In this document: piece after piece, positions 1-51,959 of the stretch | How positions within the stretch are numbered: the stretch's first letter is position 1 | How the letters are laid out: every line of letters begins with the position of its first letter | Notes under the pieces: generated by a model | The model's input: only the letters and a program-made list of their open reading frames with translations | Databases searched by the model: none | Told to the model about the DNA's origin: nothing | Source: Clostridia bacterium | GTDB taxonomy: Bacteria; Bacillota; Clostridia; UBA1212; UBA1255 | DNA length: 51,959 nt | Direction of reading: 5' to 3' | Assembly (NCBI GenBank): GCA_017935905.1 | Contig: JAGBGO010000044.1 | Span: forward strand, 1 to 51,959 | Translations under genes and position numbers: made by a program

Positions 1-8
1 AAGGCATA

Positions 9-40
9 ATATCACTCTGTGCGCAGCACAGAATATCACT
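9..40. repeat. Mini-hairpin flanked by ATATCACT direct repeats
   Basis: ATATCACT occurs at 9-16 and 33-40 on either side of a compact hairpin (CTGTGC pairing with GCACAG, 17-31). Similar pieces recur at 369-428 and near 1487, inside the small-gene cassette region. This looks like a modular interspersed repeat rather than a terminator, because no T-run follows. Confidence 0.6.
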
Positions 41-46
41 AATCCC

Positions 47-75
47 TTGCCCCTCCGCCGCCTTTATGCTACAAT
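47..75 (+). promoter_or_regulatory. Promoter of cassette gene 1
   Basis: TTGCCC (47-52), a 17-base spacer and TACAAT (70-75) precede the RBS AAGGAG at 81. The -10 region is extended (TATGCTACAAT). It belongs to a block also found at 441-479 and 1101-1139, where spacing and sequence up to the start codon are conserved. Confidence 0.75.
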
Positions 76-97
76 ACACAAAGGAGTTGATTTTGCT

Positions 98-292
98 ATG
101 AAATGTCCTTATTGTCAAAATGAAATGGAAGAAGGGTATATTCCTTTTAATTCACCTTTCATCTTAAAATGGGTTTCATTAGTTGATAAGAGAAAAGTGC
201 GAATTTCAGATAAAACAAAATGGTCTGAAGTAGCAAAAATTAAAAACATAAATTATTGCAAAGATTGTAATGTGTTTATTAAGAAAATCTAA
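98..292 (+). CDS. Small zinc-ribbon protein (DUF6487-like)
   Basis: A 64-residue protein starting MKCPYCQNEMEEGY. It has one CxxC pair at residues 3-6 and a second near the C-terminus (CKDC), the arrangement of a single zinc ribbon. Small two-CxxC proteins of this kind, resembling DUF6487, are common in Firmicutes but have no defined function. I chose the ATG at 98 because it sits 11 bases after AAGGAG; an upstream in-frame TTG lies inside the promoter. The gene has its own promoter and terminator, so it is a free-standing cassette. Base composition is AT-rich compared with the window beyond 3 kb, which suggests acquisition. The family assignment is from memory and the function is unknown. 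Confidence 0.75.
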   Translation: MKCPYCQNEMEEGYIPFNSPFILKWVSLVDKRKVRISDKTKWSEVAKIKNINYCKDCNVFIKKI

Positions 293-302
293 GGTTTTTA
301 GA

Positions 303-326
303 CCAGTTCCATTTTGAGTGTCGGCC
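303..326. repeat. Cassette-end motif, copy 1
   Basis: CCAGTTC followed by a T-run and a G/C-rich GTGTCGG lies just after the stop of gene 1. A close relative (CCAGTTC, T-run, GGACACG) lies at 993-1011, just after the stop of gene 2. The shared position downstream of unrelated genes suggests a cassette boundary or a shared 3' element. Confidence 0.45.
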
Positions 327-330
327 CCAA

Positions 331-364
331 AAAATCCTGAAAGCAGTTGCTTTCAGGATTTTTT
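331..364 (+). terminator. Rho-independent terminator of cassette gene 1
   Basis: AATCCTGAAAGC pairs perfectly with GCTTTCAGGATT around a 4-6 base loop, followed by TTTTTT. The stem is extended by flanking A/T pairs. Confidence 0.9.
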
Positions 365-368
365 CATT

Positions 369-428
369 TGTGCCGCAAGGCACAATATCGTTCCGCTTGT
401 GGACACAAAACGATGTGATGCTTCGCAT
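369..428. repeat. Cluster of mini-hairpins before cassette gene 2
   Basis: TGTGCC-GCAA-GGCACA (369-384) is a six-pair stem with a GNRA-type tetraloop. It is followed by ATATCG and a second tiny palindrome, ATGCTTCGCAT (418-428). These resemble the unit at 9-40 and fill the space between the terminator of gene 1 and the promoter of gene 2. Confidence 0.5.
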
Positions 429-456
429 TGATTTGTTACCGCTTTTATGCGATAAT
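428..456 (+). promoter_or_regulatory. Promoter of cassette gene 2
   Basis: TTGATT (428-433), 17 bases, GATAAT (451-456), then ATACACCCAAGGCGGTG and the ATG at 477. It matches the promoters at 47-75 and 1089-1116 through the shared TTTATGC..ATAATACAC block. Confidence 0.75.
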
Positions 457-476
457 ACACCCAAGGCGGTGATAAG

Positions 477-971
477 ATGTCTTTACAAACGATAGAAATT
501 AATTCTGTTAAAATTGCTTTTGATAAAAAGAAAACAAAAGAACATCGCACAGCTGTGAATAATCCTTGTGATTGTCAAAATTGCAGAAATTATTATAAGC
601 ACATAGAGAAAAATAAGGAGCTTGTCGAGTTCTTAATAGGTTTTGGCATTGATTATAATTGTACAGAAGAGGTTTTTTCTTGGGATTTAGGAAACGATGA
701 AGATTCGTTAATTCATCACGAAGGTTATTATGGTGTTTTCGGTAAAATCGAAGGCGAAGAATTTGATTTTGAAAAGATTGGTGTAAAAATCACTTTTCAA
801 AAAGGTGCTTCCGTTCCTTGCGATAGGACAGGAGATTATTTTTGGATATGCATTGAGGGAGATTTCCCTTATATACTTGATGAAGAAAGAGATTTGCCTA
901 TCACTTTTTCTCAAAGGGTGCAAAAGTCAAATATAATTAGTAAAATTAAGGCTGTATTTAGAAAAAAATAA
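477..971 (+). CDS. Conserved hypothetical cassette protein
   Basis: A 164-residue soluble protein. The start ATG follows AAGGCGGTGATAAG. Residues 30-40 contain CDCQNCRNYY, a Cys-rich stretch followed by a charged helix. The C-terminus is basic (KIKAVFRKK). There is no signal peptide or membrane segment. I recognise it only as a type of hypothetical protein recurring in Clostridia beside similar promoter-bearing cassettes and cannot assign a function. The AT-rich composition and the repeats on both sides support acquisition as a unit. A role such as an immunity or stress protein would be speculation. Confidence 0.75.
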   Translation: MSLQTIEINSVKIAFDKKKTKEHRTAVNNPCDCQNCRNYYKHIEKNKELVEFLIGFGIDYNCTEEVFSWDLGNDEDSLIHHEGYYGVFGKIEGEEFDFEKIGVKITFQKGASVPCDRTGDYFWICIEGDFPYILDEERDLPITFSQRVQKSNIISKIKAVFRKK

Positions 972-1088
972 AGAAATTTCTCGGTTTCTCGCCCAGTTCT
1001 TTTTCGGACACGATTTTTACTTATTACCTTTTTACTAAAAAATGCAAACGGGATTTTTGGAAGGTAATGGGGAACGGTGACGAAGTAG

Positions 1089-1116
1089 TTCGGTTTTGTG
1101 GCTTTTATGCTATAAT
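1089..1116 (+). promoter_or_regulatory. Promoter of cassette gene 3
   Basis: An extended -10 (TATGCTATAAT, TATAAT at 1111-1116) with a weak -35 (TTCGGT, 1089-1094). The segment 1101-1139 is nearly identical to the two other cassette promoter/RBS blocks. Confidence 0.7.
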
Positions 1117-1136
1117 ACACTTAAGGTGGTAAAGAT

Positions 1137-1580
1137 ATGGAATTGTTCCTGGAAATAGTATTTGAAGTTTATGTAGCGCTGATGATGTATATTGTTCCCG
1201 AAGAAAAGGCATCCTCAAAAAAGTATAGAACAATTGCAATTCTTGTTGCCGCGGTGATTTTGGTGGGCGTTTTAGCCTTGTTTATTTGGGGCTGTGTTTT
1301 AATAAGTGATTATGATAATAAATTAGGTATAATCCCAATTGTTATTTCAATTGTTATTTCAATTATCCAAATCATTGCAGGATTTATTTTACACGTAAAA
1401 AATAAAGAAAATCTAACGGTTTTCATCCGGCTCTGTTTTGCACGCGAATTTTCAGTTATATTCGCCTTGCGAGTTTTTGGAGGCGAATATAATATCACTG
1501 ATTTTAAAGCGGTTTCCAACCAAACTGCGATTTTTCTTGTTTTTACTCACCTGGAATATAAAAACGCTCCATTTACATAA
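1137..1580 (+). CDS. Small membrane protein with anomalous C-terminal extension
   Basis: A 147-residue product. Residues 1-20 are hydrophobic, residues about 30-55 and 63-87 form two confident membrane helices, and a short charged KNKEN stretch follows. Related Clostridia proteins, as I recall them, end near this point. The remaining 50 or so residues look unlike a designed domain. The DNA encoding them contains a palindrome (ATATTCGCC..GGCGAATAT) and ATATCACT, the cassette repeat. I infer that the ancestral stop was lost or the gene was fused to repeat DNA. The start ATG follows AAGGTGGTAAAG. Function unknown. Confidence 0.65.
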   Translation: MELFLEIVFEVYVALMMYIVPEEKASSKKYRTIAILVAAVILVGVLALFIWGCVLISDYDNKLGIIPIVISIVISIIQIIAGFILHVKNKENLTVFIRLCFAREFSVIFALRVFGGEYNITDFKAVSNQTAIFLVFTHLEYKNAPFT

Positions 1581-1601
1581 ATAATATTAATGACTTATAA
1601 T
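1572..1601 (+). promoter_or_regulatory. Promoter of XRE regulator
   Basis: TTTACA (1572-1577), 18 bases, TATAAT (1596-1601), ahead of the RBS AAAGGAGG at about 1613. It overlaps the end of the preceding gene. Confidence 0.6.
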
Positions 1602-1629
1602 TATTTTGTAAAAAAGGAGGTAGCATATT

Positions 1630-2499
1630 ATGAGTATAGGTAGTCAAATTGCGTTATATAGAAGATCGCTCAATATGACACAGGAAGAATTGGGGCGACT
1701 TGTTGGGGTTAGTAATCAAGCAGTTTCTAAATGGGAATCAGAGATTTCTATGCCTGACATCATGTTACTTCCTCGTATTGCAAGTGTTCTTGAAATAACA
1801 TTGGATGATTTGTTCGCTGAACAGACTGACAAACACTTACAAACCGAATCACATGTGTTTAATATGAATGCCGTTCGGAGTTTCCCAAAAGATGCACAGA
1901 CTATGATTAATGATACTATGTGCCGTCAAACTAATTTAATTAATTGTAGTTCATGGGAAATTTTGAAGGTGGATAAGAATGCTTTGACCAAAAAAATTGA
2001 CCACGTAAAGAAAAACACTACTTTGTGCTGTTTATCTGATACGGTAGGTTCTGCATTTGTTTCTGATAATCTTACAGTGATTGACTCTAGTATGGCGCCG
2101 GTGGATATCGCTTTGTTGTTTGAGCGAAATGAAATAGCGCACGGAATTAAGAAGTTATTGGATACAAATGTAAGAAAAGTACTTTCCTATATCTGCAAGG
2201 AATATTTTCACAATTCTGCATCATTTGATTGCTCAAGCTCGGAGTATTTTGTAGCAGTTATTAGACCAAAAGAGATATTACGTGAAATTGGACTCACAGA
2301 TGATGAGCTGATGGAAGCTTTGGATAAGCTGATATCTCTGCACATTGTTGAATTGCAAACAAATAAAGATTCGCATTATGTTCTTCATAAGGTAAAGGCA
2401 ATCGAGGCAGCCGTAACGTTTAAGGTGATTGAACGGTTTATTAACAATGAAGTTGGCATTGGGTGCGGCGAATTTTTGACATTAGGACAGTTCGACTAG
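1630..2499 (+). CDS. XRE-family transcriptional regulator with C-terminal sensor-like region
   Basis: A 289-residue protein. Residues 4-60 form a classic HTH_3 domain: QIALYRRSLNMTQEELG, then NQAVSKWESEISMPD in the recognition-helix region, then ITLDDLF. Residues 70-289 match nothing I recognise; the last 120 residues are predicted helical and include DDELMEALDKLISL, reminiscent of a second winged helix. The start ATG follows AAAGGAGGTAGCATATT, a strong RBS. The gene stands alone with its own promoter, next to AT-rich cassettes. It probably binds DNA as a dimer; target genes are unknown, and the TPR protein downstream is a possible partner. Confidence 0.85.
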   Translation: MSIGSQIALYRRSLNMTQEELGRLVGVSNQAVSKWESEISMPDIMLLPRIASVLEITLDDLFAEQTDKHLQTESHVFNMNAVRSFPKDAQTMINDTMCRQTNLINCSSWEILKVDKNALTKKIDHVKKNTTLCCLSDTVGSAFVSDNLTVIDSSMAPVDIALLFERNEIAHGIKKLLDTNVRKVLSYICKEYFHNSASFDCSSSEYFVAVIRPKEILREIGLTDDELMEALDKLISLHIVELQTNKDSHYVLHKVKAIEAAVTFKVIERFINNEVGIGCGEFLTLGQFD

Positions 2500-2790
2500 T
2501 TTTATTGAATTTTGTATCCATGTTTTTGAAGAAACATAGGTACAACACAATTGAATCATATTTTCTGTGATATTCACCTTTCTCATCTGGCTTGCGGGAT
2601 GATATCATGCCCAAAACACGTTTTTTGAAATTTGTTATGATGGTTCTGGTAAAATAGTAGTGCTAAATCGAATAAAACAGGTGAATGGCATGAAAATCGT
2701 ATATTGTGCGAGGAAAATGTCATGCCATTTTACAAGTTTTTGAGGAAATGGTATGATAACCACTATAAACTGCAACAAGGTGGTGGGGAA
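2500..2790. other. Intergenic region with hairpin leader
   Basis: A possible promoter is TTGAAA (2625-2630) with TAAAAT (2650-2655), but the 19-base spacer is long. A 10-pair inverted repeat (AATGGCATGA at 2684-2693, TCATGCCATT at 2720-2729) lies in the probable leader of the TPR gene. It is not followed by a full T-run, so it may be an operator or RNA structure rather than a terminator. Confidence 0.45.
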
Positions 2791-3486
2791 ATGGAGTATA
2801 CTTTGGAGAATGAACGTTATCAGGAGTGGCGTACAATACACACCAATACCTTTGGAGACATTTTCACACTTGCATTTGAAGATGTGCAGGAAGCGCAGCT
2901 ACAGCTTACAGCTGCATTGATCAAAATATCCAAGCGGGATTATGACGGTGGACTGCAGATGCTCAAGCAGTTGGAAGATTTTTGCTTTTGTGCGTTTGAC
3001 TGCTTTGCTTTGAGTTATTTTATTGGACTTTGTTACGAGTTTATTGGAAACGAGGAACAAATGAATCATTATTATGAAGCAATGAGCGAGCAGAATATAG
3101 ATTATTTGTTTACGATGGTTTTTCATCCATTTTACCGCAGCGCAAAGTTTGCTCAGCGAAAGTCGGAAAACGAAAAAGCATTGCATTATTACAAAAAAGC
3201 AATAGATTTATACTTGGGGCAAGAAACCTCTGCTGATAAAAGGAGAACGATAGGATTACTGTATTACGAAATGGGCACCGTATATTTGTCCTGTCAAAAT
3301 TATAAAAAATCTCGCCAATTTCTCGAAAAATCTTATGAATATTGTCCGGAAGAAAATGCGCATAGAACTTATGTAACGGCGATTTTATGTGCGGCGGAAG
3401 GAAACCGGGCTGAAGCAGAAAAACTTATTCATACGCTTCCGGAATATTTAAAAACAGAGTGTCAACGGATTCTATCTTCGATGTAG
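2791..3486 (+). CDS. TPR-repeat protein
   Basis: A 231-residue soluble protein made of paired helices. ALHYYKKAIDLYLG and GLLYYEMGTVYLSCQNYKKS, followed by EKSYEYCP, are typical tetratricopeptide repeats at residues about 125-190; earlier helices (QLTAALIKISKRDYDGGLQM) fit two more. TPRs form protein-binding scaffolds. I chose the ATG at 2791, preceded by AAGGTGGTGGGGA; the longer ORF from 2704 would run through the leader hairpin. Together with the XRE gene upstream it resembles the regulator-plus-TPR arrangement of peptide-sensing systems, but the two are separate genes with a 290-base gap. Function inferred only. Confidence 0.7.
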   Translation: MEYTLENERYQEWRTIHTNTFGDIFTLAFEDVQEAQLQLTAALIKISKRDYDGGLQMLKQLEDFCFCAFDCFALSYFIGLCYEFIGNEEQMNHYYEAMSEQNIDYLFTMVFHPFYRSAKFAQRKSENEKALHYYKKAIDLYLGQETSADKRRTIGLLYYEMGTVYLSCQNYKKSRQFLEKSYEYCPEENAHRTYVTAILCAAEGNRAEAEKLIHTLPEYLKTECQRILSSM

Positions 3487-3513
3487 GCTCCCCCTAAAAA
3501 GCGATTTTCTCGC

Positions 3514-3542
3514 TTGCAGGCGCAGGCAGAATGGGATATAAT
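3514..3542 (+). promoter_or_regulatory. Promoter of the PHP/SGNH operon
   Basis: TTGCAG (3514-3519), exactly 17 bases, TATAAT (3537-3542). It is followed by GAGGAGG and the ATG at 3579. It probably drives the five co-directional genes up to 7825. Confidence 0.8.
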
Positions 3543-3578
3543 TTTAGTACGCATTTTACGATTACGAGGAGGCGCCCC

Positions 3579-4592
3579 ATGTATTTAATAGCTCCGCACA
3601 AAACCCAATATAAAGCAAACCTTCACTGCCACAGCATCTTGTCGGACGGAAAGAAAACGCCCGAAGAGTTGAAGGCTATGTACAAGGCAAAGGGCTATTC
3701 GATTCTTTCCATTACCGATCATGAAACCCCTAAGAATCACTCAGATTTGAATGATGATGATTTCTTAACCATTACCGGTTATGAAGCCTACGTTCGGCCT
3801 GATGCCCAGTGCCGCTCTGATGCCTACAGCAAGGAAATCCATATGAATCTTTTTGCCCGTGATCCGGCAAATGAATCCATTGTTTGCTACAATCCCAAAT
3901 ATTGTAAATATATACCCGAGGAGCAGAAGGCGCAGTACCATAAAGTAGGCTCCCGAAGAACCCGGGAATACAGCGTTGCGTATATCAATGAACTCATTCA
4001 AACGGCGAAGGAAAACGGTTATATTGTAGCGTACAATCATCCTTGGTGGTCCTTGGAATCTGAAGCGGATATATTGGCGTACGAAGGCTTTTTCAGCATG
4101 GAAATGTGCAATTACGGTTGTTATTTAACCGGTCGCTTGGAGTACAATGCTGCGCTTTACGATAAAATGCTGCTTCTTGGTAAGAAGGTAGCCTGCCACA
4201 GCGCAGATGATAATCATAACTATGATCCGGTGGATTCGCCTTATTCGGATTCTTTCGGAGCTTTTACCATGATTATGCCGGATGATTTTTCGTATGATGC
4301 TGTAATTGACGCTATGGAGAAAGGCGAAATGTATTCTTCCATGGGACCTTTGTTTCAGGAAGTTTCTATGGAAGGGAACAAAATTCATATTGAATGTTCC
4401 GCGGTTCAACGAATTATGGTTTTTACCGGCAGTAAAAGTCCAAAAGGTAAGATTGCACCCGCCGGCGAAACCATTACTTCTGCGGACTTTGAAATAGATG
4501 CACGTGCCAAATTTGTCCGCGTATCGATTGCGGATCAATATGGTAATTTTGCGGACACTCGGGGCTTCTTCAGAGAAGAACTTGAATTTTGA
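3579..4592 (+). CDS. PHP-domain metal-dependent phosphoesterase
   Basis: A 337-residue cytosolic protein. PHP metal ligands are visible: HCHS at residues 16-19, TDHE at 46-49, a central YNHPWW and CHSADDNHN near residue 210. The PHP fold uses three metals to hydrolyse phosphate esters; members include histidinol phosphatase and a 5'-3' nucleoside bisphosphate phosphatase. The C-terminal 100 residues look like a beta-rich addition. The start at 3579 is supported by GAGGAGG; the ORF would extend to 3531 but that covers the -10 box. It is first in an operon with a lipoprotein, a SanA-like protein and an esterase, which suggests work on cell-envelope or carbohydrate phosphates. The exact substrate is not readable. 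Confidence 0.85.
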   Translation: MYLIAPHKTQYKANLHCHSILSDGKKTPEELKAMYKAKGYSILSITDHETPKNHSDLNDDDFLTITGYEAYVRPDAQCRSDAYSKEIHMNLFARDPANESIVCYNPKYCKYIPEEQKAQYHKVGSRRTREYSVAYINELIQTAKENGYIVAYNHPWWSLESEADILAYEGFFSMEMCNYGCYLTGRLEYNAALYDKMLLLGKKVACHSADDNHNYDPVDSPYSDSFGAFTMIMPDDFSYDAVIDAMEKGEMYSSMGPLFQEVSMEGNKIHIECSAVQRIMVFTGSKSPKGKIAPAGETITSADFEIDARAKFVRVSIADQYGNFADTRGFFREELEF

Positions 4593-4619
4593 AAAGGTGG
4601 TTAAGAAGAGGTGCAAACG

Positions 4620-5543
4620 ATGAAGAAACTTGCAGTTATTTTGGCGATATTGTTCTTATTTTCCTGTGTGTCTTGCAGCAGAAACGAGGTGGCCCATACA
4701 CCAACCACGGAACCAACGATAGTGCCTACAGCACAAACCTCAGCTTTGCCTCACCAAACCCTTACAGTGCAGACCGCTTCCTTTGACTTTAAGAATCTGC
4801 GTGTTTCGATTCCGGAAGTGGGACTTCATGACGTTTATATCTGCGACACCTCCTCGGGCAGCGTGTTGCTTGACACGTTGTTTTTCGGCCACGTATATCT
4901 TTTGGGCGATCCGCGGAATCGTCCCGATATGCTGGATTATTATTTGGCAATCGTGGATGCGGAAACCGGCAAGATTTATGTGCAGGATCTGCTTGCGTAT
5001 GAAGATCAGATAAACTATGGAGGCAGCATCGAACTGGGAGACGTGGACGGCGATGGAGACTGTGAAATTATTTTACAAGAAACAGTTGGGTTGATTGGCG
5101 GCGCGGGAAGTTATTTGTCTCGGATTTTGGACTATCAAGACGGAAAAATCGTTGAGCTGTTTTCGACAGCGGGCGTACATGATTTCAGCAACGGCTTTTC
5201 TATTGAGTTGCAGGAAAATCACCATTTTACCATCCGCAATGCACAGACAGGTTACAGTGAAACTTTTCTTTTGGAAGGAAGAGCAGACGCGTATTTTGAA
5301 GGGTGGTATGACGCCAATGGGCAGATTGCCAAACGGGAGCTTATATTGGATAGTTTTAGTAAATTTGTGCCTTGGGACGTAGATGATGACGGTGTGTGTG
5401 AAATCATTTGTCATCAGTACGCATCTTTGATTGGGCACGCAGACGGAATCGGGACGGGTAAAATAATTTTGAAATATAACACAACTACAGCTTCGTTTGA
5501 AATCATACAGGCCGATTTTGCGGTATTTCAACCAATTGCATAG
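4620..5543 (+). CDS. Lipoprotein with FG-GAP/VCBS-like Asp-rich repeats
   Basis: A 307-residue exported lipoprotein. Residues 1-17 form a signal peptide ending in a lipobox (SCVSCS), then comes a Thr/Pro linker (TPTTEPTIVPT). DVDGDGDCEI near residue 143 and DVDDDGVCEI near residue 255 are repeats of the calcium-binding DxDxDG type seen in integrin/VCBS beta-propeller blades. The start ATG follows AAGAGGT; a GTG nine bases upstream is the alternative. It is probably a surface binding protein held on the outer face of the membrane, acting with the other envelope genes in this operon. The ligand is unknown. Confidence 0.8.
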   Translation: MKKLAVILAILFLFSCVSCSRNEVAHTPTTEPTIVPTAQTSALPHQTLTVQTASFDFKNLRVSIPEVGLHDVYICDTSSGSVLLDTLFFGHVYLLGDPRNRPDMLDYYLAIVDAETGKIYVQDLLAYEDQINYGGSIELGDVDGDGDCEIILQETVGLIGGAGSYLSRILDYQDGKIVELFSTAGVHDFSNGFSIELQENHHFTIRNAQTGYSETFLLEGRADAYFEGWYDANGQIAKRELILDSFSKFVPWDVDDDGVCEIICHQYASLIGHADGIGTGKIILKYNTTTASFEIIQADFAVFQPIA

Positions 5544-5550
5544 GTGGAAG

Positions 5551-6231
5551 ATGAAAACTAGTATTAAAATACTCCAGAATATAATCATTGTAATTCTTTG
5601 CCTCGTTGCGGTGGGTGTCATTGCCGTGTTTTCCGTGAACGGCCACGTCAAATCAGTGGGAAAGAAACGTTTGCTCACAGCCGCGCAAGCCGCTGAACTC
5701 AAAGACGTGGATTGCATTCTTGTGTTGGGATGTTCCGTACGCGCAGACGGCAGTTTAAGCGATATGCTTCGGGATCGCTTGACGCAAGGCATTCAACTTT
5801 ATAAAGCCGGCGTCTCCGATACCATGCTGGTGAGCGGCGATCACGGACAAGCAGAATACAACGAAGTGGGTGCTATGAAGAAGTATGCCGTGCAAAATGG
5901 GGTACCTTCGGAACGTATTTTTATGGATCACGCAGGATTCTCCACCTACGAAACCGTATACCGCGCCAAGGAAATTTTCGGTGCAGACAAGGTGCTGATC
6001 GTAACCCAGGAATACCACCTGTACCGCGCATTGTATATTGCGGAACAACTGGGCATAGAAGCCTACGGCGTGTCCGCAGATCTCCATACGTATGCAGGCC
6101 AATCTGCGCGAGACGTTCGGGAAATTTTGGCGCGGTGCAAAGATTTTGCCATGTGCATTTTTAAGCCGGAGCCTACGTATCTTGGAACCCCTGTGCCCTT
6201 AAGCGGGAGCGGGGATTTAACCGAAGCATAG
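5551..6231 (+). CDS. SanA/YdcF-like membrane protein (DUF218)
   Basis: A 226-residue protein with one N-terminal membrane helix (residues about 7-27) and an extracytoplasmic DUF218 domain. Diagnostic pieces are DCILVLGCSVRADGSLS near residue 55, MLVSGDHGQAEYNEVGAMKKY, and VLIVTQEYHLYRALYIA. E. coli SanA of this family affects envelope permeability and vancomycin resistance at high temperature; the chemistry is not established. The start is seven bases after the previous stop with TAGGTGGAAG as RBS, indicating tight co-transcription. The RAD(G)SLSDMLRDR loop is typical of the Gram-positive branch. Confidence 0.88.
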   Translation: MKTSIKILQNIIIVILCLVAVGVIAVFSVNGHVKSVGKKRLLTAAQAAELKDVDCILVLGCSVRADGSLSDMLRDRLTQGIQLYKAGVSDTMLVSGDHGQAEYNEVGAMKKYAVQNGVPSERIFMDHAGFSTYETVYRAKEIFGADKVLIVTQEYHLYRALYIAEQLGIEAYGVSADLHTYAGQSARDVREILARCKDFAMCIFKPEPTYLGTPVPLSGSGDLTEA

Positions 6232-6247
6232 AAAGGCAGTGTATTAT

Positions 6248-7246
6248 ATGCAATTAAACTTTTCTCAAATTCAGGCAATTACCTTAGGTGCCGCCCGTGT
6301 GGAGGCGCACAAAGACGGTATTCATTTCTGCCGTTTTACCCGGGAGCAAGAGGCACTTTACAAAGCGCGCAGCGAAGATTTTTATATAAAAACATTTTCT
6401 ACATCCGGTATTCGTTTGCGGTTTCGGACCGACAGCCGCGTGCTTGGGCTTCGCGGAAAAGTGCTTCCGGGGTGCAGTCGAAGCTATTTTTCTTTCGATG
6501 TGTTTGTGGACGGTAAAATGGTAGACAGTTTGAATAATTTTACCGGGGGAGAGCTGCCTCACGACTATACCAAAATGCCATTTCTTATTGGTAATTTCTC
6601 AAAAACGTTTGACTTGGGCGCAGGGGAGAAAGAAGTTTGCGTTTATCTTCCTTGGTCAGTGAAAGTAGCGTTGGAAGCATTAGAACTGGATGACGGCGCT
6701 TTTTTGAAACCCGTTAAACCTACGAAGAAAATGCTTTGTTTCGGCGATTCTATTACCCACGGGTATGACGCTTTGCACCCGAGTAATAAATACATTACCA
6801 AACTTGCGGACTTTTTCGATGCAGAAGAATATAATAAGGCCATTGGCGGCGAGATTTTCTTTCCGGAACTGGCGGCAACCCGGGAGGATTTTGAACCGGA
6901 TTTAATTACCGTAGCCTACGGCACCAATGATTGGAACAATTGCAGCCGGGATGAATTTGAAAACAACTGCAGAGCATTTTACCGAAACCTTCGTGCGAAC
7001 TACCCGGATACACCCATCTACGCCATCACGCCCATTTGGCGCAAGGATCTGGAAGAAGCGCGACCTTTTGGAGCGTTCCGGGACGTGGATGCGCTGATTC
7101 GAAATGCAGTTGCGGAACTCAATGTGACGGTGATCGACGGATTTAATTTTGTGCCCCACGATGCACAATACTATGCGGATTTGTTCCTGCATCCCAATGA
7201 CCAAGGGTTTGAAGCTTATTTTGAGGGGCTCGTGAAGTGTCTGTGA
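6248..7246 (+). CDS. Two-domain SGNH/GDSL hydrolase, cytosolic
   Basis: A 332-residue protein without a signal peptide. Residues about 30-150 form a beta-sandwich-like N-terminal domain, as in CE2-type esterases. Residues 160-332 form the SGNH domain: FGDSITHGYD (catalytic Ser), YGTNDWNN (block III Asn) and the HPNDQG block with Asp and His. Such enzymes remove acetyl or other acyl groups from sugars. The RBS GAAAGGCAG precedes the ATG. The window encodes a second, exported enzyme of this type (13533-14801), so the host may deacylate glycans both inside and outside. Substrate not determinable. Confidence 0.88.
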   Translation: MQLNFSQIQAITLGAARVEAHKDGIHFCRFTREQEALYKARSEDFYIKTFSTSGIRLRFRTDSRVLGLRGKVLPGCSRSYFSFDVFVDGKMVDSLNNFTGGELPHDYTKMPFLIGNFSKTFDLGAGEKEVCVYLPWSVKVALEALELDDGAFLKPVKPTKKMLCFGDSITHGYDALHPSNKYITKLADFFDAEEYNKAIGGEIFFPELAATREDFEPDLITVAYGTNDWNNCSRDEFENNCRAFYRNLRANYPDTPIYAITPIWRKDLEEARPFGAFRDVDALIRNAVAELNVTVIDGFNFVPHDAQYYADLFLHPNDQGFEAYFEGLVKCL

Positions 7247-7276
7247 TTGTCAAAATGTAAGAAAGGTGATCCTTAT

Positions 7277-7825
7277 ATGCACAAAGGCGTAAAAATAGGA
7301 ATTATTATAACATGCATTTTACTTACCATCCCCATTGTAGTTTTTGCGGTGATGGCTACGCCGTGGCTGATCCTTTACGTGGGACTCTGGATGTCTCCGG
7401 ATCCGGCAAAACCTCAAACAACTTATGCTGAATTCCCCTTTGAGATTGTCTATCAAATAGAGGGGGAAACGGTAACCGTCACAGATGTTTTTATTTGTGA
7501 ATATGACGGTATTGGTATAAATGAAGCCGTGGGAAAATATGTAGAATGGAAAGGCTATATCAAAAGTTCTAAAAAAGAAGAATTCGTTCTGCTGACGGAT
7601 CATAATGTCAAGATTATTTGTACGTTAGGGGATCCTAAATATTATATGGATGATCCTGCCTATGACTACCCAATGGAACAAGGGGTTGTTCCTGAATTGA
7701 TTGTGTATGAACAATCCGGCGATATCATTTCATCCCATCTTTTGTCGGAAGAGGAACAAGCACGATACAAAATCCAATTGATCCATTGGGAATTTTCAGC
7801 CCCCATAAGCAATGTGTTTGAATAA
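7277..7825 (+). CDS. Membrane-anchored hypothetical protein
   Basis: A 182-residue protein with one N-terminal helix (residues about 6-35, TPWLILYVGLW at its end) and an extracytoplasmic part rich in beta-strand and acidic residues. No catalytic motif is recognised. The ATG follows GAAAGGTGAT. It is last in the operon that starts at 3579 and is followed by a hairpin, consistent with being the terminal gene. Confidence 0.7.
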   Translation: MHKGVKIGIIITCILLTIPIVVFAVMATPWLILYVGLWMSPDPAKPQTTYAEFPFEIVYQIEGETVTVTDVFICEYDGIGINEAVGKYVEWKGYIKSSKKEEFVLLTDHNVKIICTLGDPKYYMDDPAYDYPMEQGVVPELIVYEQSGDIISSHLLSEEEQARYKIQLIHWEFSAPISNVFE

Positions 7826-7852
7826 GTCGATAATTTGTATAAGTTTTTGGAA

Positions 7853-7892
7853 GTGGGGTTTAAACCCCGTATTTTTACGAATTAAACCCCGC
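7853..7892 (+). terminator. GGGGTTTAA inverted repeat, probable terminator
   Basis: GGGGTTTAA (7855-7863) pairs with TTAAACCCC (7882-7890). The first arm is itself the palindrome GGGGTTTAAACCCC, so alternative foldings exist. No proper T-run follows. The core recalls the alternating arrays found elsewhere in the window. Confidence 0.55.
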
Positions 7893-7903
7893 TTCGAACA
7901 TAG

Positions 7904-7932
7904 TTGAAATTTTGCGCCATTTTTGCTACAAT
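7904..7932 (+). promoter_or_regulatory. nagA promoter
   Basis: TTGAAA (7904-7909), 17 bases, TACAAT (7927-7932), then the RBS TTGGAGG and the ATG at 7965. Confidence 0.8.
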
Positions 7933-7964
7933 ACAATCGACGAATTTTGTTCTTGGAGGATAAA

Positions 7965-9107
7965 ATGAAAGCGATTGTAAATGGAAAAATTATTTTAAAG
8001 GACCGCATTGTAGAAGATTGTGCATTGCTCTACTCCGATGTGGTGGAGGGAATTGTCCCCATGGACAAGATTCCCGCAGGTACAGACGTAATTGACGCAG
8101 AAGGCGGCTACGTTTCTCCCGGTCTTATTGATATGCATATTCACGGCTATTTAGGCAAAGACGTTTGTGACGGAGAGATCGATAGCATCCGTACCATTTC
8201 CAAAGGTTTGCTGGGAAACGGTGTCACCGGCTATTTGCCCACCACCATGACCGTGGATATGAAAGTCATTCGGAAAGCTTTGGAAGTTTGCCGTGCGTTG
8301 AAAGAAGAGAGTAAGACCTGGGAAGGTAGTGAAATCTTAGGTTGCCACGCAGAAGGTCCCTTCATCAGCGAAAGCAAGAAAGGCGCCCAGGATCCGAAAT
8401 ATATTTTGAAGCCGGATGCCGCTTTTGTCAAAGAATACGCGGATATTATTAAAACCATTACGTTGGCACCGGAAACCGACGAGAATGACTTTGCTGCTAT
8501 CCGCGAGATTTGCAAAGATACAGACGTGGTAGTTTCCATGGGCCACACTTCCGCTGATTACGATACGGCTATGGCCAGTGTGAATGCAGGCGTGAAACAC
8601 GTAACCCACCTTTTTAACGCCATGACGCCCCTGGCACACCGCGCGCCCGGCGTTGTATCCGCTGCTCTTAATGCAGACGTAAGCGTAGAGCTGATTGTGG
8701 ATACCTTCCACGTGGACAAGAGTTTCTACGATCTGCTGTGGAAGCTGAAAGGCAGAAAGCTTTGCTTTATTACAGACTGTTTACCTGCAGGCGGTCTTCC
8801 TTACGGGGAGTACACATTAGGCGGCGCCAAGATTATTTACAGAGATATTGTTTGCCGTTTGGAAGACGGAACGGTGGCAGGCAGTGTGCTTCACTTAAAT
8901 CACGGCGTATGGAACGTATACAAGAATTCCAATATTCCCTTGTATGAGTGTGTCAACTGCGCATCCTTGAATCCGGCTACGGCTATCGGTGTTGCGGACC
9001 GGAAAGGATCGCTGGAAATCGGAAAAGACGCCGATATTGTAATTACAGACGGCGATTTTGAAGTCAAGAAAACGATTATTAAAGGAGAAATCAAATATGA
9101 AGCTTAA
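7965..9107 (+). CDS. nagA: N-acetylglucosamine-6-phosphate deacetylase
   Basis: A 380-residue cytosolic amidohydrolase converting GlcNAc-6-P to GlcN-6-P plus acetate, the entry step for amino-sugar use and wall recycling. Visible motifs: DMHIHGYLG (metal site), GCHAEGPF (metal-binding Glu), MGHTSADYD and HLFNAMTPL (metal and substrate His), and ITDCLPAGG with the catalytic Asp. Length is normal for NagA. The start at 7965 is fixed by TTGGAGG. It overlaps the next gene by 11 bases, so the two are translationally coupled. With the NagZ-like lipoprotein at 42.7-44.0 kb it fits a muropeptide or host-glycan salvage route. Confidence 0.95.
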   Translation: MKAIVNGKIILKDRIVEDCALLYSDVVEGIVPMDKIPAGTDVIDAEGGYVSPGLIDMHIHGYLGKDVCDGEIDSIRTISKGLLGNGVTGYLPTTMTVDMKVIRKALEVCRALKEESKTWEGSEILGCHAEGPFISESKKGAQDPKYILKPDAAFVKEYADIIKTITLAPETDENDFAAIREICKDTDVVVSMGHTSADYDTAMASVNAGVKHVTHLFNAMTPLAHRAPGVVSAALNADVSVELIVDTFHVDKSFYDLLWKLKGRKLCFITDCLPAGGLPYGEYTLGGAKIIYRDIVCRLEDGTVAGSVLHLNHGVWNVYKNSNIPLYECVNCASLNPATAIGVADRKGSLEIGKDADIVITDGDFEVKKTIIKGEIKYEA

Positions 9108-10473
9108 AGTAAATGCGAAATTAGACCCTCAATTTCAGCCCCTTGCCCTTGTATGCCGGGAGATGCGGGAGAATACCAAGGATTGCGGCCAGGATATTGT
9201 CATTGCCGTAGAAAGAAACAAGGGATATACCTCTACCTACAAGACCCGTATTTACAAAGACAATACCGGTCATGACGAGGAGAACTTCCGCTTTGTTGAG
9301 CGAATTGCTAAATCTTTGCTGTGGGTTGCAGGCGGTTATAAGATTATTATTGCCGGCAGCGAAGTAGTAGGGAACAAGATTAAAGACGCCTACACCGTAG
9401 GTGGCCTTCGTGAATTCGACGTTCACTTTATGGAACGCGTATATGAGCAGAAGTTTGAAGTAGTGGTTTGCACTTTGGAAGATGCACCCAAGGACGTGTC
9501 TGCTGCAGCGCCCATCGGCCGTCATTTAGACGGATGCCGTATCGGTTTTGACGCAGGCGGCAGCGACCGGAAAGTCAGTGCCGTTGTCAACGGTGAAACC
9601 GTGTACTCCGAAGAAGTTGTTTGGTTTCCCAAAATCAACTCCGATCCCAAGTATCACTACGAAGGTATTAAAGACGCTATGAAGACGGCGGCTTCTCACA
9701 TGCCCCGCGTGGATGCCATCGGTGTTTCCAGCGCCGGCGTTTACGTAGACAACCGCATTATGGTTGCGTCCTTGTTCTTGAAAGTAAGCGACGAGGAATT
9801 TGAGAAGACCGTTAAGAATATGTACTTAGACGTTGCAAAAGAAATCGGGGAGAATATCCCCATTGAAGTTGCCAACGACGGCGACGTAACGGCCCTTGCA
9901 GGCGCTATGGATTTGAATGACGATTCCGTTCTGGGAATTGCCATGGGTACCAGCGAAGCCGGCGGCTACGTGGATCCTCAAGGCAACATTACAGGCTGGC
10001 TCAACGAACTTGCTTTTGTGCCGGTGGACTTCTGTCAGGACGCCATGGTGGACGAGTGGTCCGGGGACTACGGTTGCGGCGTAAAATACTTCTCCCAAGA
10101 CGGCGTTATCAAGCTTGCGCCTTTTGCCGGCATCGAGCTTGATGAGAACCTTTCTCCTGCGGAGAAGCTGAAAGTGGTTCAAGGTTTGATGAAAGACGGC
10201 GATCCCCGTGCGGCTGCTATTTATGACACCATTGGTGCTTATTTTGGCTATGCCATTGCGTACTACGCTGAGTTCTATGATATTAAGCACGTGCTGATTA
10301 TGGGCCGCGTGACTTCCGGTGAAGGCGGCGTGATTTTGTTAGAGCGCGCCCAAGAAGTTTTGGACAAGGAATTCCCTGAATTGGCAGCTCAGATTCAGCT
10401 TCATATTCCTGATGAGAACTCCCGCCGCGTAGGTCAGTCTGTTGCGGCAGCAAGCTTGCCCAAGTTGGGATAA
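9097..10473 (+). CDS. ROK-like sugar kinase with extra N-terminal domain
   Basis: A 458-residue protein. Residues about 150-458 resemble the actin-like ASKHA/ROK fold: GFDAGGSDRKVSAV (phosphate-1 loop), AIGVSSAGVY, VANDGDVTALAG (catalytic Asp region), IAMGTSEAGGYV (phosphate-2 loop) and HVLIMGRVTSGEGG (adenosine region). The cysteine zinc motif of standard ROK proteins is absent. Residues 1-150 form an additional alpha/beta region I do not recognise. Classical ROK kinases are about 300 residues, so this is a long variant. Coupling to nagA suggests phosphorylation of GlcNAc or a related amino sugar, but this is inferred from position; a regulatory role is possible. Its RBS AAAGGAG lies inside nagA. 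Confidence 0.75.
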   Translation: MKLKVNAKLDPQFQPLALVCREMRENTKDCGQDIVIAVERNKGYTSTYKTRIYKDNTGHDEENFRFVERIAKSLLWVAGGYKIIIAGSEVVGNKIKDAYTVGGLREFDVHFMERVYEQKFEVVVCTLEDAPKDVSAAAPIGRHLDGCRIGFDAGGSDRKVSAVVNGETVYSEEVVWFPKINSDPKYHYEGIKDAMKTAASHMPRVDAIGVSSAGVYVDNRIMVASLFLKVSDEEFEKTVKNMYLDVAKEIGENIPIEVANDGDVTALAGAMDLNDDSVLGIAMGTSEAGGYVDPQGNITGWLNELAFVPVDFCQDAMVDEWSGDYGCGVKYFSQDGVIKLAPFAGIELDENLSPAEKLKVVQGLMKDGDPRAAAIYDTIGAYFGYAIAYYAEFYDIKHVLIMGRVTSGEGGVILLERAQEVLDKEFPELAAQIQLHIPDENSRRVGQSVAAASLPKLG

Positions 10474-10499
10474 GAACTGCACGTTCTCCGGAGGCGCTG

Positions 10500-10595
10500 C
10501 GTGGAACTTTTTTGAATAATTTGTAGATTTGTGCCACTTTTCCCAAGGAAACGTGGCGCTTTTCTTTGAAAGTTTTGGATTTGTGCCATTTCGAG
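10500..10595. repeat. Imperfect 52-bp tandem duplication
   Basis: CGTGG at 10500 and 10552, and GATTTGTGCCA at 10526 and 10578, are each 52 bases apart, with similar T/A-rich sequence between. The result is an alternating F-R-F-R series of GTGGC-type cores, like the arrays in convergent spacers. One F-R combination forms the terminator at 10531. Confidence 0.65.
10531..10567 (+). terminator. Terminator of nagA operon
   Basis: GTGCCACTTTTCC pairs with GGAAACGTGGCGC around a CAA loop (12 of 13 positions, counting one G-U), followed by TTTTCTTT. Confidence 0.85.
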
Positions 10596-10603
10596 ATCGC
10601 CCC

Positions 10604-10632
10604 TTGCACAAAACCCTATTTTATGATACCTT
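10604..10632 (+). promoter_or_regulatory. Probable promoter of the DUF5058/M20 operon
   Basis: TTGCAC (10604-10609), 17 bases, TACCTT (10627-10632). The -10 is weak. Confidence 0.45.
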
Positions 10633-10663
10633 TGTACATGATTATGATAATGAGGTGATTGAA

Positions 10664-11398
10664 TTGAAATTTAGTGTCAATCATCCGATTCTGTTTGTCC
10701 TTGTTGGCATTATTATTGCGGTTGTTTTGGGACAATCTGTATATTTTCTTGTGAAAGCCATTCGCAGGGCAAAAGAATTAGGGATTCAAAAAGAAACCAT
10801 TCGGAAGACCATTTCATCTTCCGCAGTTTTTACCATTGCACCGGCCGTCTCTGTGTTGGTAGGTGTGGTGGTATTATCGAAAGCATTGGGAATTGCCCTT
10901 CCGTGGCTGCGCCTTTCTGTGATCGGTTCCATTACATACGAAAATGTTGCGGCACAGAATGCGTTGACCGCAGCGGGACTTTCCGGCAGTCAGACCATTA
11001 CAAATCCCTCTATTTTTGTCACCGTGTTGTTCGTTATGACCGTGGGGATCGCGGCAGGACTGGTGTTTGTACCTTTTGTGACCAAAGGCATTCAAGGCGG
11101 TATGAACAAAATCGGCATGAAGGACAAGAAGTGGGGCGAGATCTTTAATAACGCTATGTTCTTGGGCATGATTTCCGCTTTCCTGGGGTACGTATTCTGC
11201 GACGTCAGCGACGTTTTCCACGGAGAAACGAAAGGCTTGATTCCTGTGTTGGTTATGTTGGTTTCTGCAGTGGTTATGGCCATTTGCGGACTGCTTTCTA
11301 AAAAATTGAAAGCCAGATGGTTAGAGGATTATGCGCTGCCGGCAAGCTTGGTTATTGCCATGGCATCTGCGATTCCTTTTACGGCTTGGTTAGGGTAA
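10664..11398 (+). CDS. DUF5058-like multi-pass membrane protein
   Basis: A 244-residue protein with about six membrane helices (for example residues 8-30, 48-75, 115-135, 165-185, 195-215 and 225-243) and a conserved cytosolic loop MNKIGMKDKKWGE. I recognise it as DUF5058-like, a family of unknown function. I chose the TTG at 10664 because GAGGTG lies six bases upstream and the longer ORF would cover the terminator and promoter. It lies 13 bases before a second membrane gene and an anchored M20 peptidase, so the three probably act together, for example as a transporter plus a hydrolase for amidated or peptidic compounds. That role is inference. Confidence 0.8.
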   Translation: MKFSVNHPILFVLVGIIIAVVLGQSVYFLVKAIRRAKELGIQKETIRKTISSSAVFTIAPAVSVLVGVVVLSKALGIALPWLRLSVIGSITYENVAAQNALTAAGLSGSQTITNPSIFVTVLFVMTVGIAAGLVFVPFVTKGIQGGMNKIGMKDKKWGEIFNNAMFLGMISAFLGYVFCDVSDVFHGETKGLIPVLVMLVSAVVMAICGLLSKKLKARWLEDYALPASLVIAMASAIPFTAWLG

Positions 11399-11411
11399 GG
11401 AGGGGCGTAAA

Positions 11412-12083
11412 ATGAACGAGAAACGAAATCTTTCTTATATGGACAGTGTCCACCGCACCGGCCGGATTTGGGGCATCATTGTGGGTATTATTATTTTGCT
11501 GTTCCCCTTTATTGTATGTTTGATTTTCCAAACGCAACCGGATTATAAAGTGTTGGTGAAGGGCATTCTGGCTACGGCGCCGATGTACTGGGCAGTGGGT
11601 ATTGTGGAAATTTTTACCTACGTCCCTATGTTGGGTGCCGGCGGCACGTATTTGTCTTTTGTAACCGGCAATATTTCCAATTTGAAATTACCTTGCGCCA
11701 TTGACGCTATGGAGCGGGCGAAGGTGAAGGCTACCAGCGAGGAAGGGGAGGTTATCTCCACCATTGCCATTGCGGTATCCAGCATTGTCACTACGTTGGT
11801 CATTGTTATCGGCGTTATCTGTATCGTGCCGTTGACGCCGGTTTTGGAATCAGACGTATTGAAACCGGCTTTTGATATGATTCTGCCGGCGCTGTTTGGC
11901 GGTCTTGCAGTGGTCTTTATTTCTAAGAATTTGAAATTATCCATTGCCCCCATTGTGCTGATGTTAATCTTGTTTATCTTCGTACCTGCTTTGAATGCGG
12001 GGACGGTGGGCATTATGGTGCCGGTAGGCGTTATTTTCACGGTGATCGTTGCCCGCATTCTATACAAGAAGGGATGGCTGTAA
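11412..12083 (+). CDS. Multi-pass membrane protein, partner of DUF5058
   Basis: A 223-residue protein with five to six membrane helices. A Gly-rich segment (PMLGAGGTYLSFVTGNISNLK) lies between helices 2 and 3, and the short cytosolic loop AIDAMERAKVKATSEEGE follows. The RBS AGGAGG precedes the ATG. The following gene begins one base after its stop, so the two are tightly coupled. I know no characterised homologue; the pair of small multi-pass proteins may be the two halves of one transporter. Confidence 0.75.
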   Translation: MNEKRNLSYMDSVHRTGRIWGIIVGIIILLFPFIVCLIFQTQPDYKVLVKGILATAPMYWAVGIVEIFTYVPMLGAGGTYLSFVTGNISNLKLPCAIDAMERAKVKATSEEGEVISTIAIAVSSIVTTLVIVIGVICIVPLTPVLESDVLKPAFDMILPALFGGLAVVFISKNLKLSIAPIVLMLILFIFVPALNAGTVGIMVPVGVIFTVIVARILYKKGWL

Positions 12084-12084
12084 G

Positions 12085-13521
12085 ATGTTTTGGTGGTTGA
12101 TTCCTGTGTTTGCCATCGTTGTTTTCTTGGGGATATTACTTATTCGCACCCTGCGTTTTACCCCAAAGCCCGGCCCGGAAGTTTGCCCGGAAACGGTGTC
12201 CTTCGACAAAGAGAAAGCCGTATCCGATTTACAGGCCTTGGTGCGTTGTAAGACGGTTTCTTACCGGGATGCTTCTTTAGAAGACGACGGAGAATTTCAA
12301 AAATTGATCGGTTTGCTTCCGACTTTGTACCCCAATGTGTTTGAAAAATGCACTTTTACCCAGTTGGAAGACCGGGCATTGCTGTTTTGCTGGCAAGGGC
12401 GCGAAGAAGGGGAGCCTGCCGTTGTAATGGCCCACTACGACGTGGTGCCCGTGGAGGAAGCCGGTTGGGAGAAGCCGCCTTTTGAAGGTATTCTGGAAAA
12501 CGGCGTTCTTTGGGGACGTGGCACCCTGGATACAAAAGTGACCATGAACGGCATTTTGTTTGCCGTGAACCATTTGATCGCCCAAGGTTTTCAGCCGGAG
12601 CACACGGTGTATATGGCCTTCTCAGGAGGCGAGGAAATCAACGGTTTAGGTGCATCCCGGATTGTGGATTGGTTTGAAGCGCAAAAGATTACGCCGGCTT
12701 TCGTATTGGATGAAGGCGGTGCCGTGGTGGAAAACGTTTTCCCCGGTGTGGCGGCACCTTGCGGCCTTATCGGTATTGGGGAGAAAGGCATGCTGAACGT
12801 TCGCTATCAGGTGAAGTCCTCCGGCGGTCACGCATCTGCGCCGAAGCCCGGCGGTCCCGTGGACCGATTAAGCAAGGCTTGTTGCAACATTTTAGCCAAA
12901 CCTTTCCCGTATCACATTACACCGCCGGTGGCGGCCATGTTTGACACCTTGGGGAGACACTCCTCCTTTGTGTACCGTATGATTTTTGCCAACTTGTGGT
13001 GCTTTGCACCGGTACTGAATTTGATTTGTAAGAAGTCCGGTGGAGAATTGAATGCTTTGATGCGCACCACGGTGGCTTTTACCCAGATGAACGGCTCCAA
13101 AGCTGCTAACGTCATTCCCCCTTGCGCGGAAATGGTTTCCAATATTCGTTTGAATCCCAAAGATACTATGGATTCTGCCCTGGAATATTTGCGCAAGGCA
13201 GTGGGGGACCAGCAGGTGGAAATTACCAAAATTGACGGGATGAATCCAAGCCGTATTTCACAGGTGGGCGGTCCCGGTTGGGACAAAGTGGCAAGCAGTG
13301 TTGCTTCTACGTGGAAGGGCTGTCTTGTTTCGCCCTATTTAATGGTACAATGCTCCGACAGCCGTCATTACGGCCGGATTTCAGATCGGGTTTACCGTTT
13401 CTCCGCGATGGATTTAACGGCGGAAGAACGTTCCACCATTCACGGGCACAATGAACGAATCCGGGTTGAAGCGGTTGCACGGACTGTGGAGTTTTATATT
13501 CGATTGTTAGGACAATGTTAA
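12085..13521 (+). CDS. Membrane-anchored M20 peptidase (carboxypeptidase S / PM20D1-like)
   Basis: A 478-residue protein with an N-terminal anchor (residues 1-22) and an M20 dizinc domain. AHYDVVPVEEAGW with PPFEG (metal His and catalytic Asp), GRGTLDTKVT (bridging Asp), FSGGEEINGLGA (catalytic and metal Glu) and VLDEGG are in the expected order. DSRHYG supplies a further Asp/His. The length and anchor resemble carboxypeptidase S and PM20D1, which hydrolyse peptides or N-acyl amino acids. The dimerisation domain (GGHASAPKPGG) is present. It starts one base after the preceding stop. It is likely to work with the membrane pair; whether the catalytic face is inside or outside the cell is not shown. 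Confidence 0.88.
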   Translation: MFWWLIPVFAIVVFLGILLIRTLRFTPKPGPEVCPETVSFDKEKAVSDLQALVRCKTVSYRDASLEDDGEFQKLIGLLPTLYPNVFEKCTFTQLEDRALLFCWQGREEGEPAVVMAHYDVVPVEEAGWEKPPFEGILENGVLWGRGTLDTKVTMNGILFAVNHLIAQGFQPEHTVYMAFSGGEEINGLGASRIVDWFEAQKITPAFVLDEGGAVVENVFPGVAAPCGLIGIGEKGMLNVRYQVKSSGGHASAPKPGGPVDRLSKACCNILAKPFPYHITPPVAAMFDTLGRHSSFVYRMIFANLWCFAPVLNLICKKSGGELNALMRTTVAFTQMNGSKAANVIPPCAEMVSNIRLNPKDTMDSALEYLRKAVGDQQVEITKIDGMNPSRISQVGGPGWDKVASSVASTWKGCLVSPYLMVQCSDSRHYGRISDRVYRFSAMDLTAEERSTIHGHNERIRVEAVARTVEFYIRLLGQC

Positions 13522-13532
13522 GGGGGATTGCT

Positions 13533-14801
13533 ATGAAGAAAATTCTACTTTGCTTATTATTACTTGTATTGACTGTAAGTGCTTTTTCCTGCGGTGGTGG
13601 CACGGAAAATGCGCCTACGGTTGTACCTACGGAAGGGACGAGTCAAATGCCTGAAGAAACTATTTTACCTACCCAAGCACCCAGCCAAGGAGCGACGAAA
13701 GTGCCTACAAAAGTGCCCACCCAGGCACCTACCCAAGCACCGGCCAAACCGGTTACCTACAATGCCGATGCGCTCTACGCTGCTTCTAAAGTGCAGGGTC
13801 GTGTGGCTGTTTATGATTATTTAAGTAAGAGGAAGGAAGACCGGAGAGGTATTTCTTTGGATTATACAGCTTCTGCGATTCAGTTTACGGCTACTTGCGA
13901 AGGGGACGTTACGCTGCAAGTAAGCGCTTTCCCGAAAGGCGGTACGTCTGCACCGTATATTTTTATGAATATTTACGTAGACGGAAAGCTGATGGAATCC
14001 CGCAAGGCTTGCGGATTCAGCAAGGAAACGGATATTGTGATTGCTACGGGCTTGAAGCGGGGGACGCACACGTTCTTAATTGAGCGACAGAATGAGGCGG
14101 AAAAAGGTCAGTTCTACGTAAATTCCGTTACCTTGACAGGTACCCTTGGTAAGAAACCTGCCAACAGTAAACTGTATATCGAATTTATCGGCGAGTCCAT
14201 TACTACCGGCTACGGCAATTTGTATCCCGATGATATTGGAGATGCGAAAGCTTTTAAGACGGATGCCACATCTTCTTGTTACCAGGACGGCACCCGGGCT
14301 TGGGCGTACCTGACCGCCAAAAAGTTGGGCGCAGATTACAGCATTGTGGCCCAGCAGGGCATCGGCGCTTCTGTTGGTTGGCAACCTCATACTATGCTCC
14401 AAACGTATACACAAACTTGTTACCAAACCGGTCGTACCCAGGCGTGGAATTTCTCCCGCCAACCGGATTTGATTGTGATTAACTTGGGTACCAATGATTT
14501 GGGCGTTTCCCATTCTACCGGCAAAGCGGCGGTGCAGAAGGGTTTTGTGGATTTGCTGAAACTGGTGCGTTCCAAGAATCCCAATGCCAAGATTTTATGG
14601 GTGTACGGCGCCATGGACACTTCCGGTGCGCCTGTTGTGGAAGCGGCTGTGAAGGAAGCAGGGGGCAGCAGTAAAGGTTTCTATGCCTATACGAAATTGG
14701 TGCCCAACGGAGAGGGCGGTATCGGCCATCCGGTGGTTTCTGCACACCAGAAAAATGCCGGATTGGTGGCTGCGGAGATTAAAAGGTTGTTTAATTTCTA
14801 A
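13533..14801 (+). CDS. SGNH esterase lipoprotein (CE2-like)
   Basis: A 422-residue surface lipoprotein. A signal peptide with lipobox (SAFSC, Cys about 22) is followed by a Thr/Pro/Gln linker with PTQAP repeats (to about residue 75), a beta-sandwich domain (about 80-205) and an SGNH domain with IGESITTGYGN (Ser), NLGTNDLG (Asn) and HPVVSAHQKNA (His). The order jelly-roll then SGNH is that of CE2 acetyl esterases acting on xylan or mannan. The RBS AGGGGGAT precedes the ATG at 13533. It is the exported counterpart of the cytosolic enzyme at 6248-7246. Followed by an array of inverted repeats containing terminators. Confidence 0.9.
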   Translation: MKKILLCLLLLVLTVSAFSCGGGTENAPTVVPTEGTSQMPEETILPTQAPSQGATKVPTKVPTQAPTQAPAKPVTYNADALYAASKVQGRVAVYDYLSKRKEDRRGISLDYTASAIQFTATCEGDVTLQVSAFPKGGTSAPYIFMNIYVDGKLMESRKACGFSKETDIVIATGLKRGTHTFLIERQNEAEKGQFYVNSVTLTGTLGKKPANSKLYIEFIGESITTGYGNLYPDDIGDAKAFKTDATSSCYQDGTRAWAYLTAKKLGADYSIVAQQGIGASVGWQPHTMLQTYTQTCYQTGRTQAWNFSRQPDLIVINLGTNDLGVSHSTGKAAVQKGFVDLLKLVRSKNPNAKILWVYGAMDTSGAPVVEAAVKEAGGSSKGFYAYTKLVPNGEGGIGHPVVSAHQKNAGLVAAEIKRLFNF

Positions 14802-14804
14802 TTG

Positions 14805-14970
14805 CCCGGGTACAAAGTACCGTTTTTGCGGGTTACGTACCCGAATATGAAGTGAAATCAGAAGGATTTTGTGCTGTTTTGGGTACAAATCCTTCTTTTT
14901 TACTACAATGTACCCGGAAAAGACAAAAAAGTCGGGTACAAACGGACTGTTTTACGCCATTTGTACCCGA
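14805..14970. repeat. Alternating inverted-repeat array A (core GGGTACAAA)
   Basis: Six copies of the core in strict F-R-F-R-F-R order: F near 14806, R near 14837, F at 14881, R near 14910, F at 14933, R near 14960. They form three adjacent hairpins between two convergent genes. The third (14933-14969) is a 13-pair stem with one mismatch and is flanked by an A-run, so it terminates the minus-strand gene. The second overlaps a plus-strand terminator (AGAAGGATTT..AAATCCTTCT then T6 at 14895). AAGTGAAATCAG at 14850 recurs in the spacer at 26620. Confidence 0.8.
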
Positions 14971-14992
14971 GACGTGCAAATCTTATACTTTC

Positions 14993-16141
14993 TTACAACA
15001 AAGACTCATACAAAGCGGTAATATCCGCAACGCTGGTCTCTTTGGGGTTGCCGGGACGGCAAGCGTCGTCGTAAGCAGACTGAGCAAGGAAAGGAATATC
15101 CTCTTTCTTTACAATGTCCTTCAAATCTGCAGGAATGCCGACGTCCAAAGACAACTGTTTAACTGCGTCGATGGCGGCTTTGCGATACTGGGCTTGCGTC
15201 ATATTCTCTACGCCGGAAACGCCCATGGCTTGTGCGATATATTTATATTTATCGCCGGTCGCCTCTGCGTTGTACTCCATAACCGTGGGCAGGATGATGG
15301 CGTTGGCAATGCCGTGGGGTGTATCATACAATGCACCAAGAGGGTGTGCCATAGAGTGTACGATACCAAGACCTACGTTAGAAAAGCCCATACCGGCTAC
15401 GTACTGACCCAGTGCCATGCCTTCACGACCTTCCGGTGTACCGGCTACGGCGCCGCGCAAGGAACGGGCAATAATTTCAATGGATTTTAAGTGGAACATA
15501 TCGGAAAGTTCCCAAGCGCCGGCCGTGATATAGCCTTCAATGGCGTGGGTCAGGGCGTCCATACCGGTTGCAGCCGTTAAGCCTTTGGGCATGGTGCTCA
15601 TCATATCCGGATCCACAAAAGCCACTACGGGAATGTCGTGGGGATCTACGCAAACCATTTTACGGTTCTTCTCTACGTCTGTGATTACATAGTTAATGGT
15701 AACTTCTGCTGCGGTGCCCGCTGTGGTGGGGACTGCGAAAATGGGCACGCACTTTTGCTTGGTATCGGCTACGCCCTCTAAACTTCTTACGTCTGCAAAA
15801 TCCGGGTTGGTAATGATAATACCCACCGCTTTTGCTGTATCCATAGAGGAACCGCCGCCAATGGCGATAATATAATCTGCGCCGGATGCTTTAAAAGCAG
15901 CTACGCCGTTCTGCACGTTCTCAATGGTGGGGTTGGGCTTAATATCGGAGTAAACGTCATAAGAAAGCCCTGCGCCGTCCAATACGTCCAGCACTTTCTT
16001 GGTGACGCCGAAACGGATCAAATCCGGGTCGGAGCATACGAATGCTTTCTTGAAGCCTCTTGCCTTTGCCTCTGTCTCAATGGCCTGGATTGCACCTGCA
16101 CCGTGATAGGAGGTCTCGTTCAGAATAAATCTGTTTGCCAT
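14993..16141 (-). CDS. fucO: Lactaldehyde reductase / iron-type alcohol dehydrogenase
   Basis: A 382-residue group III iron-dependent alcohol dehydrogenase. It begins MANRFILNETSYHG and shares long stretches with E. coli FucO, including IAIGGGSSMDTAKA (NAD binding), TTAGTAAEVTINYVITD, CVDPHDIP, the metal motif DALTHAIEGYI and HSMAHPLGALYDTPHG. It reduces L-lactaldehyde to 1,2-propanediol in fucose or rhamnose fermentation, or acts on related diols. The start ATG at 16141 follows AAGGAG by ten bases; an in-frame TTG three codons upstream is too close to the RBS. It is monocistronic, divergent from the glycerol-1-phosphate dehydrogenase. No fucose genes are nearby, so the physiological substrate is uncertain. 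Confidence 0.92.
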   Translation of the reverse strand: MANRFILNETSYHGAGAIQAIETEAKARGFKKAFVCSDPDLIRFGVTKKVLDVLDGAGLSYDVYSDIKPNPTIENVQNGVAAFKASGADYIIAIGGGSSMDTAKAVGIIITNPDFADVRSLEGVADTKQKCVPIFAVPTTAGTAAEVTINYVITDVEKNRKMVCVDPHDIPVVAFVDPDMMSTMPKGLTAATGMDALTHAIEGYITAGAWELSDMFHLKSIEIIARSLRGAVAGTPEGREGMALGQYVAGMGFSNVGLGIVHSMAHPLGALYDTPHGIANAIILPTVMEYNAEATGDKYKYIAQAMGVSGVENMTQAQYRKAAIDAVKQLSLDVGIPADLKDIVKKEDIPFLAQSAYDDACRPGNPKETSVADITALYESLL

Positions 16142-16166
16142 GGTTCTCAAACTCCTTTATATAGAA

Positions 16167-16195
16167 TTTATATAGTAATTATTATGGTATCACAA
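16167..16195 (-). promoter_or_regulatory. fucO promoter
   Basis: On the minus strand: TTGTGA (16195-16190), 17 bases, TATAAA (16172-16167), ahead of AAGGAG. Confidence 0.7.
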
Positions 16196-16221
16196 TTGGA
16201 AAATACCGTCAACTTCGTCCA

Positions 16222-16250
16222 TTGTAAAATGCTCGGAAATTCGCTATAAT
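16222..16250 (+). promoter_or_regulatory. Promoter of the glycerol-1-phosphate dehydrogenase gene
   Basis: TTGTAA (16222-16227), 17 bases, TATAAT (16245-16250), followed by the RBS AAAGGAAG. Confidence 0.8.
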
Positions 16251-16283
16251 TAGCATGCATTAAATGTAAAGGAAGTATGCAAT

Positions 16284-17561
16284 ATGAATTTAGAAAAAAT
16301 CGTAGCGTCATTGAATCCTTGTCCCTGTGGACGGACGCATACCTTTGATACCAAAGTGGTGGAAATCGGAAGCGGGATCACCGTTCGGACAGGCGATATT
16401 TTACGGGAAGCCGGCTTTCAAGACCGGATTTTGCTGGTGGCAGACCGCAATACGTTGCGTGCCGCAGATGGGGTACTGGAAAGTCTTACCAATGCCCATT
16501 TTACCGTAAAACAGTTGATCTACGAGGATTTGAAAAGCGCGTGTGTTGAGCAAGTGCGTGAAATTGAGGCATTGTGCGCCGATGTGGACGGTGTGATTTC
16601 CGTGGGCACCGGCTCGCTGAATGACGTTTGCCGCGTAGCAGCCTACGAAATGAAGAAACTGCTTTGCATTTTCGCTACCGCACCTTCTATGGACGGCTTT
16701 GCTTCCGATACGGCACCGATTATTGAGAATAATTTTAAGTCTTCCTGGCAGGCGGCACAGCCCGCGGTGATTATTGGCGATACCAAGATTTTGGTGAAGG
16801 CACCGGCTATTTTAAAGTCTTCCGGTTTTGGCGATATGATGGCCAAATACATCGGTCTTGTGGATTGGAAGATTGCTCATTTGCTCATTGATGAATATTA
16901 TTGTGAGAATGTGGCCGCCATTACCCAAGAGGCAACGGATCGGATTGCAAGTCTTGCGGACCGCATTTTAGAAGACAGTGAAGAAGCGGCCGGCGCAGTG
17001 ATGGAGGCTTTGATTATGACCGGTCTTGCTATGAAGCTTGCGGGTTGTTCCCGTCCTGCCAGCGGTGCTGAACACGTAGTTTCCCATTATTTGGAATGCC
17101 ATAAAGTGATTCAAGGTATTTGGCCGGATTACCACGGCCGGAAAGTAGGCGTGGCGACGGTTTACTGCAATCGCTTGTACCGAAATTTAGCGGAGCGCCT
17201 GGAAGAAATTCACTGTACTAAGGATACAACGGATTGGGATGCGGTTTATGCCCATTATGATGAGAAGATGCATGCAGACGTAAAGCGATTAAATACACCT
17301 ACGATTACGGATTTAGTAGATCCTGCGAAGTTAGAGGCGGCTTGGCCGGAAATTCGGAAGATTATTTTTGAAACGTTGCCTACGCAAGAAAAATTGCTGG
17401 ATTTGATGCACACCGCAGGCGCCCCCGTAGAGCCTTCGGAGGTTCACGTCAGTGATGCATTTATGATGGATGCGATGCAGTATCACGGATACATGCGATA
17501 TCGTTTGCTTCTGACAAGGTTGCTGCCGATGATGGGGATTAAGATGGAAGATTATTTGTGA
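16284..17561 (+). CDS. egsA: sn-glycerol-1-phosphate dehydrogenase (AraM/EgsA family)
   Basis: A 425-residue NAD(P)- and metal-dependent dehydrogenase reducing dihydroxyacetone phosphate to sn-glycerol-1-phosphate. The start CPCGRTH, GVISVGTGSLNDVCR (nucleotide binding), PSMDGFASDTAP and the metal-binding region GAEHVVSHYLE plus a later WPDYHGRKVG are characteristic. B. subtilis AraM/EgsA is the reference; there the product feeds heptaprenylglyceryl phosphate lipid. No lipid-ether gene is adjacent, so the fate of the product here is open. Length is typical. It is monocistronic with a good promoter and is followed by array B. Confidence 0.88.
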   Translation: MNLEKIVASLNPCPCGRTHTFDTKVVEIGSGITVRTGDILREAGFQDRILLVADRNTLRAADGVLESLTNAHFTVKQLIYEDLKSACVEQVREIEALCADVDGVISVGTGSLNDVCRVAAYEMKKLLCIFATAPSMDGFASDTAPIIENNFKSSWQAAQPAVIIGDTKILVKAPAILKSSGFGDMMAKYIGLVDWKIAHLLIDEYYCENVAAITQEATDRIASLADRILEDSEEAAGAVMEALIMTGLAMKLAGCSRPASGAEHVVSHYLECHKVIQGIWPDYHGRKVGVATVYCNRLYRNLAERLEEIHCTKDTTDWDAVYAHYDEKMHADVKRLNTPTITDLVDPAKLEAAWPEIRKIIFETLPTQEKLLDLMHTAGAPVEPSEVHVSDAFMMDAMQYHGYMRYRLLLTRLLPMMGIKMEDYL

Positions 17562-17573
17562 GAGACCGGGCGG

Positions 17574-17758
17574 TTTGGGCGTAAAACGGTTGTTTGGTTG
17601 TAAAAAGCCCAACCATTGGGTATAAACGTGATTTTTTTGTTATACATACCCAAAAACCGGAGATTTTCATAAAAATTAGATGGTTTTTTTAGTTTGAACT
17701 ACAAAATTTTGGGCATAAGGAGCATTTTTTATCTCCCTATGCCCAAAGTGTTTTTTAA
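17574..17758. repeat. Alternating inverted-repeat array B (core TTGGGYATAA)
   Basis: Six copies in F-R-F-R-F-R order: F 17574, R 17607, F 17616, R 17639, F 17707, R 17738. They make three hairpins. The last (17707-17747) pairs TTTTGGGCATAAGGAG with CTCCCTATGCCCAAAG, with one mismatch; it has T6 on the right and A4 on the left and so is a bidirectional terminator. The architecture matches array A although the core differs. It lies between convergent genes. Confidence 0.8.
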
Positions 17759-17762
17759 AAGA

Positions 17763-18824
17763 TTATTCTGCCGTATCGGCTGTTTCCTCAGCTTTCTTTC
17801 TCCGTCTCGGTGCCCGTTTCTTGGGCTTCGGCGCCTCTTCTTTCGCAGCTTCTTCCGGAACTACTTCCGCGGTCGCAACTTCTGCCGGTGCCGCCGCTTC
17901 TTTCTTCTTTCTGGGCGCGGAGCGTTTTCTTGCCGGCTTCTTTACAGGTTCTTCTTCCTTCGGTGTATCCGGCTCAGACGGGACTAGCGTAACCGTAACC
18001 GGCATAGCCGTTCGCTCCGCCTCGCTTAACCGAAAGGCAAACTCGCCGTTTCGCACTTCTTTATGTTCGCAGAATCCTAAAGATAAGAAGTAGGTAGACC
18101 AAATTTTTCTTTTCCCCGCAAACAAGGGCAGATCGCTATAGTCCCGAATGTCTAAATCCGGATGTTTCGCCTTTAACTGGTTCACCAAACTGCTGCCGCC
18201 AATCCATTCTTCATCACCTGTGCGGCTTGCCAGGATCTCTTTAATCTCACTGCGCAAAGCCCGGTCGCTTAAAGTATCGGCACCCTGAGTCTCCGCAGGG
18301 ACTTCCGCCGATTCGACAGGCGCTTCCTGAACGGTTTTCTTCACGGTCAGCCGGCGGGTTCTCTTAATCTCTCGCTTGGCATCGGCGGTCTTCCGGGACT
18401 CGCAAAGCACCATAAACAGCGTGCAGGCAGTTCTGAAAGAAGCGGGGGCAATATCGTCGCCCATGCCGATGACGCACATACCGCTCTCTCGCAGGCGCAG
18501 GGCAAGGCGGGTAAAATCGCTGTCGTTTGACACAATACAGAACCCGTCCACATCGCCCTTATACAAAATATCCATCGCATCAATTACCATGGTAATATCT
18601 GTGGCGTTCTTGCCGTTTATGTAGCTGAACTGCTGCACCGGTGTTAAAGCGTATTTTAATAATTTCTCTTTCAAAGAATTTCGGTTGTATTCAGCCCAGT
18701 TGCCGTAAATGCGGCGATAGGTAGCGATACCGAATTTTCCGATTTCATCAAATATTTTCTCAAAACGGTCCGGAGACACGTTGTCTGCATCAATCAAAAC
18801 TGCAAATCTTTTCTCGTTTGTCAT
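17763..18824 (-). CDS. NYN-domain / OST-HTH (LOTUS) RNA-associated protein
   Basis: A 353-residue protein. Residues 5-145 form a NYN (LabA/DUF88) PIN-like nuclease domain: AVLIDADNVSP, a conserved YRRIYGNW, ATDITMVIDAMD and VSNDSDFTRLALRLRE, with the acidic residues expected at a metal site. Residues about 185-265 resemble an OST-HTH/LOTUS RNA-binding domain (LRSEIKEIL..GSSLVNQLKAKHPDL). The last 60 residues are a Lys/Ala/Pro-rich tail (KKRAPRRRKK), histone H1-like and probably nucleic-acid binding. Bacterial NYN-LOTUS proteins are known but mostly uncharacterised; RNA cleavage or decay is the usual proposal. The RBS AAGGAGG precedes the ATG. Confidence 0.88.
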   Translation of the reverse strand: MTNEKRFAVLIDADNVSPDRFEKIFDEIGKFGIATYRRIYGNWAEYNRNSLKEKLLKYALTPVQQFSYINGKNATDITMVIDAMDILYKGDVDGFCIVSNDSDFTRLALRLRESGMCVIGMGDDIAPASFRTACTLFMVLCESRKTADAKREIKRTRRLTVKKTVQEAPVESAEVPAETQGADTLSDRALRSEIKEILASRTGDEEWIGGSSLVNQLKAKHPDLDIRDYSDLPLFAGKRKIWSTYFLSLGFCEHKEVRNGEFAFRLSEAERTAMPVTVTLVPSEPDTPKEEEPVKKPARKRSAPRKKKEAAAPAEVATAEVVPEEAAKEEAPKPKKRAPRRRKKAEETADTAE

Positions 18825-18861
18825 TGAATTCCTCCTTGCTTCTATGTAAAATACCGCATCT

Positions 18862-18891
18862 ATTATACCATAAAATCGGCGCGGGGCACAA
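18862..18891 (-). promoter_or_regulatory. Promoter of the NYN gene
   Basis: Minus strand TTGTGC (18891-18886), 18 bases, TATAAT (18867-18862). Confidence 0.7.
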
Positions 18892-18904
18892 CCTTGTTTC
18901 CCAC

Positions 18905-18933
18905 TTGCATTTTACCCCAAATACTGGCATAAT
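18905..18933 (+). promoter_or_regulatory. pyk promoter
   Basis: TTGCAT (18905-18910), 17 bases, CATAAT (18928-18933). A copy of the octamer ATTTTACC lies just inside the spacer. Confidence 0.75.
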
Positions 18934-18962
18934 GAGAGGCGTTTGAAAGGAATGATGACGGA

Positions 18963-20375
18963 ATGAGAAAAACGAAGATTATTTGTACCATTGGTCCCGC
19001 AAGCTCGGATGAAGCCACGTTAGAGCAGTTGTGTCGTGCCGGCATGAACGTTGCCAGATTGAATTTTTCCCATGGAACCCATGAAGAACATAAAGTCCGT
19101 ATGGATCACATTAAAGCCGTTCGCACCCGTTTGGGCCTTCCCATTGCCATTATGTTGGACACCAAGGGCCCGGAATACCGAATCGGCTGTTTCAAAGAAG
19201 GAAAAGCCTGTTTACAGGAAGGCAAGTATTTTACCTTTACACCCGACGATATTGAAGGGGACGATACCCGTGTGTCGGTGAGCTACAAGCATTTGGCAGA
19301 AGACCTGTCCATCGGGGACAAAGTGCTGGTGAACAACGGTCTGCTCATTTTTGAAGTCGTAGAAATTCAAGGGGGCGACGTAGTTTGCCGTATCTTGGCA
19401 GGGGGCGAAATCTCCAACCGGAAGAGTATGAGCTTCCCAAATAAAGTACTGAAACAGATTTATTTAAGCGAGCAGGACAAGAAGGACATTGCCTTTGGTG
19501 TTGCCCAGGAAGTGGACTTTATTGCTTGTTCCTTCGTATCTTGCGCCCAAGATCTGCTGGACGTGAAAGCCTTTTTAAAGGAATGCGGCGGCGAAGATAT
19601 CAGTTTAATCGCCAAGATTGAGAATCGCTCCGGCATTGATAACATTGAATCCATTTGTGAAGAATGCGACGGCATTATGATCGGTCGCGGAGATATGGGC
19701 GTAGAAATTCCTTTCGAGGAATTGCCGGTGATTCAAAAGAAACTAATTACAAAATGCCGTATGCTAGGTAAACGCGTGATTACCGCAACGGAAATGTTGG
19801 AGTCTATGATTTATAATCCCAGACCTACCCGTGCGGAAATTTCCGACGTTGCCAACGCCGTTTACGACGGTACTAGCGCCATTATGCTTTCCGGTGAAAC
19901 GGCAGCAGGCAAATATCCGGTGCTTACAGTGGAAACTATGGCCAAAATTGCGGAGAAGACAGAGAAGAACATCCGCTACGAGAAGCGCTTTTTTACGTAT
20001 GACTTCCGGATTCGCAACCAATTAGACGCCATTTCCCACTCCGTTTGTAACATGTCTATTGACCTTTCTGCCAAAGCCATTGTAGTGTGCTCTTTGTCCG
20101 GCACCACGGCCCGCATGGTTTCCAGATTTCGTTCCCCGGTGGATATTATCGGCCTTTCGGTTAAAGAAAAGACGTGGCGTCAGCTTTCCCTTTCCTGGGG
20201 GGTAACGCCCCTTCTTTGCGAGGAATATCCTTCTCCGGAAGTGCTGTTCTATACGGCAAAACGCATCGCCAAAGAGGCTTTCTCCCTAAAGACCGGCGAC
20301 ACCATTATTATCACCGGCGGCAACACTACGGGAGAAACGGGAAATACCAACACCATTCGGATTGAAACAGTCTAA
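18963..20375 (+). CDS. pyk: Pyruvate kinase
   Basis: A 470-residue glycolytic enzyme converting PEP and ADP to pyruvate and ATP. Opening KTKIICTIGPAS, NFSHGTHEEH, MLDTKGPEYR, LIAKIENRSGIDN (catalytic Lys), IMIGRGDMGVEIP (metal Glu/Asp) and TATEMLESM followed by RPTRAEISDVANAV are all present. The allosteric C-terminal domain ends at GGNTTGETGNTN; the extra PEP-utiliser domain of Bacillus-type enzymes is absent, giving the short form. The ATG follows GAAAGGAATGATGACGG. It precedes a TetR/ABC operon that has its own promoter, so co-transcription is not needed. Confidence 0.96.
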   Translation: MRKTKIICTIGPASSDEATLEQLCRAGMNVARLNFSHGTHEEHKVRMDHIKAVRTRLGLPIAIMLDTKGPEYRIGCFKEGKACLQEGKYFTFTPDDIEGDDTRVSVSYKHLAEDLSIGDKVLVNNGLLIFEVVEIQGGDVVCRILAGGEISNRKSMSFPNKVLKQIYLSEQDKKDIAFGVAQEVDFIACSFVSCAQDLLDVKAFLKECGGEDISLIAKIENRSGIDNIESICEECDGIMIGRGDMGVEIPFEELPVIQKKLITKCRMLGKRVITATEMLESMIYNPRPTRAEISDVANAVYDGTSAIMLSGETAAGKYPVLTVETMAKIAEKTEKNIRYEKRFFTYDFRIRNQLDAISHSVCNMSIDLSAKAIVVCSLSGTTARMVSRFRSPVDIIGLSVKEKTWRQLSLSWGVTPLLCEEYPSPEVLFYTAKRIAKEAFSLKTGDTIIITGGNTTGETGNTNTIRIETV

Positions 20376-20406
20376 GAATTGACACAGAATGATAACATAC
20401 TTTTCA

Positions 20407-20435
20407 TTGACAAACTAATACCGTTAGTTTAGAAT
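20407..20435 (+). promoter_or_regulatory. Promoter with embedded TetR-type operator
   Basis: TTGACA (20407-20412), 17 bases, TAGAAT (20430-20435). The spacer is filled by a perfect inverted repeat: AAACTAA (20412-20418), TACCG, TTAGTTT (20424-20430). A dimeric repressor bound here would block RNA polymerase. The obvious candidate is the TetR-like protein encoded next. Confidence 0.85.
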
Positions 20436-20468
20436 GAGCCTGTTATTCTTTATGGAGGAGGACCGGCT

Positions 20469-21050
20469 TTGGGAAAAGGTTTATCCAGAGAGGTTATCGT
20501 AGAAGCTGCCGCAGAGGCGGTACGTAAGAATCCTTTTCAGCAGATTTCCGTAAACGAATTGGCCCGCACCTTAGGTGTGAAGCCGGCTTCGCTGTACAAT
20601 CATATCGCTTCTGCGGAGGATATTCGCACAGAAGTGGGGCTGTACGCGGCCGGAAAGCTCATTCGGGAGACGGGGGAAGCGGTGTCCGGTAAAATGCCTG
20701 AAGATGCTTTGATGTCATTTGCCAAAGCCTACAGAGCCTATGAACGGGACAATCCGGGTCTGTATTTCTACATCATTCATTTACATGATGCCGAGGATTC
20801 CAGATTGCGGGAAGCGGCTGCGGCCATTATCCAGCCCATTATTGAAATCCTGTCCACCTAAGGCTTAACGCCGCCTCAATGCTGCCACTGGCAACGGGTA
20901 TTTCGCAGTATGATGCACGGCTTTATTGTGCAGCAGCGTCACGGATATTTTACCACCCAACCGGAAAGCAGCGATCAATCTTATGAAATTGGAATTCAGT
21001 GTGTCATTGACGGTATTAAGGCCGCGGCACAAGAGAGCGAGGGAAGATAA
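20469..21050 (+). pseudogene. TetR/AcrR-family regulator interrupted by in-frame TAA
   Basis: A TTG start seven bases after GGAGGAGG opens a TetR protein. The N-terminal HTH is intact (ISVNELARTLGVKPASLYNHIAS). TAA at 20859-20861 (codon 131) ends the ORF at 130 residues. The same frame continues without another stop to TAA at 21048-21050 and encodes convincing TetR C-terminal sequence (HWQRVFRSMMHGFIVQQ, then GYFTTQ). The full product would be 193 residues. A single base change restores it, most simply from a Tyr codon. Truncated protein would keep the DNA-binding domain but lose much of the dimer/ligand domain, so the downstream exporter may be derepressed. A sequencing or assembly error is the alternative. 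Confidence 0.85.
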
Positions 21051-22793
21051 ATGATTAAGAAACTTGCAAAGAGTATACGGGAATATAAGAAACCGTCTTT
21101 GCTGTGCCTGATTTTTATTGTATTAGAGGCTATTTTGGAGTGCCTGATGCCCTTCATTATTGCGGACTTGGTCAACAAGGTGAAAGACGGCTGCGGTATG
21201 CCGGTATTGCTTCAGCAAGGCGGGATCTTGCTTGTGATGGCACTTGTATCGCTGACCTGCGGCGCTTTTGCAGGATTCCTGTCTGCGAAGGCTTCCTCCG
21301 GATTTGCTAAGAACTTGCGCCACGACCTGTTCCACAAAGTGCAGACCTATTCTTTTGAGAATATTGATAAATTCTCCTCTGCGTCTTTGGTAACCCGTAT
21401 GACCACGGATATCGTCCACGTACAAATGTCTTATATGATGATGATCCGCGTGGCCATTCGTGCCCCTTTAATGTTTATTTTCTCCATTGTAATGGCCTAC
21501 ATTATGGGCGGCGCACTTTCTACGATGTTTATTATCGTTATTCCATTTCTGGCGGTGGGTCTGCTCCTCATTGCCCGGAAAGCCATGCCCACGTTCCGCA
21601 AAGTTTTCCGGAAATATGACCGGCTGAATGAGTCTATTGAGGAGAACGTGCGGGCTATGCGGGCGGTGAAGGGTTTTTCCCGAGAGGAATACGAGAAAGA
21701 GAAATTCGGAGAGGCTGCGGAGAATATTCGGAAAGATTTTACCCGTGCCGAGCGCATCGTGGCTTGCAACACGCCGATTTTCCAGTCCTGTATGTACTTT
21801 AATATGACCTTCGTACTGCTGATCGGCTCTCAACTGATCATTAAGAGCAGCGGCGCTACGCTGGACGTGGGACAGCTTTCTGCCATGCTTACGTATGGCG
21901 TACAGATCCTGATGTCTTTGATGATGGTTTCTATGATTTACGTCATGCTCACTATGTCTTTGGAATCCGCCAGAAGAATTGTGGAAGTGCTGGATGAAGA
22001 ACCGGCACTCACCCAGCCTTCTGATGCGGTTACGGAAATTGCGGATGGCTCCATTGTATTTGACCACGTAAACTTTAAGTATTCCAAGAAAGCGGATCGC
22101 AATGCGTTGGAAGATATTAACCTGAATATTCCTTCCGGTGCTACGGTGGGCATCTTAGGCGGTACCGGTTCCGGCAAGTCCTCTTTGGTACAGTTGATCG
22201 CCCGCTTGTATGACGTTACGGACGGCCGCGTTCTGGTAGGGGGCAGAGACGTACGGGAGTACGACTTGTACGCTTTAAGAAACAGCGCTTCTATGGTTCT
22301 GCAGAAGAACGTGCTGTTCTCCGGCACCATTAAAGACAATCTTCGTTGGGGAAATCCGGAGGCTACGGAGGAAGAAATGGTGGAGGCTTGTAAACTTGCT
22401 CAAGCCCACGAATTTATTGAAACGTTCCCCGAAGGTTACGACACCTTTATTGAGCAGGGGGGTACCAACGTATCCGGCGGACAGCGCCAGCGTTTGTGTA
22501 TTGCACGGGCTTTGTTAAAGAAACCGAAAATTTTGATTTTGGACGACTCCACCAGCGCCGTGGATACCAAAACGGATGCTTTTATCCGCCAAGGTTTTGA
22601 CCGGTTTATTCCGGAAACGACCAAGATTATTATTGCCCAGCGTGTTTCTTCCGTAGAGCAAGCGGACATCATCGTGGTGATGGACGGCGGCCGTGTGCAA
22701 GCGGTGGGCAAGCACGAGGAACTTTTGGAGCGTTGCGACATTTATCGGGAGATTTACCTCCAACAAACGAAAGGGGGCGAGGCAGATGCGTAA
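21051..22793 (+). CDS. ABC exporter half-transporter, subunit 1 (degenerate site)
   Basis: A 580-residue type I ABC exporter half. Residues 1-310 hold six membrane helices; the nucleotide-binding domain follows with Walker A GGTGSGKSS, Q-loop, signature VSGGQRQRL and Walker B LILDDSTSAVD. The residue after the Walker B Asp is Asp instead of the catalytic Glu, the usual sign of the non-hydrolysing site in heterodimers such as BmrCD and TM287/288. The ATG directly follows the TetR stop. It overlaps the next gene by eight bases. The pair probably exports drugs or amphipathic compounds, controlled by the operator at 20412-20430. Confidence 0.93.
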   Translation: MIKKLAKSIREYKKPSLLCLIFIVLEAILECLMPFIIADLVNKVKDGCGMPVLLQQGGILLVMALVSLTCGAFAGFLSAKASSGFAKNLRHDLFHKVQTYSFENIDKFSSASLVTRMTTDIVHVQMSYMMMIRVAIRAPLMFIFSIVMAYIMGGALSTMFIIVIPFLAVGLLLIARKAMPTFRKVFRKYDRLNESIEENVRAMRAVKGFSREEYEKEKFGEAAENIRKDFTRAERIVACNTPIFQSCMYFNMTFVLLIGSQLIIKSSGATLDVGQLSAMLTYGVQILMSLMMVSMIYVMLTMSLESARRIVEVLDEEPALTQPSDAVTEIADGSIVFDHVNFKYSKKADRNALEDINLNIPSGATVGILGGTGSGKSSLVQLIARLYDVTDGRVLVGGRDVREYDLYALRNSASMVLQKNVLFSGTIKDNLRWGNPEATEEEMVEACKLAQAHEFIETFPEGYDTFIEQGGTNVSGGQRQRLCIARALLKKPKILILDDSTSAVDTKTDAFIRQGFDRFIPETTKIIIAQRVSSVEQADIIVVMDGGRVQAVGKHEELLERCDIYREIYLQQTKGGEADA

Positions 22794-24693
22794 AATGGAT
22801 CCTAAGATGATGCCGGCCAAGAAAGGCTCTTTGGGCAGAGTGCTGAAACTTTTATTTAAGTATTATCCTGTATTGATGCCCATTACCATTGTTTGTATTT
22901 TGTTCTCTGCAACCGTATCTTCCATTCCCGCACTCTTCATACAGAAGGTGATTGCGGTTATTGAGCAGTACGTAGAAAGTGGCAATTGGGCAGAGGCTTC
23001 CAAAGAAATTATCCCTATGATTCTGCTGCTGGTCAGCTTGTACGTGATTTCTATCGTGCTGATTACGGTGCAAACCCAGTTAATGGCCTACATTACCCAA
23101 GGTTTCTTATGCAAACTTCGTCGTGCTATGTTTGACGGCATGCAGGATTTGCCCATTTCTTATTTCGACCAAAACAGCCACGGCGATATAATGAGCCGTT
23201 ACACCAATGATATTGACACGTTGCGCCAATTGGTTTCTCAATCTCTGCCGGCACTGCTTCAATCCGGTGTCATCGTGCTGACAGTATTAAGTATTATGAT
23301 TTATTTCTGCGGCTGGCTTACTTTATTGGTACTGCTGGGCGTACTGGGGATGTTCTTCGTTTCCAAGAAAATCGGCGGCGGTTCTGCGAAATACTTTATT
23401 AAGAACCAAAAGACCACCGGCGTGGCGGAAGGCTTTATTCAAGAGATGATGAACAGTCAGAAAGTGATCAAAGTCTTCAACCGGGAGGAAAAATGCGGTG
23501 AAGAGTTTGACGCGATCAATGATCAGTTATTCCGGGATGGCTACAAAGCCAATTCCTATGCCAATATGTTAGGTCCCATTATTATGAATATGGGCAACGT
23601 TTTGTACGTATTGGTAGCTTTGGTGGGCGGTCTTTTGCTGGTTTTGGACGTGCCTAATTTCAGCTTGTCTATGCAGGCTTTGAGCATCAGTATTGTGATT
23701 CCTTTCCTGAATATGACCAAGCAGTTCACCGGCAACGTCAACCAAGTTTCCCAGCAGATTAACGCCATTGCCATGGGTATGGCCGGCGCCAACCGCGTGT
23801 TCTCTTTAATGGATGAGAAACCGGAGGCGGACGAAGGTTACGTTACTTTGGTAAACGCTATCATCGGAGAGGACGGCTCAATCACGGAGTCTTCCGTGCC
23901 TACGGGAAAATGGGCGTGGAAGCACCCCCACGGAGACGGCACGCTGACCTATACGGAGCTTAAAGGCGACGTGCGCATGGTAGACGTGGACTTCTCCTAT
24001 GACGGAGAGAAAACCGTATTAAAGAACGTTTCCGTTTACGCAGAGCCGGGACAAAAAGTTGCTTTTGTTGGTGCTACCGGTGCCGGTAAGACCACCATTA
24101 CCAACTTGATTAACCGTTTCTACGATATTGCGGACGGTAAGATTCGCTATGACGGTATTAACATCAACAAAATCCGCAAGTCGGATCTGCGCCGCTCTTT
24201 GGGCATTGTTTTGCAGGAAACCAACTTATTTACAGGTACGGTGATGGAAAATATCCGCTACGGTCGCTTGGAGGCTACAGACGAAGAATGTATGGAAGCG
24301 GCTCGCCTGGCAGGCGCCGATGATTTCATCCGCAGACTTCCGGACGGCTATCAAACCCAGCTTTCCAACAACGGTGCCAACCTGTCTCAAGGTCAGCGCC
24401 AGTTGGTGGCTATTGCTCGGGCTGCGGTTGCCAACCCGCCGGTTATGATCTTAGACGAAGCTACGTCTTCTATTGATACCCGCACGGAAGCCATTGTACA
24501 GCGGGGTATGGATAAACTGATGGAGGGTCGTACCGTTTTCGTTATCGCCCACCGTTTGTCCACGGTTATGAATTCCGACGTCATTATGGTACTCGACCAC
24601 GGCGAAATTATTGAGCGGGGCAATCACGAGAAGCTGATTGCGGAGAAAGGTACGTACTATCAGTTGTATACGGGTGCTTTTGAGTTAGAGTAA
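22786..24693 (+). CDS. ABC exporter half-transporter, subunit 2 (canonical site)
   Basis: A 635-residue partner of the preceding gene. Six membrane helices (residues about 25-340) are followed by an unusual insertion of 40 or so residues (EDGSITESSVPTGKWAWKH) before the nucleotide-binding domain. Walker A is GATGAGKTT, signature LSQGQRQLVAIARA, Walker B VMILDEATSSIDT with catalytic Glu, and H-loop AHRLST. The insertion is typical of the YheH/BmrD-type subunit of heterodimeric exporters. I chose the ATG at 22786, which overlaps the upstream stop; the longer ORF lies in the coding sequence of subunit 1. It ends three bases before the convergent MATE gene. Confidence 0.93.
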   Translation: MRKMDPKMMPAKKGSLGRVLKLLFKYYPVLMPITIVCILFSATVSSIPALFIQKVIAVIEQYVESGNWAEASKEIIPMILLLVSLYVISIVLITVQTQLMAYITQGFLCKLRRAMFDGMQDLPISYFDQNSHGDIMSRYTNDIDTLRQLVSQSLPALLQSGVIVLTVLSIMIYFCGWLTLLVLLGVLGMFFVSKKIGGGSAKYFIKNQKTTGVAEGFIQEMMNSQKVIKVFNREEKCGEEFDAINDQLFRDGYKANSYANMLGPIIMNMGNVLYVLVALVGGLLLVLDVPNFSLSMQALSISIVIPFLNMTKQFTGNVNQVSQQINAIAMGMAGANRVFSLMDEKPEADEGYVTLVNAIIGEDGSITESSVPTGKWAWKHPHGDGTLTYTELKGDVRMVDVDFSYDGEKTVLKNVSVYAEPGQKVAFVGATGAGKTTITNLINRFYDIADGKIRYDGININKIRKSDLRRSLGIVLQETNLFTGTVMENIRYGRLEATDEECMEAARLAGADDFIRRLPDGYQTQLSNNGANLSQGQRQLVAIARAAVANPPVMILDEATSSIDTRTEAIVQRGMDKLMEGRTVFVIAHRLSTVMNSDVIMVLDHGEIIERGNHEKLIAEKGTYYQLYTGAFELE

Positions 24694-24696
24694 GAT

Positions 24697-26013
24697 TTAG
24701 GTAATGCGAATCTTTTCTTTTTTCAAAAGAAAGACGTAGGCGCCCAGGGAGACTATGCTGTCAAAAGCATTTCCAATGCCGAACAGCAGCGCAATGCCTG
24801 TGAGGGTAGGTGTCCACACGTTTACGGCGTACAGAATAAAGGCAACGCCATAGTAAACGGTGTTGGTAACTACAGATTCGAACAGCATATAATTTGTCTT
24901 GCCCAGTCCGTAGAAGGTGGCGTCGAATACGTTTTGAAAAGCGTACAGTACGTAAAAACCTACCAGCAACAATACCAGTTTAAACAGTTTATCTACATCC
25001 GTAAAACCGAGTATGTTTGCCATAAAAGGTTTCCATAGGGGAATACTGATGAACCAAAGTATAGCAATAAGGGCGGTGAGGGTAAAATACCCTAAAGAAT
25101 TTTTCCGCACGTTCTCCTTGTCTGTAGCCACTTCCTGCTTGATGAGTTCGCCTAATTGAAGTACCGGCAGAAGCAGCCAACCCCAAATAAAATTGTTAGC
25201 TACCCAATAGGTACCTTGTTCGCCGACCATATTGACCATGCGGGCAATCATCACCATATAGGCAATATTTCGAACGAAGGATTCCAGGCCGGAGATACCG
25301 CCGATTTTACAGAAATCCTTGACCCAAGTGAAATCCATTTTCGTTTTGCTAAATAGGGAAATTTTCTCTTTTGTAAGCAAATAAAGGGACAGGCACAAAA
25401 GAAGTACATTTACAATGATATTGGAATATCCAATGCCGTTTACACCTAAATTGAAAGAGAACGGAAGGGAGGAAACGAGGAATAAGTCAGATAATAAACA
25501 TAGAACTAATTTAACGCCGGTCAATGCATACAAGTATTTACTTTTATTGACTGTAATCAAGGCGACTAATAAAAACTGCGTTAAAATAGCAAATATGTTG
25601 GCGATACTTTCGATGCGAATGTACGTAACGGAGGCGGCAATGATAGAACTGTCTGTTGCCATTGCGTTTAACAGCGGTTTGGCAAAGATTACTATACAAG
25701 TGGAAAGAACCGTGTAAACACTAAACGTCACCAAAAGACCTGTTTTTAGCCGATTCGAAAATTCTTTTGAATCGGTTTGCGCTTTTCCCATAAAGAAAAA
25801 TAAGGGTAAAATAATTGCTTCGTTCAGAATTTCATACAGTAGATTGACCCATGAAAGTTGTCCTGCAATCGAGAAAGACCACTCGCCCGGTAGTCGTCCC
25901 AAGAAGAATACCCGTACCGTGGTATAAATTGTGGGTACAAATCCCATCACCAGTAGGGCTGCGAACAGTTTGTAGTTTACGTTTTTCATTGACAGTTTAA
26001 TTTTGGATAACAT
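24697..26013 (-). CDS. MATE-family efflux transporter
   Basis: A 438-residue membrane protein with about twelve helices in two bundles. The MATE-type order is visible in the second-half loops (ISGLESFVRNIAYMVMIARMV) and helix starts, though sequence similarity to NorM is modest. MATE proteins export cationic drugs or metabolites using sodium or proton gradients. The RBS GAGGAG precedes the ATG. It is divergent from an Rrf2 regulator and the two promoters lie close together, so Rrf2 may control it. An alternative is a flippase of the MVF/polysaccharide group, but length and loops favour MATE. Confidence 0.8.
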   Translation of the reverse strand: MLSKIKLSMKNVNYKLFAALLVMGFVPTIYTTVRVFFLGRLPGEWSFSIAGQLSWVNLLYEILNEAIILPLFFFMGKAQTDSKEFSNRLKTGLLVTFSVYTVLSTCIVIFAKPLLNAMATDSSIIAASVTYIRIESIANIFAILTQFLLVALITVNKSKYLYALTGVKLVLCLLSDLFLVSSLPFSFNLGVNGIGYSNIIVNVLLLCLSLYLLTKEKISLFSKTKMDFTWVKDFCKIGGISGLESFVRNIAYMVMIARMVNMVGEQGTYWVANNFIWGWLLLPVLQLGELIKQEVATDKENVRKNSLGYFTLTALIAILWFISIPLWKPFMANILGFTDVDKLFKLVLLLVGFYVLYAFQNVFDATFYGLGKTNYMLFESVVTNTVYYGVAFILYAVNVWTPTLTGIALLFGIGNAFDSIVSLGAYVFLLKKEKIRIT

Positions 26014-26033
26014 ATAAACATCTCCTCGCTTTT

Positions 26034-26062
26034 AATATAGTCCAAAGTGCACTTGAAATCAA
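26034..26062 (-). promoter_or_regulatory. MATE gene promoter
   Basis: Minus strand TTGATT (26062-26057), 17 bases, TATATT (26039-26034). It lies back to back with the Rrf2 promoter. Confidence 0.65.
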
Positions 26063-26066
26063 CCTC

Positions 26067-26096
26067 TTGATTTACCTACCACTTTGGTAGTATAAT
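26067..26096 (+). promoter_or_regulatory. Rrf2 promoter with palindromic operator
   Basis: TTGATT (26067-26072), 18 bases, TATAAT (26091-26096). The palindrome CTACC-ACTTT-GGTAG (26076-26090) sits between the boxes and touches the -10, a good position for autorepression by the Rrf2 dimer. Confidence 0.75.
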
Positions 26097-26119
26097 GAAC
26101 TAAACGGAGGGAAGCAACG

Positions 26120-26545
26120 ATGATGATATCAACCAAAGGAAGATACTTATTGCGTGTCATGTTGGACTTGGCGGAATGGCAAGCCGATCATTTAGTGCCT
26201 ATGAAAGAAATAGCAGAGCATCAAGGGTTGTCCCTTAAATATTTGGAGCGGATTATGCCGGTACTTACTAAACACGGCTTAGTAGAAGGTACACACGGCA
26301 AAGGCGGCGGCTATCGCCTGACCCGCACGCCGGAGCAATATAGCGTAGGCGAGATCCTTCGTCTTGCAGAAGGGGAGTTGGCGCCCATTGCCTGCCCCGA
26401 ATGTGGCGGAGAGCATTGTAAGAGAGCGAAAGAATGTTACACCCTTCCTATGTGGCTTCAATTTCACCATTTAGTGAATGATTATTTTAACGGTATTACC
26501 CTGGCAGATTTACTGGACGGCAATCTATCCAACACTTCACTTTAA
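26120..26545 (+). CDS. Rrf2-family transcriptional regulator
   Basis: A 141-residue protein. The winged helix covers residues 1-75 (STKGRYLLRVMLDLAE, MKEIAEHQGLSLKYLERIM, GKGGGYRL). Residues about 93-107 hold four cysteines (CPECGGEHCKRAKEC) in the region where IscR, NsrR and RsrR bind an iron-sulfur cluster; the spacing is not identical to IscR. It may sense Fe-S status, nitric oxide or redox. Divergent from the MATE gene, with a palindrome in the shared spacer. ATG at 26123 is an equally possible start. Confidence 0.88.
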   Translation: MMISTKGRYLLRVMLDLAEWQADHLVPMKEIAEHQGLSLKYLERIMPVLTKHGLVEGTHGKGGGYRLTRTPEQYSVGEILRLAEGELAPIACPECGGEHCKRAKECYTLPMWLQFHHLVNDYFNGITLADLLDGNLSNTSL

Positions 26546-26591
26546 ATTTCAAAATCTTTCAATAAAAATGAAGGTTTTTCAAAAATCATCA

Positions 26592-26674
26592 TTCCAAAAC
26601 AACAAAACAGTCGAAATAAAGTGAAATCAGCCCATTTTTACAGGCTGAGTTCACTTTATTTGTTGATTTTGGAA
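26592..26674. repeat. Large nested palindrome between convergent genes (spacer D)
   Basis: AAATAAAGTGAAATCAGCC (26614-26632) pairs with 26643-26661 with one mismatch. An outer pair (TTCCAAAA at 26592, TTTTGGAA at 26667) extends the structure. A further reverse copy of the core, TTCACTTTA, lies at the end of the Rrf2 gene (26535-26543). A weaker hairpin (26551-26580) ending in TTTTT precedes it. It probably terminates both genes and may be a simpler relative of arrays A, B, C and E. Confidence 0.7.
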
Positions 26675-26714
26675 AGAAAAAATGAAAGCCTTTGCCAAAC
26701 CGGACAAGCCGTCT

Positions 26715-27623
26715 TCAAGGCTTGCAAGTCCCGCAAGCACTATATCCGTGCTGCATCATCTGATCTCGCGTCTGCCCTTTGACCTCCAGGCGATTTTCTT
26801 CCTTAATGGAATCTGCATGGCCGCAGGATGGCAGATGGAACTTGCCGGTATTGGTATTTAGAATATAAATCACGCCGGCGGCAGTTCCTGCAGGCGTCTG
26901 CGTGGGCGCCACTGTAGCCGCAGTCCCGTCCAAACGGCTGTGGCCTGTTGCATAATCAATGATAATCCCCGGCTGTACGTTATATACATATACATTAAAA
27001 CAAATTCCGGCGCCATTATCTTCCATAGACAAAGCTTCGATTTGCACGCCCCGGGCCACCAGTTCCGTGCCCTCGAAAATAGGCGTAACCCGATAAAGCA
27101 CGTGATTCTCGGTCTCTTTCACATAGTCTGCTACCATATTTTCAAAAGGCAGCATGCCTTTGGTGTTCATATAGCGGGTGCCGGTGATCAAATTCTGCTC
27201 ATTGGCATTTTCCCCGGACAACTGAAATCCAATCAAGTGGCAGCGATTGTACAAATAACCGCCGTCTACGATATCATAGCGAATGGTTTGCCAGCCGGAA
27301 GGCTTCACTTGGCCGATGCTGCCTCGGTCTTCTGTGGGCATCAGGTCAAGGCCGATGCAAGCCAGTGCTTCCGTGCAGCGCCCTAAAACATCTAATTCAC
27401 CGTAGGTTTCAAAAGACTCTACCGTGTGTTCTGCGTCTTCAAACTCCGGCACGTTGTTGTTGAGGGCCGTGTAGGGAGCGCTTTGGTAGGTGGGCAGCGT
27501 GTTGGTGTCTGGCGTATGGGTGGGTAAAATGGTGGGCGACGTCTCCACGGGTCCCTGACCGCATCCAACGAAGCTCACAAGAATGAATAATACAGTGACA
27601 AGTACTATAACTTTACGCTTCAT
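26715..27623 (-). CDS. Secreted DNA/RNA non-specific endonuclease lipoprotein
   Basis: A 302-residue lipoprotein: signal peptide with lipobox (VSFVGC, Cys 21), Thr/Pro linker (SPTILPTHTP), then a beta-beta-alpha-metal nuclease domain of the Endonuclease_NS_2 type. NRCHLIGFQLSGENANEQNLITGT contains the catalytic His and metal Asn, followed by NTKGMLPFE. After a second PTQTP linker, the last 50 residues carry FHLPSCGHADSI and CGTCKP, an Ada-like Cys module often found at the end of such nucleases. It probably degrades extracellular nucleic acid for nutrition. The start overlaps the stop of the upstream gene (ATGA). Confidence 0.9.
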   Translation of the reverse strand: MKRKVIVLVTVLFILVSFVGCGQGPVETSPTILPTHTPDTNTLPTYQSAPYTALNNNVPEFEDAEHTVESFETYGELDVLGRCTEALACIGLDLMPTEDRGSIGQVKPSGWQTIRYDIVDGGYLYNRCHLIGFQLSGENANEQNLITGTRYMNTKGMLPFENMVADYVKETENHVLYRVTPIFEGTELVARGVQIEALSMEDNGAGICFNVYVYNVQPGIIIDYATGHSRLDGTAATVAPTQTPAGTAAGVIYILNTNTGKFHLPSCGHADSIKEENRLEVKGQTRDQMMQHGYSACGTCKP

Positions 27624-28030
27624 TTTACATAAACCTCTTTCGTGATCTTGTCATGGGAGTAGCCGGGAAATTCCGAACGGGCTTGCAACCTCAGACCTGC
27701 AGCAATTGGGTCGATATCCAGGTAAAAATCCCCGGGATAATCCCGGTTCCAGCGATAAATTGTCAGCATTGTAATCCGTTCTAAAACGGGGGACAGGGGT
27801 GCGTCTTCCAAAAAGCAAACTTGGTTTTCTGCCACGTCTTCCGGGCATTGATCACTGACCCAAATGGTTTCTCCATCCACCGGGAAAATGTCTTCGGAAA
27901 ACTTCCGCACTTTCAGCAGTCTTCCTTCTAAATTCTGTAAAATATCTACAATCACCGCTCTGTCTCGGCTTTGCCGACGGCGGTTAAATAACATTCCGTT
28001 TTGATTGTCTAAACAAACGATCACGTGCAT
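27620..28030 (-). CDS. Conserved hypothetical protein coupled to nuclease
   Basis: A 136-residue soluble protein beginning MHVIVCLDNQNGMLFN, followed by a basic RRRQSRDRAV stretch. It has no signal peptide. I recall similar short proteins next to these secreted nucleases in Clostridia, sometimes annotated as ribonuclease Z without the zinc-binding HxHxDH motif, which is also absent here, so I do not accept that name. Its TGA overlaps the ATG of the nuclease by four bases, implying a linked function; a cytosolic inhibitor protecting against the unexported nuclease is a testable idea, not a conclusion. Confidence 0.7.
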   Translation of the reverse strand: MHVIVCLDNQNGMLFNRRRQSRDRAVIVDILQNLEGRLLKVRKFSEDIFPVDGETIWVSDQCPEDVAENQVCFLEDAPLSPVLERITMLTIYRWNRDYPGDFYLDIDPIAAGLRLQARSEFPGYSHDKITKEVYVK

Positions 28031-28094
28031 GGTACGTCCCTGTGCTTTCTTATATATATTATATTAAACCTATTTTACCACGAAGAAGCGGGCA

Positions 28095-28123
28095 ATGACA
28101 ATATCGCGTTTTTATGTTATACT
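28095..28123 (+). promoter_or_regulatory. Promoter of HAD phosphatase gene
   Basis: ATGACA (28095-28100), 17 bases, TATACT (28118-28123), ahead of the RBS AGAGGAGG. Confidence 0.6.
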
Positions 28124-28149
28124 TACCTCGATAGAAAGAGGAGGCGCCT

Positions 28150-28779
28150 ATGACCTACTTATTTGACTTTGACGGCACTTTAGTAGATTCCATGCCGATC
28201 TATATTGATACTATGCTTCAAATTTTAGAAGATTTTGACATCGACTATCCGGAAGATATTGTAAAAATTATCACGCCCCTTGGGACACAAGGTACGGCGG
28301 ACTATTATATAGAGTTAGGCGTGCCCTTGACCCGGGAGGAAATTATCGAGCGAATGGGACGGGGAATGGTGGAAGCTTATTTTACCCGCATCCCTGCCAA
28401 AGAAGGCGTCATTGAGACGCTGCGCGTGCTGAAAGACCGGGGAGACCGCCTGAACGTGCTTACGGCAAGTCCCCATATCACCTTGGACGCTTGCCTCAAG
28501 CGGTTGGGGATTTTCGACTGGTTCGACCACGTGTGGTCCTGTGATGATTTTGCTACCACCAAGGCGGATCCGGAGATTTACAAGCAGGCGGCAGGTAAAA
28601 TGGGTGTTCCGGTAGAAGACGTGTTATTCTTAGATGATAATCTGAACGCCATTCGAACGGCGCAAGCGGCCGGGATGCAGGTGTGCGGCGTATACGATGC
28701 GTCTTCGGAAGCGTACGAAATGGAGATGCGGGCAGTCTCCGGGCGGTATGTGAAGAATTTCAGGGAACTTTTCGCGTAA
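28150..28779 (+). CDS. HAD-family phosphatase (Gph-like)
   Basis: A 209-residue HAD hydrolase. Motif I DFDGTLVDSM (nucleophile and acid Asp), motif II NVLTASPH, Lys of motif III in TTKADPEIYK, and motif IV VLFLDDNLNAI are all present. The helical cap between motifs I and II is the subclass I type shared by phosphoglycolate phosphatase and beta-phosphoglucomutase. The substrate cannot be read from sequence. It is monocistronic; the next promoter begins eight bases after the stop. Confidence 0.9.
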   Translation: MTYLFDFDGTLVDSMPIYIDTMLQILEDFDIDYPEDIVKIITPLGTQGTADYYIELGVPLTREEIIERMGRGMVEAYFTRIPAKEGVIETLRVLKDRGDRLNVLTASPHITLDACLKRLGIFDWFDHVWSCDDFATTKADPEIYKQAAGKMGVPVEDVLFLDDNLNAIRTAQAAGMQVCGVYDASSEAYEMEMRAVSGRYVKNFRELFA

Positions 28780-28786
28780 AATTTTC

Positions 28787-28815
28787 TTGACTTCACCCAA
28801 GTAGCGTGCTATTAT
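28787..28815 (+). promoter_or_regulatory. Promoter of paaK T-box transcript
   Basis: TTGACT (28787-28792), 17 bases, TATTAT (28810-28815). The transcript should start near 28822. Confidence 0.8.
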
Positions 28816-28821
28816 GAAATC

Positions 28822-29098
28822 GTTAAATGCGTTTGAGCAGGAACCAGTAAGTTTCAAACGGAACCTGGAGAGAGTTGCCGGTCGGTGCGAGGCAATGGGT
28901 AAGGGAAACTGTATTCATCCTGTGAGATGTGTACTGAACGAGGTGACTCAAGTAGGATACAACGGGTGTTCCCGTCATAGAACAAGCGTGTTGATAGACA
29001 CGCACAAGGCTGTTTTCGTGAGAAGACAGCGAATAGAGGTGGTACCACGGGAATTCTCGTCCTCTGTATTCCAAGCAAGAATACAGAGGACTTTTTTG
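28822..29098 (+). ncRNA. T-box leader (compatible with tRNA-Phe)
   Basis: Stem I contains AGAGAG (28869-28874) and the distal GCCGGTCGGTGCGAGGC. The T-box is GAGGTGGTACCACGGG (29036-29051), whose TGGT would pair with an ACCA acceptor end, i.e. discriminator A. The terminator follows: GTCCTCTGTATTC pairing with GAATACAGAGGAC, then TTTTTT (29059-29098). A TTC at 28914-28916 (TATTCATCC context) sits where a specifier is plausible and is shared in position with the leader at 33.5-33.8 kb, suggesting Phe. Phe is inferred; CGA after TGAA at 28939 is a competing reading. Confidence 0.9.
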
Positions 29099-29142
29099 TT
29101 TGGAAAAATGGTAATAATCACATTTAGAAAGGAAGAGGTAGT

Positions 29143-30450
29143 ATGGCAGAGCATTATTATCAGAAGGACATTGAAACCATGCCGATTGAGGATATGAAGA
29201 AACTTCAATCGGAGAAGTTGGTGAAACAGGTAAAGCACGTTTATGAGAACGTTGCGTATTACCGGAATTTAATGGATGAGAAAGGCGTTAAGCCGGAAGA
29301 CATCCACGGAATTGAAGATTTACATAAGCTTCCGTTTTTGAGCAAAGCGGATTTGCGGGACGCATATCCTTACGGACTTTTAGGAAAACCCTTAAAGGAA
29401 TGTGTGCGGATTCATTCCACGTCCGGCACTACGGGACGTCGTGTAGTGGCATTTTACACCCAGCATGACGTAGATTTGTGGGAGGATTGCTGCGCAAGAG
29501 CAATCGTTGCAGCAGGCGGTACGGATGAAGACGTGTGCCAGGTTGCGTACGGCTACGGCCTTTTCACCGGTGGCGCCGGTCTTCACGGCGGTTCTCACAA
29601 AGTTGGTTGTTTGACACTTCCTATGTCCTCGGGAAACACAGACAGACAAATTCAGTTTATGGAAGATTTAGGGGCAACCATTCTTTGTTGCACGCCGTCT
29701 TATGCGGCTTACGTAGGAGAGTCTTTGAAGGAGAAAGGTTACAAACCGGAAGATATTCCTTTGAAAGCCGGCATCTTCGGCGCAGAGCCCTGGACAGAGG
29801 AAATGCGTCACCAGATTGAAGAAACGTTAGGTATTAAAGCTTATGATATTTATGGTCTTACTGAGACCTCCGGCCCCGGAGTTGCTTTCGAATGCAGCGA
29901 GCAGACCGGTATGCATATTAACGAGGACCATTTCTTGGCAGAGATTATTGATCCCGATACGGGAGAAGTGCTTCCGGAAGGGGAGAAGGGCGAACTTGTA
30001 TTTACTTCTTTAGACAAAGAAGCGTTCCCGCTTCTTCGGTACCGCACCCGGGATATTTGCGTGCTGTCCCGGAAGAAGTGCTCTTGCGGCAGAACCTTAA
30101 TTAAAATGGCAAAACCCATGGGTAGAACGGATGATATGCTGATTATCCGCGGTGTCAACGTTTTCCCAAGTCAGATTGAAACGGTGCTTCTAAATGAAGG
30201 CTACCAGCCAAACTACCAGATTATCGTAGACCGTGTGAACAACACCGACACGTTCGAAGTCAACGTAGAAATGAATCCGGAACAGTTCACGGATAAAGTC
30301 AGCGAAATCTTAGGCATGGAGCGGAAACTTTCCGACGCTATGAAGATTATGCTAGGTATCAATCCCAAAGTTCGTTTGGTAGCACCGAAGTCTATTGTCA
30401 GAAGCGAAGGCAAGGCTGTCCGCGTTGTGGATAAGCGTAAATTAGTTTGA
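29143..30450 (+). CDS. paaK: Phenylacetate-CoA ligase
   Basis: A 435-residue acyl-adenylating enzyme making arylacetyl-CoA from an aryl acid, ATP and CoA. Visible: STSGTTGRRV (ATP P-loop), GAEPWTEEMR, DIYGLTETSGPG (adenine-binding), RYRTRD and the C-terminal GRTDDMLIIRGVNVFPSQIE hinge. The length is the standard PaaK form. It is followed after 23 bases by an ACT-domain gene, a common pair in anaerobes. The T-box leader implies induction when an amino acid, probably Phe, is scarce. That fits reactivating phenylacetate towards aromatic amino acid synthesis through a reductive keto-acid synthase, though no such enzyme is in this window. Confidence 0.93.
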   Translation: MAEHYYQKDIETMPIEDMKKLQSEKLVKQVKHVYENVAYYRNLMDEKGVKPEDIHGIEDLHKLPFLSKADLRDAYPYGLLGKPLKECVRIHSTSGTTGRRVVAFYTQHDVDLWEDCCARAIVAAGGTDEDVCQVAYGYGLFTGGAGLHGGSHKVGCLTLPMSSGNTDRQIQFMEDLGATILCCTPSYAAYVGESLKEKGYKPEDIPLKAGIFGAEPWTEEMRHQIEETLGIKAYDIYGLTETSGPGVAFECSEQTGMHINEDHFLAEIIDPDTGEVLPEGEKGELVFTSLDKEAFPLLRYRTRDICVLSRKKCSCGRTLIKMAKPMGRTDDMLIIRGVNVFPSQIETVLLNEGYQPNYQIIVDRVNNTDTFEVNVEMNPEQFTDKVSEILGMERKLSDAMKIMLGINPKVRLVAPKSIVRSEGKAVRVVDKRKLV

Positions 30451-30473
30451 TAAACGGAAAGGAGTTTTGAATT

Positions 30474-30905
30474 ATGGCAATTAAACAATTAACCATTTTT
30501 GTGCAGAACCGCAAAGGTGCAGTCAGTTCTATTACCGACACGCTGGCAAAACACGATGTGAATATTCGTGCGTTGTCCATTGCGGAAACAGAAGATTTCG
30601 GTATTCTCCGTTTGATTGTAAACGATGAGGCGACCGCAGAGAAGACTCTTTCTGAGGAAGGCTATTTGATTAAAGTGACCGACGTTGTAGGTGTGAAGAT
30701 CGGCGATGCTCCCGGCAAATTGACAACCGCCCTTGGCGTATTGGACAGAGCCGGCATCAATTTGGAGTATTTGTATGCTTTTATGGCCCGTACCGAGAAA
30801 CACGCTTACGTGGTACTTCGTGTGGAGGATATCCAGGAAGCAGAGGCTGCTTTAGAGCACGCCGGTTTCCATTTAGTTACAGATGCGGACGTGTGCAAAC
30901 TGTAA
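30474..30905 (+). CDS. Tandem ACT-domain protein
   Basis: A 143-residue cytosolic protein of two ACT domains (residues 3-65 and 71-140; TDTLAKHDVNIRALSIAE and LGVLDRAGINLEYLYAFM mark the two ligand helices). ACT domains bind amino acids. This type is regularly encoded next to paaK and indolepyruvate oxidoreductase genes and is thought to act as an amino-acid sensor or allosteric partner; the exact role is not established. The RBS AAAGGAG precedes the ATG. A terminator follows directly. Confidence 0.9.
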   Translation: MAIKQLTIFVQNRKGAVSSITDTLAKHDVNIRALSIAETEDFGILRLIVNDEATAEKTLSEEGYLIKVTDVVGVKIGDAPGKLTTALGVLDRAGINLEYLYAFMARTEKHAYVVLRVEDIQEAEAALEHAGFHLVTDADVCKL

Positions 30906-30930
30906 AATGTGTGCAATGATTTGATTTGCA

Positions 30931-30964
30931 GAGAGCCGCCTCGGAAACGGGGCGGCTTTTTTGT
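30931..30964 (+). terminator. Terminator of paaK-ACT operon
   Basis: AGCCGCC pairs with GGCGGCT around a short loop (CGGAAACG inside), followed by TTTTTT. Confidence 0.9.
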
Positions 30965-31003
30965 TGCTTAATAGGGTCAAAGGTCATAGATGCGCGTGTA
31001 CCT

Positions 31004-31155
31004 GGAGGTAAATCGTAAAATATTGCATTTTACCTCCAACTTTTTACCGGATTTACTGGAATTGCGTGAGGTGGAATGGTAAAAAGCCGCAAAAACCTCC
31101 CGATCTGCTCAAAAAATGGGAGGTAATTCCCGGATTTCGGTGAATTACCTCCCAT
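31004..31155. repeat. Alternating inverted-repeat array C (core GGAGGTAAWT)
   Basis: GGAGGTAAAT F at 31004, R (ATTTTACCTCC) at 31027; CTTTTTACC at 31040 pairs with GGTAAAAAG at 31078; CCTCCC R at 31095; TGGGAGGTAATTC F at 31117; its perfect 13-base complement at 31142-31154. The final hairpin is preceded by AAAAAA and so terminates the minus-strand gene. The overall plan is like arrays A and B, with a less regular middle. Confidence 0.75.
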
Positions 31156-31192
31156 TGTGTCATTTCATCTCTATTTTACCCGGCACAATCTT

Positions 31193-33487
31193 TTACGCCT
31201 TCTCCATATCCTTCTTCCGAATCTCCACACGGCGGACTTTACCGCTGATGGTCTTGGGAAGCTCCTCTACAAACTCCACAATTCTGGGATATTTGTAAGG
31301 TGCGGTATGGGTCTTAACGTACTCTTGAATCTCTTTCTTCAAGCTGTCGGTGCCCACGGTACCTTTGGTCAGTACGATGGTCGCCTTTACAATCTGGCCG
31401 CGCACTTCATCGGGAACCGGCGTAACGGCACATTCCAAAACGTAAGGAAGCTCCATGATGACGCTTTCGATTTCGAAAGGTCCGATGCGGTAACCGGAAG
31501 ACTTGATCACGTCGTCGATACGGCCCACGTACCACAAGTAGCCGTCCTCGTCCATGGTCGCTTGGTCGCCGGTATGATAGTAGCCGTCGTGCCAAACGTC
31601 CCGGGTCTTCTCTTCGTCTAAATAATAGCCGATGAACAAACCACAAGGAGCGCCATCTTTCGTGCGGATACAAATCTCGCCTGTATCGCCGGTCTTGCAG
31701 GGATTGCCGTCGGGATCCAGCACCACAACGTCGTACAAGGGGCTGGGTTTACCCATAGAACCAATCTTCGGCGTGGAGCCAACAAAGTTTGCGATAGACA
31801 AGGTGGTCTCGGTTTGGCCGAAGCCTTCCATGATGGTAAGGCCCGTTGCCTTCTTAAACTGGTTAAATACCTCCGGATTCAATGCTTCGCCTGCGGTGGT
31901 TGCGTATTCAATGGAGGACAAGTCGTATTTGGACAAATCTTCCTTGATGAAGAAGCGGTACATAGTAGGCGGCGCACAGAAGGTGGTGATGTGGTATTTT
32001 GCAAACAGGGGTAAAATATCCTCGGAATGGAAGCGGTCGAAATCGTAGGTGAACACCGCCGCCTCACACAGCCATTGACCGTAGAGTTTGCCCCATAAAG
32101 CTTTTCCCCAACCGGTATCGGAAATGGTGAAATGAAGTCCGTTGGGATTTACGTTGTGCCAGTGTCTTGCAGTGGGGTAGTGGCCCAGTGCGTACTTGTA
32201 AGAGTGGGTAGCAATTCTGGGGTAGCCGGTAGTGCCGGAGGTAAAAAGCATCAACATCGGATCGTTTCCGCAAGGTGTTAACTCATTGCGGAAGAAGTGG
32301 GTGCTGAAACGCTCCATTTCTACGTTGAAATCACGCCAGCCTTCACGCTGGCCCCCTACTAAGATCTTAACCATACCGGGGAACTCAGAAGCGGCTTTCT
32401 CTGCTTCTGTAGCAACATCGCCGTCCGCGGTGCAGACAATTGCCTTCACGTGGGCTGCTTTGTAGCGGTAGGTGAAGTCGTGCTCTACCAACTGGTTGGT
32501 AGCGGGGATGGCGATAGCACCGATCTTGTGGAGCGCCAGCATACAGAACCAGAATTGGTAGTGGCGTTTTAACACCAGCATAACCGTGTCGCCTTTCCGG
32601 ATGCCCAGGGACTCAAAGTAGTTGGCGGTCTTCGCGGAGTAGCGCTTCATATCGTTAAAGGTAAAACGGCGCTCTTGCTTGTCATTGCTGACCCACAGCA
32701 TCGCCAGTTTATCCGGATCTTTTTGGGCGATTGCATCTACGCAGTCAAAAGCAAAATTGAACTTATCGTCATTTTGGAAGGAAATACCGTTAAATACGCC
32801 CTTCTCATCATAAGTAGACGTTACAAACTTATCTGCAACCGTTTCGTACTTTTCTTCGGCAGCGGCAACCTTGGCGGCGATGAAAGGCGCTTCCGGATAT
32901 TCTTCGCTGACTTGACCGTCCTGCGGATTCAAAACGATGGCGTGGAACTCACAGCCGCCTTCGCTGACTGCGATCATACCGTGGGGGATTAAACTGTTAT
33001 AGAAAATAGAGTCGCCCTCGTTGAGCACGTCTACGTGGTCGCCTACTTGTACTTTCAAAGAACCTTTGACGATGACGTCAAATTCCTGACCGTTGTGGGA
33101 ATTTAACTGCATAGGGGCGTTTTGCTCTTCTGCAAGATAGGGGAACTTCACCAAGAAAGGTTCTGCCAACTTATCCTTAAACTTAGGGGCTAAGTTGTTG
33201 TACACAACGCCTTTCTTCTTAATAATCTTCAAACCCTCGCCTTTACGGGTGATGGCAAAAGACGTCAAGGTGGTACTGGTTCCTTCTAACAAGTCAACCA
33301 CTTCAACACCGCAAGCCTTGGCACATTTGTAGATGAAGGTGAAACTGAAATCTGTTTCTCCTTGTTCCAAAAGCTGATAATCTGCTACGGAAACGCCGGT
33401 GAGCTTTGCTAACTCTTCTTGGGTATAACCCGTAGCCTCGCGCAGGTCTTTGATTCTGCCTGCAACCTCTTTCAAACTGTACTCCAT
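31193..33487 (-). CDS. XRE-cupin-AMP-binding fusion (acyl/aryl-CoA synthetase)
   Basis: A 764-residue three-part protein. Residues 1-60: XRE helix-turn-helix (TGYTQEELAKLTGVSVADYQ). Residues about 115-185: cupin (SHNGQEFDVIVKGSLKVQVGD, then PHGMIAV). Residues about 225-760: ANL-type adenylating domain with MLFTSGTTGYPRI, YATTAGEALN, EGFGQTET, YHTGDQATMDEDGY and a C-terminal SGKVRRVEIRKKD containing the catalytic Lys. Such XRE-cupin-ligase fusions occur in anaerobes and may sense their substrate or auto-regulate. The second T-box leader precedes it, so expression should follow the same amino-acid signal as paaK. The acid substrate is not certain; an aryl or short acyl acid is likely. The RBS AGGAG precedes the ATG. 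Confidence 0.9.
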   Translation of the reverse strand: MEYSLKEVAGRIKDLREATGYTQEELAKLTGVSVADYQLLEQGETDFSFTFIYKCAKACGVEVVDLLEGTSTTLTSFAITRKGEGLKIIKKKGVVYNNLAPKFKDKLAEPFLVKFPYLAEEQNAPMQLNSHNGQEFDVIVKGSLKVQVGDHVDVLNEGDSIFYNSLIPHGMIAVSEGGCEFHAIVLNPQDGQVSEEYPEAPFIAAKVAAAEEKYETVADKFVTSTYDEKGVFNGISFQNDDKFNFAFDCVDAIAQKDPDKLAMLWVSNDKQERRFTFNDMKRYSAKTANYFESLGIRKGDTVMLVLKRHYQFWFCMLALHKIGAIAIPATNQLVEHDFTYRYKAAHVKAIVCTADGDVATEAEKAASEFPGMVKILVGGQREGWRDFNVEMERFSTHFFRNELTPCGNDPMLMLFTSGTTGYPRIATHSYKYALGHYPTARHWHNVNPNGLHFTISDTGWGKALWGKLYGQWLCEAAVFTYDFDRFHSEDILPLFAKYHITTFCAPPTMYRFFIKEDLSKYDLSSIEYATTAGEALNPEVFNQFKKATGLTIMEGFGQTETTLSIANFVGSTPKIGSMGKPSPLYDVVVLDPDGNPCKTGDTGEICIRTKDGAPCGLFIGYYLDEEKTRDVWHDGYYHTGDQATMDEDGYLWYVGRIDDVIKSSGYRIGPFEIESVIMELPYVLECAVTPVPDEVRGQIVKATIVLTKGTVGTDSLKKEIQEYVKTHTAPYKYPRIVEFVEELPKTISGKVRRVEIRKKDMEKA

Positions 33488-33541
33488 TTCTTTTTGCTCC
33501 TTTCCTGCCTAATATGGAATTTATACGGCAATGAATAAAAC

Positions 33542-33822
33542 AAAAAACTCGTCTCAAAATTATCTTTTGAGACGAGTTATAAACCCGCGGTACCACTCAA
33601 ATTGCGAAATCGAAATTTCGCCACTTTCCGAACTCAAACAAGTCCTTTGCCTTTACGCAGCATTACGGAAGAAGTCTACTTGCTAAATAAGCTTTCGGTT
33701 CTTCGACTCAGAAGTGATGGGTCTTTGGAATATATTGCGATTGCCTCGCACCTACCGGCAACTCTCTTCACGCGCTACACACCGACCGTCTTCGTCAACG
33801 TCGTTTGTGATATTCAATTGCA
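33542..33822 (-). ncRNA. T-box leader, second copy (compatible with tRNA-Phe)
   Basis: Read on the minus strand: AGAGAGTTGCCGGTAGGTGC and GAGGCAAT, nearly identical to the leader at 28.9 kb; T-box GAGTGGTACCGCGGG (33598-33584), with TGGT for an ACCA end; terminator AACTCGTCTCAAAA with its complement and TTTTTT (ending 33542). TTC at 33730-33728 follows the distal stem as in the first leader. The two are clear paralogues, presumably with the same specificity. Confidence 0.9.
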
Positions 33823-33828
33823 AGACGT

Positions 33829-33857
33829 ATTGTACACCTGTAAATTTTCCTTGTCAA
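33829..33857 (-). promoter_or_regulatory. Promoter of second T-box transcript
   Basis: Minus strand: TTGACA (33857-33852), 17 bases, TACAAT (33834-33829). A near-consensus housekeeping promoter. Confidence 0.9.
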
Positions 33858-33970
33858 CAATTTTTTTGAAGATGTCAAATAAATCTTATTTTTAAGCAAA
33901 ATCTTTATAGCGCACCGGGGGAAGTGCGTGCTACCATTAAAGAACCATCAAGCAAAGGAGCACAATCAAT

Positions 33971-35659
33971 ATGCATGATTTCACTTTATCCCATTTGACC
34001 GCAATTGACGGTGTCGGCAGACGTCTTCCGGAAATTTCCGGCTATCGGTCGGATAAATCCGTAGGGCTGTTTTATTTTCTCTGGCACGGTCAACACGAAC
34101 CGAGGAATACCGTGAGAAATGTAACAGAATTGCTCAAATCCAATTATGCAGATTTATTCGATCGAGACCCGCAGAACCCGGTTGTGCCCAAAGATGCGTG
34201 GTTGCACGTCCATGAACCTTTGTACGGATATTACAATAGTTTGGATGAATGGGTGATGCGCAAGCATATTGAACTGTTTATTGCCGCGGGCTTGGATTTT
34301 GTGACCTTTGACTTCACCAACGGCTTTTATTATGACGGGCCTTTGCAGAATTTCCTGAAAATTTTGAGGGAATATAAGGATGCCGGATGGAACGTGCCCA
34401 AAGTGTCTTTCTATCTGTGGATTAAAGGGAATGAACTAGCTCACCGTTTGCTGGAGGAGGTTTATCATAAAGAAGAATATCAAGATTTGGTATTCTATAC
34501 AAACAATGGCAAGCCCCTTTTGATCGGCAGCTTGCAATATGATGCCGGCAAGTTTGGAGAACTGTTAGATCCGGAAATTTTAGATTACTTTGACGTGCGT
34601 CAATCGGCGGTGATGTATGCCAATGAGGAGGATGACCTCCTGTGGCCTTATTGGCAGTTTAAACGGGACTGGAAAGTTTACAAAGATATGGTGAACGTTT
34701 CTTCCGCGCAGGCAGGAAACGCATTTAGTTTTGCCTATTCGCCGGCGGAGCCGCCTTACAATAACGAAGTACATGGTCGTGGCTGGTCCTCCAAACATCC
34801 TGTAAATGGCGACGTACAAGCTATCTTACGGGGGGAGAATGCCCAAGAAGGTTGGGACAATGCCATCGCCAAAGATCCGGACATCATTTTCATCTGTGGC
34901 TGGAACGAATGGGTGGTGCAAAAACAATTTTTACCCGACGGCAAGCCCCACTACACCGACAACTTCTCCGTAGAATGCTCCCGGGATATCGAGATGCTGC
35001 GAGCCGCCACGTACGTTCCGGACGGTAAGGGCGGTTACCGGGAAGAAGGCTTTGGCGACAATTTCTATATGCAACTAGCGTACAATATCCGTAAATTCAA
35101 GGGGATTTCGGGCGCGGCCCCGGCAGCAGGTAAAATGCAGATCGATATTCATGGGGATTTGGCCCAGTGGGATGCTGTCAAGGGAAAATACTTGGCGCTA
35201 TCTACGGAGAAAAAAGCCCGCAATGCCCAGGGTTTCTACGACGGGTTGATTTATACCCAGGCGGCCCCGGAGAATGTAATTGAACACGTGCAAGTTGCCC
35301 ACGACAGTGAGCATATATATTTTAAGATTACCGCCAAGAAAGCCATAGAAACCGACCTGCGCGTATACCTGGGTGTGGAAGGTTCTGCCCGGGCATCCTG
35401 GTGCGGATTCCATTATGTGGTGCAGGGAAGTACCGTTTCCAATTTTGCGGGAGAGACGGTGGGCGCTGTTTCTCGGGATCTTCGGGAAAATGTACTTCAA
35501 ATCGCTGTCCCAAGCAGTGCCTTGGAACTTCCCGCAGATGGTTTCGAAATTACCTTCAAAATCGCAGACGGTGTAGAGAAAACGGAAGATATTCTGGATT
35601 ACTACGTATCCGGAGAGGTTTTCCCGGTAGGTCGTTACGCTTACCTTTACAAAGCCTGA
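33971..35659 (+). CDS. GH99-like glycoside hydrolase, cytosolic form
   Basis: A 562-residue protein without a signal peptide. Residues 1-380 form a GH71/GH99/WbsX-like barrel: VGLFYFLWHGQH at the first strand, DFTNGFYYDGP, VSFYLWIKGN and FICGWNEWVVQK with a WNEW motif resembling the catalytic end of GH99 enzymes. Residues about 395-562 form a CBM9-like beta-sandwich (IDIHGDLAQWD to FPVGRYAYLY). GH99 enzymes cleave internal alpha-mannosides; substrate here is not proven. A close paralogue with export signals lies at 36651-38702. The ATG follows AAAGGAG. The stop is one base from the convergent AraC gene. Confidence 0.8.
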   Translation: MHDFTLSHLTAIDGVGRRLPEISGYRSDKSVGLFYFLWHGQHEPRNTVRNVTELLKSNYADLFDRDPQNPVVPKDAWLHVHEPLYGYYNSLDEWVMRKHIELFIAAGLDFVTFDFTNGFYYDGPLQNFLKILREYKDAGWNVPKVSFYLWIKGNELAHRLLEEVYHKEEYQDLVFYTNNGKPLLIGSLQYDAGKFGELLDPEILDYFDVRQSAVMYANEEDDLLWPYWQFKRDWKVYKDMVNVSSAQAGNAFSFAYSPAEPPYNNEVHGRGWSSKHPVNGDVQAILRGENAQEGWDNAIAKDPDIIFICGWNEWVVQKQFLPDGKPHYTDNFSVECSRDIEMLRAATYVPDGKGGYREEGFGDNFYMQLAYNIRKFKGISGAAPAAGKMQIDIHGDLAQWDAVKGKYLALSTEKKARNAQGFYDGLIYTQAAPENVIEHVQVAHDSEHIYFKITAKKAIETDLRVYLGVEGSARASWCGFHYVVQGSTVSNFAGETVGAVSRDLRENVLQIAVPSSALELPADGFEITFKIADGVEKTEDILDYYVSGEVFPVGRYAYLYKA

Positions 35660-35660
35660 T

Positions 35661-36530
35661 TTAGAAAGAGCGTCGGTAGGACAAGGGCGTGGAGCCTTTC
35701 AGTTGTTTGAAAACTTTAATGAAATAAGATACGTTATTGAACCCGCAGTCGAAGGCTACGTCCATAATACTTTTGTTGGTGGAAAGCAGCATTCGCTCCG
35801 CTTGATTGACGCGGACAAAGTTCAGGTATTCCTTGAAACTCTTACCGGTAATGGCTTTGAAGCTACGGGAAAAATAACTGTAACTGACGTTCAGCGCGGT
35901 ACAACATTTTTGCGCATCAATCTCTTCTCCATAATGGTGGTTGATATAGTAAATGGTTTTGTAAATACGGGCGGTATTCTCTCCGCTTCCCCGCAAACCT
36001 TCGGGTTCTTCTTCGTTCTGGAAAATGTCTCGCAGAATTTCCAGCACGATTTGGATACCGCCGATCTTTAAAGATAAATCTCTGCAAGGGTCGCTGCTGG
36101 TGAAGAGATTGATTTGCTTCTCGAAGGCCTCCCGAATGGGGGAGTTTTCTAATTCCTCCCGCGTCCAATGGCATTTGCCGCCTTCTAAAACAAGGCGAAG
36201 CAAATATTCGGCGGCTCTGTCTTTGGAGGCCAACTCATACAGTACGGAGGGCTTAATCATCAGGACGTAATAGCGATTCCAATCCGTTTCCCGGGATACG
36301 ATTTTGTGCACGGTGTTGGAGCGAAACAACATTAAATCCCCTTGCTTCACCAAATAATGTTGCTCATTGATATAGAAATCGTGATTGCCGGCAGTGACGT
36401 AAATCATCTCCACCGCTTCGTGCAGGTGACTATGGGTTGCCACACTAAACCGAGGAACCCCGTGCAGAAAGAAGGCGGTGCCATTTTCCGCCAATTGCGC
36501 ATTTTCCTGTTCTATAAAATAGTTGTCCAT
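35661..36530 (-). CDS. AraC-family regulator
   Basis: A 289-residue protein. An N-terminal cupin (residues about 25-95, HSHLHEAVEMIYVTAG, QGDLMLFRSNTVH) binds the effector, probably a sugar. Two C-terminal HTHs (residues about 190-285) end in GFNNVSYFIKVFKQLKGSTPLSYR, the AraC signature. The start at 36530 is set by GGAGGAG; the longer ORF lacks an RBS. It stands between two GH99-like genes and is divergent from the exported one. Direct repeats of TAGCAAA in that spacer are the likely binding sites. It probably activates the glycan locus. Confidence 0.93.
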   Translation of the reverse strand: MDNYFIEQENAQLAENGTAFFLHGVPRFSVATHSHLHEAVEMIYVTAGNHDFYINEQHYLVKQGDLMLFRSNTVHKIVSRETDWNRYYVLMIKPSVLYELASKDRAAEYLLRLVLEGGKCHWTREELENSPIREAFEKQINLFTSSDPCRDLSLKIGGIQIVLEILRDIFQNEEEPEGLRGSGENTARIYKTIYYINHHYGEEIDAQKCCTALNVSYSYFSRSFKAITGKSFKEYLNFVRVNQAERMLLSTNKSIMDVAFDCGFNNVSYFIKVFKQLKGSTPLSYRRSF

Positions 36531-36555
36531 CTCGGAAACTCCTCCTGCTACAGAA

Positions 36556-36597
36556 TAGCAAATTTTTTGCATTTCATAGCAAAATTATTGTAGCATA
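36556..36597. promoter_or_regulatory. Candidate AraC operator (TAGCAAA direct repeats)
   Basis: TAGCAAA at 36556-36562 and 36577-36583 are 21 bases apart, two helical turns, the usual half-site spacing for AraC-type proteins. A partial third copy, TAGCATA, is at 36591. They lie between the divergent araC-like and GH99-like genes. Confidence 0.7.
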
Positions 36598-36650
36598 GTT
36601 TCGGGTAAAATGGTACTATTATTTTATCTTGAAGAAATGAGGCTGAGTGA

Positions 36651-38702
36651 ATGAAACGTTTTCTATCTTTAGTTGTATTTTTTTGTATATGTTTGACGTG
36701 CTGTATCCCCGGCTTGAATGATACGAAGGCCAATGCGGCAAACGTAGACCCTCACGAGTTTACGCTTACGCACTTGACGGCAACCGATGCGGTAGGCAGA
36801 ACGCTACCGGCTATTTCCGGTTACAAAACGGACAAGGACGTAGGTGTTTTCTATTTCCTGTGGCACGGTCAGCACGTAAGCAAGAACAACGGCGGCGATA
36901 CAGTGCGCAACGTAACGGAACTGCTCAAAACGAATTACAACGATTTATTTGATAAAGATCCGGAGAACAGCGTGGTGCCCAAAGATGCATGGTTGCACGT
37001 AAACGAGCCTCTGTACGGATATTACAACAGTACGGACGAGTGGGTTATGCGCAAGCATATTGAACTGTTTATCGCAGCCGGTGTGGATTTCGTAATGTTT
37101 GATTTTACCAACGGTTACGCTTATATCCAACCTTTATATAATTTCTTGGATTTGCTATTGGAATACAAGGCTGCCGGTTGGGACGTACCGGAGGTCTCCT
37201 TTTATTTGTGGGTCAAAGGCAACAACATTATTAAGCAACATTTGATGAAGAAAGTATATACCAATGAAAAGTACAAAGATTTGGTCTATTCTGCCGACGG
37301 CAAGAAACCCTTGATCGTGGCATCGCTGGAGCTGGATGGACAGCAGTTGGGTCAAAAGTTGGATCAGCAATACTTAGACTATTTTGACGTGCGCCAATCT
37401 GCCGTTATGTACAGTAAAGATCACGATGTTTTGTGGCCTTACTGGCAGTTTAAGCGGGACTGGAAAGTTTACAAGGATATGGTGAACGTTTCCGGCGCTC
37501 AAGCACAGGCGGCCTTTAGTTTTGCCTATGAGTGTGCACCGGGATACACCGGAGAAGTCCACGGAAGGGGATGGTCTTCATCGAATCCTAAGAATGGCGA
37601 CGTGCAGGCGATTCTTCGGGGAGACAACATTCAGGAAGGCTGGGACAATGCCATTGCAAAAGATCCGGACATTGTGTTCGTTTGCGGCTGGAATGAGTGG
37701 GTGGTACAAAAGGCCTTTTTACCCGACGGATTCCCCCATTATACCGACAATTTCTCCGTGGAATTTTCCCGGGATATAGAAATGTTGAAATCTGCTACCT
37801 ATGTATCTGACGGCAAAGGTGGCTACAAAGAAGAAGGTTTCGGTGATAACTATTACTTGCAGCTTGCCTACAATATCCGTCGTTTTAAGGGGATTGCGGC
37901 AACCAAGAATGATTACCCGGACAAAGTATCCATTGATATTCAAGGGGATCTTGCCCAGTGGAACAAAGTAAAGGAAACGTATTTGGCGCTTTCCACCAAT
38001 AAAGAAGCCCGGGATGCTAAAGGTTTCTATTTGGGCACCACTTACAAGCAGGCGGCACCGGACAACGTGATTGAGAACGTACAAGTGGCGTACGATGATC
38101 ACAACGTATATTTTAAGATTACGGCCACGGATACGATTACAAAATATAAGAAAGGCGCTTCCAACTGGATGAATTTGTACGTTGGAGTAGAGGGTTCTGA
38201 CAAAGCCGCATGGTCTACTTTTAACTACGTGATTAACCGCAGCCCCGACGGAAACGGAAAGACGACGGTGGAGCATTTTACCAAGAACGGTGCCTACACG
38301 TTGGCAAAATCGGGAGAGGCGTCCTACAGTTTAAGCGGCAAAGTGCTTCAAATTGCCGTGCCCAGAAGTGTGTTGGGCATTACAAAAGATGCTTTCAACC
38401 TTACGTTTAAGGTTGCAGACGGCGTGAAAGACACAGACAATATTTTGGATTATTACGTAACCGGTGACGTATTCCCCGTAGGTCGCTATGCGTATACGTA
38501 TCAAACGACGTATTCAGCATCTGCCCCCATGCCTACGAATCCGCCGAGTACCCAAACACAGGCGCCTGCGCAAACGCCTGACTGCGATGCCGAGAATGAT
38601 AACGGTCTTGTGATTGGTGTTGTTGCAGGTGGCGCAGTTATCATAGTGGCTGCTGTGGTTGTTATTCTGGTGGTTTGCTTCAAGAAAAAGAAAGAGGACT
38701 AA
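36651..38702 (+). CDS. GH99-like glycoside hydrolase, surface-anchored form
   Basis: A 683-residue protein with a signal peptide (residues 1-27), the same barrel and beta-sandwich domains as the enzyme at 33971-35659 (very similar throughout, including DAWLHVNEPLYGYYNS and VCGWNEWVVQK), then a Thr/Pro/Gln linker (APMPTNPPSTQTQAP) and a C-terminal membrane helix with KKKKED tail. The C-terminal anchor keeps the enzyme on the cell surface; it is not an LPXTG motif. It is divergent from araC. The pair suggests partial digestion outside followed by completion inside. Confidence 0.82.
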   Translation: MKRFLSLVVFFCICLTCCIPGLNDTKANAANVDPHEFTLTHLTATDAVGRTLPAISGYKTDKDVGVFYFLWHGQHVSKNNGGDTVRNVTELLKTNYNDLFDKDPENSVVPKDAWLHVNEPLYGYYNSTDEWVMRKHIELFIAAGVDFVMFDFTNGYAYIQPLYNFLDLLLEYKAAGWDVPEVSFYLWVKGNNIIKQHLMKKVYTNEKYKDLVYSADGKKPLIVASLELDGQQLGQKLDQQYLDYFDVRQSAVMYSKDHDVLWPYWQFKRDWKVYKDMVNVSGAQAQAAFSFAYECAPGYTGEVHGRGWSSSNPKNGDVQAILRGDNIQEGWDNAIAKDPDIVFVCGWNEWVVQKAFLPDGFPHYTDNFSVEFSRDIEMLKSATYVSDGKGGYKEEGFGDNYYLQLAYNIRRFKGIAATKNDYPDKVSIDIQGDLAQWNKVKETYLALSTNKEARDAKGFYLGTTYKQAAPDNVIENVQVAYDDHNVYFKITATDTITKYKKGASNWMNLYVGVEGSDKAAWSTFNYVINRSPDGNGKTTVEHFTKNGAYTLAKSGEASYSLSGKVLQIAVPRSVLGITKDAFNLTFKVADGVKDTDNILDYYVTGDVFPVGRYAYTYQTTYSASAPMPTNPPSTQTQAPAQTPDCDAENDNGLVIGVVAGGAVIIVAAVVVILVVCFKKKKED

Positions 38703-38706
38703 TTTT

Positions 38707-39939
38707 ATGCAACAATATATTGACGCCATTCGAGGGTATTCCGCAAAGAACTATGGTAAAATGGTTCGGGAACCCAAAGGGTATTTGAAATATCCATTTA
38801 TTGTGCCGGGGAGCGAAAGTTACGGCCATTGTTTGTGGGACTGGGACAGTTGGCTGACCGATATTGCGGTTCGGCAGATTATGCTGGACAACGGGGTGGA
38901 AGATGAATATTTTACCCGTAGCGAGAAGGGCTGTGTCTTGAATTTCCTGGAATTGATGGAAGAAGACGGAAGAACCATGATTGTGGCGCTTCCGGACCGG
39001 GTTGAACTGTTTGATGAAGGGGGCAATATTCATAAGCCTTGCCTCGTTCAACATGCGGCGTTCATTACCCAAGTTCACGGGGAAGATGCACAGTGGCTTC
39101 GCCCCTATATAGAGAAGTTCGACCGATTCTTGGGGTACTATATGCAGCATTGTCGCCACGAAGCTACCGGCTTATATTTTTGGCTGAACGATACGGCCAT
39201 TGGGGTAGACAATGACCCTTGTACCTTCTATCGACCTTTCGGCAGTTCTGCATCTATTTATTTGAACTGTTTGATGTACAAAGAGTTGCTGGCGATGGTG
39301 TATTTGTGCAATCTTTTACACCTTCCGGCGGCGAAATACCAAGGGGAAGCGGATGCCCTCAAAAAGGCAATCCAAACCCATTTGTGGGATGAACGGGACG
39401 GATTCTATTACAGTGCGGACTTGAATTTGCTGCCGGTGGATCCGGATCAAATTCTGCATTCCGGCGCCCCCAGACACTGGCACTGCTTAATTCAGCGCAT
39501 TGATGTTTGGTCCGGCTTTATGGCCATGTGGGCAGGGATTGCCACGAAGGAGCAGGCGGCCAGAATGGTGGCCCGCATGGAGGATCCGAACACGTTCCGA
39601 AGCTCTTATGGTATTCGGTCTTTGTCTAAAATGGAAGCTATGTACAATCCCATTAAGAGCGGCAATCCTTCTTGCTGGCTGGGACCCATTTGGGGTATCG
39701 GCAACTGGATGTGTTTCGTTGGTTTGCTGAATTACGGCTATGAGGCAGAGGCTAAGAAATTGTGCGAGGATACAATCGGTCTCTTTGGTCGGGATATTTT
39801 GGCTTGCGGGGAGATGCACGAATATTACCACCCGGATACGGGAGAGGGTCAGAATAATCAAGGTTTCCAAAGCTGGAATTTCTTAGTCAACAATATGATT
39901 GCTTGGTACGAGGGAAAGAATTTCGTGCAGGGATTCTAA
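38707..39939 (+). CDS. GH63-like (alpha/alpha)6-barrel glycosidase
   Basis: A 410-residue cytosolic enzyme. GHCLWDWDSWLTDIAV near residue 38, SGNPSCWLGPIWGIGNW near 320 and EYYHPDTGEG with NQGFQSWNFL near 380 are the conserved clusters of GH63 (YgjK, mannosylglycerate hydrolase) and trehalase-like enzymes, with Asp as acid and Glu as base. It begins five bases after the surface GH99 gene, so they are co-transcribed, and probably trims the imported oligosaccharide from its non-reducing end. The RBS is AGAGGAC. The longer ORF from 38659 overlaps the previous gene and lacks an RBS. Confidence 0.85.
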   Translation: MQQYIDAIRGYSAKNYGKMVREPKGYLKYPFIVPGSESYGHCLWDWDSWLTDIAVRQIMLDNGVEDEYFTRSEKGCVLNFLELMEEDGRTMIVALPDRVELFDEGGNIHKPCLVQHAAFITQVHGEDAQWLRPYIEKFDRFLGYYMQHCRHEATGLYFWLNDTAIGVDNDPCTFYRPFGSSASIYLNCLMYKELLAMVYLCNLLHLPAAKYQGEADALKKAIQTHLWDERDGFYYSADLNLLPVDPDQILHSGAPRHWHCLIQRIDVWSGFMAMWAGIATKEQAARMVARMEDPNTFRSSYGIRSLSKMEAMYNPIKSGNPSCWLGPIWGIGNWMCFVGLLNYGYEAEAKKLCEDTIGLFGRDILACGEMHEYYHPDTGEGQNNQGFQSWNFLVNNMIAWYEGKNFVQGF

Positions 39940-39996
39940 AAAAAGTCAGTTTAATATTTGTCTACTTTTCACATATAATTTGACTGGTATTCTAAC

Positions 39997-40028
39997 ACGC
40001 TGTGTGATACAATAAGTACATACAGCGT
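39997..40028 (+). promoter_or_regulatory. Inverted repeat around a -10 box
   Basis: ACGCTGT (39997-40003) and ACAGCGT (40022-40028) flank TACAAT (40008-40013) upstream of the second GH99-like pair. A TTGACT lies at 39980 but at 22 bases it is too far for a normal -35. The arrangement suggests a repressor operator over a regulated promoter; RNA hairpin is the alternative. Confidence 0.55.
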
Positions 40029-40080
40029 ATTTTGATTGAATATCAACATATTATGAAGAGAAAGCGAGGCTCTGTTTTCT

Positions 40081-41064
40081 ATGGAGAATCAGGCAGCAAT
40101 TGCAAAGAAACGAGAGAAAACTCAAATCGGTATTTGGTACAGTACCTGGTACAATTTGGGCGAGAATAATTTCTGGGAGCATGGTGGAAATAACCAGGCG
40201 GTTTACTACAGACCTTTGTTAAAGGATGGCAAGTCTTTTGGCATTTACGATTCCTTAGACCGGGAGCAGACCAATTTCCATTTGAAGGCCATTGCGGACG
40301 CGCAGATTGATTTTATTATTATGGATCAGACCAATCTGGTGGATAATCCTTTCGGTGGCGGCTGTATTAACAAGGCTTCTATTGATACCGCAAAGGCTGT
40401 GCGGGAATGGAATTTAGCAGGCAATCGTCGGATTCGTTACTGTTCCGGTATCGGTGCTTTTGGTACCAAAGAGGATATGGGTCACATTGAATCCGAAGCA
40501 AAACTTCTGTGGGAACGCTACTGCGAGCAAGCGTGGGGTACAGAAGACGACCACGTATACATTGACGGCAAGCCGTTGTTTGTCATCTTTAACTGCCTTT
40601 TTACCGAAGCAGAATGGAGAGAATACCAAGCGACCCACGACACCCCTTACTGTGACCGTTTCACCATCCGATGCTCTACCGGTCACGTATATAAAGGTAC
40701 ATACGGTCAGTGGGGTTGGGTGATGCCCGACGGTCCGCAAATTGATGAGGACGTAGCGGTGATGATGCCGGGATGGTATAAGTTCCATTTTACCCTGCCC
40801 TTCGTATTCCGTGAGCGTGGCAATTCCTACCGGAACAGTTGGAAGACGTTGCTGGCATCGGAGATTACACCCAATTACGTTGTTATTAACTCCTTTAATG
40901 AGTATGCGGAGCACACGGCGGTGTTTACGGCTTCCACCCATGAGTTTCCGGAGGATTATCCCATTGAGGGATGGATTGATGAGGACGGTAAGCCGGCACC
41001 TTCTCTTTACTGGGATATTACGAAAGAATATATTGCCAAGTTTAAGCATGGCGACGTAGAATAA
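40081..41064 (+). CDS. Second GH99-like hydrolase, cytosolic form
   Basis: A 327-residue single-domain barrel protein without signal peptide: IGIWYSTWY (first strand), DFIIMDQTNLVDN, IRYCSGIGAFGTKEDMGH, PLFVIFN, and VINSFNEYAEHTAVF, which resembles the SFNEWxEGT catalytic segment of GH99. It differs clearly from the family at 33971. The next gene encodes its exported paralogue. Probably endo-acting on a mannan or similar glycan; substrate unknown. Confidence 0.75.
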   Translation: MENQAAIAKKREKTQIGIWYSTWYNLGENNFWEHGGNNQAVYYRPLLKDGKSFGIYDSLDREQTNFHLKAIADAQIDFIIMDQTNLVDNPFGGGCINKASIDTAKAVREWNLAGNRRIRYCSGIGAFGTKEDMGHIESEAKLLWERYCEQAWGTEDDHVYIDGKPLFVIFNCLFTEAEWREYQATHDTPYCDRFTIRCSTGHVYKGTYGQWGWVMPDGPQIDEDVAVMMPGWYKFHFTLPFVFRERGNSYRNSWKTLLASEITPNYVVINSFNEYAEHTAVFTASTHEFPEDYPIEGWIDEDGKPAPSLYWDITKEYIAKFKHGDVE

Positions 41065-41084
41065 AGAAAGTGGGGATCGAAAGT

Positions 41085-42380
41085 ATGAAATCTATTTTTG
41101 TTCGACATTTAAGCTTATTGTTGGTTTTCATGATGGCTGTGGGCATGTTTGTGGGCTGCGGCGGTGGCGACGGGGAAACGAAAACGTCTCCTACTATAGA
41201 AGCCAGCGAAGCACCCAACGCTACAGAACCGGCAAGTAGCGGGAACGCTACATCAAAGCCGGTAGCCACCAAGAAACCTACGTCCGGTACCACACAGAAG
41301 CCTACGCAGAAGCCTTCTGCATCGGCTACTGCGAAACCGACGGCAAAGCCGACCGCGACCCCGGTGGATAATTCTTACGGCGGCCAGCGAAAGAGTGCAC
41401 AAATTGGTATTTGGTATGCTGTTTGGTACGATAAGACCACAGAGGGTTCTTTCTGGGATACCAGCGGTCGTTATTCTTCTACCTATGCCGGTGATCCGAT
41501 TTACTACAGACCGCTTCTTCCGAATGGTACGTACGGTAAATATACCTCGCTAGATAGCACGGTGATTAACTTCCATTTGCAACAAATTGCAGATGCACAA
41601 ATTGATTTCATTATTATGGATCAGACCAATAATATTGATAACGGTATGTTGAATGCGGCGTCTATTAAGACGGCAAAAGCCATTCAAAATTGGAACAAGG
41701 TAGAGGGCAACCGAAAGATTCGTTACTGTTCCGGCATTGGCGCGTACGCAACTAAAGACAATATGGCCCACATTGAGTCCGAGGCTAAGAAGTTGGTGGA
41801 TCGGTATATCGACGTAAAGAGTGGCTTGGGTTCTGCAGAAAATCACGTATACGTAAACGGAAAGCCTTTGTTGATTATCTATAACGACTATTTTACCGAA
41901 GCCGAGTGGAAGTCTTACCAGAAGAGCCACAGTACGCCTTATGCAGACCGTTTCACCATTCGCTTTGCGAAAGGTCACGTACGCAGCGGTCAGAAAGGTT
42001 TCTGGGGGTGGGTAATGCCTGACGGTCCTCAGATTAACGCGGACGTTGCTGTCATGATGCCCGGCTGGTACAAGATCAGACGCGAAGGCGAAGGCTTCGG
42101 CGGTGCAAATCTTCCTTACGTATACCGGAATCGCGGTAAGTTCTATGAAGACGGCTGGAAGAAATTGTTGAAGTCCGATATTGTTCCGGATTTCGTTGTT
42201 ATTAACTCTTTCAATGAATATGCGGAGCACACGGCCGTGTTTACGGCAAAGACGGATTTGTTCCCGGCTAACTACGGCATTGAGCGTTGGCTGGATTCCA
42301 GTGGCAAAGAGAATCCTTCTCTTTACTGGGATTTGACGAAGAAGTACATTGCAAAGTTTAAGAAGGGCGATCGTGCTTAA
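41085..42380 (+). CDS. Second GH99-like hydrolase, lipoprotein form
   Basis: A 431-residue lipoprotein. A signal peptide with lipobox (GMFVGC, Cys about 23) is followed by a long Thr/Lys/Pro linker (KPTSGTTQKPTQKP to residue about 95) and then the same barrel as the preceding protein: IGIWYAVWY, DFIIMDQTNNIDN, IRYCSGIGAYATKDNMAH, VINSFNEYAEHTAVF. The ATG at 41085 was chosen from the lipoprotein signal; RBS GGGGAT. It lies 20 bases after the cytosolic paralogue. A strong terminator follows. The cytosol/surface pairing repeats the pattern at 33971 and 36651. Confidence 0.8.
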   Translation: MKSIFVRHLSLLLVFMMAVGMFVGCGGGDGETKTSPTIEASEAPNATEPASSGNATSKPVATKKPTSGTTQKPTQKPSASATAKPTAKPTATPVDNSYGGQRKSAQIGIWYAVWYDKTTEGSFWDTSGRYSSTYAGDPIYYRPLLPNGTYGKYTSLDSTVINFHLQQIADAQIDFIIMDQTNNIDNGMLNAASIKTAKAIQNWNKVEGNRKIRYCSGIGAYATKDNMAHIESEAKKLVDRYIDVKSGLGSAENHVYVNGKPLLIIYNDYFTEAEWKSYQKSHSTPYADRFTIRFAKGHVRSGQKGFWGWVMPDGPQINADVAVMMPGWYKIRREGEGFGGANLPYVYRNRGKFYEDGWKKLLKSDIVPDFVVINSFNEYAEHTAVFTAKTDLFPANYGIERWLDSSGKENPSLYWDLTKKYIAKFKKGDRA

Positions 42381-42405
42381 AGCTTTAGGATTGTGTATGA
42401 CGATG

Positions 42406-42438
42406 GGGCTGCCAAGTAAGAGGCAGCCCCAATTTTTT
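42406..42438 (+). terminator. Terminator of second GH99-like operon
   Basis: GGGGCTGCC (42406-42414) pairs perfectly with GGCAGCCCC (42423-42431), followed by AATTTTTT. Confidence 0.95.
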
Positions 42439-42499
42439 GGGATACGTTTCATCTATATCTAAATTTTTGTGCTGTGTTGTTATTGCGGTCATCACGGAA

Positions 42500-42708
42500 C
42501 AGGTCGTGGAGTGCATTTTTTGATGTTTCACAACCTAATGGCGGTCGAAAATAATTCAAAATAAGTGATTTACGACCCGATGAATTGGCGTTTTTTCTTT
42601 ATAAACAGATATTTCAGGTCGCAAATCTTTGATTTTGTTACATTCGTGACCTATTTGCTGTAGAAACAGGTTGTGAAACATAGGTTTTGGTGTTTTTGCG
42701 ACCTGTTG
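42500..42708. repeat. Alternating inverted-repeat array E (core CAGGTCGYRAA)
   Basis: Eight copies in F-R-F-R-F-R-F-R order: F 42501, R 42530, F 42544, R 42573, F 42616, R 42645, F 42668, R 42698. They form four short hairpins in a row. Pairing is imperfect within several hairpins (AGGTCGTG with CACAACCT, ACAGGTTG with CGACCTGT). No copy is needed for termination of the plus-strand gene, which already has the terminator at 42406. The spacer between the convergent genes is 372 bases and otherwise empty. Confidence 0.8.
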
Positions 42709-42752
42709 GATGTTTTGAATCTATTCAAAACGAATAAGTTCTACGCCACCGA

Positions 42753-43964
42753 TTATGCCATCACCGCTTGCTTTAGCGCCAAAATACGGGATACACTTTC
42801 ATTCAGCCGTGTCTCGGAGATACGGCCGTCTCGAACCGCACGCAACACACCTTCGTATGCGACTTCAAAATCTTTGGGCATCAGCAGAATGTCACAACCG
42901 GCCAAGAACGCCAGAACGGCGGCCTCGTCAGAACGATAATCATTCGTAATTGCGCCCATGTTCAGCGCATCTGTGATTACTACGCCGGTATACCCCAGCT
43001 CGCTACGTAGTCGCTTCGTCACCATTTCGTAGGACAGGGAATTGGGCAGCCCGTCAGCGGTCACGTTGGGCGTAGTGGTGTGACCCACCATAATGGAATG
43101 CACCCCTTGCTCCATGGCGGCCTTGAAGGGAATTAACTCGCATGCTTGCATTTCTGCCCAAGTCTTGGGGGCGATAACGCCTTCTTTGTGGGTATCCGCC
43201 ACCGTATCCCCGTGCCCGGGAAAATGCTTGGCGCAGGTGCCCACGCCTTCTTCTTGAAGCCCGGCAATTACGTTGGTAACCATTTGTGCTACGATTTGCG
43301 GATCGCTTCCGAAGGATCGGTTTCCTACCACCGTATTCTCCGGATTGGTCAGCACGTCGGCCACGGGCGCTAAATTATAGTTAATGCCATAAGTTTTCAG
43401 GTATTTTCCAATATTTTGCCCCAATTCTTTGGCAAGAGCAGGATTTTCAGTCTTGCCAACTTCCAGGATCGAAGTGTATTTGGGTACGTTAAAATTCGGA
43501 TTATTTGCAATCTTTGCTACTCTGCCACCTTCTTCGTCCATGGCCATAAGTAGTGGGTATTTGCTGGCATTTTGCAAGTCTTGGATCAGCGCCGTCAATT
43601 GGGCGGGGGTCTCCACGTTTGCCTGAAATAAAATAATGCCGCCCACGGGATACTTTTTCAGGAAATCTTTCATCTCTTGATTTACAGACGTCACAACGCG
43701 GGTCTCGCGGATGAGGGCTTCCGGGAAGATCACGAATAATTGGGCCACTTTCTCCTCCAGCGTCATTTGCGCAGGCGTGGGGGAGGGCAATAAGGTCGGA
43801 GTCGGTGTCGGTGTCCGGTTCGGCATTTGTGTGGGTACTTGTGTAGCCGTATGGGTGGGTAAAATGGTAGGGGATGGTGACAAAGACGGGCTTGGCTCTG
43901 TATGACAAGCGTAAAAACTTGTCACAAATAACATACCCATGATCAACAAAAAGATTCTTCGCAT
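42753..43964 (-). CDS. nagZ: GH3 beta-N-acetylhexosaminidase lipoprotein (NagZ-like)
   Basis: A 403-residue surface lipoprotein: signal peptide and lipobox (TSFYAC, Cys about 20), a Thr/Pro linker with SPTILPTHT and TPTPTPT (to residue about 68), then a single GH3 barrel. KHFPGHGDT with the downstream ADTH is the NagZ catalytic His/Asp dyad, and VITDALNMGAI contains the nucleophile Asp. It removes terminal beta-GlcNAc from muropeptides or glycans. The ATG at 43964 shares its A with the stop of the upstream gene; a GTG one codon earlier is also possible. It is last in the Thr operon order. Works upstream of nagA in principle. Confidence 0.9.
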   Translation of the reverse strand: MRRIFLLIMGMLFVTSFYACHTEPSPSLSPSPTILPTHTATQVPTQMPNRTPTPTPTLLPSPTPAQMTLEEKVAQLFVIFPEALIRETRVVTSVNQEMKDFLKKYPVGGIILFQANVETPAQLTALIQDLQNASKYPLLMAMDEEGGRVAKIANNPNFNVPKYTSILEVGKTENPALAKELGQNIGKYLKTYGINYNLAPVADVLTNPENTVVGNRSFGSDPQIVAQMVTNVIAGLQEEGVGTCAKHFPGHGDTVADTHKEGVIAPKTWAEMQACELIPFKAAMEQGVHSIMVGHTTTPNVTADGLPNSLSYEMVTKRLRSELGYTGVVITDALNMGAITNDYRSDEAAVLAFLAGCDILLMPKDFEVAYEGVLRAVRDGRISETRLNESVSRILALKQAVMA

Positions 43965-44611
43965 CACGACCGCTTTCTCCTTCCTACCTTATTTACAATT
44001 CCAATAATCTGTCCGGATAATACCACCGTCAGCAAAGAATAGGCAAGTTTCGTTACGGGAATGTAAGTCAGAGAAAGTCCCAATACGGTAATATCGCTGA
44101 TCAAATACGCCAGTTGCAAAGAAAGCTTTGTTTTGGTGGAAATGGCCATCGCCAAAGCATCGTCCCCGCTGGGGGCACCCCCAACCCGTACGCACAGTCC
44201 GGCGCCAATTCCCACAAATACGGCGCCGGCAACCCCTGCAAGAATTAAATCCAAAGGCGAGGTACCGATTTGCCAGAATCGGGGAAACAGTTCGAACAGT
44301 CCGTAGAACAGTGAAAAACCAACGCCGGAAACAGCGGAGTAGAAAAGAAATATTTTACCCAGTGCCCGAAAACCGATTGCGTAGCAAAGTACGTTTAATA
44401 CAAAGCCGGAAATAGCAGGGGAGATATCCAACCAGTGATGGAGCAAAAGCGTGAGTCCCAGCACGCCGCCTTCCGTAATCCCGGAAACGGAATGGATGTG
44501 ATATAAGCCGAAGGCTAAAATACAACTACCAAATAGGGCCAGTCCAATGGAACTGACCCGAATTTGTGATAAACTTGCTTTCAATTTGTTTTTAATCGAA
44601 GAATTCTCCAT
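43964..44611 (-). CDS. YitT/YczE-like membrane protein (DUF161)
   Basis: A 215-residue protein with five to six membrane helices. The starts GLALFGSCILAFGLYHIHSVSGITEGGVLG and GGAPSGDDALAMAIS are typical of the DUF161/YitT group; the soluble DUF2179 domain of full-length YitT is missing. The family has no firm function. It overlaps lysC by 20 bases and its TGA overlaps the start of the nagZ-like gene, so it sits inside the amino-acid operon. Transport of a metabolite is possible but unproven. Confidence 0.82.
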   Translation of the reverse strand: MENSSIKNKLKASLSQIRVSSIGLALFGSCILAFGLYHIHSVSGITEGGVLGLTLLLHHWLDISPAISGFVLNVLCYAIGFRALGKIFLFYSAVSGVGFSLFYGLFELFPRFWQIGTSPLDLILAGVAGAVFVGIGAGLCVRVGGAPSGDDALAMAISTKTKLSLQLAYLISDITVLGLSLTYIPVTKLAYSLLTVVLSGQIIGIVNKVGRRKRS

Positions 44612-45947
44612 ACAGTGCCTGCACCGCAGCGTTGGCGTCTGCGCTTTCTACACCAAACATAATACTTACTTCACTGGAACCTTGGTTAATCATCTTAATA
44701 TTGATGCCGGCGCGGTTGAAAGCTTCTGTTGCCCGCGCAGCAATACCCACAGACTTGGTCATACCGCGACCTACCAACATAACAATGGCCAGATCTCTTT
44801 CGGCGTGGAGGGTGTCTACGCCCAATTCATTTTTAATGCGGTCCATCACCCGTGCCAATTTCTCGTCGTCACAGTTGCTGCCGCGAATAATGACGGAAAT
44901 GCTGTCAATACCGGAGGGCATGTGTTCGTAGGAAATCAACTCATCTTCCAAAATAGAAAGCAATCGACGGCCGAAACCGATTTCCCGGTTCATCATGTGT
45001 TTATGGAGATAGATGTTTAAGAAACCTGTATCTGCCGCAATACCGACTACGGGGAAGGTGGATTTAGGCGCTTTCTTGTCGGATACAATGAAGGTACCAG
45101 GTGCATCCGGATTGTTGGTATTTCGAATATTCACAGGAATGCCTAATTTGTAAACCGGTGCCAAAGCTTCTTCGTGAAGTACGCTGAAACCGGCATACGC
45201 AAGCTCTCTCATTTCCTCGTAGGTAAACAAGGGAATGGGGAAGGGTTTCTCAATAATCTTAGGGCTGGCGGCGTATACGAAGTCTACGTCCGTGAAATTC
45301 TCATATACGTCTGCTTCCGTAGCGGCGGCTAAAATGCCTCCGGTTACGTCGGAACCGCCTCTGGAGAAGGTTACCACGTCGCCTTCTTCGGAATAACCGA
45401 AGAAACCGGGGAATACCAGAATGCCGGTGCGCTCTCTTAACTTATACAAAAGCGGATAGGATTTATCCAGCACACGGGCGTTGCCGAACTCCTCGCTGAG
45501 GAAAAGGCCGGCTTCCTTGGGATTTACGTAAGCTGCTTCGTGGCCCAGTTTCTTCAAATAGCAAGCCATCAACTTGGCGGAGTTATCTTCGCCGGCGGCC
45601 TTCATGCAATCTAAGAATTTCTCGTACTGTTCACTTCTGTTTGCAATGCGGGCTTCCAAATCTGCACGAACTGTATTCACAATTTCTTTGCCTAGTTTCA
45701 AATCTGCAGCAATCACAGCGTAGCGCTCTACAACCGTTTCTAAAACAGTCTCTGTGTCGCCGCCGTTCTTTGCCGTTTCAGCAAGGCGAATCAAAAGGTC
45801 GGTTACCTTCGTGTCATCGGAATGACGTTTGCCCGGTGCGGACACAACCACAATGCGTCTGTCCGGATCGGAAAGGATAATATGGGCTACTTTCTTGAAT
45901 TGTTTGGCATCTGCCATGGAGCTTCCGCCGAATTTAATTACTTTCAT
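44592..45947 (-). CDS. lysC: Aspartate kinase (class III)
   Basis: A 451-residue enzyme phosphorylating aspartate, the first step to Lys, Thr, Met and Ile. KFGGSSMADAKQF at the N-terminus, FTDVDFVYAASP, and TFSRGGSDVTGG are kinase-domain motifs. Two C-terminal ACT domains (about 305-450) supply feedback control. The length matches the monofunctional 450-residue class like B. subtilis ThrD rather than the alpha/beta type. The position between hom and thrC argues for a threonine-linked isozyme. The ATG follows AAGGGGATTG. Confidence 0.95.
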   Translation of the reverse strand: MKVIKFGGSSMADAKQFKKVAHIILSDPDRRIVVVSAPGKRHSDDTKVTDLLIRLAETAKNGGDTETVLETVVERYAVIAADLKLGKEIVNTVRADLEARIANRSEQYEKFLDCMKAAGEDNSAKLMACYLKKLGHEAAYVNPKEAGLFLSEEFGNARVLDKSYPLLYKLRERTGILVFPGFFGYSEEGDVVTFSRGGSDVTGGILAAATEADVYENFTDVDFVYAASPKIIEKPFPIPLFTYEEMRELAYAGFSVLHEEALAPVYKLGIPVNIRNTNNPDAPGTFIVSDKKAPKSTFPVVGIAADTGFLNIYLHKHMMNREIGFGRRLLSILEDELISYEHMPSGIDSISVIIRGSNCDDEKLARVMDRIKNELGVDTLHAERDLAIVMLVGRGMTKSVGIAARATEAFNRAGINIKMINQGSSEVSIMFGVESADANAAVQALYGEFFD

Positions 45948-45961
45948 CTGTTACAATCCCC

Positions 45962-47215
45962 TTAGTCTAATACTTTCATTGTATACTGAATTTCTACGTT
46001 TGCTACTGCAGTGAACTTTTCTAACCGAGCAGTCAGCTCTTGCCGGGTGCAATAATCGGTGATAAAACCACCCAAAGTGGCATCTGCCAAAGAAAAGCCG
46101 ATAAAGTTGCTGCCGACACCAAAAGTTGCCCGCACGCAAGATGCAATCTCGTCTGTGTCCCCTTCGTCAAAACCGGCTTTGAAACGAACAAAGAAGCGGT
46201 AGGCGGCGTGATCTTCTTTCACAACGCTTGCTTGCTTCGTAACGAATGCAGGCACAGAATCTACCGTAGGACGACCTAAGATTTCAATAATATCGCCCAA
46301 TACAGCACTGGCGGTTGCCAGCTTGCCGGCGCCCTGTCCGTAGAAGAGCGTGTCACCTGTATAAGAGCCTTTTGTGAGCACCGCATTATATACAGAATTT
46401 ACAGAAGCTAACATATTGGCACGAGGAACCAATTTAGGCTCTACGCTCACTTGTACGCCATCTCCTTGCAGCTTACTGCCTGCAATCAGTTTAATGGCGT
46501 AGCCGGCGGAAGCCGCCAACTCATGGTCTGCGTAAATCACGTCCCGGATACCGGTGCAAGCCACGTCTTTGTAATCCACCCAAGCGCCGTAGGCGATGGA
46601 GGAAAGAATGGCAATCTTTCTGGCTGCGTCTTAGCCGTCTACGTCCGCAGAAGGATTGGCTTCTGCAAAGCCTTTTGCCTGGGCATCTTTCAAAATCGCA
46701 TCGAAAGACATCTTATCCCGATACATACCGGTCAGCATATAGTTGGTGGTACCGTTTAGGATACCTTGAATTTCGTGTAAATCATTTGCGTAAATGCAAA
46801 TATTCAAAGGACGGATCACGGGAATTCCGCCGCCTGCGCTGGCTTCGTACAGGAAACGTACGTTGTGGTCATAAGCCATTTGCTCTAACGCTCTGCCGTA
46901 GGCAGCCACTACTTCTTTGTTGGACGTTACTACGTGGCGACCGGCTTCTAAAGCCTTACGGCAAAGTTGGTACGCAAAATCCAGTCCGCCGATGGTGACG
47001 GAGAACAGCTTCACGTCCGGATCGGCTAAAATGGTATCTACGTCCTTTGCCATATAAGGCGCATAAGGCGTTCCGGTGAAATCACGGATATCCAGAATAT
47101 AGCCTAAACAAACTTCTGTATTGAAACGAGCGCTTAACTTATCCTTTTGTTCGATTAAAATGTCTGCAACGCCGGAACCGACGACGCCGCAACCGCAAAC
47201 TGCAACTTTAAACAT
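45962..47215 (-). pseudogene. hom: Homoserine dehydrogenase interrupted by in-frame TAA
   Basis: The N-terminal NAD-binding half is intact (VAVCGCGVVGSGVADIL, TSNKEVVAAYG, ASAGGGIPVIRPL) and stops at TAA, 46633-46631 (codon 195). The same frame runs on without another stop to 45962 and encodes the catalytic and ACT parts (DAARKIAILSSIAYGAWVD, then GRPTVDSVPAF). A single base change restores a 417-residue enzyme. The interruption sits in ANPSADVDG-stop-DAARKI, a conserved stretch where a Tyr, His or similar residue would be expected. If real, the strain cannot make homoserine by this route while thrC and lysC stay intact. Start ATG at 47215 after AGGAGG. Confidence 0.9.
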
Positions 47216-47234
47216 TTTCCACAACCTCCTGCTC

Positions 47235-48740
47235 TTACTTTAAGAAATCCGATACCGCATCCCTCATCTTCTCTACGTCGCACACGCCGCTGTGCAACAC
47301 CGGCTTTTGATCAAGTCCGGTCAGCGGGGTAGGGATGGCGCATCCTGTCTTCTCCGACAAAACGGTGAGCATTTCAAACTCTGTCATTTCTTTCAGGGTA
47401 TCTTCCGATACTGCCTGTAATACACTCTTGTTAAACTTAAAAGGACTTGCGGTGGATACTGCCACGGCTTGCGTCATGTCTCCGGTGGAAATTACGTATT
47501 TATCATATACGTTCAAACCTACGGCCGTATGCGGGTCGATCAAATATTGATCTTCCTTGTAAACGCTTCTAATGGTTTCCATGGTTTCTGTTTCCGTGCC
47601 GGAATCTGCCCAGAAAACCGTACTGATATTGGCCAGCGTCTTTCTGTCTACACTGTAAACACCGGCAGTCTTTAATTCGTCCATAATTTTCCCGATCATC
47701 TTCACGTTCTCGCCGGATGCATGGTACAGCAAACGCTCCAAGTTGGAAGATACCAAAATATCCATAGCAGGGGAGATGGTGAGGTTGAACGGACGGTTTG
47801 CATCGTACGTGCCTGTGTTGATGAAATCTGAAACGACGCAGTTGTCGTTGGTGGCACAGATAATCCGATTTACGGGAAGTCCACTCTTCATCGCGTAGTA
47901 GCAAGCCAAAATGTTACCGAAGTTTCCGGTGGGAACCACGAAGTTCACTTTCGTGCCCAATTTCACTTTTTCATTTCGCACCAAGGTAAAATATGCGTAA
48001 TAATAATATACAATCTGAGGAAGCAAACGACCGATGTTAATGGAATTGGCGGAAGAAAGTTCAAAGCCTCTTGCATTAAATTCCTGATTCAGCGCATCGT
48101 CGGTAAAAATCTTCTTGACCCCTGTCTGGGCATCGTCAAAGTTTCCTCGAACAGCCATGACCCGCACGTTGCTGCCTTCTTGGGTGATCATCTGATACTT
48201 CTGCATTTCGCTGACACCGTTCTCTGGATAGAAAACCATAATGCGAATGCCGTCTACGTCCTTAAAGCCCTCTAATGCCGCCTTGCCGGTATCACCGGAG
48301 GTAGCCGTTAAAATGGCGATTTGTCTGGCTTTCCCGTCTTCTCTGGGATGCTTCTTCAGTGCCACGGACATAAATTCGGGCAGGATTTGCAACGCCATAT
48401 CTTTGAATGCGGACGTAGGTCCGTGCCACAGCTCCAATACGCTCAGCGTATCAGTAACGAAGGAAAGGGGAGCCACCGTTTCCGGGAAAGCACTTTCGCT
48501 TCCGTAGGCATGCTCTACGCAAGTGTCCAATTCTTCCTCGGTGAAATCCGTTGCATAGCGGCTGAAAATGGTCTTCGCCAAATCTTTATAATTCATCTCG
48601 GACATGGTGGCGATTTCAAGGGAATCAAAACGTACCGGCTCTTCCGGTATGAATAAACCGCCGTCCGGCGCAATTCCTTTCAGTACAGCTTCAGAAAATT
48701 GAACCCCTGAAACAGTCCCTCGGGTACTTGCATAAGTCAT
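47235..48740 (-). CDS. thrC: Threonine synthase
   Basis: A 501-residue PLP enzyme converting O-phosphohomoserine to threonine. Opening STRGTVSGVQFSEAVLKG, PLP-lysine motif GPTSAFKDMALQ, TSGDTGKAALEGF and VPTGNFGNILA, as in the long (bacterial/yeast-like) threonine synthases with a C-terminal extension. Gene order thrC-hom-lysC is typical for Clostridia. It is the first gene after the promoter at 48806. The ATG follows GGAGTTGATTTGCA. Confidence 0.95.
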   Translation of the reverse strand: MTYASTRGTVSGVQFSEAVLKGIAPDGGLFIPEEPVRFDSLEIATMSEMNYKDLAKTIFSRYATDFTEEELDTCVEHAYGSESAFPETVAPLSFVTDTLSVLELWHGPTSAFKDMALQILPEFMSVALKKHPREDGKARQIAILTATSGDTGKAALEGFKDVDGIRIMVFYPENGVSEMQKYQMITQEGSNVRVMAVRGNFDDAQTGVKKIFTDDALNQEFNARGFELSSANSINIGRLLPQIVYYYYAYFTLVRNEKVKLGTKVNFVVPTGNFGNILACYYAMKSGLPVNRIICATNDNCVVSDFINTGTYDANRPFNLTISPAMDILVSSNLERLLYHASGENVKMIGKIMDELKTAGVYSVDRKTLANISTVFWADSGTETETMETIRSVYKEDQYLIDPHTAVGLNVYDKYVISTGDMTQAVAVSTASPFKFNKSVLQAVSEDTLKEMTEFEMLTVLSEKTGCAIPTPLTGLDQKPVLHSGVCDVEKMRDAVSDFLK

Positions 48741-48794
48741 TGCAAATCAACTCCAAATTTCATACAAAATCCTATTACCGCATAAAACACCACG

Positions 48795-48834
48795 GTAACG
48801 TTACTATAATAAGTGTAGATAAGGGAAATGTCAA
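48795..48834 (-). promoter_or_regulatory. thrC operon promoter with palindrome
   Basis: Minus strand: TTGACA (48834-48829), 17 bases, TATTAT (48811-48806). Directly downstream at the expected start is the perfect palindrome GTAACGTTAC (48804-48795), a candidate operator. No T-box or attenuator is visible in the 65-base leader. Confidence 0.85.
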
Positions 48835-48858
48835 GGAAAAAATGCTTTAGGAATGGGC

Positions 48859-49503
48859 TTACAAAGGCCGGTAGAATACCTGCTCTCCCTTGTAAATGAC
48901 GGCTCTTGCATCGGTACCGTCAATCACGGCTTGGGTGAATTTCTCCGTGTCATCTATATGTACGTGCAGGGTAAAAACAACTTCGTGGGTAAAGGTGGAC
49001 GCTTCAACTTTCATTTGAAGGCGTCCACACAGGGCATTGAGCAAATTCTGTACTCTGCCGGTGTCGGAATAAGAAACGGTAACGGTCATTTCCCGGCAGG
49101 CGCAAATTTGTACGATGCCGGCTTTGCCGATTACTTCGGAGCAGCTTCCGGAATAGGCCCGGGTCAGTCCCGGCGCCCCCAGTAAAATGCCGCCGAAATA
49201 ACGGGTGACGACGACCACCACGTTCTCTAAGGATTTCTTCTTGAGTACGTCCAAAACCGGCAGTCCGCCTGTGCCTTGGGGCTCTCCGTCATCGGAATAT
49301 CGAATGAATTGCGTGTCTTCCTCCCGCACGGTATATGCGTATACGTGGTGCCGTGCGTCTGGGTAACGATTCTTGATTTCTGCAATAAAATCCAATGCCT
49401 CTTGCTCTGTTTGAACAGGGGCCGCATCTGCAATAAATTTGGATTTCTTCTCTACGGTTTCCGCCGTTTCCCGACCGGAAAGAGTACTATATTGTGCAAT
49501 CAT
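48859..49503 (-). CDS. yigZ: YigZ/IMPACT family protein
   Basis: A 214-residue cytosolic protein. The UPF0029 domain (residues 15-125) has KKSKFIADAAPV, ARHHVYAYTV, YSDDGEPQGTGGLPVLDVL and VVVVTRYFGGILLGAPGL, the strictly conserved IMPACT signature. A second small ferredoxin-like domain (130-214) follows. The family is linked to translation control in eukaryotes; its bacterial role is unclear. ATG at 49503 follows AAAAGGT; a GTG three codons earlier is less likely. Monocistronic. Confidence 0.93.
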   Translation of the reverse strand: MIAQYSTLSGRETAETVEKKSKFIADAAPVQTEQEALDFIAEIKNRYPDARHHVYAYTVREEDTQFIRYSDDGEPQGTGGLPVLDVLKKKSLENVVVVVTRYFGGILLGAPGLTRAYSGSCSEVIGKAGIVQICACREMTVTVSYSDTGRVQNLLNALCGRLQMKVEASTFTHEVVFTLHVHIDDTEKFTQAVIDGTDARAVIYKGEQVFYRPL

Positions 49504-49531
49504 TCGTTTCACCTTTTAGATTATCGAAAAA

Positions 49532-49560
49532 ATTGTATCATAAAGTTTCATTTGTGGCAA
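49532..49560 (-). promoter_or_regulatory. yigZ promoter
   Basis: Minus strand: TTGCCA (49560-49555), 17 bases, TACAAT (49537-49532). Confidence 0.75.
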
Positions 49561-49590
49561 TGACATGGGCGATTTTTTTGCGGATTGAAA

Positions 49591-49618
49591 TTGACAAATT
49601 TGCGGAATCAAGTATACT
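49591..49618 (+). promoter_or_regulatory. lepB promoter
   Basis: TTGACA (49591-49596), 16 bases, TATACT (49613-49618), then GGAGG at 49636. Confidence 0.8.
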
Positions 49619-49648
49619 TAATAAGAGTATGTTTTGGAGGTGAATCCG

Positions 49649-51496
49649 GTGGAAGATATGGATCTGCAATTTGATATGGAAGTGCCCTTTGATTCGGAAA
49701 AGAAAACGAAGAAACCTTTCCCCGGAGATTTTTCTTTTAACGCGGAAGGGTTGTTGGAAGATTGTGAAGTGGAAGAACTGCCTGAAACATACCGGGAAGA
49801 ACCGCAAGAGTCTCTCGCAAACGCTGTAGAGGAAGAATTTTACCAGCCTTTCACCGATACAGCCTTTGAAGATATTATCCTTCCGGAGGAAGCGTTGGAG
49901 GAAGACTTGGATGAAGAATCACCCGCAGAAGAACCTGTAGCGGTTGAAACGCTCAAAGTCCTTGACGATGAGTCGTTTGACTCCGATGAAGACGATTTGG
50001 CCCTTTGGGACGAGTTTAAATCAGTTTTTGAAGAAGTCGAGGAAGAACCGGAAGAAGACGCTGGAACAGAACCTGAAACCGCAGAAGCACCGTTGTTTGT
50101 AGTGGAGCCTGAAACGGAGGCTACGCCGGAAGAAGCAGAATCCGACGCGGAAATGGACGAAGATGACGAGTCGGACGAAGAACTCTTGTCTGTTTTTGAC
50201 GCGGAATTTTCCGAAGAAGAAACAGAACCTGAAATCGCAGAAGCACCGTTGTTTGTAGTGGAACCTGAAACAGAGGCTATGCCGGAGCCGGAAGAAACGC
50301 CGGAATCTTTTGCAGACGCTGACGAGGCAGACGAAGAAGCGGAAGCTGATGCGGAAACGGAAGAAGACGTGGAATCTGAATCTGCGGAAGAACCGGAACG
50401 TGCAGAAGAGACGGAAACTTCGGTTGAAGTTACTTCGGAAGTTGATACGACGCCGGACCTTCCTTTTGTACAAGAGGAAGAAGAGGATGAGGACTTTGAT
50501 TTTCCGGAGGATCCGGATACGGAATGTGACTTTGTTGCAGTCCCGAAACCCACTGTTTCCGTAACCACGTGGGAACGGGTTCGCCAACGCGCGCGTGCAC
50601 AGAAGAACCAAAACACCTATGAAACAGAACATTTCTTCGCTGTGGAAGAAGAATATTCCGAAAACGCTGCGTTTAAAGCACCTACGCCTGCAGAACAGGT
50701 AATGGGTATTACAAAAGAAGCGCGCTGCGACGCAGATGATGGGGACTTGGAAGCGCCGGTACAACCTATATGGCAAATCCATGAACCGGGAGAACCGGAA
50801 GATCTGAACGTGGACGTCAGCGAAGAAGAATTAGATTATGATGATATTTTTAACGACGACCGCACTGCTTTTCGAAAGAAGAAAAAGAGAAAGAATATCT
50901 TTAAGAAAATCCTGAAAGAATTTCTTATTTTCTTGGCGATTGTTGTGGGCGCACTGGTATTAGTAACAAATTTTACCATATTTGTCAGCCGTCAAAATAC
51001 GGTGGTGGGTGAATCGATGGAACCTACACTTCACGGCGGTGACCACGTTTATACATCGATGCTTCCCTATATTTTCGGGGATCCGAAGGTCGGGGATATC
51101 GTGGTATTCGACTATTCTTACCATAAAAGAAATGAAGACGTGGATATGAGCTACTTCCACATGGTGGGGGAAGTGCTGAAGAACAATCGTTTAACTCAAA
51201 TTTTCCGAAAAGATAAGGCAAACACTAAGTTGGATGAATATTGGATTAAACGCGTGGTGGCAGTGGCCGGAGATACGGTTGCTTTCCAAAACAATCAATT
51301 TATTCGAAATGGCGAAGTCGTACAGGAAGATTATATTTTAGATCAAACCGTGATGAATTATGATAACGGGGACGAAATTGTAGTGCCGAAAGGCTGCGTC
51401 TTCGTAATGGGTGACAACCGCAATAACAGCACGGACAGCCGTATTATCGGTTGCGTGGATATTGATATCATTACGGGAAAAGTCTGGAAACGTTGA
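49649..51496 (+). CDS. lepB: Signal peptidase I with long acidic N-terminal domain
   Basis: A 615-residue protein. Residues 1-400 are cytosolic, very rich in Glu/Asp and low in complexity, including an internal duplication (EAPLFVVEPETEA near residues 150 and 200). A basic patch (RKKKKRKN) and one membrane helix (about 425-447) follow, then the S26 domain outside: GESMEPTL with catalytic Ser near 455, YWIKRVVAVAGDTV with catalytic Lys near 534, and FVMGDNRNNSTDSR. It removes signal peptides from exported proteins, of which this window has many. Gram-positive signal peptidases are normally about 180-200 residues. GTG at 49649 is eight bases after GGAGG; a later ATG at 49658 is possible. Confidence 0.92.
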   Translation: MEDMDLQFDMEVPFDSEKKTKKPFPGDFSFNAEGLLEDCEVEELPETYREEPQESLANAVEEEFYQPFTDTAFEDIILPEEALEEDLDEESPAEEPVAVETLKVLDDESFDSDEDDLALWDEFKSVFEEVEEEPEEDAGTEPETAEAPLFVVEPETEATPEEAESDAEMDEDDESDEELLSVFDAEFSEEETEPEIAEAPLFVVEPETEAMPEPEETPESFADADEADEEAEADAETEEDVESESAEEPERAEETETSVEVTSEVDTTPDLPFVQEEEEDEDFDFPEDPDTECDFVAVPKPTVSVTTWERVRQRARAQKNQNTYETEHFFAVEEEYSENAAFKAPTPAEQVMGITKEARCDADDGDLEAPVQPIWQIHEPGEPEDLNVDVSEEELDYDDIFNDDRTAFRKKKKRKNIFKKILKEFLIFLAIVVGALVLVTNFTIFVSRQNTVVGESMEPTLHGGDHVYTSMLPYIFGDPKVGDIVVFDYSYHKRNEDVDMSYFHMVGEVLKNNRLTQIFRKDKANTKLDEYWIKRVVAVAGDTVAFQNNQFIRNGEVVQEDYILDQTVMNYDNGDEIVVPKGCVFVMGDNRNNSTDSRIIGCVDIDIITGKVWKR

Positions 51497-51530
51497 TTCC
51501 ATTTTACCCGCATAGGGATCGTTCGTGTCT

Positions 51531-51568
51531 CATATATTTATTGTAGCGTATTTGCGCGAATAAATAAT
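51531..51568. other. AT-rich inverted repeat upstream of CotS-like gene
   Basis: ATTTATT and AATAAAT flank a GCG..CGC core just before the RBS GGAGGCG. It could be an operator or part of an unusual promoter; no good -35/-10 pair is seen. An octamer ATTTTACC occurs at 51502. Confidence 0.35.
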
Positions 51569-51581
51569 ATGGAGGCGCGGA

Positions 51582-51959
51582 ATGGACGAAAGCTTACAGC
51601 AAACCATTCAAGAATTTTACGGTGTGGAACTTTCAGACGTGACGCAGAATTATCGCGGCGTTCAATTTACGTTGAAATCCAATCCGGAACAGCGATATGT
51701 TTTTAAGCCTGCGGGGCGGCTGGTTCACAGAGTCGTTTTTACATACGCTTGCATGCAGTATTTAGCAGAGCAACGTTTTACCCAAACCGAACGCTATTTA
51801 CCTACCCGGGAAGGGCTGCCCTACGTTCTGGTGGAAAGCGTTCCCTATATTGCCGTTCCCGTATATAAAGGAAAAGAATGCAGTATTGACCATTTGGAGG
51901 ACGTATCCAAAGCGGCGGAGGTGCTGGCGACCATGCATCAAGCCTCGGTTGGTTTTACC
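51582..51959 (+). CDS. CotS-like phosphotransferase-fold protein (partial)
   Basis: Open from ATG 51582 (RBS GGAGG) to the window edge, 126 codons with no stop. The product starts MDESLQQTIQEFYGVEL and contains a nucleotide-binding sheet region (QFTLKS, YVFKPAGR), YVLVESVPYIAVPV and ends in EVLATMHQAS. This pattern matches the N-lobe of the CotS/aminoglycoside phosphotransferase-like family, found in spore coats of Bacilli and Clostridia. The catalytic loop lies beyond the window. It hints at a sporulating lineage. Confidence 0.75.
   Translation, partial: MDESLQQTIQEFYGVELSDVTQNYRGVQFTLKSNPEQRYVFKPAGRLVHRVVFTYACMQYLAEQRFTQTERYLPTREGLPYVLVESVPYIAVPVYKGKECSIDHLEDVSKAAEVLATMHQASVGFT

Follow-up and report, generated by a model that had tools for sequence, protein, structure and literature searches.

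Promoter-bearing single-gene cassettes, probably mobile, behind tRNA genes of uncultured gut Clostridia

Introduction

Genes of bacteria gather behind tRNA genes in several described ways. Additive flexible genomic islands, such as the tRNA-Lys fGI-2 of Methylophilaceae, lie at a tRNA gene, contain repeated copies of about the last 20 nt of the tRNA and carry variable, mostly unknown genes (PMC10872708). Genomic islands of the Islander type, and their satellites, lie directly behind an intact tRNA, with tRNA-like sequence at the far end (PMC4383910), and tycheposons are cargo elements of 4-200 kb with a tyrosine recombinase, also seated at tRNA genes (PMC10872708). Integron gene cassettes and CALINs are tandem single-ORF units, mostly promoterless and of unknown cargo, with a recombination site (attC, with R''/R' boxes RYYYAAC...GTTRRRY and a long imperfect fold) right after the stop codon. 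Gut-1 (Rfam RF01706) was listed as a free-standing ncRNA candidate from human gut only (PMC2864571), and in the literature that we searched for tRNA-anchored single-gene cassettes and for follow-up of Gut-1, only this 2010 paper names RF01706.

Here we analyzed a stretch of 51,959 nt (the window) of a Clostridia bacterium (assembly GCA_017935905.1, contig JAGBGO010000044.1, positions 1 to 51,959; genome G000 below). An earlier note, made from the sequence alone, had claimed that three unrelated small genes in positions 1-1600 share an almost identical segment before the start codon, a CCAGTTC motif after the stop and mini-hairpins, that each has its own transcription signals, and that this resembles gene cassettes or a hitch-hiking repeat system mobilising single ORFs, with no integrase visible.

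Results

The shared promoter block

The observation in the earlier note proved correct. The 17-nt block TTTATGCNAYAATACAC occurs exactly at 63, 444 and 1104 (+), and with up to 3 mismatches there are 7 hits in the window against 0.99 expected, a number reached in 0 of 100 shuffles. In the whole 1.88 Mb genome the exact pattern occurs only at these three places and the reversed control 0 times, while a 22-nt version with up to 2 mismatches adds two more sites, both in a second array behind tRNA-Leu on contig C20 of the same genome. The block is a sigma-70-type extended -10 promoter (TTGnnn, 17 nt, TATGnTANAAT) followed at once by the RBS. Only blocks 2 and 3 match well over the full 39 nt (79%), whereas block 1 agrees over the promoter but not in the RBS spacing, and the third copy has a poor -35.

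We considered whether these are ordinary accessory genes with a lineage-typical promoter and terminator, the block marking a regulon. The block is indeed a normal promoter and tRNA flanks are ordinary hotspots for accessory genes, but the exact block is absent elsewhere in the genome, and leaders exceed 90% identity across taxa while same-genus flanks are 77-82% identical. A supposed operator dyad in the promoter (CCRC/GYGG) was not supported (11 of 25 paired against 8.0 when shuffled, reached in 128 of 2000). This explanation is very unlikely and already largely refuted by the genome-wide distribution.

Anatomy of the cassettes

By comparing the surroundings of the three ORFs with those of homologues of the second (gene 2), we found a common plan: a terminator hairpin with A and T tracts, a mini-hairpin array, the TTGnnn-17-TATAAT block, one ORF and then, beginning at the stop codon, a tail of about 48 nt made of a small hairpin (GAAAATC..GGTTTTC) and ACC(A/G)GTTC plus 20 nt, after which the next terminator follows.

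In the window (all features +), the contig start cuts the first leader, of which the 3' end remains at 1-45, with mini-hairpins at 5-40 separated by ATATCACT. Block 1 (47-97; TTGCCC-17-TACAAT, extended -10, AAAGGAG) precedes ORF 1 (98-292, 64 aa), a DUF6487 zinc-ribbon-like protein (Pfam PF20097, E 7.1e-11), and tail 1 (283-329, type I), which consists of the hairpin AAATCTAAGGTTT and then ACCAGTTCCATTTTGAGTGTCGGCCCCA, with CCAGTTC at 303. Cassette 2 opens with a perfect 17-bp terminator hairpin with A/T tracts (329-364), followed by leader 2 (365-440; mini-hairpins GTGCCGCAAGGCAC and GATGCTTCGCATTG), block 2 (428-476; TTGATT-17-GATAAT, AAGGCGGTGAT), ORF 2 or gene 2 (477-971, 164 aa, CDCQxCRNYY family, function unknown) and tail 2 (973-1017, type II), which has CCAGTTC at about 993 and its 3' end merged into leader 3. 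Leader 3 (1016-1100) is a decayed inverted AT-rich array of the TTACTTATTACC... / ...GGTAATGGG type, and the same type lies behind tRNA-Arg in a relative (G028) and behind tRNA-Gln in G000. Block 3 (1088-1136; TATAAT at 1111-1116, AAGGTGGT) precedes ORF 3 (1137-1580), a membrane protein. ORF 3 reads into tail 3 (1405-1450, decayed), and its native stop was probably lost by a 1-nt change in the A-run at about 1396-1402, as suggested by frame analysis and by a similar ORF in MAG G413 that stops at the tail. A remnant of a further leader (TTATATTCGCCT/AGGCGAATATAA arms, ATATCACT) lies at about 1456-1500 and has the same motif as the leader behind tRNA-Cys in MAG G406. A wide search with a tail model (R1), which used strict filters and is a lower bound, hit tails 1, 2 and 3 with E 7.9e-10, 4.9e-8 and 5.3e-8. 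Farther along the window there is a T-box leader at 28823-29067 (+) (RF00230, 110.6 bits).

The three ORFs are unrelated, and ORFs 2 and 3 match no family. The cargo of the cassettes is small and mostly unknown (DUF6487, gene 2, membrane proteins, DUF5412, YcxB-like, DUF4275, a glycine-transporter-domain protein and peptidyl-tRNA hydrolase 2). A PADLOC search gave no hit for ORFs 1-3, which does not support a defence-system reading, and the AlphaFold model of gene 2 was unusable (pLDDT 35).

Tails that resemble tRNA 3' ends

Tail variants are type I (CATTTTGAGTGTCGGTCCCA after GTTC), type II (TTTTTCGGACACGAATGACA), type II' (TTTTTTGGTCAGTAGTACCA) and type III. From GTTC to the final CA, types I and II (and II' in locus L008) are 24 nt long, the length from G53 to A76 of a tRNA. 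When scored with 129 real tRNA 3' ends, intact tails of type I (three tails) and type II' were tRNA-like (shuffle p 0.0001 or below), decayed type I copies had p 0.009-0.03, and type II tails were only weakly tRNA-like (p 0.001-0.005). Tail 1 is the best tRNA-3'-end-like 28-mer in window positions 1-2700 (score 6.0, next -6.3, shuffle p 0.0001). However, the tail usually does not match the adjacent tRNA, unlike in normal tRNA islands: types I and II are independent of the tRNA, and only in MAG locus L004 does the tail end in the same 12 nt, GTGTCGCCTCCAGAAAAAAC, as the upstream tRNA-Cys.

These tails raise the possibility of an integron-like capture system, in which tail and/or folded Gut-1 hairpins are single-strand recombination sites of a dedicated but distant recombinase. 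The single-ORF units, the stop codon abutting the site, the tandem arrays, the mostly unknown small ORFs and the extensive hairpins fit this view. On the other hand, the tails GTTCCATT / GTTCTTTT have no GTTRRRY box and only two short hairpins instead of the long attC fold, no integron integrase or attI was seen (within the window there was no convincing hit to the recombinases found beside arrays), each cassette has its own promoter-like block, and the Rfam hit for the leader is Gut-1 and not a recombination site. We regard this explanation as unlikely.

Position behind tRNA genes

The same architecture with other ORFs lies directly behind tRNA 3' ends. In G000, tRNA-Leu(taa) is followed by two cassettes and tRNA-Gln(ctg) by a related unit, and in G028 tRNA-Arg(ccg) is followed by four cassettes with four unrelated ORFs. 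Cassettes start directly after the CCA of tRNA-Leu (G000), Arg and Leu (G028), Cys (G406, G410), Thr(ggt) (G412, G413, G407), Thr(cgt) (G412) and Pro (G413), and loci in rumen/colon Clostridia MAGs also show the plan behind tRNA 3'-end repeats.

The leaders in the C20 array of G000 and in relatives are inverted pairs of Gut-1. The G000 element on C20 (39030-39108) scores 71.4 bits against an Rfam gathering score of 50, and many MAG loci also reach this threshold, whereas the window's own leaders, cut or divergent, do not reach it. When 106 Gut-1 elements were compared with 150 tRNAs in five MAGs, 15 elements started 34-45 nt behind a tRNA (0.1 expected), and 36 of 38 elements with two or more copies were head-to-head pairs. 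Most elements (91 of 106) are not within 60 nt of a tRNA, though 56 of the 106 have no upstream tRNA on their contig. Over six genomes, for which stretches around listed tRNA genes and arrays were compared, 24 of 99 tRNA 3' flanks carried the inverted array against 0 of 57 control windows 1.5 kb further; the five MAGs used for the statistics were chosen because they carry gene 2, and the 24 of 99 is not a rate for Clostridia at large.

Two other kinds of element were present behind tRNAs. Short units of about 110-330 bp without an ORF, sometimes in tandem, end in near or exact copies of the same tRNA's 3' end, often plus the terminator (L224, L228, L229, L230, L232 in G406; L209, L212 in G412; L071 1-560 at the G000 tRNA-Asn). 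ORF-less Gut-1-like elements behind tRNAs or tRNA-3'-like ends (L146, L147, L156, L160, L162, L210, L221) close with GCAAGAGTTCGAATTCATACGC or similar, another T-loop-like end.

The tRNA upstream of the window is not seen in the draft genome and is inferred. The leader at 1-45 is 91.3% identical to the end of the leader behind tRNA-Cys in G406 and 93.5% to that behind tRNA-Thr in G412. The tRNA list of G000 lacks Phe, Gly(gcc) and Cys, its contig C83 ends just after tRNA-Val-Asp, and in G410 and G406 the cluster that ends in Gly-Cys is followed by gene 2. We therefore presume that tRNA-Cys most likely lies about 200 bp before position 1. For an upstream link by synteny, homologues of the PHP gene downstream of the array were compared and were mostly 24-46% identical.

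Turnover and shuffling

Conserved synteny of the three genes, which would have spoken against cassettes, was not observed. Gene 2 was found in only 4 of 58 genomes searched (G000, one relative at 75% and two distant ones at 32-35%) and, at 71-88% identity, in nine MAGs of another collection with differing leaders, tails and neighbours. G001, of the same genus, keeps the tRNA-Leu and its flanks at 77-82% identity without the two cassettes, and homology breaks within about 5 nt of the tRNA end; G001 has 591 bp of other DNA there, so this is not a clean empty site. The trmK/tRNA-Arg site of G028 was uninformative because relatives have no tRNA within 1.5 kb of trmK. tRNA-Thr(ggt) carries gene 2 in G412 and G413 and other ORFs in G407 and G406.

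Leaders 90-94% identical precede unrelated ORFs in different genomes (G413 gene 2 and G000 MKNNQD, 92.3% over 220 nt; G028 c1 and G412 MTKEEF, 90.4%; G412 gene 2 and G407 MKKKRI, 92.5%), and gene 2 stands behind about six leader types and with four tail types. The type I tail core is 27/27 identical in G000, G004 and G081 (another family, f22). Hybrid tails (type I hairpin with type II end in L131, II' in L073) suggest crossover near GTTC.

Such shuffling could also arise without a site-specific enzyme, if tRNA 3' flanks were neutral landing zones and the repeated leaders and tails let ORFs be swapped by ordinary homologous recombination (promoter block on one side, tail on the other), with Gut-1 pairs as separate MITE-like repeats. 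Leader and ORF are unlinked (one leader type has three or more ORFs), the hybrid tails fit crossovers in short homology, and Gut-1 elements are numerous (up to 51 matches per genome) and many are not at tRNAs. This view does not explain the exact left boundary at the tRNA CCA, the 34-45 nt spacing, nor the transfer between taxa whose genomes share little else. We consider it doubtful, although homologous recombination may add to the shuffling.

Recombinases and viral contigs

The cassettes encode single non-recombinase ORFs, and the window gave no convincing hit to the recombinases found beside two of the arrays. In L007 (1530-5290), three large serine recombinase genes (CcrA/B/C-like) end in a type I tail directly upstream of a gene-2 cassette, and in L005 (3523-5690), a stretch between tRNA-Arg(cct) and a tRNA-like 3' end has a tyrosine recombinase fragment and is followed by the gene-2 cassette. 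Each of these lies next to only one array. Exact-pattern scans of IMG/VR with tail I, tail II and the promoter block returned 0 matches each, which does not support a viral origin.

Discussion

We presume that the region is the far end of an array of non-autonomous, promoter-bearing single-gene cassettes behind a tRNA gene, probably tRNA-Cys, just beyond the contig start, and we give this reading a probability of roughly 0.55. The analysis itself establishes the architecture, its precise position after the CCA of different tRNAs, different ORFs at the same junction, near-identical leaders before unrelated ORFs in different genomes and the same ORF with different leaders and tails. We infer from these that the cassettes insert by site-specific recombination at the tRNA 3' end or at an existing tail, which would act as a secondary att site so that arrays grow in tandem, that the recombinase (most likely a tRNA-targeting tyrosine integrase of a resident element) acts in trans, and that each cassette is expressed from its own promoter wherever it lands. 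Horizontal movement is very likely, but the evidence does not identify the enzyme: no recombinase is tied to the cassettes, no circular form and no clean empty site were found among these draft genomes, in which many arrays end at contig ends, and simple tail-to-tail recombination does not explain why leader and ORF are unlinked. The interpretation in the earlier note was thus partly supported: cassettes or a system mobilising single ORFs, with no integrase visible, is close to what the data show, but the note did not see that the insertion site is, as we infer, the tRNA 3' end, that CCAGTTC is part of a tRNA-3'-end-like tail and that the mini-hairpins are of the inverted Gut-1 pair kind.

Additive islands with repeated tRNA ends are the nearest described pattern, but here the units are single ORFs with a conserved leader, promoter and tail, the tail is a generic tRNA-like sequence and not the neighbouring tRNA's own end, and inverted Gut-1 arrays are part of the unit. 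Compared with Islander-type islands, the cassettes also lie directly behind an intact tRNA (for the window itself this is inferred), but they have no integrase gene, measure about 0.4-1.2 kb, and their far-end copy usually does not match the occupied tRNA. They have neither the size nor the recombinase of tycheposons. They share tandem single-ORF units with integron cassettes but lack attC boxes, carry promoters and are anchored at tRNAs. A more speculative possibility, which we consider unlikely although it would be of great interest, is a dedicated gene-capture system of uncultured gut Clostridia, working like an integron but anchored at tRNA 3' ends, in which inverted Gut-1 hairpin arrays and tRNA-mimicking tails are the recombination sites and every captured ORF receives a ready-made promoter.

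The packages described here look like an undescribed way of swapping single genes. It would be a route for single genes to move between uncultured gut Clostridia with their own promoter, without a self-encoded integrase and outside the integron framework. The cassette signature (block, tail, Gut-1 pair) makes the cargo pool searchable. Further, it gives Gut-1, a candidate RNA without a function since 2010, a concrete genomic setting in rumen/colon Clostridia: one arm of an inverted DNA element, often seated at tRNA 3' ends.

Follow-up and report, generated by a model that had tools for sequence, protein, structure and literature searches.

Phased inverted-repeat arrays between convergent genes

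The window, by which we mean the whole 51,959-nucleotide stretch of Clostridia bacterium DNA analysed here, contains four arrays of short inverted repeats. An earlier note on this DNA had proposed these arrays, their cores and their placement between convergent genes, and our analysis bore out all three points. A weaker fifth candidate is listed with them.

Array A, 14808..14968, + strand: three dyads with core GGGTACA(AA) at 14808-14842, 14881-14915 and 14934-14968; dyad-to-dyad distances 73 and 53 bp.
Array B, 17577..17744, - strand: three dyads with core TTGGGYATA/TTGGGCGTA at 17711-17744, 17618-17651 and 17577-17610; dyad-to-dyad distances 93 and 41 bp.
Array C, 31004..31152, + strand: three dyads with core GGAGGTAAWT at 31004-31037, 31068-31099 and 31119-31152; dyad-to-dyad distances 63 and 52 bp.
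Array E, 42502..42703, + strand: four dyads with core AGGTCGYRAA at 42502-42535, 42543-42577, 42617-42651 and 42669-42703; dyad-to-dyad distances 41, 74 and 52 bp.
Weaker fifth candidate array, 26536..26686, no strand assigned: TTCACTTT/AAAGTGAA half-sites between convergent genes; not counted as certain.

The copy numbers first given for A (six half-sites), B (six) and E (eight) held, while that for C (about seven) came down to six clear half-sites. To score arrays, we used a detector that requires two neighbouring dyads with a common core; a stricter k-mer detector, which overlooked most arrays, was not retained. Across 423,017 genome bases (window included), 17 arrays scored at least 44, as compared to none in 846,034 dinucleotide-shuffled bases, placing the arrays far above chance. 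A, B and C are among these 17, whereas E fell under the threshold because its half-sites vary (CAGGTCGYRAA). At a score of at least 43, a 30% sample of the genome held 22 arrays of two to four dyads each. Judged by simple gene calls, the arrays are extragenic.

The same cores recur at dispersed loci

The cores had been thought specific to each locus, a view refuted by their recurrence across the genome. Core A has six other dispersed copies, and this genome has 16 B-type sites scoring above 90 bits, array B among them; a DNA search with array B itself returned no close copy. Three further loci match E along most of its length, with 85-91% identity (E-values 3e-74 to 1e-67). Since the same core in the same spacing reappears at distant loci, the proposed origin by local duplication and homogenisation is not supported either, and purely local homogenisation was rejected. 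Tandem growth is visible in arrays of other genera.

Nor are the arrays restricted to convergent spacers, as the first description had it. Among 35 arrays other than the window's own, 15 were in convergent, 15 in co-directional and 4 in divergent gaps, with 1 undetermined, and convergent gaps are only enriched relative to background gaps of at least 150 bp (20 convergent, 39 co-directional, 27 divergent), orientations in both cases resting on genes called by a simple longest-ORF rule. Twenty genes flanking arrays had ordinary functions, none of them recurrent.

Cores also change between related arrays and between sister species. One array (L048:15997-16158) is homologous to A but carries GGACACA, a one-step core swap. 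B-type half-sites read TTGGGCAAT/CAGT in this genome (G000) as opposed to TTGGGCG in its sister G001, a shift also found at the folD locus (FolD identity 96%). G001 keeps a GGGTACA array, yet its PAP ortholog (see below) has a GGACACA array of its own.

Dyads are spaced by whole helical turns

Each dyad consists of two half-sites ~34 bp apart, with a span of 33-35. Dyad-to-dyad distances of 41-42, 52-53, 63-64, 73-74, 85 or 92-93 bp are close to whole helical turns, the linkers in A, B and E being 8, 18-19, 30, 39-40, 51 or 59-60. Nine A-family members align across 161 bp without an indel (one has +1), with an identity of 0.84 in the cores and 0.48 elsewhere. For 22 distinct dyad-to-dyad distances from 11 core families, gathered by hand, the best period among those tested (8-14) was 10.55-10.7, with an R of 0.78 reached by 0 of 20,000 random sets; reduced to one value per family, the distances give a Rayleigh value of only ~0.003. 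In another genus, with core GGCACACAAA, all dyads found span 34 and show periods of 63-64, 73-75, 85, 106 and 148. At 16 of 18 PAP loci outside the genus, the smallest dyad period was 51-54, 73-75 or 83-84; one PAP locus gave a period of 28. Families T2 and S2, with a 39-bp period, are off-phase exceptions, families N and M depart from the 34-bp span, and dyads of ~55-58 bp are also present.

Such regularity could in principle be inherited from one ancestor, the arrays being mere products of tandem-repeat slippage or decayed MITEs, and near-perfect tandem repeats do occur among the arrays of other genera. We consider this improbable, given that exact spacing is kept at 34-76% noncore identity, that whole-turn spacing is common to non-homologous core families, and that loci differ by one or more whole turns.

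The arrays had further been read as hairpins or a 3'-end RNA element, and rows of bidirectional terminators or RNA hairpins would fit their frequent start right after a stop codon, the enrichment of convergent gaps and the T run that follows some dyads. Pairing itself, however, is not under selection: half-sites matched their own partner at 7.04 of 9 bases and the other dyads of the same array at 7.06 of 9 (permutation p = 0.68; 74 dyads in 23 arrays), and on this ground we rejected the hairpin or RNA explanation. Mismatches of the G-T/T-G (42) and A-C/C-A (35) types were similar in number, as expected for DNA and not for one RNA strand, spacing is free of indels over unpaired linkers, and divergent gaps hold arrays too. 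An Rfam search of the window returned no family at the arrays, its sole match being a T-box elsewhere in the window. Terminators or RNA hairpins are thus a highly improbable account.

The conserved features of the arrays are half-site sequence and geometry. Half-site conservation and whole-turn geometry, combined with own-partner pairing that is not favoured, point to a protein that binds one face of the double-stranded DNA.

Many PAP genes adjoin an array

By tracing the cores we arrived at a paralogous family of ~260-aa proteins with a PD-(D/E)XK-like C-terminal domain, which we term phased-array proteins (PAPs). This genome encodes seven PAP genes plus a fragment. Array A has the core and spacing (reversed) of the array upstream of PAP gene C12, and C has those (likewise reversed) of the array upstream of PAP gene C62. 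B shares the architecture of the arrays that flank PAP gene C83 on both sides, its core being a variant of theirs (TTGGGCAAT). We found no PAP gene with the E core AGGTCGYRAA, nor a partner for the weaker array at 26536-26686. A PAP gene remnant (C71:258-416) also adjoins an array.

Within the taxonomic family, 14 of 27 PAP genes have an array no more than 400 bp upstream, compared to 19 of 418 genes (Fisher p 8.5e-11), and five more of the 27 loci have one downstream only. The detector found no array at the remaining 8, five of which show one or more dyads or half-sites by eye and three none. Conversely, in the 30% sample, 16 of 22 arrays have a core that is found next to a PAP gene or fragment (four of them are themselves the neighbouring arrays), and six have no partner in this genome. 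Two other families show the same kind of pairing, with different cores: of 21 PAP loci in three other families of the class, 10 lie within 600 bp of an array whose core is again a different one, and 11 have none, including 3 of 3 in one family (f7). The earlier suggestion of a dispersed REP/BIME-like family, with a dedicated protein to be sought, is supported.

Other genomes of the order and class, sampled in 20-kb pieces (57 regions; 982,184 bases), yielded a few more arrays or tandem repeats, namely L110, L114, L120, L321, L338 and a weak L315; of these, L321 and L110 match the array geometry. R1 matches in two genomes (G004 and G022) were judged by eye not to be this kind of array. In viral contigs, dyad patterns yielded 84 single-dyad stretches for the A core, two for GGCACACAA and none for E. 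Among the viral stretches checked with the detector, three gave a match, one (L239) with two GGTACAAC dyads and the other two coding or repetitive.

PAPs carry a PD-(D/E)XK-like domain

None of 26 PAPs matched Pfam, and searches of NCBIfam, PHROGs and, by PAP sequence, the PDB gave no credible match. The C-terminal part of the PADLOC model PDC-S68 matched 26 of 26, and HEAT_CxxC_PDDEXK matched 15 of 26. The 26 proteins share the motifs RSKxE, YE, PDFT and a nearly invariant E-H-x-G. They carry the PD-(D/E)XK signature (E ... PD ... (D/E)xK or a variant), with the lysine of the third motif displaced from its usual position. A structural model, built for the homologous domain of eight helicase-end homologs and not for a PAP, has a PD-(D/E)XK-like order of elements (pLDDT 76.7), the core fold of that superfamily being alpha-beta-beta-beta-alpha-beta. 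Its best Z-scores were to TnsA (8.2) and I-Bth0305I (8.1), with many restriction-type nucleases lower; Foldseek returned nothing for this model at 0.001 or better (best E 1.4e-3).

PAP matches in phage and plasmid records (3 and 7 records, respectively) were partial only. An alignment search of viral contigs returned eight loci, all coding long proteins that end in a PAP-type domain, and two single-protein queries of the same contigs found no short relatives. A search of open-licence papers gave nothing on such arrays or on the PAP family.

A predicted gene-plus-array system

We consider it likely that the arrays are double-stranded binding sites of the paralogous PAPs, forming a gene-plus-array system that resembles REP/RAYT and is of unrelated origin. 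A PAP would combine a variable N-terminal part with the PD-(D/E)XK-like C-terminal domain, and its gene would tend to adjoin an array of its own core, with arrays of the same core and architecture scattered in intergenic DNA. Binding of the arrays by PAP is quite probable. A PAP dimer (or higher form) may occupy each dyad, with one subunit on each of the two half-sites, which lie ~34 bp from each other with an A/T tract in between; with dyads whole helical turns apart, the complexes would align on one DNA face and could touch. The gene-side array may also control the PAP gene. It is somewhat probable that the N-terminal part sets specificity; N- and C-terminal change was compared in five ortholog pairs only, among which one pair with an unchanged core was also fast at the N-terminus (0.56 versus 0.66). 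The unit would resemble a REP/RAYT pair: a gene with its array would be autonomous, and the dispersed arrays would lack a gene. The nuclease domain would probably spread or renew the arrays; that it spreads them is, taken by itself, a tentative proposal. Points that weigh against the system as a whole are the arrays with no partner gene (E among them), the PAP loci with no array, the off-phase periods and departures from the 34-bp span, and the GGGTACA array kept in G001.

Carried further, PAPs and arrays might form a self-spreading class unrelated to known transposases. PAP would recognise, cut and copy arrays of its own core into intergenic DNA, gene and sites would change specificity together, giving several 'dialects' per genome and turnover between species, and one-faced nucleoprotein structures would form at ~100 chromosomal places. 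We regard this as possible, though less than probable. PAP could also be a host-owned DNA-binding protein with a nucleoid, loop or insulator role and a dead or silent nuclease domain, the arrays being fixed chromosomal sites. This alternative, which we hold possible and short of probable, draws on arrays that keep their place in sister species with spacing intact despite diverged linkers (noncore identity 0.49 at folD), on the ordinary housekeeping genes that flank them, and on cores that shift together genome-wide. Yet several observations better suit elements that are gained and lost: a genome holds many PAP paralogs, a remnant of a PAP gene adjoins an array, some families (E among them) are orphans, arrays have near-copies at other loci, and occurrence within the class is patchy, at 9 of 118 genomes. 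The active-site-like residues R-S-K-x-E, PD-F-T and E are also kept.

To our knowledge, REP sequences have long been the one well-described case of dispersed bacterial palindromes with a dedicated protein. The arrays in this genome are linked to an unrelated nuclease-like family, and what is best conserved in them is their position on the helix. The motif types vary among paralogs as well as among species, and would thereby offer a natural collection of protein-site pairs for asking how DNA recognition evolves. PAPs are candidate sequence-specific DNA-binding proteins whose sites may be read from their own genomes, and they provide a testable case of repeats as parasites versus chromosome-organising sites.

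Comparison with known systems

In mycobacteriophage genomes, a repressor binds single sites known as stoperators. Like the arrays, they are dispersed intergenic sites of one DNA-binding protein, and site and protein change together between groups, but they form no phased dyad arrays and involve no nuclease-like domain. The res sites of gamma-delta resolvase, one per transposon, are acted on by a serine recombinase; they share with our arrays three dyads and helical phasing, whereas PAP arrays comprise many dispersed families and their protein is not a serine recombinase. TnsA of Tn7 and the homing endonuclease I-Bth0305I are the best fold matches of the domain model, though by sequence PAP is a member of neither. 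The candidate defence proteins of PADLOC type PDC-S68 share the C-terminal domain with all 26 PAPs, and the viral-contig relatives are likewise long proteins ending in a PAP-type domain; PAPs, in contrast, at ~260 aa do not have the long N-terminal part, and they differ as well in being paired with arrays.

The closest likeness is to REP/RAYT 'REPtrons'. As described in PMC2817692, PMC8266576 and PMC3733652, REPtrons share with our system arrays of short intergenic palindromes in which half-sites alternate, gene-less copies at dispersed places next to a single-copy gene flanked by its own repeats, and several gene-repeat pairs of different sequence per genome. RAYTs are HUH tyrosine enzymes whose substrate is a folded single strand bearing a GTAG tag, and their genes are described as always repeat-flanked on both sides. 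PAP genes are usually flanked on one side (on both at C83). REP elements number more than about 100 copies per genome; the 30% sample of this genome gave 22 arrays, of two to four dyads each, at a score of at least 43.

True REP/BIME elements moved by a Y1 (HUH) RAYT transposase would accord with the dispersal and extragenic position of the units, with their palindromic form, their length of ~35 bp and their defined linkers, and with a gene flanked by its own repeats. No REP-associated transposase of the kind the earlier note had raised was found: Y1_Tnp (PF01797) is absent from this 92%-complete genome, while the same search was positive in 5 of 14 control genomes, and we rejected RAYT as the explanation on this basis. 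Neither is there a constant GTAG or CGTC tag in the half-sites plus two outer bases of 23 arrays, nor selection on pairing, and the protein paired with the arrays is an unrelated one. A RAYT origin is therefore barely credible. Where RAYT is an HUH tyrosine enzyme, PAP has a PD-(D/E)XK-like domain, and its dyads are phased on the double helix. The arrays are supported as a dispersed, REP/BIME-like kind of element, and together with PAP they look equivalent to the pairing of REP repeats with their transposase, in a form that appears undescribed.

Inverted-repeat arrays recur across the genome

All four arrays that the earlier note had placed in the window (A, B, C and E) were found where it had put them, together with a weaker fifth.

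Dyad arrays in the window
Array A: three dyads, core GGGTACA
Array B: three dyads, core of TTGGGYATAA type
Array C: three dyads, core GGAGGTAAWT
Array E: four dyads, core CAGGTCGYRAA
26536-26686: fifth array, weaker

Each dyad comprises a half-site (the core) of ~9 bases, ~17 bases of AT-rich DNA, often with a run of T or A at the centre, and the reversed half-site. By eye, the tract orients each dyad, with all three alike in A and mostly one against two in B. That such arrays exceed chance was confirmed by shuffling: at a score of at least 44, 17 arrays were detected in 423,017 bases as opposed to none in 846,034 dinucleotide-shuffled bases. Array E scores below 44, yet most of its length recurs at three other loci. 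The sole Rfam match of the window was a T-box leader (RF00230; 28823-29067).

The cores had been proposed to be locus-specific, which did not hold, as the A, B-type and E families are dispersed over other loci. DNA searches returned six other loci for array A (74-81% identity) and three near-complete plus several partial copies for array E, and no close copy for array B. A covariance model of ten type B members identified 16 places above 90 bits in the window's own genome (G000) and four in that of a sister species (G001); across the order's 29 other genomes, no hit exceeded 26 bits. An unbiased scan added the cores GGACACA, GTATGTAAA, TTTGGTAC, GGGCGCTGGGAG, GGAATG and GCATCC. E-type copies (at L012, L013, L014, L016) sit on short contigs inside another repeat, GGGGCTGTCTC ... 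GAGACAGCCCC, possibly a further element of mobile or terminator type.

Convergent spacers, to which the arrays had been assigned, are enriched and divergent ones rare, but arrays occur in every type of intergenic gap. They often start a few bases past a stop codon, and flanking genes are of ordinary function (IspD, IleRS-like synthetase, FolD, DapB, MnmA and similar). Family genomes are draft metagenome assemblies throughout; G000 is 92% complete, and about a third of it (30% sample) was read directly, with simple longest-ORF gene calls. The water-buffalo caecum is the source of one relative, L023, a MAG labelled Clostridia that is identical in place to G001:C102.

Dyads are helically phased rather than selected for pairing

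Selected hairpins should fit their own partner better than same-array half-sites of other dyads. Over 74 dyads in 23 arrays, half-sites matched their own partner at 7.04 of 9 positions and those of other dyads at 7.06 of 9 (permutation p = 0.68), and mismatches of the G-T kind (42) and A-C kind (35) were comparable in number. The previously suggested hairpin reading is therefore not supported: pairing is not what is selected, and half-sites look like separate copies of one recognition sequence.

An alignment of nine A-family members runs to 161 bases, gapless save one extra base in one member, with identity outside the cores averaging 48%. Dyads span 33-35 bp; in A, B and E, linkers measure 8, 18-19, 30, 39-40, 51 and 59-60 bp, and dyad-to-dyad periods 41-42, 52-53, 63-64, 73-74, 85 and 92-93 bp. 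One covariance hit led to another genus of the family, where arrays with core GGCACACAAA have dyads that always span 34, with periods of 63-64, 73-75, 85, 106 and 148; their loci thus differ from one another by whole turns. Among periods of 8-14, 22 distinct hand-collected distances from eleven core families fitted best at 10.55-10.7 (R 0.78; none of 20,000 random sets did as well), with a Rayleigh value of about 0.003 when each core family contributes one distance. Exceptions are T2 and S2, whose 39-bp period is off phase, and N and M, which depart from the usual dyad span; wider dyads of about 55-58 bp also exist. Tandem repeats with internal inverted repeats of span ~34 occur at L110:16267-16518 (G004; ~73 bp, 7 helical turns) and L114:2996-3197 (G003; ~42 bp, 4 turns), and are possibly the same kind of array in two further genera.

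A paralogous protein family accompanies the arrays

Within the 30% sample, only one Pfam-less paralog pair was found adjoining arrays, encoded at L059 and L149 (39% identical). We term the family phased-array proteins (PAPs). A two-protein profile recovered seven complete genes plus a fragment in G000, seven genes and two partial matches in G001, 14 matches across six g4 genomes, and weak, partial matches in the genera g2 and g3.

PAP genes and their arrays
L059: 277-aa PAP between two near-identical B arrays
L149: 257-aa PAP, 69 bp from a GCATCC array
C12: upstream array of three GGGTACA dyads spaced 53 and 73 bp, the reverse of array A (73 and 53)
C62: GGAGGTA/GGAGGTT half-sites spaced 52 and 63 bp, against 63 and 52 in array C
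C83: flanked on each side by a TTGGGCA array spaced 93 and 41 bp, identical to the spacing of array B
C35: GCATCC core
C38, one gene: GGAATG downstream
G000:C71:258-416: PAP fragment (65-aa open remnant) adjoining an intact GTATGTAAA array, L051:497-629

The sister-species counterpart of the C71 fragment, L368, is a full PAP gene whose array reads GGTAG.

An array lies at most 400 bp upstream in 14 of 27 PAP loci, only downstream in five more and on neither side in eight, compared with an upstream array in 19 of 418 other genes of the sample, two PAP genes included (Fisher p = 8.5e-11). Sixteen of 22 arrays sampled in G000 carry the core of one of six PAP-linked families (four of the 16 being the gene-adjoining ones); for the other six, no PAP partner was found.

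The 26 aligned PAPs share R-S-K-x-E, Y-E, P-D-F-T and W, and nearly always E-H-x-G. Pfam has no match for any of the 26; in PADLOC, every one hits the PDC-S68 C-terminal part and 15 hit HEAT_CxxC_PDDEXK. Phage-type contigs supplied a homologous domain, which was modelled in place of PAP itself. Its elements follow the PD-(D/E)XK order, and the best fold matches, TnsA (Z 8.2) and I-Bth0305I (a homing endonuclease; Z 8.1), lend moderate support to a PD-(D/E)XK-like assignment of that domain. On phage-type contigs (L380-L387), proteins of ~750-1330 aa with an ATPase-like GPAGTGKT stretch end in PAP's nuclease-like domain.

The palindrome TTTCCCGGGAAA, or a one-base variant, precedes nine of 27 PAP genes; eight others have GGGAAAT elements, singly or in pairs, and 10 have neither. 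The sites lie ~15-70 bp before the start codon (for example, L340, L361, L367, L354, L373, L366, L369) and may be an operator common to all PAP genes.

Cores change in concert across loci and species

L048:15997-16158 is homologous to array A over its full length, but GGACACA replaces GGGTACA. B-type half-sites are mostly TTGGGCAAT or TTGGGCAGT in G000 (13 loci read) and mostly TTGGGCG in G001 (nine loci read). Among five PAP ortholog pairs, judged by eye from common flanks and too few for a test, the core changed in G001 in three (GGGTACA to GGACACA, GGAGGTA to GGGTATT, TTGGGCA to GGGTAATTA), with N-/C-terminal identities of 0.55/0.79, 0.46/0.75 and 0.53/0.65; two kept theirs (GCATCC, GGAATG; 0.86/0.85, 0.56/0.66).

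At the folD locus, the G001 and G000 arrays are 49% identical outside the cores, the top value of its row, with cores changed and FolD 96% identical; the corresponding value for the window's B is 43%, barely above the next (42%). Arrays conserved at shared positions would also be compatible with a chromosomal role.

PAP-array association extends beyond the genus

PAP matches at 1e-20 were obtained in nine of 118 sampled genomes of the class. Of 21 full-length PAP loci in three other families, 10 lie no more than 600 bp from an array, each time with another core (f47, 6/10; f31, 4/8; f7, 0/3). Dyad periods were also read at 20 PAP loci from other genera that were selected for having a visible array, namely 9 of 13 in g4 and 11 of 21 in f47, f31 and f7. 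In the 18 that could be read, the smallest period was 28, 51, 51, 52, 52, 53, 53, 53, 54, 73, 74, 74, 74, 75, 83, 83, 84 or 159. Sixteen lie near 5, 7 or 8 turns, 159 equals 15 turns and 28 is off (0 of 50,000 random sets).

PAP is the likely array protein, judging by its position, core match and recurrence, and probably binds the arrays. Judging from array geometry, one subunit would occupy each half-site and a dimer each dyad, with dyads on the same DNA face. That PAP's nuclease-like domain spreads the arrays is a first guess, to which we give somewhat less than even chances, suggested by the likeness of the PAP-array unit to REP/RAYT systems, which likewise join a gene and array unit with dispersed, gene-less arrays (PMC2817692, PMC8266576).
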